Under the pieces are notes generated by a model. The model was given only the letters and a program-made list of their open reading frames with translations, searched no databases and was not told the DNA's origin. A stretch of 64,000 nt of DNA from Roseivirga spongicola (lineage in GTDB: Bacteria; Bacteroidota; Bacteroidia; Cytophagales; Cyclobacteriaceae): contig NZ_LRPC01000029.1 in assembly GCF_001592965.1 (NCBI RefSeq), forward strand, positions 124,001-188,000, read 5' to 3'. Numbering within the stretch: position 1 is the stretch's first letter; every line of letters starts with the position of its first letter. The position numbers and the translations under genes were made by a program. Below, one piece after another: positions 1 through 64,000 of this stretch.

Positions 1-2886
1 TACAAGCTCAAAGAAGAATATAAGGTTGAAAGCGTAGCCCTAGCAAGAAAATCGGTAGCCGAAAAATCCAATAGATTCAAGTCTTTAGAAAAAGGCATTC
101 AGCAAGAAACCGATCGTAAGCTGGAGATCAATCAAATGATGGCGAGTCAAGAAGCCATTATTGAAAAGGGAAAGACAGAACTCATAAACAAAGAGAAGCT
201 TCTTGCTTCAAGGCAAAGAACACTCAATGAGCACGTCAATAAAATCAGGCAATATGAGAGTGAGCGTAAAATTAAAAATGAGCGTCTCACGTTCTTGGAA
301 GACAAAAGTGATAGCCTTAGAGAACAATTAGAAGCAGATAAGAAGAGTAACGATAGAGCGTCTTTCAGCTTAGAGAGCCTTAGAAACGAGTTAGAAGATG
401 CTGCGAAACAACTACAAGTTGTTGAACAAGAGGTAAAATCTCTCGAAAAAATTTATGCTGAACAGAAGCAGATAAGTCAGGAAGCTCAGTTGGCCTATGA
501 AGAGCATAGAAAAACGTTCACCTCAAAACGAGAGCGTTTATTCAACCTTCGGAAGGAAATAGAAATCAAGGAGATTCAATTACAAACACTAAAGTCTGAG
601 TTTGAAAAAACAGAAACAGACTCAACCGAACAATCGGAAACCCTTGAGCGCTTCGATGACAAGTTGGCCATGCTGGAAGAGCAAAAGGAAGAAAAAGAAG
701 CGCTGCTAACCAAGAGAAAAACTGAAGAAGAACGACACACTAAAGCTATTCAGGACACGACTGAAACTATTGATATCATCCGGGAGGAAATGACTCAGGT
801 TAGTCGTAAGCTCGACAGCAAGAATAACGAATATAATCTCACCAAATCACTAGTAGAGAATCTTGAGGGCTTTCCAGAAGCAATTAAATTCTTGAAGAAG
901 AAAGCCAACTGGAACAAAAACGCTCCACTCCTTTCTGACATTATCGCCTGTGACGACAAGTATCGTGTAACTATTGAGAACTACTTAGAAAGTTACATGA
1001 ATTACTACATTGTTGACACCGAAAGGCAAGCTTTTGAAGCTGTCAACATCCTCAGCGATGCATCTAAAGGCAAGGCCAACTTCTTTGTGCTCGATGCTTT
1101 CGACAAGTTTAGCCCACAACCTTCTAAGTTATATGACAATGCCATCCCGGCCACCGAGATTGTAGAATTCGACCCTAAATACAAAAGACTTATTGGCTAC
1201 ATTCTGGAGAATGTATTCATTGTTAAGGGTGGCCCTGGGGATATTCCAATGGATACCGATGCAGTATTTATTACTGAGAGTGGCAAGTACACTAAGAGAA
1301 GATTCAGTGTTTCTGGCGGTTCAGTAGGCCTCTTTGAAGGCAAAAGGATTGGGCGAGCCAAAAACCTTGAAAAACTGCAGAAGATTATCAAGGATCTTGA
1401 GGCGAAAAGCGTGAACATTAAAGATCGCCTAGATCAGAAACAACAAGAACTGGCGCGACTTAAATCTAACTCCTTCAAATCTGATATTGAAGAACTACAA
1501 AGAGACTTCAACCAAATTAACGAAGAGTACATCTCTGTAAAAACTAGAAAAGAGCAGCTTTCTCAAATGCTTTCTAACCATGCTAATAAAAAGGAAGAAA
1601 TGGTTAAGGGCATAGAAAGACTAACTGGAGAACTTGAAAAGCTAAAACCTCAAGTTGAAGAAGAGGAAGCAGTATTTGAAGAATTGGAAGCTGGAATTGT
1701 AGAGCTAGAGGAGAAAGCCAAAACAGCAGCCAGTGCGCTCTCTGAAAGATCTCAGGTTTTTAACGATAAGAACATTCTGTTCCATCAAAAGCAGAACAGG
1801 GTTGAGTCTATCAAGCAAGAGATAGGTTATAAAGAAACTGCTTTTGAAAGTAGTAAACAGCGCATAAGTAAAAATCAAGAAGAGCTAGAGCGCAACGAAT
1901 TAGAGATCAGAAAACTCATAGATTCATCGGAAAACAATGAGGACGAACTCATTGAAATGTACGATGAAAAGGATGCTATTGAAAAAGGAGTCAATGAGGC
2001 TGAAAAAGAATATTATGCTCACCGAGGTGATATTGACGTAGCTGAAAAAACACTCAGAGAGCTTCGCCATAAAAGAGAATCTAGCGATGCACTCATAATG
2101 GAGCAGCAGAACAAGCTAAACGACACCAGATTAGAGTTAAGTGCTGTAAAAGAACGACTTTCTGTTGAGTTTAAGGTAGACCTAGATGCCATTCTGAAAG
2201 AAGAAGCTGAACCTGACGAAAGACCTGCAGACGAAATAGAGGAAAGAGTATTAAAGCTTAGGGATAAGCTTGAAAAAATGGGGCCAATCAACCCTATGGC
2301 TATGGAAGCTTATGATGAAATTAAAGAGCGCCACACCTTCATTACTGAGCAGAAAAATGACCTGGTAGAGGCCAAAGACTCTTTGCTTCAAACCATAGAT
2401 GAAATTGACACCGTAGCTAAAGACACCTTCCTCGAAGCATTTGCTTTGATTAAGGAAAACTTCATCAAAGTGTTCAGGTCTTTATTTACGGAAGAAGACG
2501 ATTGTGACCTACGACTTACAGACCCAAGTAATCCATTGGATTCAGCAATTGACATTATGGCTAAGCCAAAAGGAAAGAGACCTTTAACAATCAATCAGCT
2601 TTCTGGTGGCGAAAAAACACTAACAGCCACCTCTTTGCTTTTTGCCATATATCTGCTTAAACCGGCTCCATTCTGTATATTCGATGAGGTTGATGCGCCT
2701 TTGGATGACGCCAATATTGACAAGTTCAACAACATCATTAAGAAATTCTCCAACGATTCACAGTTTATCATCGTAACGCATAACAAGCGAACCATGGCTT
2801 CTACAGACATTATTTATGGCATTACCATGATTGAACAAGGTGTTTCAAGGGTTGTACCTGTAGACCTAAGAGAACTGGCCGATTAA
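1..2886 (+). CDS. smc: Chromosome partition protein SMC, C-terminal part (5' end outside window)
   Basis: The frame is open from base 1, so the gene starts before the window; about 961 codons are present. Long heptad-rich coiled coil flanks a hinge domain (about codons 280-420 of the visible part, 'PEAIKFLKKKANW' through 'SGGSVGLF', with the Gly-rich hinge exit). The C-terminal ATPase half-head carries the ABC signature LSGGEKTLTA and the Walker B/D-loop FDEVDAPLDDAN. SMC proteins dimerise at the hinge and use the paired heads to extrude and tether DNA with ScpA/ScpB during chromosome organisation. The N-terminal Walker A half is not visible. It ends 8 bp before the next gene, which may be co-transcribed. 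Identity as SMC rather than another SMC-like ATPase is strongly supported by the hinge and head motifs together. Confidence 0.96.
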   Translation, partial: YKLKEEYKVESVALARKSVAEKSNRFKSLEKGIQQETDRKLEINQMMASQEAIIEKGKTELINKEKLLASRQRTLNEHVNKIRQYESERKIKNERLTFLEDKSDSLREQLEADKKSNDRASFSLESLRNELEDAAKQLQVVEQEVKSLEKIYAEQKQISQEAQLAYEEHRKTFTSKRERLFNLRKEIEIKEIQLQTLKSEFEKTETDSTEQSETLERFDDKLAMLEEQKEEKEALLTKRKTEEERHTKAIQDTTETIDIIREEMTQVSRKLDSKNNEYNLTKSLVENLEGFPEAIKFLKKKANWNKNAPLLSDIIACDDKYRVTIENYLESYMNYYIVDTERQAFEAVNILSDASKGKANFFVLDAFDKFSPQPSKLYDNAIPATEIVEFDPKYKRLIGYILENVFIVKGGPGDIPMDTDAVFITESGKYTKRRFSVSGGSVGLFEGKRIGRAKNLEKLQKIIKDLEAKSVNIKDRLDQKQQELARLKSNSFKSDIEELQRDFNQINEEYISVKTRKEQLSQMLSNHANKKEEMVKGIERLTGELEKLKPQVEEEEAVFEELEAGIVELEEKAKTAASALSERSQVFNDKNILFHQKQNRVESIKQEIGYKETAFESSKQRISKNQEELERNELEIRKLIDSSENNEDELIEMYDEKDAIEKGVNEAEKEYYAHRGDIDVAEKTLRELRHKRESSDALIMEQQNKLNDTRLELSAVKERLSVEFKVDLDAILKEEAEPDERPADEIEERVLKLRDKLEKMGPINPMAMEAYDEIKERHTFITEQKNDLVEAKDSLLQTIDEIDTVAKDTFLEAFALIKENFIKVFRSLFTEEDDCDLRLTDPSNPLDSAIDIMAKPKGKRPLTINQLSGGEKTLTATSLLFAIYLLKPAPFCIFDEVDAPLDDANIDKFNNIIKKFSNDSQFIIVTHNKRTMASTDIIYGITMIEQGVSRVVPVDLRELAD

Positions 2887-2894
2887 CTAAACTC

Positions 2895-3605
2895 ATGAAA
2901 AAAATCACCTTAAAACTAATTGCTATTGGTCTTATTTTCTGCACCATGGCATGCTCATCTGTTTCAAATTCATCATCTATGAACAGGAAAAACAACAATT
3001 CCCCGCTCAACTATTTAGCCTTGGGCGATTCTTACACAATTGGTGAAAGTGTGGCCGAAAGTGAAAGATGGCCAGTACAACTGGCTGAAAGACTTCGAGC
3101 TGACGGCATAGCCATTAATGCCCCAAAGATTATTGCTACAACAGGTTGGAGAACGGACCAACTCAAAGCAGCTATTGAAAAAGATGATGAATTACTCGAA
3201 ACGTATGACCTAGTTTCATTACTTATTGGTGTAAACAATCAATACCAGAACCGATCGGTAGAGAGCTTTGCTCCTGAGTTTGAAGAACTACTTCAAAAAT
3301 CTATTGAATTAGCAGGTGGCAATACAAACAAAGTTTTTGTGGTATCTATTCCAGATTATGGAAAAACTCCATTTGGTGCTTCTAAAGCTGAAAAAATCGC
3401 TAAAGCACTAAATGAATACAACCGAGTTTCTAAAGAGATTTGTGAAAAGTATAAGGTTGAGTATTTCAACATAACTCCTATTTCTAGACAGGCCGATCCT
3501 GATGCAAAACTTGTTGCCGAAGACAACCTCCACCCTTCTGGTGAACAGTATCGCCAATGGGTAGAGTCTTTTTACAAAGAGGTTAAGAAAATTGCGAAGC
3601 AATGA
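2895..3605 (+). CDS. SGNH/GDSL-family lipoprotein hydrolase
   Basis: The N-terminus is a lipoprotein signal: a charged KK start, a hydrophobic run and a lipobox ending TMAC, so Cys20 would be lipidated. The mature part starts with block I 'LGDSYTIGE' (nucleophile Ser in GDS), has 'LLIGVNNQYQ' resembling block III with the oxyanion Asn, and ends with block V 'DNLHPSG', supplying the Asp-x-x-His pair. These are the hallmarks of SGNH esterases/lipases. At 236 residues it is a normal single-domain size. Its substrate cannot be read from sequence; acyl ester or acetyl-sugar hydrolysis at the cell envelope is the family expectation. The stop overlaps the next start (ATGA), so the two genes are translationally coupled. 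Confidence 0.88.
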   Translation: MKKITLKLIAIGLIFCTMACSSVSNSSSMNRKNNNSPLNYLALGDSYTIGESVAESERWPVQLAERLRADGIAINAPKIIATTGWRTDQLKAAIEKDDELLETYDLVSLLIGVNNQYQNRSVESFAPEFEELLQKSIELAGGNTNKVFVVSIPDYGKTPFGASKAEKIAKALNEYNRVSKEICEKYKVEYFNITPISRQADPDAKLVAEDNLHPSGEQYRQWVESFYKEVKKIAKQ

Positions 3606-4453
3606 GAGCCTTCTTCCTTCTTTTCACTATAGTTCTTGGGCAGTCTTTAGTTTTTGCGCAAACCACTGGCCCTGAAAAAGGCCATCTGATTATTGCTGGA
3701 GGCGGCTTAAAAGACAAGGCTGTTTTCGACAAGTTTATCGAACTGGCTGGAGGAAGTGATTCTCACATTGTGGTAATACCTACAGCAGGTGGTTATGAAG
3801 TTACCGAAGAGGTAATTGAAAGACTCACTCAAGAATGGCTAAATAGAGGCGCTAGCAAGGTGAGCATCTTACATACCATAAACCCTGATGAATCGAATCA
3901 ACAAGAATTTGCTAACGTTTTAGATGAGGCTACAGGTGTTTTCTTTCCGGGTGGTAGACAATGGAGATTGGCCGACTCCTATTTGAACACTTTGGTTCAT
4001 AAGAAGCTCAACCAGCTTTTGAACCGAGGAGGAATTATAGCTGGCTCTTCTGCCGGAGCCACCATTCAAGGTTCATACTTAGCCCGCGGTGATTCTAAAA
4101 CCAACACCATCATGATGGGCGATCATGAAGAGGGACTCAGTTTTATAAGCAATATCGCCATAGACCAACATACGCTAGCTAGAAATAGACACTTCGATAT
4201 GTTTGAAATCCTGAATAAGCATCCGCAATTATTAGGCATTTCAATAGATGAAAACACTGCCATACTCGTTTCAGGGAACGAATTTGAGGTTTTAGGTCAG
4301 AGTTATGTCATGGTTTATGATGGCACTCACTGGGATCAAACCAAAGGGGAATTCGTAAAAAACGAAGCGCATCAAGAACGATTTCATGTTCTTAGGAAAG
4401 GTGGAAAGTATAATATGAAAGAGCGAAAGGTAGGAAAGCCCCTACAAAAATAG
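3602..4453 (+). CDS. Cyanophycinase-like S51 family peptidase, exported
   Basis: The 283-residue product has a short Sec signal peptide (ends LVFAQ) and then the S51 fold: 'GHLIIAGGGLKD' strand, 'HIVVIPTAGG', and the nucleophile elbow 'GSSAGA' (Ser inside G-S-S-A-G-A), followed by 'SNIAIDQH' that supplies the His region. Cyanophycinases hydrolyse beta-linked aspartyl-arginine polymers, and related secreted Bacteroidota members probably act on isoaspartyl peptides; the true substrate here is unknown. The start overlaps the stop of the upstream lipoprotein esterase by 4 bp (ATGA), so they form one small operon. Confidence 0.85.
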   Translation: MRAFFLLFTIVLGQSLVFAQTTGPEKGHLIIAGGGLKDKAVFDKFIELAGGSDSHIVVIPTAGGYEVTEEVIERLTQEWLNRGASKVSILHTINPDESNQQEFANVLDEATGVFFPGGRQWRLADSYLNTLVHKKLNQLLNRGGIIAGSSAGATIQGSYLARGDSKTNTIMMGDHEEGLSFISNIAIDQHTLARNRHFDMFEILNKHPQLLGISIDENTAILVSGNEFEVLGQSYVMVYDGTHWDQTKGEFVKNEAHQERFHVLRKGGKYNMKERKVGKPLQK

Positions 4454-4745
4454 ACACAATAGTTTCATCAAGTATCCTAGCTAAATCTATGGGATGACGG
4501 TAGAAATACCATTCCTAACCCTTTTATAGTTTGACTATATAAAACTTCAGCACTAATTACATTCGAATTAAAGCCTCAATTTTCGAGATCTTTTTAATAC
4601 TCATCATTAGTGACGAGAGCACGCATAATCAATCCTAATAGATAAGATTCATAGTATTCACATACAGAATACTGCTTAATAAAATAATCTATTGGATTCT
4701 AAATTATTTATTCAAATCTTGTTTATCAATTAAACACAAAAAAAT

Positions 4746-5834
4746 ATGAAAACAAGAATACCAATATCTTTATTTCTTTTTATAGTATGCAACTTAACTA
4801 TATATGCTCAATGGAACGAACAATCAAACAATTTCACTAATGGTCATTTGGGAATAGGTAGTAACGCTAACACCAACTCGCTTTACATATACGGAAGTAA
4901 CTCTCAAAACTTACTCAAAGTTGAAAATAGTCGAGATTCTGATGCCGGAATCGAATTTGAAAGTAACCTAGCAAACTTTAAAATAGGAGCTGGTATTGGT
5001 AACGGAACCAACTCTTTTACCATTTATGATTTGAATGCCTTACAGTTAAGAATGATTATCAATGGTTCAGGTCAAGTAGGTATTGGCACATCTTCTCCAA
5101 CATCTGGATACATTCTAGATGTGAATGGTAATTTAAAAGTGGGAAGCAACATATATACATCTGGAAATGTTACATCTTACGATTTAGATGCAACTTACGT
5201 GGATGGCTATCAAGGAGATTTTTACAATGTCTATTACAATAACCTTTATTCTTCATCAGATAAAAGATTAAAGTCAAACATTGAAGAAGACGTGGCTAGT
5301 CATGAAGAGATATACAAAATAAAAACATACAATTACCAATTTAAAGATGATAATGAAGGTCGAACAAGACATGGAGTTATGGCTCAAGATATAAGAGAAA
5401 TTCTCCCTGAACTAGTTTCAACTGATCAAGATGGCTATTTGGCGGTAAATTATGTTGACATGATCCCTCTCATGTTAAGAGCTATTCAAGACCAAAAACA
5501 AACCATAGATGCCTTACAGGCCGAACTAGTAACATTGAAAAACAGTATCATTTCTGACGAAGACTTGAAACAAAAAATGGAAGTTGAAGGAGATTTCTTT
5601 AAGGTATATCCAAATCCATCAAGTTCAGAATCCAAAATTGAAATCATTCAAGAGGGAGAAAATGCTCAAATTCATATCACCAACCTAAATGGCGAGACAG
5701 TTAAGTCTATTAATGTTGATAATCTCAAAAATATGAGACTTGATGATGCTAATCTGACAAACGGTGTCTACTTCGTGAGATACTATATTTCAGGAGAATT
5801 AAAACAGACCAAAAGAATACTTATTAAAAAGTAG
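4746..5834 (+). CDS. Tail-fibre-type S74 chaperone domain protein with T9SS sorting domain
   Basis: A signal peptide (ends TIYAQ) is followed by a low-complexity beta-rich region and the motif VGIGTSSP typical of Bacteroidota tail-fibre-like surface proteins. Residues about 176-250 form a peptidase S74 intramolecular chaperone domain, seen by 'SDKRLKSNI' and 'HGVMAQDIREILPELV'. A short coiled coil ('DQKQTIDALQAEL') follows. The last 75 residues are a type A T9SS sorting domain ('VYPNPSS' to 'NGVYFVRYY...KRILIKK'), which directs export through the type IX machine and release or anchoring at the cell surface. The combination suggests a trimeric surface fibre that matures itself by S74 cleavage; its role is not known. 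Confidence 0.85.
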   Translation: MKTRIPISLFLFIVCNLTIYAQWNEQSNNFTNGHLGIGSNANTNSLYIYGSNSQNLLKVENSRDSDAGIEFESNLANFKIGAGIGNGTNSFTIYDLNALQLRMIINGSGQVGIGTSSPTSGYILDVNGNLKVGSNIYTSGNVTSYDLDATYVDGYQGDFYNVYYNNLYSSSDKRLKSNIEEDVASHEEIYKIKTYNYQFKDDNEGRTRHGVMAQDIREILPELVSTDQDGYLAVNYVDMIPLMLRAIQDQKQTIDALQAELVTLKNSIISDEDLKQKMEVEGDFFKVYPNPSSSESKIEIIQEGENAQIHITNLNGETVKSINVDNLKNMRLDDANLTNGVYFVRYYISGELKQTKRILIKK

Positions 5835-5855
5835 GTCAATTCAATACTCAATTCT

Positions 5856-5885
5856 CAAGGGTGTCAGATTGACAAGACATCCTTG
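5856..5885. terminator. Hairpin downstream of the S74/T9SS gene
   Basis: A 10-bp stem (CAAGGGTGTC pairing with GACATCCTTG, one G-T pair) with a 10-base loop lies 21 bp after the stop codon. There is no clear T tract on either strand, so it may be a weak or factor-assisted terminator or mRNA-stabilising hairpin. Confidence 0.4.
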
Positions 5886-6005
5886 ATTAAAACTCCTAGC
5901 TTAATCAGCATTTGATTGAAATCCTCCTTGACAAAGGACATTTTGTTGAGCTTTAATATCATCAAATGCTTTTACACCTGCCCCTTAAACAACTGTGGAT
6001 AATAT

Positions 6006-6026
6006 GAAAAAGACTTTTAAAGTCTA
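6006..6026 (-). terminator. Weak terminator-like hairpin after the first YceI-like gene
   Basis: A 7-bp perfect stem AGACTTT/AAAGTCT lies 13 bp past the stop of the minus-strand YceI-like gene and is followed on that strand by TTTTC. The stem is short and AT-rich. Confidence 0.35.
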
Positions 6027-6038
6027 TCAATATTTGAT

Positions 6039-6590
6039 TTACCACAGACTCAACTCTAAACGAACATTCAGCTCTTCTTTCACTTTTAGCAACCCTAAAA
6101 ACTTTTTGGGAGGCTCTAGGTCAAAGTAGCTTAGGTTGAGTTCAAATTCTGCTTTTAGAAGCTGTATTCCGTTTTCTTCCACCAGAATAAAAGGAAGCTT
6201 CTCCATGTATAGCTCCTTGCCTACCAGCTTAAGCCTTAATGAACTGAAGTAAGCGTTTTCCTCCTGATAGAACTGTTCTACCAAAACATGAATGAACGGA
6301 TAGTCATCAGACTGAAGCGTTTTATTAAAGTCTCTATTGAGCATTTTATTGCCACAACCAAAGCCATTTACGGGTAGGTATATATCCATCAACGGACTAT
6401 CCCTTACATACTTTGCATCAAATAATAAAGTATCCTTTTCATTGCTTTGTTGATAATCACAGGCAAAACGTCCAAAAGAGGTTACCCCGTCTATAATAAC
6501 AGTCTTCCCTGTTACCACATGAAAGTCTTGCGCCTTTACGGATAACAGGGAAATACTGCAGATTATAAATATGATTGTTCTTTTGATCAT
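6039..6590 (-). CDS. Divergent YceI-like exported protein
   Basis: The 183-residue product has a signal peptide (ends SVKAQ). The pattern of the rest resembles YceI proteins: a central region where basic residues precede 'DDYPFIHVLV', and a C-terminal 'YFDLEPPKKFLGLLKVKEEL' close to the 'DFDLDPPSALAGTIKAKDDL' of the neighbour at 9425-9991. YceI proteins are lipocalin-like beta-barrels of the periplasm that bind polyisoprenoid-type lipids. This copy is the most divergent of four in this cluster and lacks the 'GTSxLHDW' start motif, so its ligand may differ. It is the last gene of the leftward cluster, 37 bp after the broken barrel gene. Confidence 0.65.
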   Translation of the reverse strand: MIKRTIIFIICSISLLSVKAQDFHVVTGKTVIIDGVTSFGRFACDYQQSNEKDTLLFDAKYVRDSPLMDIYLPVNGFGCGNKMLNRDFNKTLQSDDYPFIHVLVEQFYQEENAYFSSLRLKLVGKELYMEKLPFILVEENGIQLLKAEFELNLSYFDLEPPKKFLGLLKVKEELNVRLELSLW

Positions 6591-6627
6591 GCCAATTAGG
6601 CTAACTCATAAAACTCAATCACCTTTT

Positions 6628-7892
6628 TTAGAAACCAATTACTGCCTCAATGACAATACCGTTGAACTTACCATCTTGGTACTTAGTATTGGTGTAGCCA
6701 GCCCCAGAATACTCTTGGTTTACATACTCGAGTTTCATAAGCACATTGTCAGTCATAAACCAGCCGCCACCAAGGTTAAATCTACTAATCTCTTGAGTAG
6801 CTGCCGCATCGCTGACTTCTCCCTCTACAGAGTTGTACCTGGCCCCTAGGTACCACTGCTCACTCACACCAAATCTGTACAAACCTTCAAGACCAATTTG
6901 AGTAAAGCTTCCGCCAACAGCATCATTACCATTTGAACTTACTTCATACACTCCGAAGAACTCAAGGCCTTGATACTTATAACGAATGGGTTAATCTGAA
7001 TAGCAGTATGATAAGCAAAACCAGGGTTGAATCTTGGGTCGAAGTTGCTACCTCCATTGGCCACTGTTGCCAACAAGCTGTAGTATCTACCTCCTGCTCT
7101 ATCACCATTGTAGATATAGTCTCGAGTACCTTTATCTGAGCTAGAGTATAATGAACCTGTCAATCTCAGTCTTAAGTCGTCATTCATTTGTTTGTCCCAA
7201 CCTACTTTGCTGTAGAATACGAACCCATCGTCTCCTTTTACCGGGCTTTGATTCAATCTACCATTGGTTATACCCGCAACCAAAATCCAGTCAGAAGGCT
7301 GCAAAGTCACCTCCAAGAATGGTTCAGTAGTAAAGGCATCCATAATGTAGTTTCCAACAAATGGGTTGTAGATAGCCATTGCGTTATCAGATCTTCTGAA
7401 CTGCGCATCACCATAGTTTATTTGGTCCATACCCACACGAATGGTAGCTATATCCATCAAGCCAGACAAGAATCCCTCTTGAATGAAGTCTAACTTATCG
7501 AACTGCAGGTATCCACCTTTTACATAAGCCTGAGTGTGGTTACGAGAAGAGAGGTAGGTTCTCAAGTGCATTCTCATACCATCGGCCAATTGTGCGTCTA
7601 TGTTAAGGTTTGCAGTTGGTAGGTTAAAGTTTGAACCTAAATCCACTAATGGATCACCCACTACAGAATTTTCATGACTCAAACCCTGAAACTGAATGGC
7701 AAAGTCGCCACCAACTCTTACGTTTAATCCATTGTAAACTACTGTATCAGTTTTCGAAGTTTCGAATACATTAAGGCCTGCTTTACCAATTGGTCTAAAG
7801 TATTGCAAAGGTTTGCGAGGGTCTACCTGGGCAAAGCCCATCACGCTGCTCAATAAAAACAGCAATACGAGAGTTATTTTAAAGTTTTTCAT
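6628..7892 (-). pseudogene. Porin-like outer membrane beta-barrel protein, broken by a frameshift
   Basis: Two overlapping minus-strand frames together form one protein of about 421 residues. The upstream part (from 7892, 317 codons to a stop at 6939) has a signal peptide (MGFAQ) and alternating amphipathic beta strands ('LRMHLRTYL', 'DLRLRLTGSLY'). The downstream part (6628 to about 6975) continues in the -1 frame with 'YQGLEFFGVYEVSS' and ends in a barrel-like terminal strand 'GIVIEAVIGF' with C-terminal Phe. The total of 1265 bases is one short of a whole number of codons, so a single lost base near 6970-6985 explains it. The final strands needed for barrel assembly are out of frame. It could be a true pseudogene, a phase-variable gene or a sequencing error. 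It lies 6 bp downstream of a YceI gene, suggesting a shared operon. Confidence 0.8.
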
Positions 7893-7898
7893 TACTAT

Positions 7899-8477
7899 TT
7901 AGTTTTGGAAAGTTGCTTTGAATTCAATGGTGACATCATCACCTGTTTTGACGGTTCCCATCAAGGCAGTTGGTGGGTCTATTTTAAAGTCTGTTAGACG
8001 AAAATCCGTGCTTCCTTTGATGGTGTATGCACTGCCAGTTTGCTCCACCTCTATATCAAAAGTCACGTCTCTACTGAAGCCTGCGATAGTAAGTTTGGCT
8101 GTTGCCTTTCCTTTAGTTGCTGACTCCATGGTACAATTGTTTAGCACAAACTCAATGCTGGGATACTCTTCTGTTTTGAGTGCCTTGTATGCATTTTTGT
8201 CCATGCCCTTTTTTCCACTCTTTAGGCTTTCGGCCTTAAGAGTTATTTCCGACCCTGTAAAGCTGGGCACTCCATTGGCGTCCTTCTTAACAGTTATAAA
8301 ACCCACGGCCTCCTCGGAGGTCATGTGCCAATCGTGTAGGGTTGAAGTTCCCTTAACTACATATTCTTGAGAATTAGGTTTTAGATTTACTTTCTGCTGG
8401 GCTTGCAAACTGAAAGCTGCAAACATGAGTATTACCAGGCTCAGAATTTTCACTCTATTTTTAGCTCCACTTTTCAT
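7899..8477 (-). CDS. YceI-family exported lipid-binding-like protein
   Basis: This 192-residue protein has a signal peptide (ends SLQAQ) and the full YceI pattern: 'VVKGTSTLHDWHM' at the start of the domain, 'LKSGKKGMDKNAYKALKTEEYPSIEF' region in the middle, and 'FRLTDFKIDPP' near the end. YceI domains form an eight-stranded barrel that binds polyisoprenoids or fatty amides in the periplasm. The start at 8477 places the positive residues of the signal peptide correctly. It lies just upstream of the broken barrel gene (6 bp gap), so the pair was probably co-expressed. The ligand is unknown. Confidence 0.9.
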   Translation of the reverse strand: MKSGAKNRVKILSLVILMFAAFSLQAQQKVNLKPNSQEYVVKGTSTLHDWHMTSEEAVGFITVKKDANGVPSFTGSEITLKAESLKSGKKGMDKNAYKALKTEEYPSIEFVLNNCTMESATKGKATAKLTIAGFSRDVTFDIEVEQTGSAYTIKGSTDFRLTDFKIDPPTALMGTVKTGDDVTIEFKATFQN

Positions 8478-8613
8478 GATTCCGGTTCCTTATTTGATGT
8501 ACTCAAAGGTATTTAGCCGGTATTCGCTGGAGCGTGACGGGAATCAAGTCTTTTTGTGATCTTTATTACACAAAAACCTGACTTAGATCATGATTTTCGT
8601 TGCTGCGGAAAGC

Positions 8614-8643
8614 ATAAAAAAAGAGGCTCTCAAAGCCTCTTTT
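8614..8643 (-). terminator. Rho-independent terminator of the middle YceI gene
   Basis: On the minus strand the hairpin AAAAGAGGCT/AGCCTCTTTT with a 5-base loop is followed by seven T residues. It lies about 30 bp after the stop of the 8672-9253 gene and ends that transcript. Confidence 0.85.
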
Positions 8644-8671
8644 GGGTGCGTTGCCTGTTAAACACTTCTAT

Positions 8672-9253
8672 CTATTTGATATCGTTAGCTTTAACCAATG
8701 GCAATTGCACTTCAATTTTTAAATCATCTTCACATTGTACTGCACCACCAAAATCTGTTGGAGGCTCCAGACCAAATGCACTGAATTTTGACTCCGCAGT
8801 AGCAACTATCCAAACAATTTCATCCTGCATTCTGGTAGAGAATGTAAACAACAGATCTACATTCTTTCCAGCCATATACAAATTGCCATGCATTTGCATG
8901 GGTTCATCATTTAACTGGGAAAAACCATAGGCAAAAAAAGTAACCAGTGGGTTGTCTTCCGTAAGTAAAACAGATTGAGCTTTCTTGGTCATTCTCTTAT
9001 TCTCAGCATTCTTTATGGTCTTTGCATCTATGTTTACAATAACCCTAGACAAATGCTGCAACTGATCTCCATTCATCAGTATTTGGGCATCTCCTTTCAA
9101 CTGGTTGGACTTGAGCATCCATTCCGAAGTATTGGATTTGCCACTAATCACTAGATAGCCTGAGCCATCTACTATCTCGTATTTCTCTTGTGCCTCAGCT
9201 TGAACTACAAACACGAGAAACAGTGCTGAAGTTATGATTCTTAAAGTTCTCAT
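8672..9253 (-). CDS. YceI-family exported protein
   Basis: A 193-residue product with signal peptide (ends VVQAEAQ). It shows the YceI features 'GYLVISGKSNTSEWML', 'KSVLLTEDNPLVTFF'-like middle segment (here 'AQSVLLTEDNPLVTFF') and 'SAFGLEPPTDFGGAVQCEDDL' near the end. The conserved 'xxxPPTxxGG' segment marks the family. It has its own terminator downstream and a 171-bp spacer upstream, so it is probably a single-gene unit inside the YceI cluster. The ligand is unknown; membrane or quinone-type lipid carriage is the family expectation. Confidence 0.85.
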   Translation of the reverse strand: MRTLRIITSALFLVFVVQAEAQEKYEIVDGSGYLVISGKSNTSEWMLKSNQLKGDAQILMNGDQLQHLSRVIVNIDAKTIKNAENKRMTKKAQSVLLTEDNPLVTFFAYGFSQLNDEPMQMHGNLYMAGKNVDLLFTFSTRMQDEIVWIVATAESKFSAFGLEPPTDFGGAVQCEDDLKIEVQLPLVKANDIK

Positions 9254-9374
9254 GGCCTTAGAATTTACTTAAGTAAAGCTATTGCCATGTCAAAAAAACT
9301 TGGCTAACCAGTGTCATAACCAAGTATGATAATTATCAGATTTTGAACACTTTATGAAAAAAAAGTATAGTCAA

Positions 9375-9403
9375 CAAAAAAGCCCTGGAGTACCAAGGCT
9401 TTG
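9375..9403 (-). terminator. Rho-independent terminator after the first YceI gene
   Basis: Minus-strand hairpin AAAGCC-TTGG / CCAG-GGCTTT followed by six T residues, about 22 bp downstream of the stop of the 9425-9991 gene. Confidence 0.8.
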
Positions 9404-9424
9404 AAAATAATTTATAGACTTATC

Positions 9425-9991
9425 TTATTTCTCTTCTTCTAAAACAAGAATGATTTCGAGTTGAAGATCATCTTTAGCTTTAATGGTTCCTGCCAAAGCT
9501 GAAGGAGGATCCAAATCGAAATCAGTGAATTTCACATCTCCTTGTGCAGTTACAACTAGCTTCCCGTTCTCAACCTTACTCGTAAAGCTAAAGTCCTGAT
9601 CACTGTCATAGCCCGCTACATTAAGAATACCAGATACTTTTCCGTCATCTGCCATATCGAAGGCGATATATGAAATAATTGGGTTAGCCTCCGGCTGAAG
9701 AGTTTTCATGGCATTTCTTTTAAGGCCAGACTTAGAACTCTCCAAGCTCTCTGTTTTTAGAGTAACCACCACTTTTTTGATTCCGGTTATTTCACTACCC
9801 TCCATATAAAGATCGGCACTACCCTTAATCTCTTCCGACACCAGGGTGAAATCGTGCAAATTTGAGGTACCGCTAACCGTTATTTTACTTCCTGTTTCAG
9901 CAATTGAGTAACTAGATTGTGCTTGAGCCATTGTACTAAAAAGGACAAGGACTAAAATTGTGAGAATCTTATTATGGCGTTTCATATGCAA
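9425..9991 (-). CDS. YceI-family exported protein
   Basis: A 188-residue protein with signal peptide (ends STMAQAQ) and a canonical YceI domain: 'ITVSGTSNLHDFTL', 'LKRNAMKTLQPEANPIISY', 'ILNVAGYDSDQDFSF', 'VKFTDFDLDPPSALAG'. The gene is transcribed divergently from the ECF sigma factor at 10148 across a 156-bp shared upstream region, which makes it a plausible target of that sigma factor. Two of the following leftward genes are close paralogues, so this is a local family expansion. Function beyond periplasmic lipid binding cannot be assigned. Confidence 0.9.
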   Translation of the reverse strand: MHMKRHNKILTILVLVLFSTMAQAQSSYSIAETGSKITVSGTSNLHDFTLVSEEIKGSADLYMEGSEITGIKKVVVTLKTESLESSKSGLKRNAMKTLQPEANPIISYIAFDMADDGKVSGILNVAGYDSDQDFSFTSKVENGKLVVTAQGDVKFTDFDLDPPSALAGTIKAKDDLQLEIILVLEEEK

Positions 9992-10147
9992 AAAATTTAA
10001 TTGCTGAAATTAATACCTTCTTGATAATTTCCATCGGTTTTTAACTCTTATCAAACAGAAGACCATTTAAGCATTGGGAAAAGAATTTTTAAATTCATTC
10101 AAACTTTTCTCTGGGAGCATTCATCCTAAACATGGAAACACGATGAA

Positions 10148-10768
10148 ATGAGGGAAATCAACCTGATGCCACAAACCAACTTTCTCGTCAGAGCTGCTAA
10201 GCAAGGTGATGTAATTGCTCTTAACCAACTGGTAAAGCAATGGCAAAAACGCATCTATAATTTTGCTTATAAATACTTTGGCGACTACGACATGGCCATG
10301 GATGTAACGCAAAAAACATTCATCTCCATGAGTAAAAACTTGGGAGGCCTAAAAGACGAAAGCAGCTTTAAGCCTTGGCTTTACAGAATTGCTTCCAATT
10401 ACTGCCATGAAGAAGTGAGAAGGCAAAGCAAGCGCTGGGTACTTCCATTTATGAAGGTAAGTTCTAAAGACGACCAAAAAGACATCAGCAATACCTCATC
10501 TAATCATAGAAGTGAAGACCCAGAAAAAGTATTGGGTAATGAAGAGCTCAAATACCTCCTGAAAAAAGCATTAGCTACCCTGCCAGAAGAACAGCGCATG
10601 GTGGTAATTATGAAAGAATATGAAGGTTTAAAAATCAGAGAGATTGCCGAAGCAATGGACATCTCTGAGAATACTGTAAAGTCGAGGCTTTACTACGCAT
10701 TGGGCAGCCTGAAAAAGCTGCTCGACCAATGGAACATTACAAAAGAAACGGTGCATTATGAAATATAA
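10148..10768 (+). CDS. RNA polymerase ECF-type sigma factor
   Basis: The 206-residue protein has sigma-70 region 2 ('YNFAYKYFGDYDMAMDVTQ' and 'FKPWLYRIASNYCHEEVRR') and region 4 ('LPEEQRMVVIMKEYEG' then the helix-turn-helix 'KIREIAEAMDISENTVKSR'), with no region 3. This is the ECF architecture. Met1 and Met7 are both possible starts. The next gene overlaps its 3' end by 11 bp and encodes a one-pass membrane protein, the expected anti-sigma partner. Likely targets are the operon itself and perhaps the divergent YceI gene; this is inferred from position. Confidence 0.93.
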   Translation: MREINLMPQTNFLVRAAKQGDVIALNQLVKQWQKRIYNFAYKYFGDYDMAMDVTQKTFISMSKNLGGLKDESSFKPWLYRIASNYCHEEVRRQSKRWVLPFMKVSSKDDQKDISNTSSNHRSEDPEKVLGNEELKYLLKKALATLPEEQRMVVIMKEYEGLKIREIAEAMDISENTVKSRLYYALGSLKKLLDQWNITKETVHYEI

Positions 10769-11534
10769 ACCGACACAGGAAGAGCTTATCTCCTATTTGT
10801 ACGATGAGCTATCCGCAGAAGAAATGGAAAAGGTTGATGGGTATCTTAAAGAACACCCTGAGGCCAAACAAGAATTAGAAGAGCTGCAAGAAACCCGCAT
10901 GCTCATGGGAGACTTTGAGGACGAAGAAATGCTGGAACCTATGGCTTTTATGAATCCAACCAAAAACGAAGAATGGCTTTACTGGAGAAAATATGTCGCC
11001 ATTGCAGCTACTCTCCTACTCATCATCACTTTTGGAACTTTAAGCGGGTTTAAAGTAGTGAACACTGACCAAGGCATGCAAATTGGTTTTGGTGAAGCGA
11101 CCCTTGGTTTAACTGAAGAACAGGTGGCCGACCTCATCTATCAAGACCGTGTAAACCTCTTGGATTATGTAAACAACACCTTAGAAGCTCGCAATGATAG
11201 CATAGACTATAAGTTCAATACACTACAAGCGAGCCTTACTAATGAAGACTTGGTTAGGCAAACCTTTGAGAACGAAAAGGCCGCTTTTCTTCAAGAGATA
11301 ACTTTACTCACAGACAAGCTCGGAGACGACTACAAAGGCATTCTTAGAGAAATTGTAGTGAACTTTTCAAACAATATTGAAACCCAGCGCATCGAAGATT
11401 TAAGAAACATTCAAGCTGCGTTCGATGCTTTTGAAAACGCAACAGTCAACAGACAGCTAGATGTAGAAGATGCTCTTTTCACTCTATCAGAAAAAGTAAA
11501 AACCATCGCAGCAAGTCTTTCAAACAGAAATTAA
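10758..11534 (+). CDS. Anti-sigma factor, single-pass membrane protein
   Basis: The 258-residue product starts with a cytosolic domain 'EELISYLYDELSAEEMEKVDGYLKEHPE' typical of zf-HC2-type anti-sigma domains, although the zinc-binding His-Cys set is not present. A single transmembrane helix ('YVAIAATLLLIITFGTLSGF', residues about 76-96) follows, then a periplasmic region of about 160 residues predicted helical and coiled. It overlaps the sigma gene by 11 bp, which couples their translation and stoichiometry. By family knowledge it holds the sigma factor at the membrane until an envelope signal triggers release. The sensed signal is unknown. Confidence 0.85.
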   Translation: MKYKPTQEELISYLYDELSAEEMEKVDGYLKEHPEAKQELEELQETRMLMGDFEDEEMLEPMAFMNPTKNEEWLYWRKYVAIAATLLLIITFGTLSGFKVVNTDQGMQIGFGEATLGLTEEQVADLIYQDRVNLLDYVNNTLEARNDSIDYKFNTLQASLTNEDLVRQTFENEKAAFLQEITLLTDKLGDDYKGILREIVVNFSNNIETQRIEDLRNIQAAFDAFENATVNRQLDVEDALFTLSEKVKTIAASLSNRN

Positions 11535-11535
11535 A

Positions 11536-12138
11536 ATGGTCAAAAACTCAAAATATCTAATCGCTTTTTGCCTGATGCTGGTTACATCTGGGCTTTGGGC
11601 TCAAACAGGGAGCAAGTTCAGCCCTATTCAACGAGACACTGAAATAAGCAGAGTCACCTTAGAAAATTTCTTAAAGAAATGGGATGGCGACCCGCTATTG
11701 AACAGAGTCCATGAAACAACCAGCTCCTACACTAAAGGAAAAGGTGTTGAATTTCACATTGATGCTCCAAATGCGATGATCTTCTTAGATGGAAGAATTA
11801 CCTGGAGCAAAAACCAAGACAAAGCGTTGATGGACACGTTTTATGATGAAGAAATCATTCGCCTTCAAAAAGACAGACTCAAAGTAAGCGTTGCCAGATT
11901 CTTAGAAGACTTCAGCAGTTACTTACCCAAAGTAGAGGCCAATGAAAGCATCAGTTTTGTATTCAGTGTAAAAGACCCAGTAAATAAGTCTGAAGAACAA
12001 CCAGGCACATCGCCAAAGCAAAATCTTAGAACCTACCAAATTGCTTTTAGCATTAGCGGAGCAGACCTTAATACGCTCAACTCGAACGACTTGAGTCAGA
12101 ATGAAATTGAAAACAGAATAAAAACAGCAACAAGATAA
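11536..12138 (+). CDS. Exported protein of unknown function in the ECF sigma operon
   Basis: The product (200 residues) has a signal peptide (ends GLWAQ) followed by a soluble domain without a motif I recognise. It starts 1 bp after the anti-sigma stop, so it belongs to the same operon. The visible sequence has 'YTKGKGVEFHIDAPNAMIFLDGR' and a charged C-terminus. The next gene encodes another exported protein with similar spacing. Together they may be envelope sensors or effectors of the sigma/anti-sigma pair, but that rests on context only. Confidence 0.75.
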   Translation: MVKNSKYLIAFCLMLVTSGLWAQTGSKFSPIQRDTEISRVTLENFLKKWDGDPLLNRVHETTSSYTKGKGVEFHIDAPNAMIFLDGRITWSKNQDKALMDTFYDEEIIRLQKDRLKVSVARFLEDFSSYLPKVEANESISFVFSVKDPVNKSEEQPGTSPKQNLRTYQIAFSISGADLNTLNSNDLSQNEIENRIKTATR

Positions 12139-12149
12139 ATATCTGAATT

Positions 12150-13478
12150 ATGAAAAAAGCAACAATGAAAACCGGCCTATTAGCTATGGCTCTGATGTTC
12201 TCAGGCTCTATAGCACAGGCACAGCAAGCTACTTTAGCAGAGACAGTGGTTGTTGACGGTTGGGGCAGAGAAGAACAAGACCTCTCCAAACTTCCCAAAA
12301 TGGAGAAAGACATTGTAATACTGCAGAACGTTCTAGGCGACCTCTTCGGTAATGGAGATAGTTATTTTTCTTCCAGCAGAAGCGCAAAAGGAATGTACAT
12401 TCCTGGTGGTGGAGTAATCTTCAGCATGTCTAGTAGAAGTAGCTATGGAGCACTTCTGGTTGAATATGTCGATGTAGCCAGAGTCTCAAGCGGACAAAGT
12501 GGTGACGCAGAAGAGGAAGTGGATGTTGAAGAGTTCAACAAGAAGACAGAAGATGCCATTCGCGAAAAGTCTAAAGAATTTCTGACGAACTATGGCAGTC
12601 TGCTATCGGAGCTCAAGTCTGGCGAAAAGCTTATGCTGAATGTAGACTACTCAGTTCGTCAAGACAGAGATGGTCAAAGAAGTAGCGGTAATAGAATCAC
12701 TTTTGTTTCTCGGTCTAATCAAAAGCGCATGCAGAGTAGCATTTCTTACAAAACCTTAAATGATTTCAGCACGGGTAAAATCAACCTTCAGCAAGCGATG
12801 AGTGCCGTAGAAACCAGCATAATTGAAGATGCTGAAAAGGATATGACAGACGCTAAAATCTTGGCTGGAATTCTAGACGACCTAATGCAATCTTCAATGG
12901 ATGGTAAATTCAGAAGAAGATCTAAAACCAACTGGACGTACTTCGATGGTTTCGGGCTTATGCTCAATATCCAAATGTCTACCAGCATGAGAGGGACTGA
13001 TGTTCTTGTATACAGCCAAGGTTCGAGAGTTATTTCAAGAGTAGATGAATCTGATAAAGAAAAAGAAAGAGCAGATTTGGCGAAAGAGCTAGAAGAAGCC
13101 TATCCTGAATTTGAAAACATGTTAAAGGAGAACATCATTCAATATGGCAGAACATTGAGAAGCTTAGGTGCGGGAGAAAGCGTAATTGTGAATGTGGACT
13201 TTGGCTCAATTATAAGAGACTCTAAAATGCCAAGAAGCATCAGAATGATTATACCTAAGAGCAGTATTGACGCTTATGCAAAAGGGCAAAAGTCTTTAGA
13301 ACAAGTGAAGAAAGAAATAGACATTAAAAAGTTGCAAGGAAGCGTTGGCAGTAGTAGTACCTTCATCTATAATGGATCTAGCAACTTCTTTCCTGCAGTA
13401 TACGAGACAGTTCCAGAGCCACCAGCCGCCCCTGTTATTAAGGGCACAAGCCGATCTAGGTCTAGATCGAATAGATAA
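12150..13478 (+). CDS. Large exported protein of unknown function, last gene of the ECF operon
   Basis: The 442-residue product has a signal peptide (ends IAQAQQ). The body contains two halves that resemble each other: 'EKSKEFLTNYGSLLSELKSGEKLMLNVDYSV' region near residue 135 and 'FENMLKENIIQYGRTLRSLGAGESVIVNVDFGS' region near residue 320, each followed by a 'SRSNQKRMQSSISYKTLNDFSTGK' or 'IPKSSIDAYAKGQKSLEQ' segment. This suggests an internal duplication of a roughly 190-residue domain. The C-terminus is an unusual Arg-Ser repeat (SRSRSRSNR). It lies 11 bp after the previous gene and is followed by a strong terminator, closing the operon. I do not recognise the family. Confidence 0.75.
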   Translation: MKKATMKTGLLAMALMFSGSIAQAQQATLAETVVVDGWGREEQDLSKLPKMEKDIVILQNVLGDLFGNGDSYFSSSRSAKGMYIPGGGVIFSMSSRSSYGALLVEYVDVARVSSGQSGDAEEEVDVEEFNKKTEDAIREKSKEFLTNYGSLLSELKSGEKLMLNVDYSVRQDRDGQRSSGNRITFVSRSNQKRMQSSISYKTLNDFSTGKINLQQAMSAVETSIIEDAEKDMTDAKILAGILDDLMQSSMDGKFRRRSKTNWTYFDGFGLMLNIQMSTSMRGTDVLVYSQGSRVISRVDESDKEKERADLAKELEEAYPEFENMLKENIIQYGRTLRSLGAGESVIVNVDFGSIIRDSKMPRSIRMIIPKSSIDAYAKGQKSLEQVKKEIDIKKLQGSVGSSSTFIYNGSSNFFPAVYETVPEPPAAPVIKGTSRSRSRSNR

Positions 13479-13496
13479 GAAAGAACTGATAAAAAT

Positions 13497-13528
13497 GAAG
13501 CTCGGTTGGTCACCGGGCTTCTTTTTTT
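13497..13528 (+). terminator. Rho-independent terminator of the ECF sigma operon
   Basis: The hairpin GAAGCtCGG / CCGgGCTTC with a loop of 7 bases is followed by seven T residues, 18 bp after the stop of the last operon gene. Confidence 0.88.
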
Positions 13529-13765
13529 AGGGTATTAGATTAATAGTATTCTGACACCCCGTGTATAGAGATAAGAAGCTCAGCTATTAAAGCTTAATAC
13601 AACCTACGCCTGCCGTATTATAATCGTCACGGAAACCCATCAAATCTAAGGACGCTCTCCAAACGGAAAAGCTTTGAATATAAATCTGACCAACACTACC
13701 CTATGCAAGATGAATGAGGATTGCTGCAACTGAATAATTCATTATTTTTAGTCAACTTTTTAATT

Positions 13766-14236
13766 ATGATAAAGGTCTTAAAATACATTCTCCTGCTACT
13801 CTTTATTGGCTTAGTAATTATTCAGTTTATTAACAAACCTGAAAGAATAAGCGAACCAGTTTCTGAAAACGACATGATTGAAAGTTTACAAGTAAATGCA
13901 GATGTTGCTGGACTTTTAAAAGCGGCATGTTACGACTGTCACAGCAACCAACCGCGCTATCCTTGGTACGCTTCAATAGCACCAGTGAGTTGGTCTATTG
14001 CCGAGCACATAGAGCATGGTCGTAGTGAGCTCAACTTTTCAGAATGGGCTACCTATTCTGCTAGAAAAAGAGACCACAAATTAGAAGAAATGGTAGAAGA
14101 AGTTGAGGTGGGTAACATGCCCATGCCTGGCTATGTTGCTCTACACAAAGATGCTAACCTAAGTGCAGATCAGTTTGAAATGCTCAAAGCTTGGGTTGAA
14201 CAAGAGAGAACCAAAATAGCTCAAGAAAGCAACTAG
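13766..14236 (+). CDS. Membrane-anchored haem-binding (cytochrome-type) domain protein
   Basis: I chose the start at 13766 (an upstream in-frame ATG at 13721 adds 15 residues before the natural membrane anchor). The 156-residue product begins with one transmembrane helix ('YILLLLFIGLVIIQFI') and then a small domain with the haem-attachment motif CYDCHSN (C-x-x-C-H), followed by 'PRYPWYASIAPVSW' and 'GNMPMPGY', where the Met may be the distal ligand. This matches the haem_bd (PF14376-type) proteins of Bacteroidota, periplasmic mono-haem proteins of unclear redox partner. It is monocistronic with its own terminator. Confidence 0.88.
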   Translation: MIKVLKYILLLLFIGLVIIQFINKPERISEPVSENDMIESLQVNADVAGLLKAACYDCHSNQPRYPWYASIAPVSWSIAEHIEHGRSELNFSEWATYSARKRDHKLEEMVEEVEVGNMPMPGYVALHKDANLSADQFEMLKAWVEQERTKIAQESN

Positions 14237-14258
14237 CTGAAGTTAAGAAATGAGGATT

Positions 14259-14302
14259 AGTAAGGCAGAGAGCTCTTAGAGAGCTCTCTGCCTTACTTTT
14301 TT
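14259..14302 (+). terminator. Very strong terminator hairpin
   Basis: An 18-bp perfect stem (AGTAAGGCAGAGAGCTCT and its complement) with a 3-base loop TAG is followed by a run of T residues. It begins 22 bp after the haem-binding gene. The stem is unusually long for a simple terminator. Confidence 0.9.
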
Positions 14303-14333
14303 ATATCTAATCAAAACCGCAGAGCATAATACC

Positions 14334-14479
14334 GTCCCAGAGGGACGAAACATCTGTAGTTCAGATAACTGGAAATATTTGACAGTGCCTTTAGGTACTG
14401 AATACGATATAATGCACCTAAAGGTACATAACTCACTACCTGTCAATAATTTACTACCTAAGTTTTGCCCCTCTGGGAC
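14334..14479. repeat. Nested imperfect palindromic element in an intergenic region
   Basis: Four short palindromes are arranged symmetrically. GTCCCAGAGGGAC (14334-14346) mirrors GCCCCTCTGGGAC (14467-14479). GTGCCTTTAGGTAC (14385-14398) mirrors GCACCTAAAGGTAC (14414-14427). TTGACAG (14379-14385) mirrors CTGTCAA (14440-14446). Each is itself a small palindrome, so the whole 146-bp block can fold into a nested stem. No open frame runs through it. It resembles REP/MITE-type extragenic elements; mobility by a transposase in trans is inferred, not shown. Confidence 0.6.
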
Positions 14480-14552
14480 AACCAATGGATAGTAAACATT
14501 GAACTGATTATTGCTGAAATCACATCTGCACCTCATTTTGATAACTAAATTC

Positions 14553-14588
14553 TTGGTTCACAACTTTATTATTCTACATTTGTAGAAT
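14553..14588 (+). promoter_or_regulatory. Promoter with overlapping BlaI-type operator
   Basis: TTG (14553-14555), a 19-base spacer and TACATTTG (14575-14582) match the Bacteroidota primary-sigma promoter TTG-N19-TAnnTTTG. The perfect palindrome ATTCTACATTTGTAGAAT (14571-14588) covers the -7 box and contains the TACA/TGTA half-sites of BlaI/MecI operators. Repressor binding here would block RNA polymerase, giving autoregulation of the BlaI/M56 pair starting at 14607. Confidence 0.75.
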
Positions 14589-14606
14589 AGAATTGACAAA
14601 AGTAGA

Positions 14607-14978
14607 ATGAACCTACCCAAATCAGAAGAACAATTGATGCAATACCTCTGGGAAATGGAGAAGGCCTTTATGAAAGACCTAATCGAAAAATACCCAGAAC
14701 CGAAACCTGCATCTACTACTATTGCCACACTCTTGAAACGTTTACTCGACAAGAAGGCTATTGGCTTTAAGAAATATGGCAGTGTAAGAGAATATTTTCC
14801 TCTTATCAGTAAAGAAGCATACTTCTCGAACCAAATGAATGGAGTCATAAAAAACTTCTTCAATGATTCTGTTTCTCAGTTTGCCTCCTTCTTCACATCG
14901 AAAGAAAACCTTACTGACGAACAACTAAAAGAGCTCCAAGATATTGTTCAGCAACAAATTAACGCACGAAAGAAATGA
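14607..14978 (+). CDS. BlaI/MecI/CopY-family transcriptional repressor
   Basis: The 123-residue protein has the penicillinase-repressor winged helix: 'LPKSEEQLMQYLWEMEKAFMKDLIE', 'KPASTTIATLLKRLLDKKAIGFKKYGSVREYFP' and a C-terminal dimerisation helix. In this family, a membrane metalloprotease cleaves the repressor after sensing an envelope signal, which frees the promoter. It overlaps the M56 sensor gene by 4 bp (ATGA), the usual arrangement. A palindromic operator lies 19 bp upstream of its start. In Bacteroidota most such pairs are not beta-lactamase linked, and none is seen here, so the regulon is unknown. Confidence 0.93.
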   Translation: MNLPKSEEQLMQYLWEMEKAFMKDLIEKYPEPKPASTTIATLLKRLLDKKAIGFKKYGSVREYFPLISKEAYFSNQMNGVIKNFFNDSVSQFASFFTSKENLTDEQLKELQDIVQQQINARKK

Positions 14979-16726
14979 TCGAATACCTCCAGAAATTCAT
15001 GCTTGGAAGTCTTATGCTCTACAGCATTTACTACCTGCTTTTGAGAAACGAAAAAGCCTTTCGCTTCAATAGATTCTATTTGCTTTTGATTATTCCAATG
15101 TCCCTGACAATTCCATTAATAACGGTTCAAACAAGTTATGTGGAAGTTCCGATAGTCACACCTCAGACTTCTATAGAAACACCACAAGAAGAGGTTCTAT
15201 TTTCAATCCCTATGCAATCTTACGCTACTGAAGAAGAACCTGTTATCTCCAAAGTAGATTGGAATCAAATATTACTCTACTCCTACTTTTCCATCTGCAT
15301 AGTGCTATTGATCAGGTTTACGCTCAACCTCTACAGGTTGAATAACTTCAAAAAACAAGGTCATTTGATCCAAAAGCAGAACTATCAGCTCTGTTTGCGA
15401 GATGACTTGAAAAGCTCTTTCACCTTCCTTAATACTATTTACACCAATAAACCGAAGTACTTAGCCAACCTACTCCCTTCCACCATTTTAGAACATGAAA
15501 AGGCTCATGTACTTCAAAAGCACAGTTATGACATCATTCTGATGCAATTGCTAAACACCGCATTATGGTTTAATCCGGTCATCTATCTCATTAAGTACTC
15601 GATAAAACTCAATCATGAGTTTCTGGCCGATGAGGCTGTATATCAGACCTCTACTTCCCTACCCGATTATCAAAAGACATTAATAAATTATACCAAACTT
15701 AATTCAAACAACGAGCCATTGCTGGCCAGTAGGCTAACCTTTGGCGAAACCAAAAAACGGTTAAAAATGATGGTCAAAGCAACACACCAACCTACATTAT
15801 GGGTGAAGCAAACTATTGGAATTGCATCCATTCTACTAGCAATATTTCTATTGGGAAAGCATGAAACTATTGCCAAAGAAATTTCAGAAGGTCCTGAAGC
15901 TTTGACAAACTTTGTTCATGAAGACTCGACTTTAATAGGAAAGAAAGTAATCCCTCTGGTTTCACTCTCGCCAGATACTAAGGTTCGTTACAAGAATGAA
16001 AATGGAAAGGTAATTGAGTCTGAATTCGGCAAACTTTCAAGGGAACAGAAAGTCTTATTCACTTCACCTGAATGCAAGGGTGAAGTTTGGACAAATTCAT
16101 TTTTTGATTCGACCATTAAATGGAGAAGCTATATGGAATTATTGAATTGGGCCAAAAGAGCCAAGCAAAATAAAATCCCAAACTTTTTTGGAGGAGAAAA
16201 TGGAATACAGTCTCCACAAGACACTTTGCCAAATAAGTCCAACTTCTTTGCTCCTAGCCCAAATCGGATGGTAAGGTTTATTTCTACAGAAGGAGATACC
16301 ATTAAAAAACTATATAAGAACCTAAGCGATTCAGAACTCGAGCGGTTCAAACAAAACGAGGCTGAACCTGCATATCTCGCTCCACCTCCTCCAAGAGGAA
16401 TTGTACCCGACAACTTTGCCGAACAATTCTCAGATGAAAGAGAATACGGTGTCTGGCTTGATGGAAAGAGGATTCGTAATTCAGAACTCAAAAAATACTC
16501 TGCAGATCAGATTCATCATTACTGGAAAAGTGTGCTTCATAGGAATGCCAAAAACTATGGGGTTCATACCTTCCAACTCAATATGTACACTAACAAATAC
16601 TTTGAAGAACGCCTAAACAATGGCACATGGATCAACCTTTTGACTATTCCAAAAGGTGGAATAGAAGAGCTCAAAGAACAAAAGAAGAGTGGTAACAAAT
16701 CAGGGAATCACCCATTTCCAGGTTAA
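14975..16726 (+). CDS. M56 (BlaR1-type) membrane metalloprotease sensor, cut short by an in-frame stop
   Basis: The visible 583-residue product has N-terminal helices ('MLYSIYYLLLR', 'FYLLLIIPMSLTIPL'), a third near 100-117, and the zinc site EHEKAH (His174, Glu175, His178) with the downstream Glu in 'NHEFLADEAV', then a fourth helix at about 277-293. The C-terminal region is extracytoplasmic. It is coupled to the BlaI repressor by a 4-bp overlap. The reading frame continues in frame after its TAA for 86 more codons that repeat its own last domain, so the stop looks like a nonsense mutation rather than the natural end. The protease part is intact, so sensing and cleavage may survive. Confidence 0.88.
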   Translation: MIEYLQKFMLGSLMLYSIYYLLLRNEKAFRFNRFYLLLIIPMSLTIPLITVQTSYVEVPIVTPQTSIETPQEEVLFSIPMQSYATEEEPVISKVDWNQILLYSYFSICIVLLIRFTLNLYRLNNFKKQGHLIQKQNYQLCLRDDLKSSFTFLNTIYTNKPKYLANLLPSTILEHEKAHVLQKHSYDIILMQLLNTALWFNPVIYLIKYSIKLNHEFLADEAVYQTSTSLPDYQKTLINYTKLNSNNEPLLASRLTFGETKKRLKMMVKATHQPTLWVKQTIGIASILLAIFLLGKHETIAKEISEGPEALTNFVHEDSTLIGKKVIPLVSLSPDTKVRYKNENGKVIESEFGKLSREQKVLFTSPECKGEVWTNSFFDSTIKWRSYMELLNWAKRAKQNKIPNFFGGENGIQSPQDTLPNKSNFFAPSPNRMVRFISTEGDTIKKLYKNLSDSELERFKQNEAEPAYLAPPPPRGIVPDNFAEQFSDEREYGVWLDGKRIRNSELKKYSADQIHHYWKSVLHRNAKNYGVHTFQLNMYTNKYFEERLNNGTWINLLTIPKGGIEELKEQKKSGNKSGNHPFPG

Positions 16727-16987
16727 GTATTCCATGACGACATAAAGACAAGATGGGTAGACGAAAATGGGCAAGTCGTTAAAGATTGGGAGAGAAAAGG
16801 AACAGAAGACTTCCAATTTTATGTACCTCCAGTCAAAGCCAGCTCTGTATCGGAAGAGACTCTTCAGGAATACATTTCCAGTCATAATTACTATTTATGG
16901 TTAAACAATGAGCCGGTTCTTGATAAAAGTGATTTAGAAATATCAGCAGACCGAATCCATCATACACAGGATATTTTCTCCAACTGA
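16727..16987 (+). pseudogene. In-frame continuation of the M56 sensor after a premature stop
   Basis: Directly after the TAA at 16724-16726 the same frame stays open for 86 codons to TGA at 16985-16987. The encoded 'TRWVDENGQVVKDW', 'LWLNNEPVLDKSDLEISADRIHH' segment (split here for length) parallels 'GVWLDGKRIRNSELKKYSADQIHH' in the upstream part, so it is a second copy of the sensor's C-terminal repeat. It has no good start codon of its own. A nonsense mutation, stop read-through or sequencing error would all explain it. Confidence 0.7.
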
Positions 16988-17161
16988 TTGGAAAGTAAAC
17001 ACAACAACTCTCAAAGAGCTGCCAGCTTTTTTTGCTTAAGCTTAAATCAAGCCTTGAATGCTCAAAGAAACTGGTCTGACCAGTAATACCACAGACCTTC
17101 ACACTGTAACATGATTAATAAATATTGAAATAGCAGCTACTGGCCTAAACAGTCATAAAAC

Positions 17162-17191
17162 AAAAAAACCCCGACCAGTGGCCGGGGTTTT
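17162..17191 (-). terminator. Terminator of the peroxiredoxin/thioredoxin operon
   Basis: The hairpin AAAACCCCG / CGGGGTTTT with a loop of about 10 bases is flanked by a run of seven T residues on the minus strand. It lies 20 bp past the stop of the last operon gene. Confidence 0.88.
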
Positions 17192-17210
17192 ATATTTTAG
17201 TCAGGTAAAC

Positions 17211-17468
17211 CTACTTATCGATTGAACCTACAACGCGTTTCATAAACTCGTTTAGGGCTTCTTTCTTAGGCTTACCGTCTTTGATGGACTTGCTAACTTC
17301 TACTGCTCCGTACAAATTGGATATTAACTCTCCTAGCACGTCCAACTCTTCGTCTTTGAGGTTTTCACATTCAGTCAGATTCTCAAGTGTTTCGATTGTT
17401 TCCAGCACAAAGTCCTGGTCGTTTTGCTCAATAAAATCTGTAATGTGCTTAATTAGCGGCAACCTCAT
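17211..17468 (-). CDS. Small helical protein of the DUF6952 type, in the thioredoxin operon
   Basis: The 85-residue acidic protein is predicted all-helical ('TDFIEQNDQDFVLETIETLENL', then 'LGELISNLYGAVEVSKSIKDG') and has no cysteine pair beyond a single Cys. Proteins like it recur next to thioredoxin and peroxiredoxin genes in Bacteroidota; I recall the name DUF6952, but this was not checked. It overlaps the thioredoxin gene by 20 bp, which implies coupled translation. Function is unknown; a partner or adaptor of the redox pair is the contextual guess. Confidence 0.8.
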   Translation of the reverse strand: MRLPLIKHITDFIEQNDQDFVLETIETLENLTECENLKDEELDVLGELISNLYGAVEVSKSIKDGKPKKEALNEFMKRVVGSIDK

Positions 17469-17763
17469 CGACTAAAGCTTTTAGAGATTCGAACTTGTTA
17501 GTTTGCACTTGATTCACCAGCTCACCACCTTCATATGCAGCAAAAGTTGGCAAGTTGTCTACGTTTGCTAGTTTTCTAGACTCAGGGAATTTTTCAGCAT
17601 CTACAATTACAAATGCTGCATCTTCTCTCTCGTTAGACAACTTTTTGAATTTCGGCTTCATGATTCGGCAGTTGCCGCACCACGATGCTGAAAATTGCAC
17701 AAACACTTTTTTATTCTCGTTTAAAACCTCTTGAAGGTTATCTTGACTCAATTCAGTTACCAT
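17449..17763 (-). CDS. Thioredoxin-family protein with WCGNC active site
   Basis: The 104-residue protein has a single thioredoxin fold with the redox motif W-C29-G-N-C32, cis-Pro region 'VDNLPTFAAYEGG' and no signal peptide, so it is cytosolic. The WCGNC motif differs from the classical WCGPC and usually shifts redox potential. It lies 20 bp downstream of a typical 2-Cys peroxiredoxin, the natural electron acceptor, and overlaps the small helical gene that follows. It probably recycles that peroxiredoxin. Confidence 0.92.
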   Translation of the reverse strand: MVTELSQDNLQEVLNENKKVFVQFSASWCGNCRIMKPKFKKLSNEREDAAFVIVDAEKFPESRKLANVDNLPTFAAYEGGELVNQVQTNKFESLKALVDEVAAN

Positions 17764-17783
17764 AATTACCTCCTCGTTTTTTC

Positions 17784-18422
17784 TTAGTTATTGCTTAAAT
17801 AAGCTGAAACGCCTTGTCTGTTTGCAGACATTGCTTCTTTACCTTCTTCCCAGTTTGCAGGGCAAACCTCACCGTGCTGCTGAACGTGAGCATAAGCATC
17901 GATTAGTCTCAAGTACTCATTCACATTTCTACCTACAGGCATGTGGTTAATTCCTTCGTGGAATACAGTACCTTCCTCATCAATAAGGTAAGTAGCTCTG
18001 TAAGTCACGTTATCACCTTCAATCATATCAACACCAGTTTCTTCATCGTAAGAAACACCTGTGATATCAAGAATATCTAAGGCTCTTGAAAGGTTTCTGT
18101 TGCTATCTGCAAGTAGGCTGTAGCTTACTCCTTCAATTCCACCATCGTCTTTAGAAGTATTCAACCATGCAAAGTGAACCTCAGCAGTATCGCATGAAGC
18201 ACCAATTACTACCGTGTTTCTTTTCTCGAATTCTGGAAGTGCTTCTTGGAAAGCGTGAAGCTCAGTAGGGCAAACAAAAGTGAAATCTTTTGGGTACCAG
18301 AAAAGCACTACTTTCTTCTTGTTTTTGATGGCCTCCTCAAGCACATTCAACTTGAAAGTATCACCCATTTCGTTCATGGCATCAACTGCAATGTTTGGAA
18401 ATTTTCTACCAACGTAGCTCAT
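17784..18422 (-). CDS. Peroxiredoxin, typical 2-Cys (AhpC/TSA type)
   Basis: The 212-residue protein has the peroxidatic site 'DFTFVCPTELHAF' (Cys51) and the resolving Cys187 in 'GEVCPANW'. This is the AhpC/Prx family that reduces hydrogen peroxide and alkyl hydroperoxides at the expense of thioredoxin or AhpF. No AhpF is nearby, and a thioredoxin-like gene follows in the operon. An OxyR-like binding motif sits about 90-125 bp upstream of the start, consistent with peroxide induction. Confidence 0.95.
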   Translation of the reverse strand: MSYVGRKFPNIAVDAMNEMGDTFKLNVLEEAIKNKKKVVLFWYPKDFTFVCPTELHAFQEALPEFEKRNTVVIGASCDTAEVHFAWLNTSKDDGGIEGVSYSLLADSNRNLSRALDILDITGVSYDEETGVDMIEGDNVTYRATYLIDEEGTVFHEGINHMPVGRNVNEYLRLIDAYAHVQQHGEVCPANWEEGKEAMSANRQGVSAYLSNN

Positions 18423-18471
18423 AATGTTCCTTTAGTTTTTATAATGTAAAAATCAATTCTTAATGATGCTA

Positions 18472-18547
18472 CGAAGGTAATTGACAGCCTTCAAAATGTT
18501 GGTCTACTTCCTATTAGTTTTAGGTATTACTTATAGATTCTATCTAT
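18472..18547 (-). promoter_or_regulatory. Possible OxyR-type operator and promoter of the peroxiredoxin operon
   Basis: ATAGATTCTATCTAT (18533-18547) matches the OxyR half-site ATAG-N-T-N3-A-N-CTAT at every defined base. A weaker copy (ATTAGTTTTAGGTAT, 18513-18527) lies with centres 20 bp apart. On the minus strand TACCTTCG (18472-18479) could be the -7 box, without a good -33 box, as expected for an activated promoter. OxyR itself is not in the window. Confidence 0.45.
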
Positions 18548-18881
18548 ATAAATCTGAACTTTATATCCACCTTCAACAACAACTTAACACAGAACACTCA
18601 ATGTCAGACACTTAGACATTTCAACCTTTCCTAAAGGTTTTCGCTAAACAAGTCTTAAACGAAAAAGTCCGAAAACAGAAAACGATTGCCCTTTTTACAT
18701 CCTCACATAATAAACCGTTTTCCAAAAACCAACGAGAGCACAATTATATTTTACTCAAATAACTTCACACAAAACATAACATAAGCTAAGACCAACCCAA
18801 ACACAACAAATCACTAATTCTATAGATTCAATCAATATAATTACTGACTCCGACAACTTATCTTTACCTTCACTTTTCGAC
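18548..18881. other. Intergenic stretch without recognised features
   Basis: AT-rich spacer between the divergent peroxiredoxin and pentapeptide-repeat genes. I see no open frame with coding character, no strong hairpin and no clear promoter consensus. Confidence 0.4.
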
Positions 18882-19448
18882 ATGAAGATTACTGAAGACG
18901 AGATAATTAAGGGACAAGATTTAGACAAGTTCTTAAGACAAAGCATGCAGTTTGAGTACTGTACTTTTAAGAACTGCGATTTCACGCAGAAAAACCCATC
19001 TGGTATTACTTTTCTAGAGTGCACTTTTGTAGACTGTGACCTATCGGGGGTGGAACTGGTAGACACTGGGTTTAAGGAGGTAAAGTTCAAAAGCTGCAAA
19101 CTCATGGGTTTGCGTTTCGATCAATGTAGTAAGTTTCTCCTTGCTATGAACTTTGAAGATTGCAAACTCGACTTTTCTAGCTTCTACCAGCTTAATCTAC
19201 AAGGTGCCCAAGTGATAAACTGCTCCTGTTTGCAGTGTGACTTTGTAGAGGCAAAATTCTCCGAAGGAAGCTTTAAAAATACCGATCTCAGCGAAGCTAC
19301 TTTCGATAGAACCCACTTGGAAAAAGTAGATTTTAGCGATTGCCAAAACCTCTTGCTCGACCCAGAGAAGAATTTCATTAGTGGTGCTATTATAGATAGA
19401 GACCAACTCCCTGGGCTTTTAGCAAAGTACAACCTCATAATCCGGTAA
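18882..19448 (+). CDS. Pentapeptide-repeat protein (Qnr/McbG-like size)
   Basis: The 188-residue protein is built of A(D/N)LxF-type pentapeptides throughout: 'CTFKNCDFTQ', 'CTFVDCDLSG', 'VKFKSCKLMG', 'MNFEDCKLDF', 'ASFKNTDLSEATF' like units. Such repeats form a right-handed quadrilateral beta-helix. Length and cysteine-rich repeats resemble Qnr and McbG, which mimic DNA and protect gyrase, but many chromosomal homologues have no tested activity. The start follows a 5' region without obvious ribosome-binding site, normal in Bacteroidota. It is 49 bp upstream of apbE. Confidence 0.9.
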   Translation: MKITEDEIIKGQDLDKFLRQSMQFEYCTFKNCDFTQKNPSGITFLECTFVDCDLSGVELVDTGFKEVKFKSCKLMGLRFDQCSKFLLAMNFEDCKLDFSSFYQLNLQGAQVINCSCLQCDFVEAKFSEGSFKNTDLSEATFDRTHLEKVDFSDCQNLLLDPEKNFISGAIIDRDQLPGLLAKYNLIIR

Positions 19449-19497
19449 ACTGGGCTACCTTTATTTTTCCATCAAACAGAATTACTTGATTTAAACC

Positions 19498-20400
19498 ATG
19501 AACGACTCTCATCTTTTCGAGCATCAGGCAATGGCCACATATTTTAAACTGAACATTTATAATGAAGAAGCCAAATATGCCAAAAACGCAGCCCAACAAG
19601 CATTTGCTTTAATTGATGATTTAGAAGGCAAGCTTAGCCGGTTCAGACCAGACAGTGATATTTCTAGAGTAAACAAGCTTAAAAAAGATGAGCAACTGCC
19701 ACTAGATTTTGAAACGTGGGAGGTGCTAAAACTGGCCATATCCTGCCATATTGAAAGCAATGGTGCATTTGATGTTGGCGTAGCTGAACACATGAAAATA
19801 TTTAGAGCGGCCAAAGAAGGCATCCTAAATGAGTATGAAACCTTCAAGGCATTAGAAAAAGCTCAAAATTCTAAAGAAGAATCAAGCCTATTTGTAGACC
19901 CTGACCAACCTAGAGTTTACTGTGTCAACCCTGGTATGTTCTTCGATTTAGGTGGAATTGGCAAAGGCTATGCTTTAGATAAAATTGATGCTTTAATGAA
20001 GGACTTGGGTATTGAGACCTATACATTAAGTGCTGGCGACAGCACACTTCACATCAAAAATAACCTAGCCATCAAACCGCATTTCACATACCCTATTGCT
20101 GCCAAACAAGACCGAAAAATAGTAGAGCTAAGCAATATCAGTGTAAGTGCCAGCGGTACTTTCCACCAAGGAAATCACATTTTTGATCCGAGAACAGGAA
20201 AAAACGACTTCAAACCAGAATTTGACAGAGTTTGGGTGGCTGCCAAAACCTCTTCCTATTCCGATGCCTTTTCTACTGCTTGCTTTATACTCTCTTTGCC
20301 AGAAATAGAAGATATAGTGCAAACGAATGATCAAATTGAGTGGGTCACCTATGCAATCGATGGAAAGCTAACTACACTTAGGAAAAATCAGCTATCTTAA
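19498..20400 (+). CDS. ApbE-like FAD:protein FMN transferase
   Basis: The 300-residue protein has 'ATYFKLNIY', 'LSRFRPDSDISRVN', 'FDVGVAEHMKIFRAA' and the signature 'DLGGIGKGYALDKIDALM' with 'SAGDSTLHI', plus C-terminal 'SVSASGTFHQGNHIFDPRTG' and 'YSDAFSTACFILS'. These mark ApbE flavin transferases, which attach FMN to Thr of Rnf/Nqr or other proteins using FAD and Mg. It lacks a signal peptide or lipobox, unlike typical periplasmic ApbE, and the usual 'GD' sites are partly altered ('GGDS' is 'SAGDS'). It may be cytosolic or have lost catalysis. It sits 58 bp upstream of a Gfo/Idh/MocA gene. Confidence 0.88.
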   Translation: MNDSHLFEHQAMATYFKLNIYNEEAKYAKNAAQQAFALIDDLEGKLSRFRPDSDISRVNKLKKDEQLPLDFETWEVLKLAISCHIESNGAFDVGVAEHMKIFRAAKEGILNEYETFKALEKAQNSKEESSLFVDPDQPRVYCVNPGMFFDLGGIGKGYALDKIDALMKDLGIETYTLSAGDSTLHIKNNLAIKPHFTYPIAAKQDRKIVELSNISVSASGTFHQGNHIFDPRTGKNDFKPEFDRVWVAAKTSSYSDAFSTACFILSLPEIEDIVQTNDQIEWVTYAIDGKLTTLRKNQLS

Positions 20401-20458
20401 AGGCTGGATTTCAATTGTCCACTTTACTATTTTTTGAAACGCGAAAATTCAGATTGTT

Positions 20459-21808
20459 ATGGAAAAAACTAACAGAAGAGACTTCCTAAAAAGGTCGTCC
20501 CTCTTCGGTACTGGTCTTTTACTGGCCAATCCCTTCAACATTACAGCTAACCCTTTAAAGGCTGCCGACAAAGTAAACATTGCTATTGTTGGTTGTGGTG
20601 GTAGAGGAAGCGGAATGATTTTTAGCAACATTCCAAAAATCCCTAGTGCCAACCTAGTGGCTGTTTGCGATATTATTGAAAGCAGAAGAGAGCGTGCTAA
20701 AGAGCGCTACAATGCTCAATACGATGCCAATGTAAAGGCTTATGAGGATTTCTATGAAATGATAGAAAAGGAAAACCTCGATGCAGTAGCTTTTGCTACT
20801 CCAGATTTCTGGCACATGCAACATACCGTAGATGCTCTAAACGCTGGCATCCATGTGTATTGCGAAAAAGCCATGTCTAACAACATTGAAGATGCTAAGA
20901 AAATGGCTTTAGCCATGAAGAAAACTGGCAACTTACTTCAAATAGGACGCCAAAGAAGGTCTAACGATAGGTATCGTTTTACTCACCAAGTTTTGCTTGA
21001 ACAAGAAAAAGTTCTTGGCCGCTTAACACATGCTATGGGGCAGTGGAACCGTTCTGAAATTTGGACTCAGCAACCTAACAAGAACGATAATATCGACATT
21101 AAGCAGTTGAACAAGTACGGTTTCGACACTATAGACCAAGTGTACAACTGGAGAAACTACAAAAAGCTTGGTGGTGGAGTTGTTTCAGATTTGGGTTCTC
21201 ACCAAATAGATATCTTCAACTGGTTCTTAGGTGCATATCCGCATACGGTTTATGCCACAGGTAACAACTCATATTTTGGCCTAGAGCAAGCCGATACCAT
21301 GGCTACCATTTTGGAGTATGACACTCCTGGCGGACCTGCCATAGGTATATATGAGAACATTTCGAACTCTAGAGCCATAGGTGTTTATGAGCGATTTATT
21401 GGAGACGAAGGTTCTATGAACATTTCAGAAAGCACCGAAAACAAGATTTTCAGAGAAGCGAGTATTCCTGAAGAGAAATGGCAAAAGTTTGTTGACAAAG
21501 GCTACATAGCTAACCTTGCCGATATGAAAGAATACAAAGAGAAAGAGCTTGGTGATTCTGGAATTAAAGAAACCGCTCCGCAAATTAGCTACGACATTAA
21601 AGACATGAGCGGAATGAAGAAGGTGTACAACCTGCAAGCGCATACGGCTCACTTATACAACTTCGTAGAATCAGTTCGTGAGAAAGAAACGCTGAACTAT
21701 GATGCCATTGAATCTTATAAATCTGAAGTATGTATTTATAAAATTCATGAGGCCATCAATGCCGGTGGTGGTAGAATCAAAATCGACCCGAAAGAGTACG
21801 ATATATAA
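20459..21808 (+). CDS. Gfo/Idh/MocA-family oxidoreductase with Tat-type signal
   Basis: The 449-residue protein starts with a twin-arginine signal (N-R-R-D-F-L-K then a hydrophobic stretch ending NPFNITA). The Rossmann part has 'NIAIVGCGGRGSGM' (NAD-binding), 'VAVCDIIESRRERA' and 'DAVAFATPDFWHMQHTVDALNAGIHVYCEKAM' (the usual EKP is EKA here). The C-terminal alpha/beta domain has 'GGGVVSDLGSHQIDIFNWFLGAYP'. Such Tat-exported members in Bacteroidota act on sugars or sugar acids in the periplasm with bound NAD(P). Substrate is unknown. It is probably monocistronic: a strong bidirectional hairpin follows. Confidence 0.92.
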   Translation: MEKTNRRDFLKRSSLFGTGLLLANPFNITANPLKAADKVNIAIVGCGGRGSGMIFSNIPKIPSANLVAVCDIIESRRERAKERYNAQYDANVKAYEDFYEMIEKENLDAVAFATPDFWHMQHTVDALNAGIHVYCEKAMSNNIEDAKKMALAMKKTGNLLQIGRQRRSNDRYRFTHQVLLEQEKVLGRLTHAMGQWNRSEIWTQQPNKNDNIDIKQLNKYGFDTIDQVYNWRNYKKLGGGVVSDLGSHQIDIFNWFLGAYPHTVYATGNNSYFGLEQADTMATILEYDTPGGPAIGIYENISNSRAIGVYERFIGDEGSMNISESTENKIFREASIPEEKWQKFVDKGYIANLADMKEYKEKELGDSGIKETAPQISYDIKDMSGMKKVYNLQAHTAHLYNFVESVREKETLNYDAIESYKSEVCIYKIHEAINAGGGRIKIDPKEYDI

Positions 21809-21830
21809 TCACCATACTACTCCAACATAC

Positions 21831-21865
21831 AAAAGGCCATCCAAGATATCTTGGATGGCCTTTTT
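21831..21865. terminator. Bidirectional terminator
   Basis: Perfect palindrome AAAAGGCCATCCAAGA and its complement, 34 bases, followed by T residues on the plus strand and preceded by A residues that serve the minus strand. It separates the oxidoreductase gene from the S9 peptidase gene 150 bp further on. Confidence 0.88.
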
Positions 21866-22015
21866 GGTACATTATCTAAATAAAATCAGTCTTAGAAGCT
21901 AAAAACCTTGTGGAGCCTGTAAAACAAGAACCTCCCCTAGCTTAGAAAAACTAATGGGAGATTCCCTATCTAATCAGATATGGTAATTCTGTTTTAAGAC
22001 TGGCATAAACACATA

Positions 22016-24979
22016 TTAATTCCCTCTGCCAGAATTTTCTAGCTTCAAGCTCTCGCCTTCTTTGATTTTCTCTTCAGTTTGTTCATCAACCAGATCATAA
22101 CGAAGTGTTCTGCCTTTAAGAGTAGCTGGCAAACCATAGGCCATCCACTCAGGCATTGGAGCCCCTTTCAAGTAGTGATCAAAGAATTGTCCCATTCTAA
22201 CAGAGAGGTCTTTTCTGTTCTTTCTTTGACGCAAGTTGTGCGCTTCATCATTATAAACTACCATCCAAGAAGGCTTCTGTAGTCTTCTCAAAGCCATATA
22301 AAACTCAATTCCCTGATACCAAGGCACAGCACCATCAGCATCGTTGTGCATAATGAATAGAGGCGTTTTGATATTCGGCACACCAAACAATGGCGAGTTT
22401 TCAATGTATAGATCGAACTTGTCCCATAACGTTCCACCAATTCTAGACTGAGTTTTTTCATACTGGAACATACGGCTCATACCAGAACCCCAACGTACAC
22501 CACCATAAGCTGAAGTCATGTTAGAAACTGGAGCACCTGCACCTGCTGCAGCATACATATCAGTTTGCGTAACAATATGCGCAACTTGGTATCCACCCCA
22601 GCTCTGACCTTGAATAGCCATTTTACTTTCGTCTACAAAACCTTTAGCTACCACGGCTTTAGTTGCAGGAACTACGTGGTCCATTGCAGACTTTCCTGGT
22701 CGGCCATCTTCATACTTAATGTCTGGCACAAGCACCAAATAATCATTACTTACAAAATAAGGAATGTTCACAGTACTGGCACTTGGTGCAGGGCTTGGGT
22801 GACTATGAAGAGAATTAGACCTTCTTTCATAGAAATAAGCAATTAGAGGGTATTTCTTTGTTGGGTCGAAGTTCTCAGGCTTGTAAAGAATAGCCTGCAT
22901 AATCTCACCATCGTAACCAGACTCAAACTCTACTAACTCAGCAGTACCCCAGTTGTAAGGATCTTCCTGAGCGTCCATATCTGTTAACTTCTTAAGGCCA
23001 TCCATCTCTACGCTATTAGCAGCATAAACCTCAGGATATTCCTCGTAAGTAGACATTCTCACTAATACACGATCAGCGTCTTTAGCCTTGTTTAGGCCAT
23101 AAACACTCATGTCTTTCATTACAATTTCTGCAGGAGTCATTGGGTCGTCCATGCTTCCATAAGCATAACCTGAAGCTTTGGTCCACTCATTGAAAACGCT
23201 TAGAACTGCCTTTTCTCTGAAGTTGATGAAGTCCTCGTCTCTATCTAGTCTTTGATATCTATAAGTTAGCTTGTTAGCTCTGCCATTACCATTGGTTAAG
23301 TTCACAGCAGCTCTTTGACCTTCTGGTTCAAACTTCCAGATATCGTAACGATCGTTGATGTAAATAGCCTCGTCTGAAGGTGCCCATCCAGCAATTCCGT
23401 AGCTCCCAGCTAATGAAGGAGAATCGTGAAGTTCATTAGCAAAACTCACGTCCATACCAGCAGTTAGGTTGGTGATTTTGCCACTAGCCACATTCATTGT
23501 ATAGTAGTCGCCATCTTGCTGATTGAACCAATAGATATATTCACCTCCAGGAGAAAGTGATGCAAAACCTATTGTGCCTTCTAAAAGCAATTCTACCTCA
23601 CCTGTTCTAGCGTCTACTTTATAGTAATCTCTTGGCAATTGAGTATCCCAAGTGTATTGTGTTCTGAATCGCTTATCATCCATGGCAATGAAGAAGTCGC
23701 GATCATTTTCTGTATCAATGTAAACCGACTCAAGATCAGAACCTTCTAATTGTACCAACGAACGATTGGTAAGATCATATAGCACCTGATAAGTTCTATT
23801 TTTCTCTCTTGTAGCCTGCAACTTCTGCATTGGCTGAATGTATGGATCATTGTAAGACCAAACATCTACTTGAGGTCTTTCTTCTTTAAGAATGGTAGTG
23901 TCGCTCTCGTAAGCGTATTCCATTGGGTCAGGAGCAGTTCCGAAGAAAAGTCTCTTTCCACTTTCCGAAAATCTGAGGCTACTGTTATCACTTACTCTCC
24001 AACCTTCAGGAATTCCGGCAGTCATAGAATCTGCTAAAATATTGGCTGCCCCATTTCCAGACCAGTACATTACGCTCCAAACTTTGTCGTCTTCATCTTT
24101 CTCACTACTAGTAGCGAAAAATGCTAACTGATTTCCAGCCTCACTTACCGACATTTTTTTATAATCGGTCATTCCAGAGCTCAGCTCCATTGGAGTTCCA
24201 GTTGCAGTGTTCATTGCAAACAGACCAGCCGGATTTAAAGAGTCTACTTTGTCTAACTCATAGTATAGGTAATCTCCCTTCTTAGACATGGTATAATCCA
24301 TAACACCAGTTACGCTAGTCATAGCGCCTGTAGACATATTATAAAGAACAAGCTCAGTACCCTTAGATTTAGCTCTAGGATCTTCTGGCTCGCTTGGCTC
24401 TTCTGCCGCAGCTTCAACCTCTTCTTCCTTCTTTTTCTTTCTTTTCTTTTTCTTAGAAGTCTCCTCTTCCTTTACCTCCTCCTTCTTAGGTTCAGGCTTT
24501 TTCTTCTCTGGAAGCGGCTTTTCGTGCAACCAAGCTATCCATTCATTAGACTCTTCTGGCAGTTGATAGTTCTTAACTCTAGCGAACTTTTGAACTTCTC
24601 CGTTGCCCAAATTCAAGACAAAAAGAGAGTCTTTTGGCATCTTGCTAGCCGCTGTTTTCTTCAGCTTCAATTCTCTTTCTTCCTCATAAGCAGGCTTAAT
24701 TTCTCCTACTACGTACTGACTGTTATTTGAGAATGAATACCTAGACACACGGTCTATCATAATGGTCTCATTGGTGTTTAGGTTGCGGATTTCTAATTGA
24801 GCATCGCCCACCTGAGGGCTTATTCTCCATCCGGCCCATTGACCATTATTACTAATACTCACAGACTGAAGTCCTTTCCAGTCGTCATAAACATCGTGAG
24901 TTAGTGGCTTTTTCTGAGCCCAGCATACAGTCGCCAAAACTGTAAAAAACAAGATGAGCCTTACTTTTTGAGTTGACAT
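22016..24979 (-). CDS. S9-family prolyl oligopeptidase-like serine peptidase, exported
   Basis: The 987-residue protein has a signal peptide (ends TVCWAQ), a long beta-propeller-like part, and a C-terminal alpha/beta-hydrolase. The catalytic Ser is in 'GQSWGGYQ' (about residue 793), Asp in 'HNDADGAVPW' and His in 'NDEAHNLR'. This is the S9 (prolyl oligopeptidase/DPP) arrangement with the hydrolase at the end. Residues about 154-200 are a highly charged Lys/Glu low-complexity insert in the propeller region, unusual for the family. The promoter is TTTG-N18-TATATTTG at 25037-25008. It is likely monocistronic. It probably degrades peptides at the cell surface or periplasm. Confidence 0.93.
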   Translation of the reverse strand: MSTQKVRLILFFTVLATVCWAQKKPLTHDVYDDWKGLQSVSISNNGQWAGWRISPQVGDAQLEIRNLNTNETIMIDRVSRYSFSNNSQYVVGEIKPAYEEERELKLKKTAASKMPKDSLFVLNLGNGEVQKFARVKNYQLPEESNEWIAWLHEKPLPEKKKPEPKKEEVKEEETSKKKKRKKKKEEEVEAAAEEPSEPEDPRAKSKGTELVLYNMSTGAMTSVTGVMDYTMSKKGDYLYYELDKVDSLNPAGLFAMNTATGTPMELSSGMTDYKKMSVSEAGNQLAFFATSSEKDEDDKVWSVMYWSGNGAANILADSMTAGIPEGWRVSDNSSLRFSESGKRLFFGTAPDPMEYAYESDTTILKEERPQVDVWSYNDPYIQPMQKLQATREKNRTYQVLYDLTNRSLVQLEGSDLESVYIDTENDRDFFIAMDDKRFRTQYTWDTQLPRDYYKVDARTGEVELLLEGTIGFASLSPGGEYIYWFNQQDGDYYTMNVASGKITNLTAGMDVSFANELHDSPSLAGSYGIAGWAPSDEAIYINDRYDIWKFEPEGQRAAVNLTNGNGRANKLTYRYQRLDRDEDFINFREKAVLSVFNEWTKASGYAYGSMDDPMTPAEIVMKDMSVYGLNKAKDADRVLVRMSTYEEYPEVYAANSVEMDGLKKLTDMDAQEDPYNWGTAELVEFESGYDGEIMQAILYKPENFDPTKKYPLIAYFYERRSNSLHSHPSPAPSASTVNIPYFVSNDYLVLVPDIKYEDGRPGKSAMDHVVPATKAVVAKGFVDESKMAIQGQSWGGYQVAHIVTQTDMYAAAGAGAPVSNMTSAYGGVRWGSGMSRMFQYEKTQSRIGGTLWDKFDLYIENSPLFGVPNIKTPLFIMHNDADGAVPWYQGIEFYMALRRLQKPSWMVVYNDEAHNLRQRKNRKDLSVRMGQFFDHYLKGAPMPEWMAYGLPATLKGRTLRYDLVDEQTEEKIKEGESLKLENSGRGN

Positions 24980-25007
24980 ATTCTAGTTGTTTAATATTGA
25001 TACCCCA

Positions 25008-25037
25008 CAAATATAATTGACTGGCTGTGTTGACAAA
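25008..25037 (-). promoter_or_regulatory. Promoter of the S9 peptidase gene
   Basis: On the minus strand TTTG, an 18-base spacer and TATATTTG match the Bacteroidota promoter consensus (TTTG-N19-TAnnTTTG), 29-58 bp upstream of the S9 start. Confidence 0.7.
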
Positions 25038-25079
25038 GACTTCTTATATTGATGGATTCAATCCAAATAATAAACTTCA

Positions 25080-27527
25080 ATGAAACTTAGATTTTCACTA
25101 ACCCTGGCCATGCTTTTTATTTTTGGTTTGGTACAGGCACAAAAGTCAATAGAAGACGTAACCTCTGGAGCTGAGAAGAAAGAGGGTTACTTCACTTATT
25201 ACTGGGACGAAAAGTCCGGAAAAGTATGGTTAGAGATAGATAAATTCGACACCGAGTTTCTCTATGTAAATTCATTAACCGCAGGTGTAGGCTCTAACGA
25301 TATAGGCCTAGACAGAGGGCAACTTGGCGGAACTCAAATAGTAGAGTTCAGAAGAGTTGGTCCAAAAATCCTGATGGTTCAGCCCAATTACAGATACCGC
25401 GCGGTTTCTGACAATATGGATGAAGTAAAGGCCGTGAAAGAAGCTTTTGCCGAATCGGTACTTCAAGGCTTTAAGGTAGAAGCAGAAACAGATGGAAGAG
25501 TTTTGGTTGACCTTACTTCCATGTTGCTTTCCGATGCTCATGGCGTAAGCAATACTTTGAGCAGATCTAGACAAGGTAATTTTAGAGTAGACGCAAGCCG
25601 ATCGGCCATCTACCCTCCTATGCTGAAAAACTTTCCTAAAAATTCAGAATTTGAAGCTACAATTACCTTTACTGGTAGTGGAGCTGGTGGTTACCTGAGA
25701 AGCGTAACGCCTTCATCGGATGCCGTTACCGTAAGAATGCACCATTCTTTTATAGAATTGCCAGACAATGGATACGAAAGAAGAAAAGCTGATCCGAGAT
25801 CTGGCTACGGAACTATAAGCTATTTAGACTACGCTACTCCTATTCAGGAAGACATTCAAAAAAGGTTTACCAGAAGACATCGCCTTGAAAAGAAAAACCC
25901 AAAAGCACGCGTAAGTGAGCCAGTAGAGCCAATTAGATACTATGTAGATAGAGGAGCCCCAGAGCCAATTAAATCAGCCCTTATTGAAGGTGCGAGATGG
26001 TGGAATCAGGCTTTTGAAGCTGCCGGCTATAGAAATGCGTTCCTAGTTGAGGAAATGCCAGAAGGAGCCGACCCGCTGGATATTCGTTATAACGTCATAC
26101 AATGGGTTCACCGCTCTACTAGAGGTTGGTCTTACGGTTCTTCTGTTACCGACCCAAGAACTGGAGAAATCATTAAAGGTCACGTAAGCTTAGGATCATT
26201 AAGAGTAAGACAAGACTTCTTAATTGCCCAAGGTTTATTAACTCCGTATGAAAACGGCACTACGCCTGATCCAAGAATGTTAGAAATGGCACTAGCCAGA
26301 CTAAGACAACTTTCTGCACACGAGGTTGGCCACACCATTGGTCTAATGCACAATTATATCTCTAGCACCAACGACCGTGCATCAGTTATGGACTATCCGC
26401 ATCCGAAAATTGACCTGGTTAATGGCAAAATCTCACTAGCCGATGCGTATGATGTTGGTATAGGCGCTTGGGACAAAGCAGCCATTACTTGGGGTTATCA
26501 AGACTTCCCAGATAACGTTGACGAGGATAAGGCCTTAGACGAATTAATCGAAAAGCAATTTAAAGATGGCCTAGGCTTCATTACCGATTCAGATTCGAGA
26601 CCAATTGGTAGCAGCCACCCTCAGTCACACTTATGGGACAATGGCAAAAGTGCTACTGAAGAATTGAACAGGTTGATGCAGGTAAGAAAGCTGGTAATGA
26701 ACAACTTCTCAGAAAAGCAGATTCCGGTTGGAGCTCCAATGACTACTTTAGAAGAGGTTTTAGTTCCTATGTATATGCTTCACAGGTATCAGTTAGAAGG
26801 TGCTGCTAAAGTTATTGGTGGAACTTACTACAATTATAAACTAAGAGGTGATAGCCAGCCACTCCCTAGAACTGCTCCAAAGGCAGAGCAAGAAGCAGCT
26901 CTGAACGCGTTGTTGCACACCGTTCATCCGAGCAACTTGGCTTTTCCAGAGCATATTTTAAAAATGATCCCTCCGCGTGTTCCTGGTTTTGGACGTTCTC
27001 GTGAAACTTTTAAAGTGAGAACAGGAATTGACTTTGATGCTGTTGCACCAGGCGAAACCATTGCTGGTGCCGTAATGAGCTTTATATTCAATGGCCAAAG
27101 AGCTACTCGTTTGGTACAACAAAAAGCAATGGATTCTAACCAAATCGGCTTGACTGATGTAATCAATACAGCCATAGAAAACACTTTTGGTAAAACATAT
27201 ACGAATGATTATCACCGTCAGCTCAACTTTGCAACAGAAAACCAATTGGTTTATGCCTTAATGGATCTATTCAAAAACAGAGGAGCATCGGCACAAGCGA
27301 GGTCTGAGGCTTTACTTGGCTTAGAGAAAATTCAAACTAAAGTAAGTAGAGGTGGCACAAGTGGCGACTCTAGTACCGCTGCACACCATGCTTTCTTGCG
27401 TCTGACTATTGAGCAATTCATGGAAAATCCGCAAGAGCTACAATTGCAAGATGCGCTTACTCCACCAGACGGCTCTCCTATTGGAATGGGAATGATGCAC
27501 TGGTGCACTTTGCATGACAACCATTAA
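25080..27527 (+). CDS. Large zinc-dependent metalloprotease (DUF5117/DUF4953 type), exported
   Basis: The 815-residue protein has a signal peptide (ends LVQAQ), an N-terminal part with 'GYFTYYWDEKSGKVWLEI' and 'EFLYVNSLTAGVGSNDIGLDRGQ', and the metzincin-like site 'HEVGHTIGLMHNY' (H-E-x-x-H-x-x-G-x-x-H), followed by 'SVMDYPHPK' that resembles the Met-turn. These features match the Bacteroidota zinc metalloprotease family with DUF5117, DUF4953 and DUF5118 regions. Substrate is unknown. It is transcribed divergently from the S9 peptidase, and both are secreted proteases, but no shared operator is evident. The reading frame ends cleanly before a strong terminator. Confidence 0.92.
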   Translation: MKLRFSLTLAMLFIFGLVQAQKSIEDVTSGAEKKEGYFTYYWDEKSGKVWLEIDKFDTEFLYVNSLTAGVGSNDIGLDRGQLGGTQIVEFRRVGPKILMVQPNYRYRAVSDNMDEVKAVKEAFAESVLQGFKVEAETDGRVLVDLTSMLLSDAHGVSNTLSRSRQGNFRVDASRSAIYPPMLKNFPKNSEFEATITFTGSGAGGYLRSVTPSSDAVTVRMHHSFIELPDNGYERRKADPRSGYGTISYLDYATPIQEDIQKRFTRRHRLEKKNPKARVSEPVEPIRYYVDRGAPEPIKSALIEGARWWNQAFEAAGYRNAFLVEEMPEGADPLDIRYNVIQWVHRSTRGWSYGSSVTDPRTGEIIKGHVSLGSLRVRQDFLIAQGLLTPYENGTTPDPRMLEMALARLRQLSAHEVGHTIGLMHNYISSTNDRASVMDYPHPKIDLVNGKISLADAYDVGIGAWDKAAITWGYQDFPDNVDEDKALDELIEKQFKDGLGFITDSDSRPIGSSHPQSHLWDNGKSATEELNRLMQVRKLVMNNFSEKQIPVGAPMTTLEEVLVPMYMLHRYQLEGAAKVIGGTYYNYKLRGDSQPLPRTAPKAEQEAALNALLHTVHPSNLAFPEHILKMIPPRVPGFGRSRETFKVRTGIDFDAVAPGETIAGAVMSFIFNGQRATRLVQQKAMDSNQIGLTDVINTAIENTFGKTYTNDYHRQLNFATENQLVYALMDLFKNRGASAQARSEALLGLEKIQTKVSRGGTSGDSSTAAHHAFLRLTIEQFMENPQELQLQDALTPPDGSPIGMGMMHWCTLHDNH

Positions 27528-27535
27528 CAGATTAC

Positions 27536-27586
27536 ACTTTGTGCCTTCTTTGTCGGCTATGACTGAAAGAAGGCACAAAGTTTTTT
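27536..27586 (+). terminator. Terminator of the zinc metalloprotease gene
   Basis: A stem of ACTTTGTGCCTTCTT and its complement with a 17-base loop is followed by six T residues. It begins 8 bp after the stop. Confidence 0.88.
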
Positions 27587-27651
27587 AAGTCTAGACAATA
27601 TTCGCTGTTACTTTTACATTACATACACGTCTACCTGCTGAAAGCTAGCTT

Positions 27652-28185
27652 ATGAACAAGAGAAACATAGTTGCCCTAATCTTAATAATCATCTCACTCA
27701 TTTGTCTTTATCCAGGGCTAACCTTACCTATTCTGAATATTCATATTGGAGCTCAAATACCTCTTTTAGGCGAATTTGAATTGTATGACAGAACTCAAAG
27801 TGTAATTAGTGGGATTCAGCAGCTTTACGAGTTCGACAACACCTTGGTAGCCTCGCTCATTCTTTTATTCTCGGTAATTGTACCTGTTCTTAAAGCTGTA
27901 TTACTGTGTCTTGTTTTGGCCTTCAAAAACTGGAGATATAGAACCAGAGTCTATCAGTTTGTAGCACTCATAGGCAAGTGGTCTATGGCCGATGTATTTG
28001 TGGTAGGCGTTTTCTTGATGTATTTAGCTACTGCATCAGAAGAAAACATCACCTCAAGTATTCTAGAAGGTTTCTATTACTTTGCTGCCTATTGTATTAT
28101 TTCCGTAGCCGCTATACAAGTAATGACCTTGAAGGAGATCACCTCTCAGCCTGGCGTAGTGAAATCTGCCGATCCTATTCAGTAA
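27652..28185 (+). CDS. Paraquat-inducible protein A (PqiA)-like membrane protein
   Basis: The 177-residue protein has four predicted transmembrane helices: 'IVALILIIISLICLYPGL', 'LVASLILLFSVIVPVLKA', 'VFVVGVFLMYLATA' and 'FAAYCIISVAAIQV'. The segment 'VPVLKAVLLC' and 'KWSMADVFVVGVFLMYL' match the conserved PqiA repeat 'P-x-x-K-...-W-x-M-x-D-V-F'. It is a single PqiA unit without the zinc-finger half. PqiA proteins are inner-membrane partners of PqiB/PqiC lipid-transport systems; no such partners are next to it, so its role here is open. Confidence 0.85.
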   Translation: MNKRNIVALILIIISLICLYPGLTLPILNIHIGAQIPLLGEFELYDRTQSVISGIQQLYEFDNTLVASLILLFSVIVPVLKAVLLCLVLAFKNWRYRTRVYQFVALIGKWSMADVFVVGVFLMYLATASEENITSSILEGFYYFAAYCIISVAAIQVMTLKEITSQPGVVKSADPIQ

Positions 28186-28248
28186 TTTCTAAGGCTAAAT
28201 AGTGCTGTTTTGAGGCCTTATCAGGCGTTTATGCATTAAAATCAAAGT

Positions 28249-28286
28249 GGTTCGAACCGAATAGTTTCTACGAAGGTTAAACCTTC
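28249..28286. promoter_or_regulatory. Two adjacent palindromes upstream of the glutamate-synthase-like gene
   Basis: GGTTCGAACC (28249-28258) and GAAGGTTAAACCTTC (28272-28286) are perfect palindromes 13 bp apart, 60-97 bp before the ATG. They could bind a dimeric regulator. No regulator gene adjoins and no promoter box is clear. Confidence 0.35.
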
Positions 28287-28345
28287 TGAACCTTTCATTT
28301 ATCTTGTATAAAAGTTGAAGACCTCTTCTTCTCAAATCACTCTAT

Positions 28346-29920
28346 ATGGATCAGCTTAAAGACTTTCTTGCCTCTACACCTTGGTGGGCTTATGTTCTTG
28401 TATTCCTTTTTATAGTATTTCTGCGAGACATCCTCCAGAAGAAACACACCATTAGTCATAACTTTCCAGTAGTAGGACACCTTAGGTATCTACTAGAAAC
28501 CATTGGTCCAGAACTTCGACAATACATTGTAGCCAACAACCGAGAAGAGCTTCCTTTTAACAGAAGTCAGCGATCATGGATTTACGCCAGCTCTAAAAAG
28601 CAAAATAATTATCAAGGCTTTGGTACAGATCAAGATCAAAGCGCAGCTGGCTACGTTTTCATAAACCCCGCTCTATTTCCATACAAACTCAAGCCTGACC
28701 ATCCTAACCTTAAGGAAAAAGACCTTGTTCCTTGCGCCAAGTTAATGGGTGAGTATCATCAGCGTAGAAGGCCTTTCCGACCAAGATCTATCGTCAATAT
28801 TTCCGCAATGAGCTTCGGTTCGCTTTCAGCTAGAGCCATAGAATCTTTGAACAGAGGTGCCTACGCAGCTGGTGCATTCCACAACACTGGCGAAGGAGGC
28901 TATTCTCCATACCACAAAAAAGGGGCAGATACTATGCTTCAGATTGGTACTGGATACTTTGGAGTAAGAGATGACGATGGTAATTTCGATATTGATAAAC
29001 TGATAAAACTTACAACTGACTATCCTCAAATAAGAGCCATAGAAATTAAGCTCTCCCAAGGAGCGAAACCAGGAAAGGGCGGTGTTTTACCAGCCTCTAA
29101 AATCACTAAAGAGATTGCTGAAATCAGACACATCCCAATGGGGCAAGATGTAATTTCTCCCTCCAACCACTCAGCTTTTACTACCCCAAATGAGCTGTTA
29201 GATTTCATTGAAAATATTGCAGACAAAACTGGACTACCTGTCGGTTTTAAGTCGGCCGTAGGTAAAATGGAGCTTTGGGAAGAGCTCACCGACTTAATGC
29301 TAGAACGAAACATTGGCCCTGACTTTATTGCTATTGACGGTGGAGAAGGCGGAACTGGTGCCGCTCCCCCATCTTTTGCTAACCATGTGGCCCTTCCTTT
29401 TGTATTTGGTTTTGCAGCAGTTTATAAGATTTTTCAGAAAAAAGGACTCGCTAATAGGGTTGTATTCATTGCCTCAGGGAAATTAGGCTTTCCATCTAGC
29501 TCGCTTATGGCCTTTGCCATGGGGGCCGATCTAATCAACGTAGCACGTGAAGCCATGATGTCCGTGGGTTGTATTCAGGCACAATCTTGCCATACAAACA
29601 CTTGTCCAGCTGGAGTTGCCACTCAGAATAAATGGTTAGAAATGGGTATTAACGTAAAAGATAAATCTGAACGTTCAGGTCAGTATTTGAAGACACTCAG
29701 AAAGGAAATTCTAGAGATCACTCATGCTGCAGGCTACGAACACCCTTGCCAAATGACTATGGATGATGTTGATGTTGGCATGGGCGACAACAACTACACC
29801 ACTACTCTAAAACAAGCTTACAAGTACGAGAAAGAAGCAGTTTCTTTTACAGACATGAAAAGCTTGATTGAATGCCCACACATTGGAAATATTCAAAAGA
29901 TAGAAGATCAGGTGAGCTAA
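28346..29920 (+). CDS. FMN-binding glutamate synthase-family protein (GltB-like catalytic domain)
   Basis: The 524-residue protein has one N-terminal transmembrane helix ('WWAYVLVFLFIVFLRDIL') and then the FMN-binding central domain of glutamate synthase: 'ISAMSFGSLSARAIESLNRGA', 'NTGEGGYSPYH', 'EIKLSQGAKPGKGGVLP', 'IDGGEGGTGAAPPSF' and the iron-sulfur cysteines in 'CIQAQSCHTNTCPAGVATQ'. It lacks the glutaminase domain, so it cannot use glutamine amide like GltB itself. Such stand-alone, membrane-anchored proteins are common and uncharacterised. It could be a flavin-iron-sulfur oxidoreductase of unknown substrate. Confidence 0.9.
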   Translation: MDQLKDFLASTPWWAYVLVFLFIVFLRDILQKKHTISHNFPVVGHLRYLLETIGPELRQYIVANNREELPFNRSQRSWIYASSKKQNNYQGFGTDQDQSAAGYVFINPALFPYKLKPDHPNLKEKDLVPCAKLMGEYHQRRRPFRPRSIVNISAMSFGSLSARAIESLNRGAYAAGAFHNTGEGGYSPYHKKGADTMLQIGTGYFGVRDDDGNFDIDKLIKLTTDYPQIRAIEIKLSQGAKPGKGGVLPASKITKEIAEIRHIPMGQDVISPSNHSAFTTPNELLDFIENIADKTGLPVGFKSAVGKMELWEELTDLMLERNIGPDFIAIDGGEGGTGAAPPSFANHVALPFVFGFAAVYKIFQKKGLANRVVFIASGKLGFPSSSLMAFAMGADLINVAREAMMSVGCIQAQSCHTNTCPAGVATQNKWLEMGINVKDKSERSGQYLKTLRKEILEITHAAGYEHPCQMTMDDVDVGMGDNNYTTTLKQAYKYEKEAVSFTDMKSLIECPHIGNIQKIEDQVS

Positions 29921-29953
29921 GCTTTTGTACTTTCCTTTAAGGGACGGTAAACC

Positions 29954-30436
29954 TTACTTCAACCTAACTGGCACCCAGAAGTCTTCTTCAGATTCTGGAT
30001 CGTTGTTTTTGTACTTCTCTCCCATTAAAGCAAAGTGAGGGCGATTATCTAGCTGATATTTAGAGTGCGGTAACCAAACACCAAAAATATGCTGCATAAA
30101 CTGAGGAACATTGGCAGGAGTGCCTTTGAATGGAAATACCGCATACAACCCTTCAGGAACCGTTAGGCTTTCCATGGCTTCAGGCAGATCGGTAACTTCT
30201 TCAACTTTTACCGCAGCCCACTTCTCAAATTCAGTGTTTGGATTGAAGTGCTCGAAGTAACCTTCTGGATAAACCTCAACAGAATAGTAATTGTCATTCG
30301 CCCTATTCAAAACACTGTCCCTCACAGGCATAAAAGCGCCCCATAATTCAGCAGTTCTATTATTCGAAAGAGACATGGTGATGTGTTTACCCACAAGCTG
30401 CATTTTTTGAAGCTTTTCAATTTTCGGTTCCTTCAT
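29954..30436 (-). CDS. GyrI-like / AraC effector-binding-domain protein
   Basis: The 160-residue single-domain protein matches the SOUL-like GyrI fold: 'KMQLVGKHITMSLSNNRTAELWGAF', 'YYSVEVYPEGYFEHFNPNTEFEKWAAVKV', 'LTVPEGLYAVFPFKGTP' and 'HIFGVWLPHSKYQLDNRPHFALMGEKY'. These domains bind small hydrophobic ligands; the E. coli namesake SbmC/GyrI also protects DNA gyrase. No DNA-binding domain is attached. It ends 33 bp from the end of the convergent glutamate-synthase-like gene. Confidence 0.85.
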   Translation of the reverse strand: MKEPKIEKLQKMQLVGKHITMSLSNNRTAELWGAFMPVRDSVLNRANDNYYSVEVYPEGYFEHFNPNTEFEKWAAVKVEEVTDLPEAMESLTVPEGLYAVFPFKGTPANVPQFMQHIFGVWLPHSKYQLDNRPHFALMGEKYKNNDPESEEDFWVPVRLK

Positions 30437-30671
30437 AAACCCAAGTTATAAAACTAAAATAAGTAGGCAGCTCTAAGAACTAAGAATTGCTCAGGAGGCA
30501 GAACTGGTCTTGGATGATTTTTTTAATTAACCAACCTCCACTCCTTCACTAAAACCCTAGGCGTCAATAGGTTCATGTGCCGCACAGCTAGAAAAATGAA
30601 TCACTCTTCATTTTTAAAGTTCAATAAGACTGTTTTTGTAGAATATTTACCAGCAAGAGATTGGTGAGGAC

Positions 30672-30693
30672 TTTCTTTTGTCAACAAAAGAAA
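30672..30693. repeat. Inverted repeat upstream of the ABC permease
   Basis: TTTCTTTTGT (30672-30681) and ACAAAAGAAA (30684-30693) form perfect 10-bp arms around CA, 54 bp before the ATG of the permease gene. The surrounding 310-bp spacer shows nothing else. It may be a hairpin or an operator; it is too AT-rich for an efficient terminator. Confidence 0.45.
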
Positions 30694-30746
30694 AGGCAGC
30701 ACCGTCCTCCTGAAAGATACCATCGGTCATACTCAAACCCAACACT

Positions 30747-33227
30747 ATGAAAAACCTCATTTACGCATTGCGTGTACTCCTCAAAAACAAGTTCTATGCC
30801 TTCCTCAACATTTTTGGTTTAGCACTAGGCTTAGCTGTAAGCATTATAATTCTTCTATATGTGCAGAGCGATTTAACATTCGATAAGCATCATGATAAGT
30901 GGGATCAAGTTTACCGGATTGAATCTAAATTCTACATTCCACCTAAAAATGATGAGTTTGCTCTTACCTCTGTTGCATTGCCAGAAACCATGCAAATGGA
31001 GTTCCCTGAGATACAATCTTTCACGCGTGTACAAAGTGCAGGACAATTACTATTCAGAATTGAAGACAAAAATTTCTATGTAGATGATATGTACTTCGCT
31101 GATTCTGCCATGTTCAACATATTTACTCATGAGTTTATTCAGGGCGACCCAAGGACAGCTTTAGTGGAACCTAGAAGCTTAGTACTAACTGAAAGTACAG
31201 CCAAAAGACTTTTTGGAAACCAACCACCTCTTAATCAACTTGTAAAAACTGATCAGAATACTTTTACCGTAAAAGGTGTAATTAAAGACCTTCCTGACAA
31301 CGTTCACCTGACCTTTAATGGACTGATTTCTTATTCCACCTTAACCTCTGGCCAACCTCCTATGAATGCGCAACAGCGCATGAGTCAGCTATGGAATATA
31401 GGCACCTACTCTTATGTGCTCTTACCTAAGAATTACGATGTCAATAATATTTACAATAGGTTCCATGAGGTATTTGATCAGTATATGGCACCTATCAGAC
31501 AGTTTGCTCCATCACTGCGTGAAGCCAGCTTTGAACCTAGGCTAGTTCCTTTGAATGAGATACATTTCAATTCGAAAGTTCAGTACGATTTAGCCACTGG
31601 AAATAAAGCATATACTCAGTCATTTATGGCAATTGGCATTTTTGTATTGATCTTGGCCAGCATCAATTACATGAACTTAGCTACTGCAAGAGCCACAAAA
31701 AGATCTAAAGAGGTAGGTATTAAAAAAGTTCTTGGCTCTACCAAAGGCAAGTTAGTTTCTCAGTTTCTTAGTGAATCTATACTTATTACATTCTGTTCTT
31801 TACTCTTAGCTGTCGGCTTGGTATACCTTCTTATTTATGGAGTTAACATCAACGAATTACTAGGTAAACAACTCAGCTTAGACTGGTTCAACAACCCACT
31901 ATTACTATTTGGGTCACTAGGTATAACCATTATTCTAGGTGTTCTTTCTGGCCTATATCCGGCATTTTACCTATCCGCCATCTCTGTTATTAATGCCATG
32001 AAGGGCTCTGTAAAAACTGGTCCTGGTAGCACCTTTATGAGAAAGGGCTTAGTTGCCTTTCAGTTCTTTGTATCTATTGGTGTAGTGATTGCCACACTTT
32101 TAATGAGCAACCAGATTAGCTACATGCGAAACAAAGACCTTGGCTTCAATAAAGACAACGTAATTATTATTCCTACTAGAGACACACTGGTAAGCCGCAG
32201 ATTAGAAGTAATTCAAAACGAATTAAGAGAGAACCCTAATATTATAGATGTAACCACGACTACCGGATTAAGCGCCAGTAATGCTAACTCCGTTGGCAAC
32301 CGATTAATTGGAGGTGGCCGACAAGTAATGATGGTAGAAGAAGCCGATACCACCATGAAAACTGACACTTACAATCTGATGTTTATTGGTGAAAACTTCG
32401 TGAACGCTATGGAAATGGAGTTAATAGCCGGACGAGACTTTGATGAAAACATACCAACCGATCCTACCCAAGGGGTGCTGGTAAATGAGGCTATGGTGGC
32501 TTATCAAGGTTGGGCTGATCCAGAAAGCGCCTTAGGCAAAAAAGTCCAACCTGCAGGACAACAAGGCAATCCTAGTAGGGTAATAGGAGTGGTTAAAGAC
32601 TTCAACGCTTTCTCTCTTCATGTTAAAGTTGAACCTACCCTTATTTTGAGGTATGAACGATTTGGAACTCTTACTCAGGTTAATCCGTCTGTTGTAGTTC
32701 ACGCTAAGGCTGGCACTTTACAACAGACCTTAAATTACCTAGAGAACAAGTATGACGAGCTAGACCCAAGTCACCCTTTTGAATATGGATTACTAGATAC
32801 TCAAGCAGAAAACCTTTACAAGTCAGACAAACGCCAGAGTAGGTTAACAGCCTCACTCTCCTACATCTGTATAATTATTAGCTGTCTAGGGCTTCTTGGG
32901 CTTTCTAGTTATACCACAGCCACCAGAATAAAAGAAATTGGGGTAAGAAAGGTTTTGGGAGCCACCATACCACAATTAGTCTATTTGATTTTTAGAGATA
33001 TTATGCTGCTTGTAATTGTAGGCTTTGCCATTGCAGCTCCAATAGCATATTTATTGATAGAAGAGTGGCTACAGGTATTTCAGTACACTATGGACCTACC
33101 AACCGCCATTATTAGTGCTGCAGCAATAGCTGGCATTCTAGCTCTGTTAGTAGCATTCTTAACCGTGAGTTTTCATTCGCTTAAGGCCGCTCAGCAAAAC
33201 CCTGTTAAGGCATTGAGGTATGAATAG
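30747..33227 (+). CDS. MacB/FtsX-type ABC transporter permease
   Basis: The 826-residue protein is a fused double permease: helix 1 near residues 20-42 ('FLNIFGLALGLAVSIIILLYV'), a MacB periplasmic core domain (about 45-280), three helices at about 290-420, then a second N-terminal-like helix at 430-455 ('VAFQFFVSIGVVIATLLMS'), a second periplasmic core and three C-terminal helices. The FtsX signatures 'RSKEVGIKKVLGSTKGKLVSQFLSESI' and 'RIKEIGVRKVLGATIPQLVYLIFRD' appear once per half. It resembles Bacteroidota export permeases that move lipoproteins, peptides or drugs with an ATPase. No ATPase gene is adjacent, so the partner lies elsewhere. Confidence 0.92.
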   Translation: MKNLIYALRVLLKNKFYAFLNIFGLALGLAVSIIILLYVQSDLTFDKHHDKWDQVYRIESKFYIPPKNDEFALTSVALPETMQMEFPEIQSFTRVQSAGQLLFRIEDKNFYVDDMYFADSAMFNIFTHEFIQGDPRTALVEPRSLVLTESTAKRLFGNQPPLNQLVKTDQNTFTVKGVIKDLPDNVHLTFNGLISYSTLTSGQPPMNAQQRMSQLWNIGTYSYVLLPKNYDVNNIYNRFHEVFDQYMAPIRQFAPSLREASFEPRLVPLNEIHFNSKVQYDLATGNKAYTQSFMAIGIFVLILASINYMNLATARATKRSKEVGIKKVLGSTKGKLVSQFLSESILITFCSLLLAVGLVYLLIYGVNINELLGKQLSLDWFNNPLLLFGSLGITIILGVLSGLYPAFYLSAISVINAMKGSVKTGPGSTFMRKGLVAFQFFVSIGVVIATLLMSNQISYMRNKDLGFNKDNVIIIPTRDTLVSRRLEVIQNELRENPNIIDVTTTTGLSASNANSVGNRLIGGGRQVMMVEEADTTMKTDTYNLMFIGENFVNAMEMELIAGRDFDENIPTDPTQGVLVNEAMVAYQGWADPESALGKKVQPAGQQGNPSRVIGVVKDFNAFSLHVKVEPTLILRYERFGTLTQVNPSVVVHAKAGTLQQTLNYLENKYDELDPSHPFEYGLLDTQAENLYKSDKRQSRLTASLSYICIIISCLGLLGLSSYTTATRIKEIGVRKVLGATIPQLVYLIFRDIMLLVIVGFAIAAPIAYLLIEEWLQVFQYTMDLPTAIISAAAIAGILALLVAFLTVSFHSLKAAQQNPVKALRYE

Positions 33228-33262
33228 ACTTTAGAGATTAGAAGTCAGACTTTAGACAAACG

Positions 33263-33291
33263 AAAAAGGCCTCCAAATGGAAGCCTTTTTT
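33263..33291. terminator. Bidirectional terminator between the permease and tRNA-Ser
   Basis: AAAAAGGC(CTCC) and (GGA)AGCCTTTTT form a stem-loop with T runs on both strands. It can end the permease transcript and the leftward tRNA-Ser transcript. Confidence 0.8.
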
Positions 33292-33298
33292 GTTTGTG

Positions 33299-33387
33299 CG
33301 GAGGGAGGGGGATTCGAACCCCCGGTACCAGTTTCCCAGTACGACAGTTTAGCAAACTGCTGGTTTCAGCCACTCACCCACCCCTCC
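33299..33387 (-). tRNA. tRNA-Ser (anticodon GCU)
   Basis: On the minus strand the acceptor GGAGGGG pairs with TCCCTCC, the anticodon arm GCAGTTT-GCT-AAACTG carries GCT, a long variable arm is present, and the T arm is GGGGG-TTCGAAT-CCCCC. The discriminator is G and CCA is not encoded. Length is 89 nt. It decodes AGC/AGU. A Bacteroidota promoter lies upstream at 33441-33413. Confidence 0.95.
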
Positions 33388-33412
33388 GTGTGGTTGTTTT
33401 GCTAAAGGTTTG

Positions 33413-33441
33413 CAAATATAAACTATCAACCGATAATTCAA
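33413..33441 (-). promoter_or_regulatory. Promoter of tRNA-Ser
   Basis: On the minus strand TTG, an 18-base spacer and TATATTTG match the Bacteroidota consensus, 26 bp upstream of the tRNA 5' end. Confidence 0.7.
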
Positions 33442-33477
33442 TGTTTTCAAACCAATAAAATGGGCTGTGATCTACAC

Positions 33478-33507
33478 AAAAAAACCAACCTCATTTGGTT
33501 GGCTTTT
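33478..33507 (-). terminator. Terminator of tRNA-Pro
   Basis: On the minus strand the hairpin GCCAACC / GGTTGGT is followed by seven T residues directly after the tRNA-Pro 3' end. Confidence 0.8.
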
Positions 33508-33508
33508 G

Positions 33509-33583
33509 TCGGGGTGGCAGGATTCGAACCTGCGACCTCCTGCTCCCAAAGCAGGCGCGATGACCGGGCTACGCTACACCCCG
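33509..33583 (-). tRNA. tRNA-Pro (anticodon UGG)
   Basis: On the minus strand the acceptor CGGGGTG pairs with CACCCCG, the anticodon arm CCTGC-TTTGGGA-GCAGG carries TGG, and the T arm is GCAGG-TTCGAAT-CCTGC. The discriminator is A and CCA is not encoded. Length 75 nt. It decodes CCN. Confidence 0.95.
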
Positions 33584-33655
33584 AGACCATTGGTTTGAGT
33601 AAAAACTCTCTGATAATTATCGTTTGAGCTGTTACCCTCTTCCCTAATGGGAGTG

Positions 33656-33684
33656 CAAATATAGAGGGAAAATTCTTTTTGCAA
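33656..33684 (-). promoter_or_regulatory. Promoter of tRNA-Pro
   Basis: On the minus strand TTG, an 18-base spacer and TATATTTG match the Bacteroidota promoter, 73-101 bp upstream of the tRNA. Confidence 0.65.
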
Positions 33685-34121
33685 TAGCCTACACCATGAA
33701 TTTTTCAGGTTTTTATGCATAAAAATATCACTACCGATGTTGCCATGCATTTAAGTATTTGATAATCAATATTCTCCACCTTCTATTCCCACCACACTAA
33801 TCCTTCTAAAAATTAGAGTAATTGACTTACCATCTGAATTATTAGTTACTAGGGTGGCGGTTTTATCCTGCCCCCATTTTGGCTGCAATTAAAAAGTGCA
33901 CGCTCTCCCCTCCTTTAGCATCTGGCGCAGATGCTCTTCTCGAGAATATTTTGGCGTTGTAGTGCTTCTATGCAAATCCTACTATGGCACTGCTTCTATG
34001 AGCGGTTCTTGTTGTGCATTGAGCAAATAAACCCTACACAAAAGAAACATAGCAAGCATTAATCTTTCAGGTCAATATGTTTATTTAATTCAATTTGAGC
34101 TGAACGGAGCACTTATGAAAG
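33685..34121. other. Intergenic stretch without recognised features
   Basis: A 437-bp spacer between the tRNA-Pro promoter and the DUF2461 gene. I see no convincing open frame, hairpin or promoter; the middle is locally C/T-rich on the plus strand around 33900. Confidence 0.4.
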
Positions 34122-34775
34122 TCAATGCTCTTGTATGGCTACATTGGCAAAATCTAACAAAGGAACAATAGCCTTATAAGATTCTATAACCATACTATCG
34201 AAAGAGCTACTGTAAAAGTCTTCTCTAGTAATTGGCCTAAAAGCAGCCAAGCTCTTCATCTTTAGTAAGTGAATATGAGGATGATCCGAAGCATATCCCT
34301 TCGGGCTTCCTTTCAACATATCTTCCTCATAAAGTGTAAAATGCTTAGCAAAGAACGGCTGGTTTAAGATGGAGTTTAGCCTTTCTCCCTCATAGTCTAT
34401 TTCCTGCCTAAGCAGCTTGAGCTTTTCACTTGAAGGATGCCACAAGCCCCCAGCTATCAATTGCTCATGTACCCCAAGATGAATATAGAAATCTGCCAAA
34501 CCCTTCCCATAACCAAACCCTAGCCCCATATGGTCTTTATAGGTAGGCCTATCTGGGTGAAACATCAGGTTATTGTTGATTCTACTAAGAGACTTTCGAG
34601 CATTTGGCTGAACAATTCGAGGATCGATCAACTTAAGCTCCTCCAAAATAGGATCGAAAACCTCGATTAATATCGATTTAGATTCTTCATATCTAGCTCG
34701 ATTTTTATCCATCCATTCCTTTGAGTTATTCCTACTCAAGTCTTCTAGAAAATCGAAAACCACTTTTCTGTTCAT
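34122..34775 (-). CDS. DUF2461-family protein
   Basis: The 217-residue protein has the DUF2461 pattern: 'FDFLEDLSRNNSKEWMDKNRARYEESK', 'SRINNNLMFHPDRPTYKDHMGLGFG', 'FYIHLGVHEQLIAGGLWHPSSEKL' and 'GSPKGYASDHPHIHLLKMKSLAAF'. These family members are widespread and uncharacterised; the fold is unknown to me. The neighbouring gene 34808-35500 is a second, clearly related copy (33 bp away), so the two arose by tandem duplication and probably are co-transcribed. Confidence 0.88.
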   Translation of the reverse strand: MNRKVVFDFLEDLSRNNSKEWMDKNRARYEESKSILIEVFDPILEELKLIDPRIVQPNARKSLSRINNNLMFHPDRPTYKDHMGLGFGYGKGLADFYIHLGVHEQLIAGGLWHPSSEKLKLLRQEIDYEGERLNSILNQPFFAKHFTLYEEDMLKGSPKGYASDHPHIHLLKMKSLAAFRPITREDFYSSSFDSMVIESYKAIVPLLDFANVAIQEH

Positions 34776-34807
34776 GATGGTTCAACAGTGTAAAATGAGA
34801 AATGGTT

Positions 34808-35500
34808 TTAGTCAATTAACGACATCCCATTGAGGTCTGTAGTGAGGTATTCTGTCATTACATCGAAGAAGGGACGGATGGCCAAAAAGGTATTCATAGC
34901 CTCCTCAAGAAAGGCTGAAGATTGAGCCTCTTCATCACTAAAAGACCTAAAGACATACATGGATTTATAGCGTAACAAATCTATGGCAGGATGGTCCTTT
35001 TCGAAGCCCTTGGGAGCCGTCTTTAATTGCTCTCCCATCAGCGCTCCAAACACCGATTTGAACGACTCATTTTCTAGCACTTCTCTCAACGGCTCATCGT
35101 CTTGAGCAATGTGTTCTCTGATCAATTTCAGGTCGTCAGAATTAGGCCCATAAAAGCCTCCGCCAACCACCGTTTCACCCGGCTTAAATCTAAAAAAATA
35201 ACCACCTCTCAATGCAGGCTTTATGCGCGAAAAACTCCCTGCAAAACGAGGGTCATAAGGCCGCTTATCTTTTGAGAATCTTACATCCCTATATATCCGC
35301 ATTAAGCTCTTTTTCCCTGACTCATTTGAGAGCTGATCTACCTCTCTCATTTTAGCCAAAAGCTCATCTACAAACTCAATCACGTAGTCATGCTCTTGCT
35401 GATATCTCTTCTTATTTTCATTGAACCAATCTCGATTATTATTGACGTTAAGCTGGCTTAAAAATTCATAAGTAGATTTCGGAATAGAGGTTCTTTTCAT
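34808..35500 (-). CDS. DUF2461-family protein, tandem paralogue
   Basis: The 230-residue protein shares the family blocks with its neighbour: 'FLSQLNVNNNRDWFNENKKRYQQEHD', 'SLMRIYRDVRFSKDKRPYDPRF', 'RFKPGETVVGGGFYGPNSDDLKLI' and 'TAPKGFEKDHPAIDLLRYKSMYVFR'. It is the first gene of the pair. Function is unknown. It may form homo- or hetero-oligomers with the neighbour, but there is no evidence in sequence for that. Confidence 0.88.
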   Translation of the reverse strand: MKRTSIPKSTYEFLSQLNVNNNRDWFNENKKRYQQEHDYVIEFVDELLAKMREVDQLSNESGKKSLMRIYRDVRFSKDKRPYDPRFAGSFSRIKPALRGGYFFRFKPGETVVGGGFYGPNSDDLKLIREHIAQDDEPLREVLENESFKSVFGALMGEQLKTAPKGFEKDHPAIDLLRYKSMYVFRSFSDEEAQSSAFLEEAMNTFLAIRPFFDVMTEYLTTDLNGMSLID

Positions 35501-35688
35501 TTCGATTCAAACTAAAAATACGCTTCAACTTTTAAGTAATTTACACCCATTACACTCAGCTCATGCAATTGTAGATTTCCGTTAGCTATTCAGAATACCT
35601 TAAAGCATAAAAAACTAGAGCCCCTGAAAACTTTAGAACTAAAGGTTCTGCCTCAGAATATGTTCAACCTCATTACTCGAGCAGAAGT

Positions 35689-36600
35689 TCATCTATGACT
35701 TTTATAGAAGTTAGGACTTAGAACTTCCGACAGCTCCCTAACTTCTTCTGTGCTCAATTCCCTACTGCTATACAATCCTAGAACATCATTCAACTGGGCC
35801 ATAGTTCTTATCCCCACCACAACAGAGGTGACTGCTGAGTGCGCCAACAACCACTTGAGAGCAACCTGAGATTTTGTCATTTTCTCAATTGAGAATAAAC
35901 TCATCTTATTTCTCAGTAAATCAATATCTTCAATACTATAATCTAAGTAATCACTTAAATCTTTATTAGCTAAAAATCCTTTTGCCAGTACACCCCTAAC
36001 CACTACTCCAACTTCGTGATTCTCTAATAAATCCAGCAACTCTTCTTCTGGCCTTCTATCCAAAAGACTATACTGCAACATATCGGAAACAAAACCAGAA
36101 AACTTAACGTATTCACGAACAACATTAGGTCTAATAGACGAGATCCCCCAATGGAGAATCTTACCCTGATGCTTCAAAAACTCGAAAGCCTCCACTACCT
36201 CTTCCCTATCATCCTCTATCGTTCCTCCATGTAGTTGATAAAGATCTATGTAATCCGTATCTAACCTACTCAAGCTTTTATCTACAGCTTCTAAAATATA
36301 ACTTTTTCTAGGCACCCAATCCCAGCCTTCAGCATTTGACCTAGGCCTATTACTAACCTTAGTAGCCAAGAACACTTTACTTCGAATTGGTCTTAACGCC
36401 CTTCCGACTGTCTCTTCATTGAAGCCGTTTTGGTAGATATCTGCTGTATCAAAATAGTTGACCCCACTGTCAAAAGCAGCACGAATCAACCGTTCGTTTT
36501 CGGCATTATTCATACCCAAAGACATGCACCCAAAGCCTATTTCGGAAAGCTGAACATTAGCCTTTTTAAGCAACCTATATTTCATCTTCATCGTGCTCAA
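35689..36600 (-). CDS. Aldo/keto reductase
   Basis: The 303-residue protein has the AKR barrel: 'SEIGFGCMSLG', the catalytic Asp and Tyr in 'YFDTADIYQNGFNEETVGRAL', Lys in 'VFLATKVSNR' and His in 'DLYQLHGG'. C-terminal 'VALKWLLAHSAVTSVVVGIRTMAQL' is the usual NADPH-binding area. The most likely role is NADPH-dependent reduction of carbonyl compounds; substrate unknown. The start at 36600 lies inside the 3' end of the AI-2E gene (26-bp overlap); later Met codons at positions 4 and 6 would shorten the overlap to 17 or 11 bp. Both genes are on the minus strand and probably one operon. Confidence 0.92.
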   Translation of the reverse strand: MSTMKMKYRLLKKANVQLSEIGFGCMSLGMNNAENERLIRAAFDSGVNYFDTADIYQNGFNEETVGRALRPIRSKVFLATKVSNRPRSNAEGWDWVPRKSYILEAVDKSLSRLDTDYIDLYQLHGGTIEDDREEVVEAFEFLKHQGKILHWGISSIRPNVVREYVKFSGFVSDMLQYSLLDRRPEEELLDLLENHEVGVVVRGVLAKGFLANKDLSDYLDYSIEDIDLLRNKMSLFSIEKMTKSQVALKWLLAHSAVTSVVVGIRTMAQLNDVLGLYSSRELSTEEVRELSEVLSPNFYKSHR

Positions 36601-37657
36601 TATCTCTCAAACTACCATTCTCACTAAGCATAATTGCTATGCCTCTAGTAGAAGGGAACTGAGCTGAAATAATGACTAAAATTGAAATGAGAGGCACGGA
36701 TAAAATCATCCCTAAAATACCCCAAATACTACCCCAAAATGAGAGTGCAATAATCACTACCAGAGGGCTCAGATTTAAGGTGCGCCCCATAAGCTTTGGC
36801 TCCACATAATTACCTATAATTATCTGTACTACCTCTACCGTTACAAGCACGTAAACAAAGGGCCAGAAAGAGGCAAATTGAAAGATGGAAAATATGGCTG
36901 GAAGCAGGGTCGCTACCAACGATCCAACGTAAGGAATATAGTTTAAAACAAAGATGATAAAGGCCCACAAAACCGGGAAGTCTACCCCAAGAATTCTCAG
37001 CAGAATATAACTGACAATTCCTGTCAAAAGACTCACCTCCGTCTTTACCGTGAAGTACTTATTTACCGACCTACTGATGCGATCGAAAATGTCGGCTACA
37101 CTCTTTCTACTTCCCTCCTTCTGAAACATATTCATCAGCTTCTTATCGAGGTAATTTTCTTCTATTAGAAAAAAGATGACATAGACTATGACAAGCGTAA
37201 AATTACCCAACACCACGCTAAGCGAACTAAATGTAGTACCCAGAATAGCCTGATAATCTATTCTCTCAATAGCTTCTTCTACATTGGGCAGAAAGTCGTA
37301 CCGTTCAGAGAATACATGCATACGCTCTAGAAACAGTTGTAGGTTATCATCATAAGTATCTGCATTCTCTATAATCAGCGCGATATTGACAGATATGATC
37401 TGATAAATGCCGTAGATAAATGAGATTGTTAGAACAAAAGCTACAACGCGCTGAAGCCAGTGAGGCAATGCCCTACCGTTAATTGAGAGCTTAGCTATGT
37501 ACTTTCTAGTGGTACGAATGAGATACCATACTAGTAGGGCCAATACAATAGGCTCAAGGAACGAACGGAAGTAAATAAGGGCAACAACAAAGCCGGTCAG
37601 GATAATTATCCAATAGGCTGCCTTTTTAAGGTTTTCGCTAGAAAGATCAGTGTTCAT
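36575..37657 (-). CDS. AI-2E family (YdiK/TqsA-type) membrane transporter
   Basis: The 360-residue protein has eight or so predicted transmembrane segments: an N-terminal pair ('AAYWIIILTGFVVALIYFRSF', 'LEPIVLALLVWYLIRTT'), a central cytosolic or periplasmic region of about 100 residues ('NKYFTVKTEVSLLTGIVSYILL') and C-terminal helices with 'LNYIPYVGSLVATLLPAIFS' and 'EPKLMGRTLNLSPLVVIIALSFWGSIWGILGMILSVPL'. The motif 'YVEPKLMGRTLNLSPLVV' is the conserved AI-2E signature. Family members export small molecules such as autoinducer-2 or act as Na+/H+ antiporters. It precedes the aldo/keto reductase with a 26-bp overlap. Confidence 0.92.
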   Translation of the reverse strand: MNTDLSSENLKKAAYWIIILTGFVVALIYFRSFLEPIVLALLVWYLIRTTRKYIAKLSINGRALPHWLQRVVAFVLTISFIYGIYQIISVNIALIIENADTYDDNLQLFLERMHVFSERYDFLPNVEEAIERIDYQAILGTTFSSLSVVLGNFTLVIVYVIFFLIEENYLDKKLMNMFQKEGSRKSVADIFDRISRSVNKYFTVKTEVSLLTGIVSYILLRILGVDFPVLWAFIIFVLNYIPYVGSLVATLLPAIFSIFQFASFWPFVYVLVTVEVVQIIIGNYVEPKLMGRTLNLSPLVVIIALSFWGSIWGILGMILSVPLISILVIISAQFPSTRGIAIMLSENGSLRDIEHDEDEI

Positions 37658-37735
37658 AAAAAATAGTTAGCTGAAATTAGCCAATTCGCTTTAAAGTGAA
37701 CACTTAAATTTTTCTAAAGATTTTTGGCCATACCC

Positions 37736-37768
37736 TTTGCATAAGAAAAAAGCATTTCACTATATTTG
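37736..37768 (+). promoter_or_regulatory. Promoter of tRNA-Arg
   Basis: TTTG (37736-37739), a 21-base spacer and TATATTTG (37761-37768) match the Bacteroidota promoter, 25 bp upstream of the tRNA 5' end. Confidence 0.75.
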
Positions 37769-37792
37769 CACTCGCTTTTGAAAAAGCCCGTT

Positions 37793-37869
37793 GGTCTGCT
37801 AGCTCAACTGGATAGAGCAACTGCCTTCTAAGCAGTAGGTTTCAGGTTCGAGTCCTGAGCGGATCACCA
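37793..37869 (+). tRNA. tRNA-Arg (anticodon UCU), integration target of the island
   Basis: Acceptor GGTCTGC pairs with GCGGATC (two wobble pairs), anticodon arm CTGC-CTTCTAA-GCAG carries TCT, and T arm is CAGG-TTCGAGT-CCTG. Discriminator A and encoded CCA are present. It decodes AGA. The last 26 bases recur at 57803-57828, so an integrative element has recombined at the 3' end and reconstituted the tRNA. Confidence 0.95.
37844..37869 (+). repeat. attL core: 3' end of tRNA-Arg
   Basis: The 26-bp sequence beginning AGGTTCGAGTCCTGAGC and ending GATCACCA is identical at 57803-57828. Outside these limits the two sites differ at once (C versus T on the left, A versus G on the right), so this is the full shared core. 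tRNA 3' ends are the classical attachment site of tyrosine recombinases. Confidence 0.93.
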
Positions 37870-37872
37870 AAA

Positions 37873-37904
37873 AACCCCATCTGATAGTCTCAGTGGGGTT
37901 TTTT
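37873..37904 (+). terminator. Terminator immediately after tRNA-Arg, island-derived
   Basis: AACCCCA(T)CTGA and TCAGTGGGGTT form a stem with loop TAGTC, followed by T residues. It is the island's own copy: the chromosomal terminator of the tRNA appears to have been displaced to 57832-57866. Confidence 0.85.
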
Positions 37905-37909
37905 CTTTT

Positions 37910-37928
37910 TTGGCAAGTTATTGGCAAG
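37910..37928. repeat. Left arm-type integrase sites (paired TTGGCAAG)
   Basis: TTGGCAAG at 37910-37917 and 37921-37928, starts 11 bp apart. The same pair with the same spacing is at 57677-57695 next to the integrase gene. The pair differs in one base between the two ends (TTGGCAAGtTATTGGCAAGC versus TTGGCAAGcTATTGGCAAGC). They probably bind the integrase arm domain. Confidence 0.65.
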
Positions 37929-38242
37929 CTACTACCCCTTTTGAAGTGTTTTTTAGGCTATTCAATCTTCATTCTTGGCCAACTGAAGATCCTCTATTAT
38001 TAAATAAGTAAAATATCTCCTTCACCTTAAAAATCGTCTTGATGACAGAGCATTATCTCAGCTAGTATTTTTTTTCACTCTAATGAACTTACATTAAGAC
38101 AAAATCAAAGAACAAAATAGAGAACCTAATAAAACACTAATTACTATTCCTTTTATTCTCTTTTTTTAACCATTCCACACAGTCAAGCTTTGCTTTTTGC
38201 TTTTCTCCCTTTAGTTTGAAAGGCTTATTTCTTGAAAATCTA
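37929..38242. other. Left-end spacer of the island
   Basis: The 314-bp AT-rich stretch between the arm sites and the hsdR start shows no coding frame or strong hairpin. It must hold the promoter of the long plus-strand operon, but no perfect Bacteroidota promoter consensus is evident. Confidence 0.4.
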
Positions 38243-40624
38243 ATGAAACACCTCTCTGAAACTGATATCTGTATGAATTACATCACTCCGGCAATTGCCA
38301 AAGCTGGATGGGATACTAAAAAGCAAGTTCGCAGAGAGGTCACGTTCACTGATGGCCGAATCAACGTTAGAGGTAATTCATACACTAGAGGTAAACGCAA
38401 ACGAGCGGACTACATCCTTTACCACATTACTGGCCACCCCATTGCAATCATTGAAGCGAAGGATGCTAAGCATTCCGTGGGCTCAGGAATGCAACAGGGA
38501 TTGGAATACTCTGAAATGCTCGATATTCCTTTTGTGTTTAGCTCAAATGGAAAAGGTTTCTTATTCCATGACAAGAGTGCTACTGATGGCATGACGGAGA
38601 AAGAGCTTGCTTTGGATGAGTTCCCCTCCCCGGAAGCACTATGGAACAGATATAGGCTTTATAAAGGAATTGAATCTCCCGAGGCTGAAAAAATAGTTAA
38701 TCAAGAATTTCATAAGGACGAGTCGGGCAAAGAACCAAGATACTATCAATCTATTGCCGTCAACAGAACGGTAGAAGCAGTAGCCAAAGGACAACAACGT
38801 ATCCTATTAGTAATGGCCACTGGAACTGGAAAGACTTATACAGCCTTTCAAATTGCCTGGAGATTGCACAAAGCAGGGGCAGTGAAGAGGATACTCTTTT
38901 TGGCTGATAGAAACATCCTGACCGACCAAACCAAGAGTGGGGATTTCAAACCCTTTGGTCAGGACATCATGACCAAAATTACTGGCCGCAAGATAGACAA
39001 GGCTTATCAAGTCTATTTTGGCATTTACCAGGGTTTGACTAGCCCAGAAGAAGCGAAGAAGGCCTTTAAAGAGTTCTCCTCTGACTTCTTTGACTGTATT
39101 ATTATTGATGAGTGCCACAGAGGAAGTGCCTCTGAAGCTTCTGCATGGAGAGAGATTTTAAGATACTTTGATAGTGCAACACACATTGGTTTGACAGCCA
39201 CGCCAAAAGAAACAGAGGATGTATCCAACATTGCTTACTTCGGTGAACCTCTTTACACCTACTCACTTAAGCAAGGTATTGACGATGGTTTCCTTGCTCC
39301 TTATAAAGTGATTAGGTTAGCCTTAAATATAGATGATGGTTACAGACCTGAAACTGGAAAAACTGATAAATACGGCCACCAAGTCAAGGATAGGGTTTAT
39401 AACACTAAAGACTATGACAAGAGCTTAGTCATTGATGAACGCACACAGACAGTTGCCAATAAGATAACTGAGTTCCTTCAACAAACCGACCCTTTCGCCA
39501 AAACGATTGTCTTCTGTATTGATACAGAGCATGCCGAGCGCATGAGACAAGCATTGATAAATGCCAATGTAGAATTAGTCAAAAAGCATCCTAATTATGT
39601 CGTTCGAATAACGGGTAATGATGAAGTTGGCAAGCATGAAATTGAGCGTTTCACGGACGTTGAAGAACGTTTCCCTGTCATTGCTACTACTTCGAAGCTC
39701 CTTACAACTGGAGTAGATACCAAAATGGTCAAGCTCATTGTTCTTGAAGCCAATATCGGTTCAATGACTGAGTTCAAGCAAATTGTTGGTAGAGGTACTC
39801 GAATAAGAGAACAAGACAACAAGGTATTCTTTACCATTATGGACTTCAGAAAGGCAACCAACCTTTTTGCAGACCCTGACTTTGATGGTGATCCTGTACA
39901 GATTTACACTACTGACGAAAACGGACCTGTTCTTCCGCCTGACAACGTCATAATAGATGGAGAAGGTGGCCCTGAAGGCACAGAAACAGATGTGCCTACC
40001 GGAGTAGACACAGGCTCTGGAGGCTTACCTCCTTTTGGACCTGGAAAAGGTGATGATGAACCTAGAAAGTACTACATCAAAGATGTGCCGGTTAGCATCG
40101 TAAATGAAAGGGTTCAATACCTCGATGGCCAAGGCCAGCTCATCACCGAAAGTTTAACTGACTATTCTCGTAAAAACATTAAAGAATGCTATGCCGACCT
40201 GAACACCTTTATCAATCGATGGACATCGGAAGAAAAGAAAGAGGCAATCATTAAAGAGCTATTAGAAGAAGGCGTATTTCTTGACGAGTTAAAAAAGGAA
40301 GTTGGTAAAGACATGGATACCTTTGACTTGATCGCTCATGTGGCATTTGACCAACCTGCACTGACTAGACAAGAACGAGCTAACAATGTGCGTAAACGCA
40401 ATTACTTTGGGAAGTATTCTGAAAAAGCTCAAAGCGTAATCAAAGCACTATTAGAAAAGTATGAGAATGAAGGCATCCTTTCCATTGAAGACATGGAAGT
40501 ATTAAAGGTTCAACCTTTTAATACTATGGGCTCGTTACCTCAGTTAGTGAAGTCTTTTGGAGGTAAGAACCAATACTTGGAAGCCTTAAAAGAATTGGAA
40601 ACCGAACTCTATAAATCAGCCTAA
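38243..40624 (+). CDS. hsdR: Type I restriction endonuclease subunit R (EcoEI-like, short form)
   Basis: I chose the ATG at 38243, because the family usually begins a few residues before 'LSETDICMNYITPAI' (an upstream ATG at 38216 adds nine residues). The N-terminal nuclease core has 'RADYIL' with Asp and 'IIEAKDAKH' with Glu-x-Lys (Glu about 71). The motor has Walker A 'MATGTGKTY' (about 192), 'IIDECHRGS' (DECH), 'HIGLTATPKE' and 'TTGVDTKMVKLIVLEANIGSMTEFKQIVGRGTRIRE'. The 793-residue length and family fit EcoEI-type R subunits. It cleaves DNA after ATP-driven translocation when HsdM/HsdS finds unmodified sites. A C-terminal helical part (about 660-790) binds the methylase core. It heads the ten-gene operon, with 2 bp to the next gene. 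Confidence 0.95.
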   Translation: MKHLSETDICMNYITPAIAKAGWDTKKQVRREVTFTDGRINVRGNSYTRGKRKRADYILYHITGHPIAIIEAKDAKHSVGSGMQQGLEYSEMLDIPFVFSSNGKGFLFHDKSATDGMTEKELALDEFPSPEALWNRYRLYKGIESPEAEKIVNQEFHKDESGKEPRYYQSIAVNRTVEAVAKGQQRILLVMATGTGKTYTAFQIAWRLHKAGAVKRILFLADRNILTDQTKSGDFKPFGQDIMTKITGRKIDKAYQVYFGIYQGLTSPEEAKKAFKEFSSDFFDCIIIDECHRGSASEASAWREILRYFDSATHIGLTATPKETEDVSNIAYFGEPLYTYSLKQGIDDGFLAPYKVIRLALNIDDGYRPETGKTDKYGHQVKDRVYNTKDYDKSLVIDERTQTVANKITEFLQQTDPFAKTIVFCIDTEHAERMRQALINANVELVKKHPNYVVRITGNDEVGKHEIERFTDVEERFPVIATTSKLLTTGVDTKMVKLIVLEANIGSMTEFKQIVGRGTRIREQDNKVFFTIMDFRKATNLFADPDFDGDPVQIYTTDENGPVLPPDNVIIDGEGGPEGTETDVPTGVDTGSGGLPPFGPGKGDDEPRKYYIKDVPVSIVNERVQYLDGQGQLITESLTDYSRKNIKECYADLNTFINRWTSEEKKEAIIKELLEEGVFLDELKKEVGKDMDTFDLIAHVAFDQPALTRQERANNVRKRNYFGKYSEKAQSVIKALLEKYENEGILSIEDMEVLKVQPFNTMGSLPQLVKSFGGKNQYLEALKELETELYKSA

Positions 40625-40626
40625 AA

Positions 40627-41832
40627 ATGGAAAGAAATGAAGTTGAGCAGAAATATGCTGAATTATTAAAAGATCCTTCATTTGACCAACTTGGCTTACT
40701 TCTGAAAGAGCCTAATATCTTCAGAGTACTTAGAGTTGAGCACAAAGAACTCAATCACTCAAATTTCATCAGTTGGCTTCTTGACCCCGCAGAGACACAT
40801 GGCATGAACGAAGTTTTCCTTTCTCGTTTTTTACAGGATGTGTTTGTTGACAATAGATCCTCTTCGTTCTCACTTATTGAATTAGCTAAAATTGATTTAA
40901 CAAATGTCGAAATCCGTAGAGAATGGAAGAAAATCGATATTCTAATTTTAACTGAAAAAATTGCGATTGCCATTGAAAACAAAGTTTGGTCGGGAGAGCA
41001 TAGTGAACAACTGAAAAGATATAAAGACACCATAGAAAAGGAGTTTCCCAAACACAGAAAGGCTTTTGTCTATTTGAGTCCTTATGGCATTGAGTCAAGC
41101 GAGGATGAGTTCTATGTCAACTATTCTTACGAAAGAATAAATGAAATAATCGAAAACATATTAGCTATTAGAGGCCACCAATTTGGAGAGTCTATAACCA
41201 ACTATTTGAAAGACTATTCTACCATTTTAAAGCAAAATATCATGTCAAATGATCAAGTAAACTTAATCGCAAAGCAGCTTTACAACAATCATAAAGAGTT
41301 ACTCGATTTCATTTATGATAACATACCAGATCCCTTTGATGAATTTCAAGAGAAACTAGATCAAATGGTCAAAAGTAAGGGTTGGAAAATTGGTTCAAAA
41401 AACAGGTATTATGTAAAGTTCTACACACCCGCTATGGAGGAGATGATCATGAAATATAAGAAAGCCAATGGATGGCCTGATAAAGAAGCATTCTTATTCG
41501 AATTGGGATTTTATTACGGAAAGAATATTTCATTCAATTCTTATGTATCTCCGCCTGTTCAATACTTTGACTATGCCGAAAGACTCACAGAAATACTTTC
41601 TGAAATACCCGATTCAAGGAAAAAATTGGGTCAAAAATGGAAAGCACATTTCAAAACAAGTTTAAAATGGCCTTTAGAAGAGAAAATGGAAAAATGGGAT
41701 GAGGACAGTGAAAAAGAGGTCGAGGCTTTTCTTGATAAAATTACCCCAATTGTAAATAAGGTTGAGGCTAAAATGCTAGAACATAGAGACGAATTAATAA
41801 AACTGAAAGAAGGAATAGAGCAGTATGACTAA
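40627..41832 (+). CDS. PD-(D/E)XK nuclease superfamily protein (PDDEXK_4 type)
   Basis: The 401-residue protein has 'LNHSNFISWLLDPAETHGMNEVFLSRFL', an acidic 'KIDILIL' (Asp) and 'IAIENKVWSGEHSEQLKRY' (Glu-x-Lys) in the order expected for a restriction-like catalytic core, with supporting Tyr and Gln residues. PDDEXK_4 proteins are found in defence loci. Here the gene sits between hsdR (2-bp gap) and hsdM (8-bp overlap), so it is an accessory member of the restriction operon. It might be a backup or conditional nuclease; this is an inference. The C-terminal half (residues 215-400) is helical and unassigned. Confidence 0.82.
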   Translation: MERNEVEQKYAELLKDPSFDQLGLLLKEPNIFRVLRVEHKELNHSNFISWLLDPAETHGMNEVFLSRFLQDVFVDNRSSSFSLIELAKIDLTNVEIRREWKKIDILILTEKIAIAIENKVWSGEHSEQLKRYKDTIEKEFPKHRKAFVYLSPYGIESSEDEFYVNYSYERINEIIENILAIRGHQFGESITNYLKDYSTILKQNIMSNDQVNLIAKQLYNNHKELLDFIYDNIPDPFDEFQEKLDQMVKSKGWKIGSKNRYYVKFYTPAMEEMIMKYKKANGWPDKEAFLFELGFYYGKNISFNSYVSPPVQYFDYAERLTEILSEIPDSRKKLGQKWKAHFKTSLKWPLEEKMEKWDEDSEKEVEAFLDKITPIVNKVEAKMLEHRDELIKLKEGIEQYD

Positions 41833-43264
41833 CGTAACCAGTACTTTAAAATCTATACAAGACATTATGCGGCAAGATGCCGGAGTGGATGGCGATGCAC
41901 AGCGCATCTCTCAACTGGTATGGATGATCTTCTTGAAAATATTTGACGACAAGGAGCAGGAATGGGAATTGCTTGAAGACAACTATCAAAGCCCTGTCCC
42001 GGAAAGACTCCGTTGGCAACAATGGGCAAGTGATGAAGAAGGTTTAACCGGTGATGAGCTGTTAGAGTTCGTTAACAACGACTTATTCAAAACCCTTAAA
42101 GAACTGAACGTCTCTCCTACTGAAGATCCTAAAGGATGGTTAGTGAAGTCTATTTTTGAGGACTCTTACAACTACATGAAGTCGGGTACTTTGATTCGCC
42201 AGATCGTCAATAAGATCAACCTGATCGACTTCAATGATCAAGAAGACCGACACCTCTTTAACGACATTTATGAGAAGATCTTAAAAGACCTGCAAAGCGC
42301 AGGCAATGCGGGCGAATACTACACGCCAAGGGCTGTAACCCAGTTTATGGTAGACATGACCAATCCTCGTTTGGGCCAAACCGTGCTTGACCCCGCTTGC
42401 GGAACTGGCGGCTTCCTCATTTGTGCTTTGGAGCATATCCGAAAAAACGATGTACAGACTGCCGAGCATAGACAGACCTTGCAAAACAGCATTCAAGGGG
42501 TTGAGAAAAAACCTATGCCTCATATGCTGGCCGCTACCAACCTGATCTTACATGATATTGAGCAGCCTATCATTAAGCATGACAACTACCTTGGAAGACC
42601 TTATAACGATTGGGAAAAGAAAGACCGGGTAGATATCATCTTGACCAACCCTCCTTTCGGAGGTACGGAGGAAGAAGGAACCGACACTAATTTCCCTTCT
42701 CGCTTTAGAACCAAGGAAACGGCTGACCTCTTCTTGGCCTTGATCATACGTTTATTGAAGGATGGTGGAAGATGTGCCGTAGTACTACCTGACGGCACTC
42801 TATTTGGTGAGGGTGTGAAGACCCGTATCAAAGAGGAGCTAATGGAGAAATGTAACCTCCACACCATTGTTAGGCTACCTAATGGTGTATTCAACCCTTA
42901 CACAGGCATCAAAACCAACTTACTTTTCTTTGAAAAGGGAGCGCCTACCAAAGAGACCTGGTACTTTGAGCATCCGTACCCTGAGGGAGTCAAAAGCTAT
43001 AACAAAGGCAAGCCGATTGACATCAAAGAGTTTGACCTTGAAAAAGCTTGGTGGGACAATAGAGAGGAGAATAAGTATGCTTGGAAGGTAGGTATAGACG
43101 AAATCAAGAAAAGAGGCTATAACCTCGATATCAAGAACCCTCACCAAGAAAGTGATGACCTAGCTAGCCCTGAAGAACTATTGACGCAATACAGAGCTAC
43201 GTCTGAGAAGATTACTAATCTGCAAAACGAGATTACCCAAGTATTAACCGAAGCCCTGAAATAA
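41825..43264 (+). CDS. hsdM: Type I DNA methyltransferase subunit M
   Basis: The 479-residue protein has an N-terminal helical domain ('TLKSIQDIMRQDAGVDGDAQRISQLVWMIFLKIFDD'), SAM-binding motif I 'DPACGTGGFL' and catalytic motif IV 'NPPFGG' (N-P-P-F, for adenine N6). 'GNAGEYYTPRAVTQFMVDM' is the usual HsdM element. It methylates adenine in the target set by HsdS and forms the M2S core. It overlaps the upstream nuclease gene by 8 bp and abuts hsdS (stop and start adjacent). Its base composition is richer in G+C than the genes downstream of 45.4 kb. Confidence 0.96.
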   Translation: MTNVTSTLKSIQDIMRQDAGVDGDAQRISQLVWMIFLKIFDDKEQEWELLEDNYQSPVPERLRWQQWASDEEGLTGDELLEFVNNDLFKTLKELNVSPTEDPKGWLVKSIFEDSYNYMKSGTLIRQIVNKINLIDFNDQEDRHLFNDIYEKILKDLQSAGNAGEYYTPRAVTQFMVDMTNPRLGQTVLDPACGTGGFLICALEHIRKNDVQTAEHRQTLQNSIQGVEKKPMPHMLAATNLILHDIEQPIIKHDNYLGRPYNDWEKKDRVDIILTNPPFGGTEEEGTDTNFPSRFRTKETADLFLALIIRLLKDGGRCAVVLPDGTLFGEGVKTRIKEELMEKCNLHTIVRLPNGVFNPYTGIKTNLLFFEKGAPTKETWYFEHPYPEGVKSYNKGKPIDIKEFDLEKAWWDNREENKYAWKVGIDEIKKRGYNLDIKNPHQESDDLASPEELLTQYRATSEKITNLQNEITQVLTEALK

Positions 43265-45028
43265 ATGAAGCTACTAGACCTATTTCAGGAGTTAACCATA
43301 CGTCCTAAGAATGCTGAGGAGCTCAAGGGCTTGATTTTGCAATTAGCCATTCAAGGTAGACTGACTAGGAACTGGAGAAAGCAAAATCCAAATGTAGAGC
43401 CCGCTTCTACCTTATTGAAGAAAATACAAAAGGAAAAAGCTCAACTCATTAGGGAAAAGAAAATAAAGAAGGAAAAGCTAGAGCCAGTTGATCTTGATGA
43501 GGTTTACTTCGAAGTCCCTGAAACCTGGGAGTGGGATCGCATTGGTCAAATTGGTTTTTTGTTTAATGGTAATAGCGTTAACAAGAGCATAAAAGAATCG
43601 AAGTATTCTGGACTTAGTGAAGGCTATCCTTATATAGCAACGAAAGATGTAGGCTATTTGAATGACACAATTGACTATAACAATGGGGTTAGGATTCCAT
43701 TTGATGAACCAAAGTTTAAAGTGGCAAGAAAAGGTACCGTTCTGATCTGCTCTGAAGGTGGCAGTGCCGGCAAGAAAATGGGGATTGTAGAAGAAGATGT
43801 TTGTTTTGGAAATAAACTTTTTGCTTTAGAACAATTCGGAAATATAGAGTCAGTTTATGTTCAAAGTTTATATGGTTCAGAATCTTTCCAAATTGCTTTT
43901 AGAGATAATATGACCGGAATAATTGGTGGCATTTCAAGAAACTCATTTGCCGCCTTATATATCCCCATCCCACCCCTAGAAGAACAAAAAGCCATAGTCG
44001 AAATTGTTGAGCAACTCTTTAAAGAAGTGGAGGCCTTAGAAGAGCAGACCAAATCCAGAGTACAACTTAAAGAAGATTTTGTCACCTCTGCCCTAGTCCA
44101 ATTAACCAATGAGGACACTAGCAAAAGCTGGAGTTTCTTACGACCACATTTCAATGAGTTCTTTACGGAGAAAAGTGGAGTCAAGAAGTTAAGAGAAAGC
44201 ATTCTGCAATTAGCTGTTCAAGGCAAGCTCACCAAGCATTGGAGGAAACGTCATCCTGAACTTGTTTCAGGACCTAACTCTGCCTCCACCCTATTAGCCA
44301 AGATCAAAGCTGAGAAAGAAGAGCTGATCAAAGCCAAAAAGATCAAAAAGGAAAAACCACTTCCTGAGATCACTGAGGAGGAGATTCCTTATGAATTGCC
44401 TGAGGGATGGGTTTGGAGTAGGTTGGGTGAAATAATAACTCTAAAGTCTGGACAAGACTTAAAACCACATGAATACTCCGACTCGGAAGTCATTGGTCTT
44501 CCTTACATAACAGGAGCAAGCAATCTTCAGAATGAAAGAGTCTTGATAAGTCGCTGGACGAATGCTCCTAGATCAATTGCGAATAAAGGAGATTTGCTTC
44601 TGACATGCAAAGGATCTGGTGTTGGTAAAATGGGATGGCTCGAAGAACCTGAGGCACACATTGCTAGACAAATTATGGCAATCAACACAATCTCCTCAGA
44701 GCTAATTTACATTAAGCTGTTCCTCGATATTAATCTGAGTTTTTTCAAAAATGCTGCTAATGGTTTAATCCCTGGAATTGATAGAAAAACGGTTCTTAAT
44801 ATGAGGCTCCCACTTCCAGGTTTAGAGGAGCAGCTAGCTATAATCCAAAAGGTCAATACCCTAATGGCCCTTTGTGACCAGCTAGAGCAAGCCATTGAAG
44901 AAGGAGAAGTACAAATTCAGCAATTAATGCAGAGTTGTTTGAAAGAGGTTTTTGAGGGGGCAGAAGAGGAAAGAGAAGAGTTATTGATAGCTGCTGAGCC
45001 AGAAGTTAAATACAATTCAAATGCTTGA
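43265..45028 (+). CDS. hsdS: Type I restriction specificity subunit S
   Basis: The 587-residue protein has two target-recognition domains, each preceded by a related 70-residue connector: 'AEELKGLILQLAIQGRLTRNWR' and 'VKKLRESILQLAVQGKLTKHWR', followed by 'LVDLDEVYFEVPETWEWDRIGQI' and 'ITEEEIPYELPEGWVWSRLGEI' regions. The two domains recognise the two halves of a bipartite DNA site. The second connector carries an inserted palindromic repeat (44254-44272) that reads 'HPELVSGP'. It overlaps the GIY-YIG gene by 8 bp. The exact recognition sequence cannot be read from sequence. Confidence 0.94.
   Translation: MKLLDLFQELTIRPKNAEELKGLILQLAIQGRLTRNWRKQNPNVEPASTLLKKIQKEKAQLIREKKIKKEKLEPVDLDEVYFEVPETWEWDRIGQIGFLFNGNSVNKSIKESKYSGLSEGYPYIATKDVGYLNDTIDYNNGVRIPFDEPKFKVARKGTVLICSEGGSAGKKMGIVEEDVCFGNKLFALEQFGNIESVYVQSLYGSESFQIAFRDNMTGIIGGISRNSFAALYIPIPPLEEQKAIVEIVEQLFKEVEALEEQTKSRVQLKEDFVTSALVQLTNEDTSKSWSFLRPHFNEFFTEKSGVKKLRESILQLAVQGKLTKHWRKRHPELVSGPNSASTLLAKIKAEKEELIKAKKIKKEKPLPEITEEEIPYELPEGWVWSRLGEIITLKSGQDLKPHEYSDSEVIGLPYITGASNLQNERVLISRWTNAPRSIANKGDLLLTCKGSGVGKMGWLEEPEAHIARQIMAINTISSELIYIKLFLDINLSFFKNAANGLIPGIDRKTVLNMRLPLPGLEEQLAIIQKVNTLMALCDQLEQAIEEGEVQIQQLMQSCLKEVFEGAEEEREELLIAAEPEVKYNSNA
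44254..44272. repeat. Short palindromic repeat inserted in hsdS
   Basis: TCCTGAA-CTTGT-TTCAGGA with 7-bp arms is the core of a known bacterial small palindromic element, which in this frame is read as the peptide HPELVSGP. The equivalent first connector of HsdS (NWRKQNPNVEPASTLL) lacks these residues, so the repeat entered the second connector and stayed in frame. It may be tolerated because connectors are flexible. Confidence 0.7.
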
Positions 45029-45446
45029 ATTCTTAGAAAGATATCAAGTAAAAGGTGAGTTCAGCTTAGGCTTGAACGAAAATCTCAATGATCAGTGTAA
45101 CGCACCTAGAAAGTGGAGCGGAATCTATTTAGTATTTGCAAAAAAGATTCAGTTGAACCACCTCATTTACATTGGCATATCAGGAAGAAAAGGCCCAAAT
45201 GGTAAAATCATTCACCGTTCGGATGGTATTGGAGGAAGAATAGTTAAGGGAAAACAATTCGGTGAGGCAAGAAGAAACTCATGGCAAAAACAAATGAGAC
45301 TAGCTGGCTTCGACAGAATTTATATCAAATGGTATGTCACCCACGGTGAAGTTGATATAGACTTCCCTCGAGAAATTGAACATGATTTACTTACCAAGTT
45401 TCATGAAGCGAGCGGTCAATTACCACTATGGAATAAATCTTTCTAG
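45021..45446 (+). CDS. GIY-YIG nuclease-superfamily protein
   Basis: The 141-residue protein has the GIY motif in 'KWSGIYLVFAKK' (34-36) and the YIG motif in 'HLIYIGISGRKG' (50-52), followed by an Arg-rich helix 'HRSDGIGGRI', and 'PREIEHDLLTKFHEA', where Glu118 or Glu120 could be the metal ligand. This is the single-domain GIY-YIG fold, a nicking/cleaving nuclease. It overlaps hsdS by 8 bp and is 2 bp upstream of the helicase gene, so it is part of the coupled operon. Its substrate (RNA or DNA) is unknown. Confidence 0.8.
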   Translation: MLEFLERYQVKGEFSLGLNENLNDQCNAPRKWSGIYLVFAKKIQLNHLIYIGISGRKGPNGKIIHRSDGIGGRIVKGKQFGEARRNSWQKQMRLAGFDRIYIKWYVTHGEVDIDFPREIEHDLLTKFHEASGQLPLWNKSF

Positions 45447-45448
45447 TA

Positions 45449-48400
45449 ATGGCAGTTGATAATTATTCCATAGAGCAATTTAGTCCTGGGACACTTATTG
45501 AAACAGAAGTAAAAAGGAAGATAGAACCGGGTGTTTTAGAGTTAGATGTAAGCAAAAATTTCACTTCTACAATCTCAATTCTCGACCTTGACTGGAACCT
45601 CACAAGAGCTGAAATTCAATTTAAGTCTATAAAGGAAGGAGATAGAATTAAGGCAGCTGTATATGAAATTACCCCTAATGATAATCATATTAGGTTTAGT
45701 GTCCGCCATCTCCTTGATAAGCCAATTGAGACAGACTATTGGAAGAATCTTAAACTTGGTGATATAATTTCTGGCAAATCCGTTGATGTCCTTTCAACGG
45801 GGCAAGTAGTTGAACTCCAAAATGATTTAACTGGTATAATTTTCGATCACTCTTATCAAGGTGATGATTTTCAATTAGTTACAAAAGACCGAGAAACTAA
45901 TCTACTCATTCTTTCAAAGCCAGTACAGACTAGTCAAGAAAATGACCTTGAAGGAAGCAATTTACCACAAAGTAGTATTGTAATCAAAGATGAAGATTTC
46001 AGGTCTTTTGAAAGTTTCACTAAATCCATTTACAATGATTTTGCAGGCCCAGATGAGTTAGAATTTCTAGAATCAGCTTTTGAAGCAGAACCACAATTGT
46101 TTTCAAAAGAGTTAGTCACTAATTCAAGGTTATACCTTTCATTCGGATTAAACCACTCTGCTTGGGACAACTTTCAGGCACAAGTAATTCCCAGTATTCT
46201 CAACAAGGCGAATGATGAGGAAAAAATAATTAAAGAAGCCTTCGAACATATTGAGAAACAATCTTTTTGGATAAATCTTTCCAAGCGTAATGACAAAGAG
46301 TTCTTTACAATTTATAATGACCAGCTCAACTTTCATGGAGTTATTAATGAATTTGATGAAGAATCATGTCAATTTTTCATTTTCAATGCATCATTTGGAA
46401 GAAAGGATACAAATGCCTCTAGAGGTAAACAAATAAGTTCAAAAATCGGGTCATACGTACTTGTTGACGGAATTTCTTTACTAAGTCCAACAGACAATGT
46501 TCCAATCGGTGAATCAAAGAAACAGGTCTCTATTCTTAGACGGTTACAATTAAAAAGTCAGGCTTCAATAATTTTTACTGAGTTAAAAATGAAGACTGGA
46601 GAGATCATACGAAGTGAGGGAAAGTCTCTTCAAATATTTGATAAATTTTTAGAATACCAGATAGACCATGCCAAAAAGAATCTGCCTCCTCCATTCCCAT
46701 TATCTGACATTCAAAGAACACAAGGTGGTGAAAAAATATCATGGATTCTTCCCCCAGAGGTTGATGATTATTTCGGAAAAGATGAAGAGGGAGAAATTTA
46801 CCTTGACCTCCGTGAAAGAATAAAGTCCAACAAAAAGGATAGGACTTATGAGTATAAAAAGTTCGGCTCTGCAAAAGCTAGACAATTTGGCGAAGTTTGG
46901 TTATTAGAAATTGAAGACTCTTTGCCTCTAAAAGAGGTTAAAGAGTTATATATCCAGAAAAAAGCTTCACTCAGGCAGTACCAAGTACAAAGAGAAATTA
47001 TTAGAGATTTCTTCGATAAAAAATTAAAACTTGATCATGTCGAAAACTTATTGGTAAACCCAAAAAGAATTAAAACTCCTTTTGAATCGCAAGCTGAATT
47101 ATTCAATGAAAACCTGCGGAAAACAGAAGACCAAAAAACTGATAATCGACAAGTAAAAGCTGTTAGAAAAGCGATTGGTAACAAAGACATTTTCTTAATA
47201 CAGGGACCACCTGGTACTGGTAAAACAACCGTCATTACAGAAGTTGTTAGGCAACTTGTGAGTCAAGGAGAGAAGGTCTTGGTGACAAGTCAAACCCATA
47301 TTGCGGTAGACAATGTACTTGAAAAATTGACTGAAGAAAAGTCACTGTCTTTATTAAGACTTGGAGTTAAAAACAAGATAAGAGAGAGCCTACAACAACA
47401 TCATCCTAACGAGCAAATCAAAGCCTATACTAAAGACTTTCTTAGATTCATCGACACCCAAATTGCAATTATTGAATTATGGGAATTAAAGAAAAGTGAT
47501 GAAGAAATTAGGGGTACCGTTAAAGTCCTAAGAGAAGAGTACTCACCAGTAGTACGGGATAAATTGGCAGGGTTCAATTTTGACCTAGTTGATTTATTGA
47601 AGTCAAATTCACTAATAAAAACAAAGAGTATTTTCGATACACTAAACAAATGGAAAACTAGTGTTGAATCAGGACTTGAAATAATAATAGCACCAATCCT
47701 TTATAGCAGTGTAGATGTTGTTTTTGCGACATGTATTGGTATTAAACTCGATCAAGTATTCAATGAAATACAGTTTCAATTTGATACTGTTATAATAGAT
47801 GAAGCAGGTAAGGCCAATCTTGCTGAGTCTTTGGTCGCTATTTCTATGGCCAAGAAGATCATTCTAGTGGGTGATCAAAAACAGTTACCGCCATATATAG
47901 AAAGTGACCTCTTAGACCCAAAAGAAGAGAATAGTTTCCCAAAATCTAAGTATGGTTTCAGGTATGGAAAAGAAGAAATTGAGTATGCACTAAAAACTTC
48001 ATTCTTTGAATTTCTAACGAAAAGAATAGACGCTGGTCAATTTCCATTGACTAATAAAGAGATGTTAAACTATCAACATCGCATGCACCCGAACATTGGT
48101 AGATTTGTTAGTGAATCCTTTTATGACGGAGATGTTAAAATGGGTTCGAGTACACATTTGAATGAATTAGCCTTACCTGCGCCTTTTAATAAAGAAATCA
48201 TATTTTTCAGTACGGGAGCTTTTGAAAATCCTTATGAGAGGCAGAAAGGATTTTCCATTATCAATCAGACCGAAGCTCAAATTCTTGTACAAGATATACT
48301 TCCTAAACTCCTAGAATTTGGCGTAAAGGATAGAGAAGTTGCGGTCATAGCCCCTTACAAATCTCAAGTAGCTCTGATTAAAACAGAATTGGAGGCCTCC

Positions 48401-49579
48401 GCTAAGCACTCTTTATCCAATATTGAAGTGGCTACATTGGACTCTTTTCAGGGTATGGAGTTCGATATCATTGTATTTAGTTTTACACGAAGTGCTAGCC
48501 CAGATCAAGAAAAAAAGAAAGTAGGTTTCCTTGATGATGCAAGAAGATTAAATGTTGCGTTCAGTAGAGCCAAAAAGAAACTTATTTTAATAGGAAATAG
48601 TCGAACACTTACTCAACAGTCAAGCCATTATGATGGCTTATTCCCTTTCACAAAATTATTTCAAAAGCTCGTAGAACTAAGCAATGATGAGAATATTGGG
48701 GCTTTTTATGAAACTAATGATGATGATTATGACTTTAAAAGCCCACATGAGAGATTCCAAGAAAAATATCCCGTAGGGTCCAATGTAAAGGGTGTTGTAA
48801 AAGCGATTGTGCCTTATGGAGCCTTTGTCACTATAGATGGATTGGATGGCTTAGTTCATAAAACAGACATTTCACAACACTTTGTGGCTGATGTGAATGA
48901 TCATCTAGAAGTTGATCAAGAAGTTGACGTTAAGGTTCTCAAAATCAATATTGAGAATAAACAAATAAGTTTGGGAATCAAACAAACAAAAGAAAATGTC
49001 AAGGCACGAACTTCAGAATCAAGAGCAGCCGGAGATTACTTGTTATACGAGGAGTTCAAAAAGAAATTTCCAGTGGGTTCTAAGGTTAGGGGAAAAATTA
49101 AGATAATTAAAGACTACGGTATGTTTATAACCTCCCATGGTCTTGACGGACTCTTGCATATTTCAAATATAGGCGATGACAAGAACCTAGACTTGTCTCA
49201 AGATTTCAAGGTAAAGGATGAAATTCAAGTTGTCCTTCTAGATTATAATGATGAGCTAAAGAAATTCCAACTCGGGCTAAAGCAAATTAAAGAAATTGAA
49301 AAATGGGAGGTCTTTAAAGAAGCAAACCCTGCTCAAACAATCATTAAAACCACCATTAAAGATGTTGCACCTTTTGGAATATTTGTAACATTTGATTCAG
49401 GCTTTTCAGGCTTAGTGCACATTTCCCAATTGAATCCCAAAAAGCGGAATGAAATCAAAAAGCACTATTCTAAAGGAGACCCTTTAGACGTCATGATTCT
49501 CAGCTACAAAGATCAAAAAAGACAAATAGAGCTATCTGAAACTATGGCATTATTAAAGAACAAAGGCAGGCATGTTTAG
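45449..49579 (+). CDS. Superfamily 1 helicase flanked by S1-type RNA-binding domains
   Basis: The 1376-residue protein has two S1-like beta-barrel modules at the N-terminus (about 12-80 and 95-150, e.g. 'LGDIISGKSVDVLSTGQVVELQNDLTGII'), a long linker, and an Upf1/Dna2-type (COG1112) helicase: Walker A 'GPPGTGKTT' (586-594), motif II 'IIDEAG' (784-785), 'VGDQKQLPP', and C-terminal 'SFQGMEFDIIVFSFTRSA' and 'RLNVAFSRAKKKLILIG'. Three S1 domains close the protein (about 1110-1180, 1210-1280, 1295-1365; each with 'GxxVxGxVxxIxxYGxFV...GLxHxS'). S1 domains bind single-stranded RNA, so an RNA or RNA-DNA substrate is likely. It overlaps the next gene by 8 bp. Fusion of S1 domains to a restriction-linked helicase is unusual. 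Confidence 0.88.
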   Translation: MAVDNYSIEQFSPGTLIETEVKRKIEPGVLELDVSKNFTSTISILDLDWNLTRAEIQFKSIKEGDRIKAAVYEITPNDNHIRFSVRHLLDKPIETDYWKNLKLGDIISGKSVDVLSTGQVVELQNDLTGIIFDHSYQGDDFQLVTKDRETNLLILSKPVQTSQENDLEGSNLPQSSIVIKDEDFRSFESFTKSIYNDFAGPDELEFLESAFEAEPQLFSKELVTNSRLYLSFGLNHSAWDNFQAQVIPSILNKANDEEKIIKEAFEHIEKQSFWINLSKRNDKEFFTIYNDQLNFHGVINEFDEESCQFFIFNASFGRKDTNASRGKQISSKIGSYVLVDGISLLSPTDNVPIGESKKQVSILRRLQLKSQASIIFTELKMKTGEIIRSEGKSLQIFDKFLEYQIDHAKKNLPPPFPLSDIQRTQGGEKISWILPPEVDDYFGKDEEGEIYLDLRERIKSNKKDRTYEYKKFGSAKARQFGEVWLLEIEDSLPLKEVKELYIQKKASLRQYQVQREIIRDFFDKKLKLDHVENLLVNPKRIKTPFESQAELFNENLRKTEDQKTDNRQVKAVRKAIGNKDIFLIQGPPGTGKTTVITEVVRQLVSQGEKVLVTSQTHIAVDNVLEKLTEEKSLSLLRLGVKNKIRESLQQHHPNEQIKAYTKDFLRFIDTQIAIIELWELKKSDEEIRGTVKVLREEYSPVVRDKLAGFNFDLVDLLKSNSLIKTKSIFDTLNKWKTSVESGLEIIIAPILYSSVDVVFATCIGIKLDQVFNEIQFQFDTVIIDEAGKANLAESLVAISMAKKIILVGDQKQLPPYIESDLLDPKEENSFPKSKYGFRYGKEEIEYALKTSFFEFLTKRIDAGQFPLTNKEMLNYQHRMHPNIGRFVSESFYDGDVKMGSSTHLNELALPAPFNKEIIFFSTGAFENPYERQKGFSIINQTEAQILVQDILPKLLEFGVKDREVAVIAPYKSQVALIKTELEASAKHSLSNIEVATLDSFQGMEFDIIVFSFTRSASPDQEKKKVGFLDDARRLNVAFSRAKKKLILIGNSRTLTQQSSHYDGLFPFTKLFQKLVELSNDENIGAFYETNDDDYDFKSPHERFQEKYPVGSNVKGVVKAIVPYGAFVTIDGLDGLVHKTDISQHFVADVNDHLEVDQEVDVKVLKINIENKQISLGIKQTKENVKARTSESRAAGDYLLYEEFKKKFPVGSKVRGKIKIIKDYGMFITSHGLDGLLHISNIGDDKNLDLSQDFKVKDEIQVVLLDYNDELKKFQLGLKQIKEIEKWEVFKEANPAQTIIKTTIKDVAPFGIFVTFDSGFSGLVHISQLNPKKRNEIKKHYSKGDPLDVMILSYKDQKRQIELSETMALLKNKGRHV

Positions 49580-50873
49580 AATAACTTTAGACATAGAGCA
49601 GCATTACAACACTTTGCTAGAAAATAATCAAGGTTATTTGCGTGCATTGGCTTTCCTTCAATACCCAATCTATTGTATTCATGCTACAATTTTAGACTCT
49701 ACACCGGATGAACTTGAAATACTAGACAAAGCCATCCTTGACCTAGTCAAAGATAATCCAACCGATGCTAATTCAATCTCAACTATTCTGGGCGTTTCAA
49801 AAAGAGCTATAGAAAATAGAATAATAAAGTTAGAGAATGAAGAGTTAGTAGAAAATGGAAAAAGTATAACTACCAAAGGCAGGCTATTTATTACCGAAGG
49901 CTCTGAAAAACGGTATAGTAGAAAAGATATTGATATTTACCTAGACGGAACCAATAATCGGCCGGTTTCCAAGAATTTAGCGTGGTACTATAGTTCTCAT
50001 TTTATAAGTGAAGAATATTATAATTTTTTCACTAAGGATGACGGACAGGTGATTATTCAAAGACCTTTTGCCCCTGACCTTGTACATGAACCTATTTCTG
50101 AAGAAAAAATCAAAACCTCCATTGAATCACTGAATGAAGATCAAAAGTCTAGATTTGGTATACCTATAGGGCTTGAAAAGATAGAATCAATGTCTTACAC
50201 ATTATTGACGTTACCGTTATTGGTATCTCTTTCTGACGATGGAAAACCAGTTAAACAGATCACTAATGGCCTAAGTCTTTCTGGTGAAAACGAACCAATA
50301 ACTAAAATAAAGAAGATTTTAGAGGCAAAGATTCAAGGTTTGCTTGTACAACTAAACCCTTCAAAAAATCACGGCCCCACGATCGGTACAAATTGGTTTG
50401 AAGCTGATAACAATGACTTTGGGAATAACAGACTTTTCTATATCACAGAAGATGAGTTTAAAGAATTTATTGAGATTGAATATAGTCTAACTGGCTTAGA
50501 GAATGAAAATATAATATGCGATAAAAATGAGCTTGTATTAGTCATTACTAAAAAACTACTGGATCGCACGAGAGACAAAAAGTCTATAATCATAAACCTA
50601 CTTCGAGGTCGAGACTATATAAGTAGAAATCCTCTTCATGGTGTTTGGAAGTTATTTATAACCTTCAAAACTACTGATGTGCTTGTTCAAGAAATTTGTG
50701 AATTATATGCACTATGCAAAGAATATGATTTCTCCCCACCGTTGGAAGAGGTATTAACTATGAAAAACAACATGAAAGGGAACTTCAGGAAAAATCTAAT
50801 AGATCTAGAACTGAATGGCATTCTAGAAAAAATTGATATGAAGCTTTTTATGAATGATCCAAGCGAGGCATGA
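49572..50873 (+). CDS. Winged-helix protein of unknown function in the CARF/restriction operon
   Basis: The 433-residue protein has a clear winged helix-turn-helix at about residues 48-105 ('LEILDKAILDLVKDNPTDANSISTILGVSKRAIENRIIKLENEELV'). The rest has no motif that I recognise; it is predicted mixed alpha/beta, with 'LLTLPLLVSLSDDGKPV' and a C-terminal helical section. It overlaps the helicase gene by 8 bp and the PLD gene by 4 bp (ATGA). The wHTH could read a nucleic acid (sensor or regulator) for the helicase/PLD pair. I found no nucleotide cyclase or polymerase motif in it. Confidence 0.72.
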   Translation: MFRITLDIEQHYNTLLENNQGYLRALAFLQYPIYCIHATILDSTPDELEILDKAILDLVKDNPTDANSISTILGVSKRAIENRIIKLENEELVENGKSITTKGRLFITEGSEKRYSRKDIDIYLDGTNNRPVSKNLAWYYSSHFISEEYYNFFTKDDGQVIIQRPFAPDLVHEPISEEKIKTSIESLNEDQKSRFGIPIGLEKIESMSYTLLTLPLLVSLSDDGKPVKQITNGLSLSGENEPITKIKKILEAKIQGLLVQLNPSKNHGPTIGTNWFEADNNDFGNNRLFYITEDEFKEFIEIEYSLTGLENENIICDKNELVLVITKKLLDRTRDKKSIIINLLRGRDYISRNPLHGVWKLFITFKTTDVLVQEICELYALCKEYDFSPPLEEVLTMKNNMKGNFRKNLIDLELNGILEKIDMKLFMNDPSEA

Positions 50874-52288
50874 AGATTAAAAAAGACACCGATACTTTTA
50901 ATGATTGGCTTTTTGTCAAGAAAAACAAATCCTTCCAAGCTTGGACGTCAAACAATGAACTACCTATTACGCTAGAAGGACAAACTGAATTAAAGAATAT
51001 TATACTTGATCTCATTGAGATAGCAGAGGTATGCATAAAACTTTGTTCCTTCATACTAACAGATTCAGAAATCATTAATGCTCTACTCAATAAATTAAGA
51101 ACAACAGACTGTTGTATTTTCATCCTCACACAGCTTGACTCCTCCAAATTCTCTGCGAGCCTCTTAACAGAAGAAGAACTTCAAGAAAACACAAATGAAA
51201 CTCATTTAAACGCTATCAACTCACTATTCAATGAAGGGGCTCATATAAGGGCAGCTGAGAATGTCCATGCTAAATTCATCATTGTTGATAATAAAAAAAC
51301 TTTAGTCACCTCAGCCAATATTACAACTCCCTCATTAAATAAAAATCCTGAGTCAGGTGTTTATTTGCAGCAAAACTCTTCGGATGTAGCATCAAAACTT
51401 TTTGACTCCATATATCGCTATGGAACAACCTATAATCAATTTGTAAAGTCAGGAACTGGAAGAAAGTTTATTAAGCATTCGAACTTTTCACTCTCATCAG
51501 AATGGCTTCCCAATGACCCGAAAGACTTTTTATATACACTTGGGAACTTAAACAATTCGATTTATTCTAGTCTAATAGAATTAATTGAAGAGGCTCAGAA
51601 AGAAATAATTATGTCCTCTTATTGCATCATTGGATTAGAAAATTTAACTGAATTTATGGACTCAATAAAGAGAGCCATTAATCGAGGAGTCGATATACAA
51701 ATCTTCTGCAGAGGCATGAACTATAGACCATTGCACATGCTTGGTTGTATTGAATTTGCTGAATTAGGGTGCAAAATTTATGGTGACGTTTTTAACCATT
51801 CTAAAGGACTTTCTAACGAACAAAGTGGGATGATTTTTACTGCCAATATAGACGGTAGACATGGATTAAAAAGTGGTTTTGAAGTCGGTGCAAAATTGAA
51901 CGGACCTCAAAATGATGCGCTAAGATCCTTTATGAAATGGCAGGTTGCGAATGCGCCTTATCAATTAGAAAAAGGAACTATCAGGAAGCACTACTTTGCT
52001 TCTTATGAGTGGTATGTAAAGGAAAAGGGATTAAAATGCCCTCCTCCATTGAAAAAAATAAGCTTTGACTGCAAAAACTTAAATAAGTCCCAGAGCGATC
52101 ATTTAGCAGAAAAACCTTTCTATGGCTTTTATAAAGGCGGAAACTTAATGGCCCTCGATATTAACGGAGGTGCTTTTGAAACAAACTTTGAAAATGGAAT
52201 GATTAAATTGAATCAGGCACAAAGTTCTTACAAAGGTTTTGAAAAATACTTGATTAGATACGAAGAAATGAGTTTTCATTATGAATGA
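50870..52288 (+). CDS. Phospholipase D-fold (PLDc) nuclease-like protein
   Basis: The 472-residue protein contains the PLD signature 'VHAKFIIVDNKKTLVTSANIT' (H-x-K-x4-D) in the first half. The second half has 'FNHSKGLSNEQSGMIFTANIDGRHG', in which H-x-K is kept but the Asp is replaced, so one catalytic half may be weakened or the two differ. PLD-fold proteins in phage defence (e.g. DISARM DrmC, Mokosh) act as nucleases. It overlaps both neighbours (4 bp upstream, 8 bp downstream). It is probably the effector nuclease of the helicase module. Confidence 0.8.
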   Translation: MKIKKDTDTFNDWLFVKKNKSFQAWTSNNELPITLEGQTELKNIILDLIEIAEVCIKLCSFILTDSEIINALLNKLRTTDCCIFILTQLDSSKFSASLLTEEELQENTNETHLNAINSLFNEGAHIRAAENVHAKFIIVDNKKTLVTSANITTPSLNKNPESGVYLQQNSSDVASKLFDSIYRYGTTYNQFVKSGTGRKFIKHSNFSLSSEWLPNDPKDFLYTLGNLNNSIYSSLIELIEEAQKEIIMSSYCIIGLENLTEFMDSIKRAINRGVDIQIFCRGMNYRPLHMLGCIEFAELGCKIYGDVFNHSKGLSNEQSGMIFTANIDGRHGLKSGFEVGAKLNGPQNDALRSFMKWQVANAPYQLEKGTIRKHYFASYEWYVKEKGLKCPPPLKKISFDCKNLNKSQSDHLAEKPFYGFYKGGNLMALDINGGAFETNFENGMIKLNQAQSSYKGFEKYLIRYEEMSFHYE

Positions 52289-52859
52289 GATAAGATATAC
52301 CGAAAACTGGATCCAACTGTCAAGATCAGGTGAGTTCGAAGAGGCACAAGAGTTGTATTTCTCCAAACTTCTGCCCGAAATAATAGAGTCTTTTCAAAAT
52401 AGATTTCAAGATTCCTTTAATAACGAAGATATGTTGATTTCCATTCTAGGCTTCTCTCCTGAACCGATAATCCTTACCGCCAAGGCTATGAAGCCTTCAA
52501 AACATGTAATTGTCACCACAGGTGAAAACAAAGCCGTGGAAGAAGTTCTTCAAAAGTATTTAGAAGACGGATATAGCATAATTAGACTGAATGACGAGTC
52601 ATTTTTAGAAATGTACAAGGCGCTAAAGGAACAATTAATCTTAAATAATCACTCTAAGATTGTGGTAGATATTACCGGTGGCAAAAAGTCAATGGTTGCC
52701 TCAGCATCAATTTTTGCAAAAGATTATGCCTGTAAAATTGTTTATGTAGACTTTACCGAATACCTACAGGAGTTACGAAAACCAAAACCAGGAACTGAAG
52801 TGTTGAATATCGTTTACAACCCGAATACAGATCAGCCAGAGATCAAATTATCGGAATGA
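52281..52859 (+). CDS. Stand-alone CARF-domain protein
   Basis: The 192-residue protein has the Rossmann-like features of CRISPR-associated Rossmann fold (CARF) domains: 'LISILGFSPEPIILTAKAM' (strand 1 and loop), 'KHVIVTTGENKAVEEVL', the ligand-loop signature 'VVDITGGKKSMVASA' (130-140) and 'LRKPKPGTE' (170-173), a motif seen in CARF proteins such as Csm6/Csx1 relatives. CARF domains bind cyclic oligoadenylates in type III CRISPR, where a Cas10 makes them. It has no effector domain. It overlaps the next CARF-nuclease gene by 4 bp (52856-52859), so they probably form a pair. It may be a sensor or a ring nuclease that degrades the signal. Confidence 0.82.
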   Translation: MNEIRYTENWIQLSRSGEFEEAQELYFSKLLPEIIESFQNRFQDSFNNEDMLISILGFSPEPIILTAKAMKPSKHVIVTTGENKAVEEVLQKYLEDGYSIIRLNDESFLEMYKALKEQLILNNHSKIVVDITGGKKSMVASASIFAKDYACKIVYVDFTEYLQELRKPKPGTEVLNIVYNPNTDQPEIKLSE

Positions 52860-53974
52860 AAAACACTCAAATAGCTTTACTAGGAGGTCAAGTTATACCT
52901 ATCTATTGGGGGATTAAAGAAAGAAACCCTGACCACGTCCATTTAATTTACACCGAACAACTCAAAGAAAAGCTGAAGTTAATTCAGGAAAGCTTTAGTT
53001 TTATCTCTTTTGATTTACACAAAGTAGACCCCTACGACTTTGATAATATTTCATCGGTTATAGAGAAAATTGTGTTTGAAAACGAGAAAGATGAATTTGA
53101 ACTAAATCTGACGGGAGGTACTAAAATTATGACATTAGCAGCTCATAATGTTTTCAAGGATTTAGGATTGGAATCTTTTTATCTCGATCAGAAAAAGGAG
53201 TTTTTCTTCTTTAAGAAGAAAGAATATATACCATTGAAGAGTGATATCAAGATTGAAACTTTTCTTCGATTATCGGGTCATTCAAAGATCAACAAGACTT
53301 CATTATCTTCAATTACTGAAAGTGAGTTTGATATTGCTTTCCGAATGTTGGATTTGATCAAAAAGAAAGGCATTAGTAGGTTGTTTAGCAGGGTTGCCTC
53401 TAGAATAAAGGATTACTCGAAACCCTACAATATCAATTTGGATAATGGAGTAGAATTAACGTGGAGAAATGAGCTCCTGAAAATTAAATCACCTGAGTTC
53501 AATGAACACTTGAACCATAAAAAAGCTTTCGAAATATGTTTTTCCGGTCTTTGGTGGGAATTAGTGGTTGCCAAAACGGTTCGAAGCTGGAGTGCAAAAA
53601 AACAATTATTTTTGGGAGTAGAACTTTTGGTCAACTCTGATCAAGAAAAGGCAAAGAATGAGATTGATATAATCTTGAGTACTGGTAAAAGTATGATATT
53701 CTTAGAATGTAAAGCCGGTGATGTAAAACAGGAATCAGTAAATAAGATTAGAGCTGTAAAGAAGTTATATGGTGGCATTTCCACTAAGTCCATTCTCGTC
53801 TGTTACAGACAGCCAAGAAAAGATATACTTGAAAAATGTAAAGATCTTGATATAGAGGTTTTTGCCCTTCAAAAATCTACTAAGTCAAAAAATCAAGGAG
53901 ATTTTATTCCTTTATCAAGCATTACAACACTTAATAGCAAGCTTACCGAATTAGTGCATAAAATTGAAGTTTAG
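52856..53974 (+). CDS. CARF plus PD-(D/E)XK nuclease, Card1/Can2-like (DUF1887 type)
   Basis: The 372-residue protein has an N-terminal CARF domain with 'NLTGGTKIM' (84-92) and a C-terminal restriction-type nuclease with Asp271 in 'NEIDIILSTGK', Glu284 and Lys286 in 'FLECKAGDVKQ'. This matches Card1/Can2, in which cyclic tetra-adenylate bound to CARF activates a nuclease that cuts single-stranded DNA and RNA, causing dormancy. The usual partner Cas10 is not seen. It is the last gene of the ten-gene operon, with its start overlapping the CARF gene by 4 bp. The frame stays open after its TAG for 79 more codons (53975-54214). Confidence 0.88.
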   Translation: MKNTQIALLGGQVIPIYWGIKERNPDHVHLIYTEQLKEKLKLIQESFSFISFDLHKVDPYDFDNISSVIEKIVFENEKDEFELNLTGGTKIMTLAAHNVFKDLGLESFYLDQKKEFFFFKKKEYIPLKSDIKIETFLRLSGHSKINKTSLSSITESEFDIAFRMLDLIKKKGISRLFSRVASRIKDYSKPYNINLDNGVELTWRNELLKIKSPEFNEHLNHKKAFEICFSGLWWELVVAKTVRSWSAKKQLFLGVELLVNSDQEKAKNEIDIILSTGKSMIFLECKAGDVKQESVNKIRAVKKLYGGISTKSILVCYRQPRKDILEKCKDLDIEVFALQKSTKSKNQGDFIPLSSITTLNSKLTELVHKIEV

Positions 53975-54492
53975 TTTTTAGACACTACGAGCATTTTAAA
54001 ACATTCACACTTTAATACCTCTTCAAATGAGCAAGTGGAAGTCTTGAAGGATTTGTTTCTAAGGAAGGTCAATTTGTATGAAGCAGCGGGCACAGGTAAA
54101 ATATCCATAACAGCTGTCCATATTGGTTTCTCAATCAATTCAAAATATCATAGAAGATTTGAATGCACAGCAGAAATCGTAAATACAACGATACCTAGAA
54201 TTCATTTCATGTAGTCGAACCGCAAAACAACAGTTTTCGAAACAGAATAAAGAATAATAAAATGTGAAGTTTTGTTAAGTTTATGAAGGGCAAAATGTCA
54301 CCTCTTGACAATAACACTTAACGAATGTTTCTTAATTAAAAGGTTAGCTTTTGATAGCAATTAAAAATTGAGTAGTGCCTGAAATGAGCTAAAACAAACG
54401 TTCTTAAGAGATGAAGATTTAATATGCTTTATTCTCTTAGAATTTTACTTAACACCTTTTTTAATGACCTTTAGATAGACACATTATGTATA
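53975..54492. other. Convergent spacer between the defence operon and the island maintenance genes
   Basis: The 518-bp AT-rich stretch has no start-codon-led gene that I trust. The plus frame of the CARF nuclease is open after its stop codon for 79 codons to 54214, possibly a decayed C-terminal extension. Around 54265-54345 there are short inverted segments (GTTAAGT / ACTTAAC) that could form a weak hairpin. No strong terminator is visible. Confidence 0.4.
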
Positions 54493-55470
54493 CTATTTTC
54501 CACATAATAACAAGTTCGAATTAAAGGTCTCAAGCAATAGCTCTTTCAGGTTTATTTTCCCATCGAGTAACATTCTATTTCTTTCGACTGAATCCCTAAC
54601 CCTTGCAAGATCTGTTTTACCACTAGGCTTCTGTTTTACAATTCTTTGAAACTCCTCAAACCCATCAGAAAGGTAAAGGCAAAGATTTTTGATATCACTA
54701 GTTTTTAATCCTGAAGGAATATCTGGGAATAGCTTAAAAACGATGGTTTGAACGACATTTTGCCAATGAATAAATAAAGGGCATTCTCCAATAAAAAGGT
54801 CCTCGGTAACTTTTACTCCCATTTTTCGGAGTATTTTTTTATCGTAATACTTTATCTCAAACCTATATGATCCTACGGGTGCGTCTATCACTTCTTTCGC
54901 TAAACGCTGCTTAGCTCTTACGTCATAAAGCTTTATTTCAAACTGAGTTAATTGCAAACGCCAACCATACACTTCTCTAGACTTACTTTTTTTCATGGCA
55001 TCGAAAGCACTGTTCTTGTAAGTCATTCGCACCTTTTGTATCAAGTCAAAGTTTACTTGAAAAAACACGCCAATCTCAAGGTGATTGACCACAAATTGAA
55101 AAGCATCCTCCCCTACATCTAAGCACAACTTTTCAAGTGCATCAAAACACTCATTTAAAGTAAAAGAACAGGCGTTATGGCCGTGATAATATTTCCATAA
55201 GGAATTACAGAGCTCATGCCTTCCTCTTACCAAGTCAATTTTATGGTAAAACCCCTTCTCATTATCAGAAACCTTACTAGTCCAATATTTAGGAAAGCCT
55301 ACCTCAGTAGTAGTGAGTGACGGTCTAAAAAGCCTATTCATATACTGAATAGGCTTTCTGTCCATAGTTTGAAAGGCCCATAAATCTGTAGGCGCTTGTA
55401 ATTTCACAAAGTCAACCGGCATTTTCTTACTATCCTTAAACGGTTGTGCTTCGCATCTTTTGTAAATCAT
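54493..55470 (-). CDS. Phage/plasmid-type replication initiation-like protein
   Basis: The 325-residue protein has a layout like the Rep proteins of filamentous phages and small integrative elements: 'ELCNSLWKYYHGHNACSFTLNECFDALEKLC', 'NHLEIGVFFQVNFDLIQ', 'FEIKLYDVRAKQ' and 'YRFEIKYYDKKILRKMG'. The 'LEIG...K(L/I)YD...YRFEIK' order is the pattern I recognise. Such proteins start rolling-circle replication or nick an origin. I see no clear catalytic Tyr motif, so this is a moderate call. It is likely a replication or excision aid of the island. It overlaps the HTH gene by 35 bp. Confidence 0.5.
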   Translation of the reverse strand: MIYKRCEAQPFKDSKKMPVDFVKLQAPTDLWAFQTMDRKPIQYMNRLFRPSLTTTEVGFPKYWTSKVSDNEKGFYHKIDLVRGRHELCNSLWKYYHGHNACSFTLNECFDALEKLCLDVGEDAFQFVVNHLEIGVFFQVNFDLIQKVRMTYKNSAFDAMKKSKSREVYGWRLQLTQFEIKLYDVRAKQRLAKEVIDAPVGSYRFEIKYYDKKILRKMGVKVTEDLFIGECPLFIHWQNVVQTIVFKLFPDIPSGLKTSDIKNLCLYLSDGFEEFQRIVKQKPSGKTDLARVRDSVERNRMLLDGKINLKELLLETFNSNLLLCGK

Positions 55471-55699
55471 CGATTAACCAATTTCTTGAGAATAGCACCC
55501 GGCCATACATTCTTATTGAACGTATATCACCGGCTGCTACCCAACGATCGAAATTAGTCTGTGATGTTCTGCAAAATTCTGCAGCCTCTTCACGAGTAAG
55601 AAAGTGCTGAGGTTCTTTTTGATTTGAAAGCTTTTGGTCTACTACATCTTCAACCTGCTTTCTGATTTCTACGAGTAACATAGCATTGATCTGCTTCAT
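55436..55699 (-). CDS. Small helix-turn-helix protein (excisionase-like)
   Basis: The 87-residue protein has a HTH_17-like domain: 'FLTREEAAEFCRTSQTNFDRWVAAGDIRSIRMYGRVLFSRNWLIDDLQ', where 'TREEAAEFCRTS' is the MerR/excisionase-type turn and 'GRVLFSR' the recognition strand. Such proteins are recombination directionality factors or repressors in tyrosine-recombinase elements. It overlaps the downstream Rep-like gene by 35 bp, which suggests coupled translation. It lies between the integrase-side genes and the Rep-like gene. Confidence 0.75.
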   Translation of the reverse strand: MKQINAMLLVEIRKQVEDVVDQKLSNQKEPQHFLTREEAAEFCRTSQTNFDRWVAAGDIRSIRMYGRVLFSRNWLIDDLQKMRSTTV

Positions 55700-55789
55700 G
55701 ATTTTAGTTTTGAAGCAAATAGTGAATCATATGGGGTAATAAGAACCGGAACCCCTCACTATACATCGGGAGGGGCAAGGGAGGAAAAT

Positions 55790-56404
55790 CTAAATATTAG
55801 CCCTTTTTTCAAGGGGTACACTATCCTGAATTTCCTTCATACTCACATTTAAAGACTCTATCATTTCACCCAAGACTCCCCTTACTTTATTCAAATTCTC
55901 ATAGTGTTTCTCATTTGGATAGTCCTCTTTAAAACTACTGTTCGGCTTGTTCATTCCTAGCCCTTTTCTAAATGATTCCTTACCAACGCCCGTTAGATCA
56001 TTTGCATTTTCCGCTATTATGGAGTCACTCGCTGACAAAACCTTCATTTTTTTCATCATGCTAAAGAATATTGCCAACTGACTAAAGTTGAAGCATGAAT
56101 TAATCCCTTCGTTCACAGCGTTATGTGCCCTCTCATTCTCAAACTCATATATTTCATCGAACTTTCGGGTATTGTAATAATCTACATTCTCAAACCTATC
56201 ATTTAGGGAATCTAAATCATCCCTTAGCCTAAAACTATCTTGCTTAAGCTTATCTAACTCTGACCTTATTGGCAGTATAAAATCATCCAAGAGTTCTCCG
56301 TTCTTGAATTGGGTTAAAACACCTTGAATTAACTCAACGAGTTGGCTTTCTGACCACTCAGAAAGAAATTGTCTCTCGTTCATTCTATCTTCTCTATAGC
56401 CCAT
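55790..56404 (-). CDS. Coiled-coil protein of unknown function next to the integrase
   Basis: The 204-residue protein is highly charged with a coiled coil in residues about 40-75 ('LDKLKQDSFRLRDDLDSLNDRFE'). The remainder is helical. It starts 2 bp after the integrase stop, on the same strand, so it is probably co-transcribed with the integrase. I do not recognise a family. Roles in integration control are possible by position only. Confidence 0.7.
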   Translation of the reverse strand: MGYREDRMNERQFLSEWSESQLVELIQGVLTQFKNGELLDDFILPIRSELDKLKQDSFRLRDDLDSLNDRFENVDYYNTRKFDEIYEFENERAHNAVNEGINSCFNFSQLAIFFSMMKKMKVLSASDSIIAENANDLTGVGKESFRKGLGMNKPNSSFKEDYPNEKHYENLNKVRGVLGEMIESLNVSMKEIQDSVPLEKRANI

Positions 56405-56406
56405 GT

Positions 56407-57675
56407 TTACTGATTATTAAATAACATAACATCGATTAAGTCCTCATCACTAACGGCATAATAATACTCGTTAATCACTTTTTCTGTTTTTCCAGTAATA
56501 GAGGCAACATGCTTGGTTGGAATACCCCATTTATGACAAAGGGTAATAAAGGTTTTAACTGCCAAATGAGATGTCACCAAACTATACAAGGGTTCAAACT
56601 CTCCAGGAGCAATTTCTATAGCCCTATCAATTTCAACCTTTTTTAATAGCTCTTTCAGGTACATGTTATACTTCTGATCAGAAATATTAGGTAAAGAGTA
56701 ATCATATTTTTCAAGGATGCTAAGCGGAATTGGTTTCAACGGTATGAAGCCCCTCTTTTTCTGCTTCTCAGTAATAGCTTCTATAAGCTTCACCTTCTTC
56801 CCTTCCCTTTCTATAGTCTGAATATGTTTGATGTTAAGTCTATTCAAGTCACCCACTCGTAGACCCACATAGCAGTTAAATACAAACCTATCCCTGACCC
56901 TAGATAGCTTATGATTATCAGAAAGTTCAGCATCTAGCAATCTACTAACCTCCTCCTCTGTCAAATAATACACCTTCTTAGTTGACTTAGCTACTTTAAA
57001 AGCCTTAAGGTCAACGTCTGGGTGAACCTCATAACCTCTACTTCTGGCCCATCTGAGCATTGACTTTAAGGTCTTAATATTCTTCCCAACAGTACTCTCC
57101 TTAGTTATACCCTTATGAGTTACTTTCAAATAAGAGACAAGAGCATCATAGTAGTTTAAGTCTGCTTGATCTATTGCGTATTCAAAACCCTCCGATTTAT
57201 GAAATGACTCGATATGATTTAAAGTGCTATTATATTGTTTAAGAGTGCCTTTAGCTACACCCGCATGCGACTGCGCATTGATATAGTCTCTGAATACCTC
57301 TTTAATCATCGGACGAAGCTCTTCCTCAGAATCCTGTACAAAACCAGCCTCAAATTCTCGCTTGACGATTTTAGGCATAGGTTCAATACCTTTAGCAATA
57401 AGCCGGTTAACAGCGGCTTTTATATCTCTTTTAACCAGGTCAATATTCTCAATAGCATCTAACCTACCTTTCACACGTTGTTTAATGTAAGGTTCCATTA
57501 TCTCTAGTTTACCTCTCACCTCAACAAACTCTATTGATTTCGGAGCAATTTTGCATGCTTGAAAATCGGCTACCTTACTGTTATGCTGGTACCTAACATA
57601 AATGGTAGTTTCTCCCTTTCTACTCAACCTAGGATTACCGTTCGAGTCCTTCTTAACTATTACTTTAATTGTCAT
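56407..57675 (-). CDS. Tyrosine-type site-specific integrase, with an altered active site
   Basis: The 422-residue protein has an arm-binding N-terminal domain, a SAM-like core-binding domain (about 120-215) and a catalytic domain with Arg273 ('YVGLRVGDLNRL'), Lys about 304-306, His370 and a terminal Tyr at 404-406 ('NEYYYAV'). The usual H-x-x-R is 'HLAVK' here, so the second catalytic Arg is Val373, and the later His/Trp is Lys396 ('ITGKTEK'). Loss of the second Arg normally cripples recombination. It may be inactive, so the island may be fixed. It reads toward the interior, with its start 3 bp from the right arm sites and 128 bp from the att core. Confidence 0.88.
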   Translation of the reverse strand: MTIKVIVKKDSNGNPRLSRKGETTIYVRYQHNSKVADFQACKIAPKSIEFVEVRGKLEIMEPYIKQRVKGRLDAIENIDLVKRDIKAAVNRLIAKGIEPMPKIVKREFEAGFVQDSEEELRPMIKEVFRDYINAQSHAGVAKGTLKQYNSTLNHIESFHKSEGFEYAIDQADLNYYDALVSYLKVTHKGITKESTVGKNIKTLKSMLRWARSRGYEVHPDVDLKAFKVAKSTKKVYYLTEEEVSRLLDAELSDNHKLSRVRDRFVFNCYVGLRVGDLNRLNIKHIQTIEREGKKVKLIEAITEKQKKRGFIPLKPIPLSILEKYDYSLPNISDQKYNMYLKELLKKVEIDRAIEIAPGEFEPLYSLVTSHLAVKTFITLCHKWGIPTKHVASITGKTEKVINEYYYAVSDEDLIDVMLFNNQ

Positions 57676-57676
57676 T

Positions 57677-57695
57677 TTGGCAAGCTATTGGCAAG
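57677..57695. repeat. Right arm-type integrase sites (paired TTGGCAAG)
   Basis: TTGGCAAG at 57677-57684 and 57688-57695, starts 11 bp apart, the same spacing as at the left end (37910-37928), in the same orientation. They lie right against the integrase start codon, so integrase binding could also repress its own gene. Confidence 0.65.
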
Positions 57696-57802
57696 CGAAA
57701 TGTAGTAAAATACGTGTAAATCATACTCAATGCGCACCATCCATTTTTCAAAAACCTGATTTAAATCTCATTTAAAGGCTTTTTAGAGCAAAGTCAAAAA
57801 TT

Positions 57803-57828
57803 AGGTTCGAGTCCTGAGCGGATCACCA
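57803..57828. repeat. attR core: duplicated tRNA-Arg 3' end
   Basis: The 26 bp are identical to 37844-37869 but have no tRNA body in front, so this is the displaced chromosomal copy on the far side of the island. Right of it the native tRNA terminator follows. Confidence 0.93.
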
Positions 57829-57831
57829 GAG

Positions 57832-57866
57832 AAAAAAGCCTCAGTTTAAACGCTGAGGCTTTTTTA
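57832..57866. terminator. Native tRNA-Arg terminator, now right of the island; also serves the leftward operon
   Basis: GCCTCAG and CTGAGGC form a stem-loop between A and T runs on both strands. It begins 4 bp after the att core, so it was probably the original tRNA-Arg terminator. It can also terminate the leftward HNH/HsdR transcript that ends at 57894. Confidence 0.85.
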
Positions 57867-57893
57867 TTGCATAGCAATCTATTACCAAAAGGT

Positions 57894-58685
57894 CTAGTCA
57901 AATCTTCTACCATCACACCTGAAACAAACACCATTTTCAACATGAGTGTACTCTGGAAAATAACCAGCACCAAAACACCTTGCACAAGGAGTTAATTGGC
58001 CAATTAAATTTCCAAATTGGTCATAATGATCTATTTGGGTGGTTTCATGTAATTCTGTATGACAATCCCAGCAAAGGGTTAATAAAGCTTCATCAGGATA
58101 TTCCCATGCCATTAATCCTTCTTGGTAATATTTGTGGTGAACAGACAACTTGTAAACATATTCCCAGAAGTACGAATTATTTACCTCAATACTACACTTC
58201 AATAGTTCTTTCTCAAGTTCATCTAGCTCTTTTGGTTTAACTTCCATTTTATTTAAAAATCCTCTTCTGTAAGACTCCCAATGACTCTCATACAAAGAGC
58301 CTAAGTTAATTCTCCTGAGTCCAACAACTCTTTTTCCCTTCATAGATGTACTAATACCAGTAGACTCATCCATCCTCGTATATTCAATAGAAGTTGACCC
58401 ACTTTTTATATACGCCAAATAATTCATATTGGAAATCGGAGTGGACTTGTAAAGTGTATGAATTTCAACTATCGCTTCCTGAAAAAAAGCCACAAACAAA
58501 TCGTAGCGTATTTTCTCATTGAGAACATATTTGACTAAATCTTCAGATAAACAAATACCAACCTGTGCCCCCTGGATAACCTTGTTGTTGTTACAGTGTT
58601 GGCAAGTGTTACAATCTCTTAAAAGAATCTTATCTCGTTTACTATTCCACTCAGACTGCCCTAATTGTTCTATGTAATCCATCAC
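57894..58685 (-). CDS. HNH-type zinc-binding protein with a C-terminal zinc-ribbon
   Basis: The 263-residue protein has a first Cys pair in 'DCNTCQHCNNNK', an HNH core 'KLSVHHKYYQ...LLTLCWDCHTELHE' (with His-His and Cys-x-x-Cys-H) and a second zinc element with DnaJ-like 'CARCFGAGYFPEY...CFRCDGRR'. This matches HNH endonucleases of the ribbon-helix type. It starts inside the end of hsdR (4-bp overlap, ATGA), so it belongs to the type I restriction operon. It may be an additional nuclease or a nicking partner. Confidence 0.78.
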   Translation of the reverse strand: MMDYIEQLGQSEWNSKRDKILLRDCNTCQHCNNNKVIQGAQVGICLSEDLVKYVLNEKIRYDLFVAFFQEAIVEIHTLYKSTPISNMNYLAYIKSGSTSIEYTRMDESTGISTSMKGKRVVGLRRINLGSLYESHWESYRRGFLNKMEVKPKELDELEKELLKCSIEVNNSYFWEYVYKLSVHHKYYQEGLMAWEYPDEALLTLCWDCHTELHETTQIDHYDQFGNLIGQLTPCARCFGAGYFPEYTHVENGVCFRCDGRRFD

Positions 58686-61534
58686 TCCCCCATCCCTCCT
58701 ATGAATGTATCCACGAAATCGACCATTCTGTCGATAATGCGGTTAATGGTGGTTCTACGCTCCTTAAGCTTTGGCTTCTCTCCTTCTATCATTTCCATTA
58801 CTTCGGTATTGATAGGCTTTCGCTCGGTAAAGAGATAGTTATCTATAGCACTGTGTAAAAGCCCTTCATTAAGGCTTTCTTCTTTAGCCAACAACTCAAG
58901 TGCTTTGGAGCGCTCAGCATTCCAAAAACTCTCAAAGGCATCATCTATCTGCTCTACATCTTCAATTTCTGGTAAGTTCTCTTGAATGAACTTCTCAATG
59001 AGTTCCTTCTTGCTTCTAAGTTGGGCGTCACCGGAAATGGCATCAATGATCTCCTTCTTGCGCTTCTCTTGATCTTCAGGCTTTTCTTCTTTCAGCTTGG
59101 CCAGCAACTTTAGTATATAGGCTACATTGACCTCATCTCTATGGATTAACTCCAGCTCAAAGTCCACATCGTTGAGAATTGAAACCTTCTCCTTTTCTCT
59201 GTCATTTCTGACCTTGTCATGAATATCTAGGTACTTGCTTTTGTAGTCCTCGAACTCTTGTGGATCAATGCCAATTTCATTTTCATCAAAATCTGCAAAG
59301 CCACTTAAAACATTCTTCAATCTCAGCAGCTCCCTAAATGCTTTTACAAACTCGAACTCCTCTTCTTCTGAACGCAGATCATTTACACTATCAACCGTAG
59401 GGGCGATCTGCTTCATCTTCTCCAATGCCTCTCTGAACTTCTCGACATAGTTCTCATAAGGCTCCATCAAGATTACCTCTTTGGCATCCTTATTCGAAAA
59501 GAGCGCTATAGCATCGTCAGTTGCTTTCTTGAGGTTTCTGAAGCAAACTATGTTCCCTTGAGACTTAGTCTCATCTAACGTTCTATTCGTTCGTGAGAAG
59601 GCTTGAATTAGACCATGGTACTTTAAATTCTTATCGACATAGAGTGTATTGAGTTTCTTTGAGTCGAAACCCGTTAAGAACATATTCACAACTAGTAGGA
59701 TATCTACCTGCCCTGCCTTTACTCGCTTAGAGATGTCATTATAGTAGTCATAGAAAGATTTTGAGTCTTTGGTAGAGTACTTGGACCCAAACATTTGATT
59801 GTAGTCGTCTATAAACTCGTCTAGCTTCTCCCTACTGTGTTTATCTAAACCATAGACTGCTGCAGCTTCTTCAACAACTGAAACCTCCTCTCCAATCATT
59901 CCATCTGAAGCATTGTCATCTTCGTTCGGATTATAGCTAAAAATGGTTGCAACCTTAAGGTTGTGCTTACCCTCATTTTTAGCGGCTTTAAGCAACTCGT
60001 AGTAAAAGATTAAGGACTTAACACTACTCACACAGAAGGCTGCTGTAAATCGCTTACCATGAGTTTTTCTGTCATGGTTGACTGCTATGTAATCAACTAT
60101 CTTACGTAGCCGTTCCGGGCTCTCTAGAAGCTCTTTGGTATCGATATCTTCTACCTCAATATCGATTTCATTATTACTTCCTTCCTTCTCTCGATAACGA
60201 CCGACATATTCTATTGAGAACTTAAGTACGTTTTCATCCTTAATAGCATCAGTGATCACATACTTGTGAAGACACTCTTCAAATAGATCTTTTGTGGTGC
60301 GCTTGCCTAGCTCATTCTTAGTGGCATTGTCAGCAAAAATGGGTGTGCCCGTAAAGCCAAACATCTGCGCTTCCTGAAACCAATCTTTGATCCGTTCATG
60401 TGTTTCGCCAAACTGTGAGCGGTGACACTCATCAAAGATGAAGACGATCTTCTTATCCTTCTGATGCTCCATTCTGGACGTGTAGCGCTTCTTAGAAATC
60501 GCAGTATTCAGCTTCTGTATGGTAGTAACGATCAATGGCGTATCATCAGAGAACTGCTTGACCAGAATATTGGTATTGTCCGTAGAACTCACACTATCCT
60601 TCTGGAAGCTATTGTACTCTTTGGCTGTCTGGAAGTCGAGGTCTTTTCTATCTACTACAAAAACTACCTTATGAATCTGTGGAAGCTTAGTGAGGATCTG
60701 TGCAGCCTTAAATGAAGTAAGCGTTTTACCCGAACCTGTAGTATGCCAGATGTAGCCATTCTTGGTGGAGTTCTTTACTCTTTCGATGATGGCCTCTACC
60801 GCATAGAATTGATAAGGCCTAAGGATCATCAGTCCTTTCATCGTTTCATTGATGACCACATACTTGCATATCATCTTGCTCATGTGGCAAGGTTCTAGGA
60901 ACTCATTGGCGAATTGCTCTAGGTTAGTGATGACCTTATTCTCTTTATCTGACCAATAGAAGGTGTTCTTAAAGCTCTCTCGCTTCTGATTTGAGAAGTA
61001 CTTTGTATTAACTCCATTGCTGATGACATAGAACTGGATGTATTGAAAGAGTCCTGCAGAGGCACCAAAGGAATGCTTTTGATAACGCTTGACTTGATTA
61101 AAGGCTTCTTTGAGTTCTATCCCCCTCCGCTTGAGTTCTATCTGCACTACCGGAATACCATTCATGAGCAAGGTGACATCGTAGCGATTCTTATACTTGC
61201 CCTCCATAGTCACTTGGTTAGTGACTTGGAAGAGGTTCTGGCACCAGTGATCTATATTGAGGAACTCGATATAGGCAACGGTACCATCCTCTTTCTCTAA
61301 AGCATACTTATCTCTTAGTGTCTTGGCCTTATCAAAGACAGACCCTTTACTCAAATGATTGACCACCTTGGCAAACTCTTTCTGAGACAGAGACACTCCA
61401 TTGTGCTTCTCTAGTTGAGCTTTCATATTAGCTAAGAGATCAGCTTCATCCTTAATGTTGACTCGCTGATACTTGAGCCCCTCTAACTGCTCAATAAGCT
61501 TGTTTTCTAATGCCTGCTCTGGTTGTATGGTCAT
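58682..61534 (-). CDS. hsdR: Type I restriction endonuclease subunit R (EcoR124-like)
   Basis: The 950-residue protein has the HsdR N-terminal nuclease domain: 'RYDVTLLMNGIPVVQIELKRRG' (Asp119 and Glu133-x-Lys135), Walker A 'HTTGSGKTLTS' (about 264-274), 'IFDECHRSQFGETHE' (DECH 368-371), 'GFTGTPIF' and 'VNMFLTGFDSKKLNTLYVDK'. The C-terminal DUF3387-like helical part 'DEFIQENLPEIEDVEQIDDAFESFW' region ends the protein. It differs from the EcoEI-type HsdR of the island (38243), so it belongs to a distinct RM system whose HsdS lies at 63879 and beyond. It is followed by the HNH gene with 4-bp overlap. Confidence 0.95.
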   Translation of the reverse strand: MTIQPEQALENKLIEQLEGLKYQRVNIKDEADLLANMKAQLEKHNGVSLSQKEFAKVVNHLSKGSVFDKAKTLRDKYALEKEDGTVAYIEFLNIDHWCQNLFQVTNQVTMEGKYKNRYDVTLLMNGIPVVQIELKRRGIELKEAFNQVKRYQKHSFGASAGLFQYIQFYVISNGVNTKYFSNQKRESFKNTFYWSDKENKVITNLEQFANEFLEPCHMSKMICKYVVINETMKGLMILRPYQFYAVEAIIERVKNSTKNGYIWHTTGSGKTLTSFKAAQILTKLPQIHKVVFVVDRKDLDFQTAKEYNSFQKDSVSSTDNTNILVKQFSDDTPLIVTTIQKLNTAISKKRYTSRMEHQKDKKIVFIFDECHRSQFGETHERIKDWFQEAQMFGFTGTPIFADNATKNELGKRTTKDLFEECLHKYVITDAIKDENVLKFSIEYVGRYREKEGSNNEIDIEVEDIDTKELLESPERLRKIVDYIAVNHDRKTHGKRFTAAFCVSSVKSLIFYYELLKAAKNEGKHNLKVATIFSYNPNEDDNASDGMIGEEVSVVEEAAAVYGLDKHSREKLDEFIDDYNQMFGSKYSTKDSKSFYDYYNDISKRVKAGQVDILLVVNMFLTGFDSKKLNTLYVDKNLKYHGLIQAFSRTNRTLDETKSQGNIVCFRNLKKATDDAIALFSNKDAKEVILMEPYENYVEKFREALEKMKQIAPTVDSVNDLRSEEEEFEFVKAFRELLRLKNVLSGFADFDENEIGIDPQEFEDYKSKYLDIHDKVRNDREKEKVSILNDVDFELELIHRDEVNVAYILKLLAKLKEEKPEDQEKRKKEIIDAISGDAQLRSKKELIEKFIQENLPEIEDVEQIDDAFESFWNAERSKALELLAKEESLNEGLLHSAIDNYLFTERKPINTEVMEMIEGEKPKLKERRTTINRIIDRMVDFVDTFIGGMGE

Positions 61535-61654
61535 TTAAAACTTTATTTTACTTTTTGCGTAAACCACTATAAATCAATTGATTAAAAAATTATTCTTTGA
61601 AGAATCTAATTCATTCTGTAACATTGTGTTACAAAAGATAATAAGTCGACTTGG

Positions 61655-61717
61655 TAAAAGCCGTTTGCTTTTATCGGGCCGCATAGAAATCCTCGGTTTT
61701 TCAACCGAGGTTTTTTT
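61655..61717 (+). ncRNA. Candidate small RNA with tandem hairpins and terminator
   Basis: Plus strand, opposite the leftward genes: a hairpin TAAAAGC-CGTTT-GCTTTTA (61655-61673), then a strong terminator CCTCGGTT-TTTC-AACCGAGG followed by seven T residues (61691-61717). Upstream, TGTAAC-N5-GTTACA and AAGTCGACTT are further palindromes. No gene is transcribed into this terminator on the plus strand from within 600 bp, so it points to a small transcript in the 260-bp spacer between hsdR and the Abi gene. Transcription start is not resolved. Confidence 0.45.
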
Positions 61718-61794
61718 ATTTCCTAAAAATATCCAATTCTTCCTCTTTACTTGCCTTTTTCAATAATATAGGTTCTAATCTATCAAACTGTTTT

Positions 61795-62694
61795 TCAAAC
61801 CCATATTTCTTGTTCTTCCCATCCTTCCAAAAAACCAATCTTATAGATCGGAATGTCCGGATAAGTTGCGAAAAGTGATTTGATCTTTGTTTTAATCTGA
61901 TGACCAGGTGTAACTCTATTACAGAGATAGAGCATACAAGTAAGAGACAAAAAAATACGTTTTTGTTGTACCTCTTGAAGAGGCATTGATAACCAAGTAC
62001 TTCTTGGGTTTCTTAACTCATGGATAGGGCGCTTGACTAAATCTCTACTCCATAATCTAGAATGATGAGCCGCTATATTTCGAACGTAAACAATAGCCTC
62101 TAACCAACTTTCCAATTCAGTATGCAAATTGAGATCCATACTATTGGCAATTTTGGATTTAGCCGGAAGTTGTGTTTTTATATTCTTATAGATCTTAGAT
62201 AATGTACCCATTGAGGCGACTTCAAGTATTTTCATCGCTTCTGGATGTTCATTAGGAAATCTATTTTTGTGATCAACTACGAATATTTCTGTACTCCAAG
62301 AAAATTCCTTTTCAAGTTTATCAAGTGATGATCTGAACCAATTATCTCGTCTAAAATACTGTGACTCTCGGTACCAGAATGGACCATGATCTTCCCACAT
62401 GAAGTATATCATCTTGGTTCTAAGGGCTATCTCAATTCTTTCGATAGCGTCTAGAATGATCAGTCTCAATTGTCTATCAAAATTGTACTTATCAATAACA
62501 TCCTCGAAAGATACACCTTCCTGAAAAGTATGATTTTGAAAATCAGCTTGTAAATCCCACCAATAGCCTTTTAGTCGATAATAACTAATGTTCTGAAGAA
62601 AATGACTTGCGAGATCTTTGTCTTGAAAAGACATCCCTCGGTCTTCGAGACGCTGAATTTGTTGCGCTATGGTAAGGAAGGGTTTAGGAGCCAT
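61795..62694 (-). CDS. Abi_2/AbiF-like abortive infection protein with HEPN RNase motif
   Basis: The 299-residue protein has the Abi_2 (AbiD/AbiF) blocks: 'FLTIAQQIQRLEDRGM', 'FLQNISYYRLKGYWW', 'VIDKYNFDRQLRLIILDAIERIEIALRTKMIYFM' and a HEPN-type catalytic R-x4-H in 'VRNIAAHHSRLWSRDL'. Abi HEPN proteins are RNases that arrest growth upon phage infection and are kept silent by a partner, in AbiF systems a small RNA. Its position inside a type I RM operon is common. A terminator-like RNA lies 8 bp upstream of its start (62702-62774), which fits an RNA antitoxin. It starts 405 bp from the GxxExxY gene. Confidence 0.9.
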   Translation of the reverse strand: MAPKPFLTIAQQIQRLEDRGMSFQDKDLASHFLQNISYYRLKGYWWDLQADFQNHTFQEGVSFEDVIDKYNFDRQLRLIILDAIERIEIALRTKMIYFMWEDHGPFWYRESQYFRRDNWFRSSLDKLEKEFSWSTEIFVVDHKNRFPNEHPEAMKILEVASMGTLSKIYKNIKTQLPAKSKIANSMDLNLHTELESWLEAIVYVRNIAAHHSRLWSRDLVKRPIHELRNPRSTWLSMPLQEVQQKRIFLSLTCMLYLCNRVTPGHQIKTKIKSLFATYPDIPIYKIGFLEGWEEQEIWV

Positions 62695-62701
62695 AGCCTA
62701 T

Positions 62702-62774
62702 AAAAAAAATGACCCAGAAGCAGTTCTTATGGTATGCTATCCGGGTTCTGTTAATACAAATATACGGACCCGAA
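62702..62774 (-). promoter_or_regulatory. Attenuator or RNA-antitoxin-like leader of the Abi gene
   Basis: On the minus strand, three segments can pair in two ways. TTCGGGT (62774-62768) can pair with the ACCCGGA segment (62749-62740), or that segment can pair with TCTGGGTC (62718-62711), which is followed by eight T residues (62709-62702). The second pairing makes a terminator 8 bp upstream of the Abi ATG. TATATTTG (62764-62757) is a possible -7 box; a matching -33 box is not seen. Either transcriptional attenuation or a small RNA neutralising the Abi protein would fit. Confidence 0.45.
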
Positions 62775-62945
62775 GCATAATTGATGCATAAAACGCCAAC
62801 AAATGTTAACGCTTTATGACTAGTAACGACATCTTTTAATTTATTAATCATTGATTAACAGATACTTATATATGATTTTTTGTCACTCATTTTCTTCTTT
62901 CTTCAAGCCCCCGACTTCAAGCTTCAAGCGGCCGCAGGCCCTCAC
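62775..62945. other. AT-rich spacer upstream of the Abi gene
   Basis: No open frame with coding character and no strong hairpin are visible. The last bases before 62945 contain a small G/C-rich block (GCGGCCGCAGG) next to the 20-bp duplication. Confidence 0.4.
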
Positions 62946-62965
62946 ACAAACATCTGCTGCAATAG
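62946..62965. repeat. Left copy of the 20-bp duplication of the hsdS 3' end
   Basis: ACAAACATCTGCTGCAATAG is identical to 63883-63902, where it encodes the last residues of HsdS (LLQQMF on the minus strand). Here it encodes the same residues followed by V and TGA. This bounds the GxxExxY cassette like a target duplication. Confidence 0.75.
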
Positions 62966-62969
62966 TCAT

Positions 62970-63086
62970 TGTCTAGACTGTGATTGATTTGATTTACGTG
63001 ATGAGCATGATTAAATGCTGCAAAGCCTTAGCACCTCCATACAAAATCACATTAATCTCAAAATCACAATAATCACAGTACAGACA
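62970..63086. repeat. Imperfect inverted-repeat unit flanking the GxxExxY gene, left side
   Basis: The 117-bp unit starts TGTCTAGACTGTGATT and ends AATCACAGTACAGACA, and the two ends are inverted copies of each other. Its interior is rich in 'gattgatttgattt' type motifs and their reverse complement, so it can fold into a long imperfect hairpin. The same kind of unit occurs twice right of the GxxExxY gene. Confidence 0.65.
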
Positions 63087-63099
63087 CTTTCCCGTTTAC

Positions 63100-63504
63100 T
63101 TATTTTTTCTTGAACTTTTTATTCTTGAATCTCTTGAATTGAAGGCTTCGCTCGCCAAAGTTGACCAACAACCCGATTTCTAAATTATAGGCTTCAAGAT
63201 AGTTAATTGCCTGAGCGTAGTGAACATCCTCTAGTCTAGTGATCGCCTTAAGTTCCACTGAAATGGCATCCTCTACCAAAAAATCAACTCTTCTTGTTCC
63301 TATCTGCTCCTCTCGATAGAATATGGGCATTTCAAATTCTCTATTGAAAGCCAGCTTATTCTCATACATCTCTATGGCTAGTGCTCTCTGGTAGATTACC
63401 TCTTGAAAACCATTGCCTAAAACTTTATGGACTTCCATAGCACAGCCGATGATTTTACTAGTAAGATCTGAGTACTTGTACTGTGTGTTTACTGCCGTGT
63501 TCAT
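63100..63504 (-). CDS. GxxExxY-family protein
   Basis: The 134-residue protein has the name-giving motif 'GNGFQEVIY' (G-x-x-E-x-x-Y), then 'FYREEQIGTRRVDFLVEDAISVELKAI', where Asp and Glu-x-Lys form a PD-(D/E)XK-like core, and 'AQAINYLEAYNLEIGLLVNFGERSLQFKRF'. The family is frequent in Bacteroidota and often sits in repeat-flanked cassettes; its function is unknown, though a nuclease fold is suspected. Here it is enclosed by inverted-repeat units and by the 20-bp hsdS duplication, so the gene probably moved as part of a cassette. Confidence 0.9.
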   Translation of the reverse strand: MNTAVNTQYKYSDLTSKIIGCAMEVHKVLGNGFQEVIYQRALAIEMYENKLAFNREFEMPIFYREEQIGTRRVDFLVEDAISVELKAITRLEDVHYAQAINYLEAYNLEIGLLVNFGERSLQFKRFKNKKFKKK

Positions 63505-63534
63505 TATGTAATTTAATTAATTGTCTTGACTGTC

Positions 63535-63706
63535 TTAACCATGATTTATTTGACTATTGCGATAACCATGATTAGACCACCACAGCCCTAACGCCTACAA
63601 CCAAAATTGTCTTGACTGTGATTAATTTGATTTACATGATGAACATGATTTAACCTCCAACAGAAATCACATAAATCCCATAATCATAAAAATCACAGTG
63701 CAGACT
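63535..63706. repeat. Tandem direct repeat unit 1 (about 172 bp)
   Basis: Starts TTAACCATGATTTATTT and ends AAATCACAGTGCAGACT. It is nearly the same as 63710-63880 (period 175 bp). The inner part from TGTCTTGACTGTGATT to AATCACAGTGCAGAC is an imperfect inverted repeat. The unit also contains the common segment CACCACAGCCCTAACGCC. Confidence 0.8.
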
Positions 63707-63709
63707 GTA

Positions 63710-63880
63710 TTAACCATGATTTATTTACAACTATAATGTCCATAATTAAACCACCACAGCCCTAACGCCTACAACCAAAATTGTCTTGACTGTGATTAAT
63801 TTGATTTACATGATGAATATGATTTAACCTCCAACAAAAATCACAGTAATCCCATAATCATAAAAATCACAGTGCAGACT
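63710..63880. repeat. Tandem direct repeat unit 2 (about 171 bp)
   Basis: Second copy of the preceding unit with few differences (for example 'gaatatg' for 'gaacatg'). Its last bases CTA at 63879-63881 supply the stop codon of the HsdS gene. Confidence 0.8.
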
Positions 63881-64000
63881 AAACAAACATCTGCTGCAAT
63901 AGCCCTTTTTTAAAGTCCTTCATATGATCGATTTCTTCTAAGCAACCTTTAATTCGATGGTCTATTGATAATAGAAAATCAACTATTCTTTCTTGCTCTT
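63879..64000 (-). CDS. hsdS: Type I restriction specificity subunit S, C-terminal end (5' part outside window)
   Basis: Minus-strand frame open from 64000 to the stop at 63879-63881 encodes 'EQERIVDFLLSIDHRI...LEEIDHMKDFKKGLLQQMFV', the typical end of an HsdS second conserved helix. It belongs with the HsdR at 58682-61534 and Abi at 61795, so this is the second type I RM system. The stop codon is provided by the end of the 172-bp repeat. The last 20 coding bases are duplicated at 62946-62965. Confidence 0.88.
   Translation of the reverse strand, partial: EQERIVDFLLSIDHRIKGCLEEIDHMKDFKKGLLQQMFV
63883..63902. repeat. Right copy of the 20-bp duplication (inside hsdS 3' end)
   Basis: Identical to 62946-62965. 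It is within the reading frame of the partial HsdS gene. The interval between the copies (62966-63882) is the GxxExxY cassette of about 917 bp. Confidence 0.75.

Follow-up and report, generated by a model that had tools for sequence, protein, structure and literature searches.

A Helicase/PLD/CARF Cassette beside a Type I RM Operon in a tRNA-Arg Island of Roseivirga spongicola Looks Like a CRISPR-Free Immune System

CARF proteins are already known outside CRISPR, and in type I Mokosh systems MkoA carries a kinase domain. In the CoCoNuT systems, UPF1-like helicases are typically encoded with downstream wHTH-nuclease effectors; the cited sections describe two PLD domains in Type III-C and accompanying CARF genes, and for the III-A extensions 2xCARF and a nuclease motif D-ExK are given in a figure legend (PMC11090510). 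In the same sections, RtcR is the closest relative of most CARFs associated with CoCoNuTs, the authors offer a proposal for CARF activation, and RM genes are also placed within long one-strand superoperons (PMC11090510). For RtcR-type CARFs, the cited part of PMC4012209 gives the positive residue after strand 4 as mostly absent.

Here, we compare these systems with a locus of R. spongicola lying in a 64,000-nucleotide stretch of contig NZ_LRPC01000029.1, which as a whole we call the window. Ten ORFs, all on the + strand, span 38243-53974 of the window (Table 1), with junctions of +2, -8, 0, -8, +2, -8, -4, -8, and -4 bp in order. A sequence-only reading had described a same-strand run of ten genes in which neighbors are separated by no more than 2 bp or overlap by 4-8 bp, and the measured junctions and the strand of 10/10 ORFs agree with it; judged from the spacing, a single transcript for the ten genes is likely. 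Promoter and terminator scans of the locus gave counts not above those of shuffled sequence. Eight of the ten gene names in that reading are firm by Pfam, PADLOC, and NCBIfam searches (hsdR, PDDEXK_4, hsdM, hsdS, UPF1-like helicase, PLD, CARF, and CARF with a Card1-type nuclease), and two are weaker: the wHTH name comes from a below-cut-off Pfam match, weak PADLOC matches, and wHTH-like Foldseek matches, none at E 0.001, while the GIY-YIG-like protein has no family match at E 0.01 in Pfam, PADLOC, or NCBIfam, its motifs being seen by eye only. The reading was also right that the window holds no CRISPR array (no exact 22-mer is present three times) and that the locus lacks Cas10, with none among the ten proteins and no Cas10-palm match genome-wide.

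Table 1. Features of the integrative island and its ten-gene run (window positions)
Feature	Position	Strand	Basis
tRNA-Arg (tct)	37793..37869	+	ARAGORN; 3' end is the left att site; direct repeat D9
attL, 26-nt AGGTTCGAGTCCTGAGCGGATCACCA	37844..37869	+	exact repeat of 57803-57828
hsdR, EcoAI family type I restriction subunit	38243..40624	+	NF046051 1152 bits, cut-off 550
PD-(D/E)XK accessory nuclease	40627..41832	+	PDDEXK_4, PADLOC PDC-S26
hsdM methyltransferase	41825..43264	+	N6_Mtase E=1e-74
hsdS specificity subunit	43265..45028	+	Methylase_S, two stretches
Small GIY-YIG-like protein	45021..45446	+	motif only
Cassette gene 1, UPF1-like SF1 helicase, three C-terminal S1 domains	45449..49579	+	AAA_11/AAA_12/S1 (Pfam)
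Cassette gene 2, wHTH protein with uncharacterised C-terminal region	49572..50873	+	weak MkoB and CARF3/Csa3 wHTH-type matches
Cassette gene 3, nuclease of the PLD family with two HxK motifs	50870..52288	+	PLDc_2 (Pfam) in two stretches, E=2e-22
Cassette gene 4, stand-alone Csm6-type CARF	52281..52859	+	CARF_Card1 (Pfam), CARF1 families (PADLOC), PDB Csm6 chains E=3e-9
Cassette gene 5, CARF-PDDEXK nuclease, Card1/Can2 type	52856..53974	+	PDLC01890 E=9e-108; PDB 8bao E=5e-47, Can2 7bdv E=2e-19
HTH_17 excisionase-like gene	55436..55699	-	below Pfam cut-off
Tyrosine-recombinase-like integrase	56407..57675	-	Phage_int_SAM_5 E=8.5e-9 (SAM-like domain)
attR, second copy of 26-nt tRNA-Arg end	57803..57828	+	exact 26-nt repeat

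The explanation that we prefer, with a probability of roughly 60% for the whole, is that two separate defense modules lie back to back as cargo of one tRNA-Arg island. Module A would be a type I RM system of the common EcoAI kind, to which an accessory PD-(D/E)XK gene and one GIY-YIG-like gene belong, and module B is the five-gene helicase/PLD/CARF cassette. HsdR, HsdM, and HsdS are encoded together, and their matches make up the likeness to the EcoAI family, from which module A differs by its PDDEXK_4 gene, which lies among the hsd genes, and its GIY-YIG-like gene, which follows them. The RM operon and the cassette share one ~20 kb integrative island in tRNA-Arg, and we read them as separate because the cassette recurs without these RM genes and the GC3 of the two blocks differs. 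The catalytic-domain model was not reached by the island integrase at E 0.001. Downstream sequence for a comparison of the tRNA flank came from 3 of 18 matching relatives (L053-L055; 8.5, 15.7, and 3.6 kb, the 3.6 kb stretch of L055 ending just past its tRNA); beside the same tRNA in these three, the island sequence had no match at either the nucleotide or the translated level, and a translated search with the island and right flank gave nothing at E 1e-5.

The five-gene order is common to the window, a genome of another genus in the same family (G259), and one IMG/VR contig, with identities of the latter two copies to genes 1-5 of the window of 40-42, 31-32, 40-41, 57-58, and 35%. A truncated locus in genome G117, which lacks upstream sequence, keeps the 3' end (PLD C-terminus, CARF, CARF nuclease); its PLD fragment was matched to the PLD of G259 solely by visual alignment. 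The stand-alone CARF, 56-58% identical to its three relatives as against 31-42% for the others, is the most conserved cassette gene, and it holds the same place, in overlapping frames, in 4/4 loci. None of the window's five RM-block proteins has a tblastn match (E 1e-4) in L006/L007 or L023/L051. Like the window cassette, the IMG/VR copy has HTH_17 and an integrase as neighbors.

The sequence-only reading had joined the RM genes and the remaining genes into one composite system in which DNA restriction, the helicase, and the CARF nuclease act as successive layers; a system of this kind, with restriction, helicase/PLD, and CARF nuclease as obligate layers, we now regard as quite improbable. The overlapping or near-zero junctions throughout, including the 2 bp from GIY-YIG to helicase, speak for it, as does the inclusion of RM genes in CoCoNuT superoperons in the cited sections (PMC11090510). 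However, in the two relatives for which upstream sequence exists (G259 and the IMG/VR contig), the CARF genes and the cassette as a whole occur apart from these RM genes, as the first part of the reading's own refuting condition requires. We therefore reject the ten genes as the conserved unit, which is instead the last five, and the ten-gene order is absent from every other locus fetched. Two GIY-YIG-like relatives (G133 and G106) lie away from homologues of these RM and cassette genes within the 10-15 kb fetched. Mean GC3 also shifts, from 0.398 in the RM block to 0.305 in the cassette, although this break is not clean because two RM-block genes (0.341 and 0.352) fall within the cassette range (0.289-0.373). 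What stands of the "successive layers" is their possible action inside the five-gene unit, helicase/PLD first and then CARF nuclease, and not across the RM genes.

Some observations count against the separation into two modules. Because only 2 bp lie between the two blocks, joint expression of the RM genes and the cassette is probable, and the two could work together. The complete cassettes number three, of which two are closely related (68-90% identity in genes 1-4; 54% in gene 5). The IMG/VR cassette also sits among other restriction- or defense-like genes: a D12 adenine methyltransferase lies ~4.7 kb upstream, and next come genes on the opposite strand for an AAA_21 ATPase and for AbiEii paired with DUF6088.

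Six scans of viral contigs led to one and the same contig with five queries and to none with the stand-alone CARF (P0009) alone; there was no match to the CARF nuclease (P0010) in phages or to the wHTH protein (P0007) in plasmids. The helicase (P0006) matched 502 plasmid records, 0 of them covering 80% of the query, and P0009 matched 11 Thermus/Meiothermus plasmid records annotated as Csm6 or CARF proteins; neighborhoods were examined for 2/15 plasmid CARF matches (H1 and H2). A genome-contig scan with the helicase gave a single weak relative, L004, which has the helicase alone. The ~1.5 kb flanks of four further matches to the helicase only, in genus g193, and of six weakly matching CARF frames (478-564 aa) contain none of the remaining cassette genes, and the family of G117 holds no further member (1/19, G117 itself). 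Neighborhoods of all four plasmid PLD matches were examined: 3/4 show the order helicase-X-PLD-sigma54 activator, and a CARF was confirmed in both of the two CARF/sigma54 proteins scanned.

Judged from sequence, the catalytic motifs of the cassette are intact. Helicase Walker A/B, the PLD HxK pair (both motifs in 3/3), the NEID-x12-ECK motif of the CARF nuclease (4/4), and the CARF lysines are conserved across all copies seen; after strand 4, the window CARFs read GGKKSM and GGTKIM. The helicase, which has an S1-like N-terminus as judged by eye, matches ribosomal S1, SMUBP-2, and UPF1 in the PDB. The best match of the PLD is DrmC, both in PADLOC (E=8.9e-22; MkoB is weaker at 2.7e-10) and in NCBIfam (1.8e-20, 73.5 bits against a cut-off of 133); we count its greater closeness to DrmC against a Mokosh-like core. 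The structure model of the stand-alone CARF (pLDDT 42) was too poor for use. That of the wHTH protein (AF2, pLDDT 58.6) has a wHTH as its top Foldseek match (E=0.025); with this weak model, a search for a cyclase in the C-terminus against two libraries gave nothing at E 0.001, and matches to small alarmone synthetase 1 were discarded because of their E (0.2-0.3), probability (0.2-0.3), and rmsd (>11 A). Comparison of the wHTH protein with CnuE-like and plasmid X proteins by hhalign gave probabilities of 5-10%, which are not significant; shuffle z-scores reached 3.6 for the window protein against one CnuE-like protein, and the scores of two relatives overlap the controls.

The core of helicase, wHTH protein, and PLD resembles both Mokosh and, as far as the cited sections of PMC11090510 describe it, the CoCoNuT arrangement of UPF1-like helicase and wHTH effector. 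It is unlikely, in our view, that the locus is a plain Mokosh system with the two CARF genes as passengers. The helicase is of the MkoA type (PDLC03920, E=3.7e-123 over 249-1079), and a single MkoB model is matched in part by the wHTH protein (E=9e-8) and in part by the PLD, but the single wHTH-PLD protein of MkoB is represented here by two genes, and no kinase domain was found among the best 25 of the 28 Pfam families matched by the helicase. The conservation and constant place of the CARF gene argue against its being a passenger, as does the CARF protein that follows the PLD in the plasmid cousins, confirmed in two of them.

In R. spongicola's own genome, Cas10-palm (PF22335) and SMODS (PF18144, the CD-NTase of CBASS) each gave 0 matches, so that neither type III signaling nor CBASS is indicated by these models; the control search found matches in 5/14 genomes. 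A CRISPR-Cas locus lies away from the window, and the single Cas1 locus found is of the Cas9 type. We regard it as very unlikely that the CARF genes are leftover type III CRISPR accessories working with a Cas10 acquired elsewhere: both match CRISPR ancillary effector clades and keep the lysine after strand 4, but the Cas10 and Cas1 results oppose this, and in the loci observed the two genes accompany the helicase. Since there is no Cas10-palm or SMODS match, we weakly favor a ligand that arises in the course of infection, either from nucleic-acid cleavage by the core itself or from an unrecognized synthase.

A possible alternative, which we hold at well under even odds, is that what the CARFs detect is not cyclic oligoadenylate but RNA ends, in the form of a 2',3'-cyclic phosphate or of linear oligonucleotides. 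The two genome-wide null results and the RtcR_PspF1 CARF at the same place in two plasmid cousins are consistent with it, and RNA cleavage by the core could supply such a ligand, but we know of no PLD nuclease that leaves cyclic phosphates. Sensing of this kind has been proposed for RtcR-like CARFs near CoCoNuTs, and CoCoNuT CARFs are mostly closest to RtcR (PMC11090510, cited sections); against this, the window CARFs have the positive residue that RtcR-type CARFs mostly lack (PMC4012209, cited part). An hhalign comparison of a window CARF with RtcR-like CARF profiles gave no signal (probability 0.2%).

Returning to the two-module explanation, the cassette has the look of a CRISPR-free immune system in which a signal would activate a second nuclease. 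Helicase, wHTH protein (as an adaptor), and PLD would form a Mokosh/CnuHE-like core, presumably as a complex, and the substrate that this core loads on and cuts is most likely RNA derived from phage (or intermediates that contain RNA). In a second layer, an oligonucleotide ligand would switch on the Card1/Can2-type CARF nuclease, and the stand-alone Csm6-type CARF may bind or destroy the ligand and so set a threshold. A bolder version, which we offer tentatively and consider improbable, is cyclase-free CARF immunity: the helicase/PLD core itself would make the oligonucleotide that activates the Card1-like nuclease, the Csm6-type CARF would act as a timer or ring nuclease, and the plasmid CARF/sigma54 loci would be sisters that turn the same kind of signal into transcription. 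Of the sequence-only description, the defense locus, the helicase with S1 domains of RNA-binding type, the CARF nuclease (of Card1/Can2 type, with no Cas10 match genome-wide), and the probable co-transcription are supported, but not the joint ten-gene system. Activation of non-CRISPR CARFs becomes testable in a compact mobile cassette with intact catalytic and ligand-contact motifs, in a host genome without a Cas10-palm or SMODS match. The parallel with the helicase-X-PLD-CARF/sigma54 plasmid loci suggests that the link between a UPF1-like helicase/PLD core and a CARF sensor has more than one origin or has been retained repeatedly.

These comparisons place the cassette near several described systems. 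With Mokosh, it shares the MkoA-like helicase and differs in the MkoB-like parts split over two genes, a PLD closer to DrmC, and two added CARF genes; with DISARM, it shares the best match of the PLD, which lies below the NCBIfam DrmC cut-off, and the other DISARM genes are absent here. TerY-P has no match among the cassette genes, and neither the McrB-like GTPase (CnuB) nor the McrC (CnuC) of CoCoNuT is among the matches listed for the ten proteins. As described in the cited sections of PMC11090510, CoCoNuT cnuHE with CARF (Type II, III-A, III-C) shares the UPF1-like SF1 helicase with OB-type domains, CARF proteins in the operon, and, in arrangement though not in significant wHTH homology, a nuclease that is linked to a wHTH and encoded downstream (III-C has two PLD domains); in the cassette, by contrast, the S1 domains are C-terminal, wHTH and PLD are separate genes, and the CARFs are of Csm6 and Card1 type rather than mostly closest to RtcR. 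Card1/Can2, ancillary nucleases of type III CRISPR, share the CARF with a Card1-type nuclease and its NEID-x12-ECK motif, whereas the genome here is without Cas10 by PF22335. The plasmid loci (Pontibrevibacter and Vibrio) have helicases without an S1 match and a CARF fused to a sigma54 activator, with SPGTPAM in place of the lysine motif in both cousins scanned, yet they share the order of UPF1-like helicase, middle protein, PLD, and CARF/sigma54 protein (RtcR_PspF1), and their PLDs are homologous to that of the cassette (profile E=5e-23 and 5e-21).

The sequence-only reading had placed ten genes in one coupled operon, and the underlying gene layout is borne out: ten open reading frames lie on a single strand with near-zero spacing, the junctions being +2, -8, 0, -8, +2, -8, -4, -8, and -4 bp. 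Most of the gene names also stand in family searches. hsdR matches NF046051 with 1152 bits against a cut-off of 550, the second gene matches PDDEXK_4/PDC-S26, the names hsdM and hsdS are supported, the helicase is a UPF1-like SF1 enzyme with three C-terminal S1 domains, the PLD gene matches PLDc_2, the stand-alone CARF matches CARF_Card1, and the CARF nuclease matches both CARF_Card1 and Card1_endonuc. The wHTH protein gave weak wHTH-type matches, and its C-terminal region (residues ~293-420), modeled with fair confidence, had no significant fold match; the GIY-YIG protein had zero family matches.

The further proposal, that restriction-modification (RM), helicase, and CARF genes make up one composite system, is unsupported, as the last five genes recur as a cassette without the window's RM-block proteins. 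The result that stands in place of the ten-gene composite is a conserved CARF cassette of five genes. In G259, a genome of another genus of the family, the helicase, wHTH, PLD, CARF, and CARF nuclease genes lie together in the same order, with a 4-bp frame overlap at three of four junctions and adjacency at the remaining one. The IMG/VR viral contig 3300024996_000127 carries the same five genes, all junctions overlapping by 1 or 4 bp. Identities to the window proteins are 40-42% (helicase), 31-32% (wHTH), 40-41% (PLD), 56-58% (CARF), and 35-39% (CARF nuclease). The G259 and IMG/VR cassettes are close to each other (54-90% identity), so the independent sample is small. In G117, a third relative, the contig starts in a frame that by eye resembles the C-terminus of the G259 PLD, followed by the CARF and CARF nuclease genes; hardly any DNA lies upstream of this copy. 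Across genome samples that are overlapping draws from larger groups, the CARF nuclease matched 3/291 genomes of the order and the stand-alone CARF 2/295 of the family, the own genome among them in each case; the helicase matched 5/296 of the phylum including the own, the other four being helicase-only, and the wHTH protein matched the own genome alone in 395 of the phylum. A CARF profile matched 7/395 phylum genomes, namely the own and six weak matches whose ~1.5 kb flanks lack any other cassette gene.

The five RM-block proteins gave no tblastn match at E 1e-4 in 38 kb of G259 or in the IMG/VR DNA. Mean GC3 is 0.398 for the RM block versus 0.305 for the cassette, with two RM-block genes (0.341 and 0.352) falling within the cassette's range. 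The IMG/VR copy has other restriction-like genes nearby: a D12 adenine methyltransferase lies ~4.7 kb upstream, and an AAA_21 ATPase and an AbiEii/DUF6088 pair stand in between on the opposite strand. Directly downstream of the G259 cassette, further genes on the same strand encode a protein with a metallo-beta-lactamase fold and a 1516-aa product that has no Pfam match; they are perhaps another defense system. A SusD/TonB pair also lies near this cassette, which is consistent with Bacteroidota.

Coordinates of features in and around the cassette-bearing loci
Feature	Location	Context
26-nt exact repeat of tRNA-Arg 3' end	window 37844-37869 and 57803-57828
wHTH protein gene	window 49572-50873
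Second type I HsdR (EcoR124_C type)	window 58682-61534	right of attR
Abi_2 gene	window 61795-62694	right of attR
Direct repeats	window 62968-63880
Small gene	window 63100-63504	amid the direct repeats
AbiEii-type gene with DUF6088 partner, AAA_21 ATPase, D12 adenine methyltransferase	L023 916-2524; L051 4440-7626 (IMG/VR contig DNA)	upstream of IMG/VR cassette
Metallo-beta-lactamase-fold and 1516-aa proteins	L006 13285-18919 (G259 DNA)	downstream of G259 cassette
cas2 and very long cas1	L065 9418-11422 (V. aerogenes plasmid)	adjoining helicase-X-PLD-sigma54 locus

RM block and cassette lie together on an island inserted in tRNA-Arg, at whose right end, inside, are an HTH_17 gene and an integrase-like gene in which the SAM-like domain alone was matched. 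The IMG/VR cassette likewise adjoins an HTH_17 gene, there with a full tyrosine integrase. Nucleotide and translated searches of the island against the same tRNA locus in three relatives (8.5, 15.7, and 3.6 kb for G256, G856, and G894, the last contig stopping just past the tRNA) gave no match. Defense genes extend beyond the island, since the second HsdR and the Abi_2 gene sit right of attR. The direct repeats farther right are both diverged and near-identical (141 bp, 96%; 48 bp in five copies).

Catalytic and binding motifs are intact in every copy compared: GPPGTGKT and DEAG in 3/3 helicases, HxKx4D and HxKx4E in 3/3 PLDs, NEID-x12-ECK in 4/4 CARF nucleases, which also keep GGTK or SGTK, and GGKKSM in 4/4 stand-alone CARFs. 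Among solved structures, the helicase is related to ribosomal S1 and SMUBP-2/UPF1, the CARF nuclease to 8bao, Can2, and Card1, and the stand-alone CARF to Csm6 chains (E=3e-9; 5fsh is T. thermophilus Csm6). The PLD has only weak solved relatives (virion nicking-joining enzyme, E=1e-4; endonuclease 1byr, E=5.5e-4), and DrmC is its nearest family model.

As to the source of a signal, neither Cas10-palm nor SMODS had a match in the own genome, the control searches being positive in 5/14 and 3/14 genomes, respectively. The genome's CRISPR locus encodes Cas1 and a 1458-aa protein matching RuvC_III, HNH_4, and Cas9-BH, and its array has a 24-mer present 19 times, with 66 bp spacing among the occurrences listed. 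According to PMC4012209, a positive residue that follows strand 4 is missing from most RtcR-like CARFs, which may bind other ligands; this residue is present in the window CARFs and absent from the two sigma54 cousins scanned (SPGTPAM).

These cousins belong to plasmid loci. PLD relatives occur on four plasmid records, all examined for neighborhoods; three (Pontibrevibacter, V. rumoiensis, and V. aerogenes) encode a helicase, a hypothetical protein, the PLD, and a sigma54-interacting protein, and the fourth (Klebsiella) has the PLD and sigma54 genes with an IS21 transposase upstream. The CARF scan covered the sigma54 proteins of Pontibrevibacter and V. rumoiensis and identified both as RtcR_PspF1 CARF_AAA_HTH (E=9e-126 and 6e-207). 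On the V. aerogenes plasmid, cas2 and a very long cas1 adjoin the locus. Relatives of the CARF-PDDEXK protein are encoded on plasmids of Caballeronia and Klebsiella (L027, L028), within VWA/PP2C/kinase/AAA-helicase clusters that resemble the CoCoNuT III-A extensions of PMC11090510. The Klebsiella protein had no match to the nuclease motif pattern used.

The kind of system is already known from PMC11090510, which reports UPF1-like helicase genes followed by those of wHTH-nuclease effectors, a version with two PLDs (CoCoNuT III-C), CARF genes, mostly RtcR-like, alongside UPF1-like helicases, and RM genes sharing the long CoCoNuT operons. No description of the present combination was found in the open-licence literature, and the cassette is a new version of the known UPF1-like helicase/wHTH-nuclease/CARF arrangement. 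It differs from CoCoNuT in being McrBC-free, in having separate wHTH and PLD genes and S1 domains, and in pairing a Csm6-type CARF with a Card1-type nuclease.
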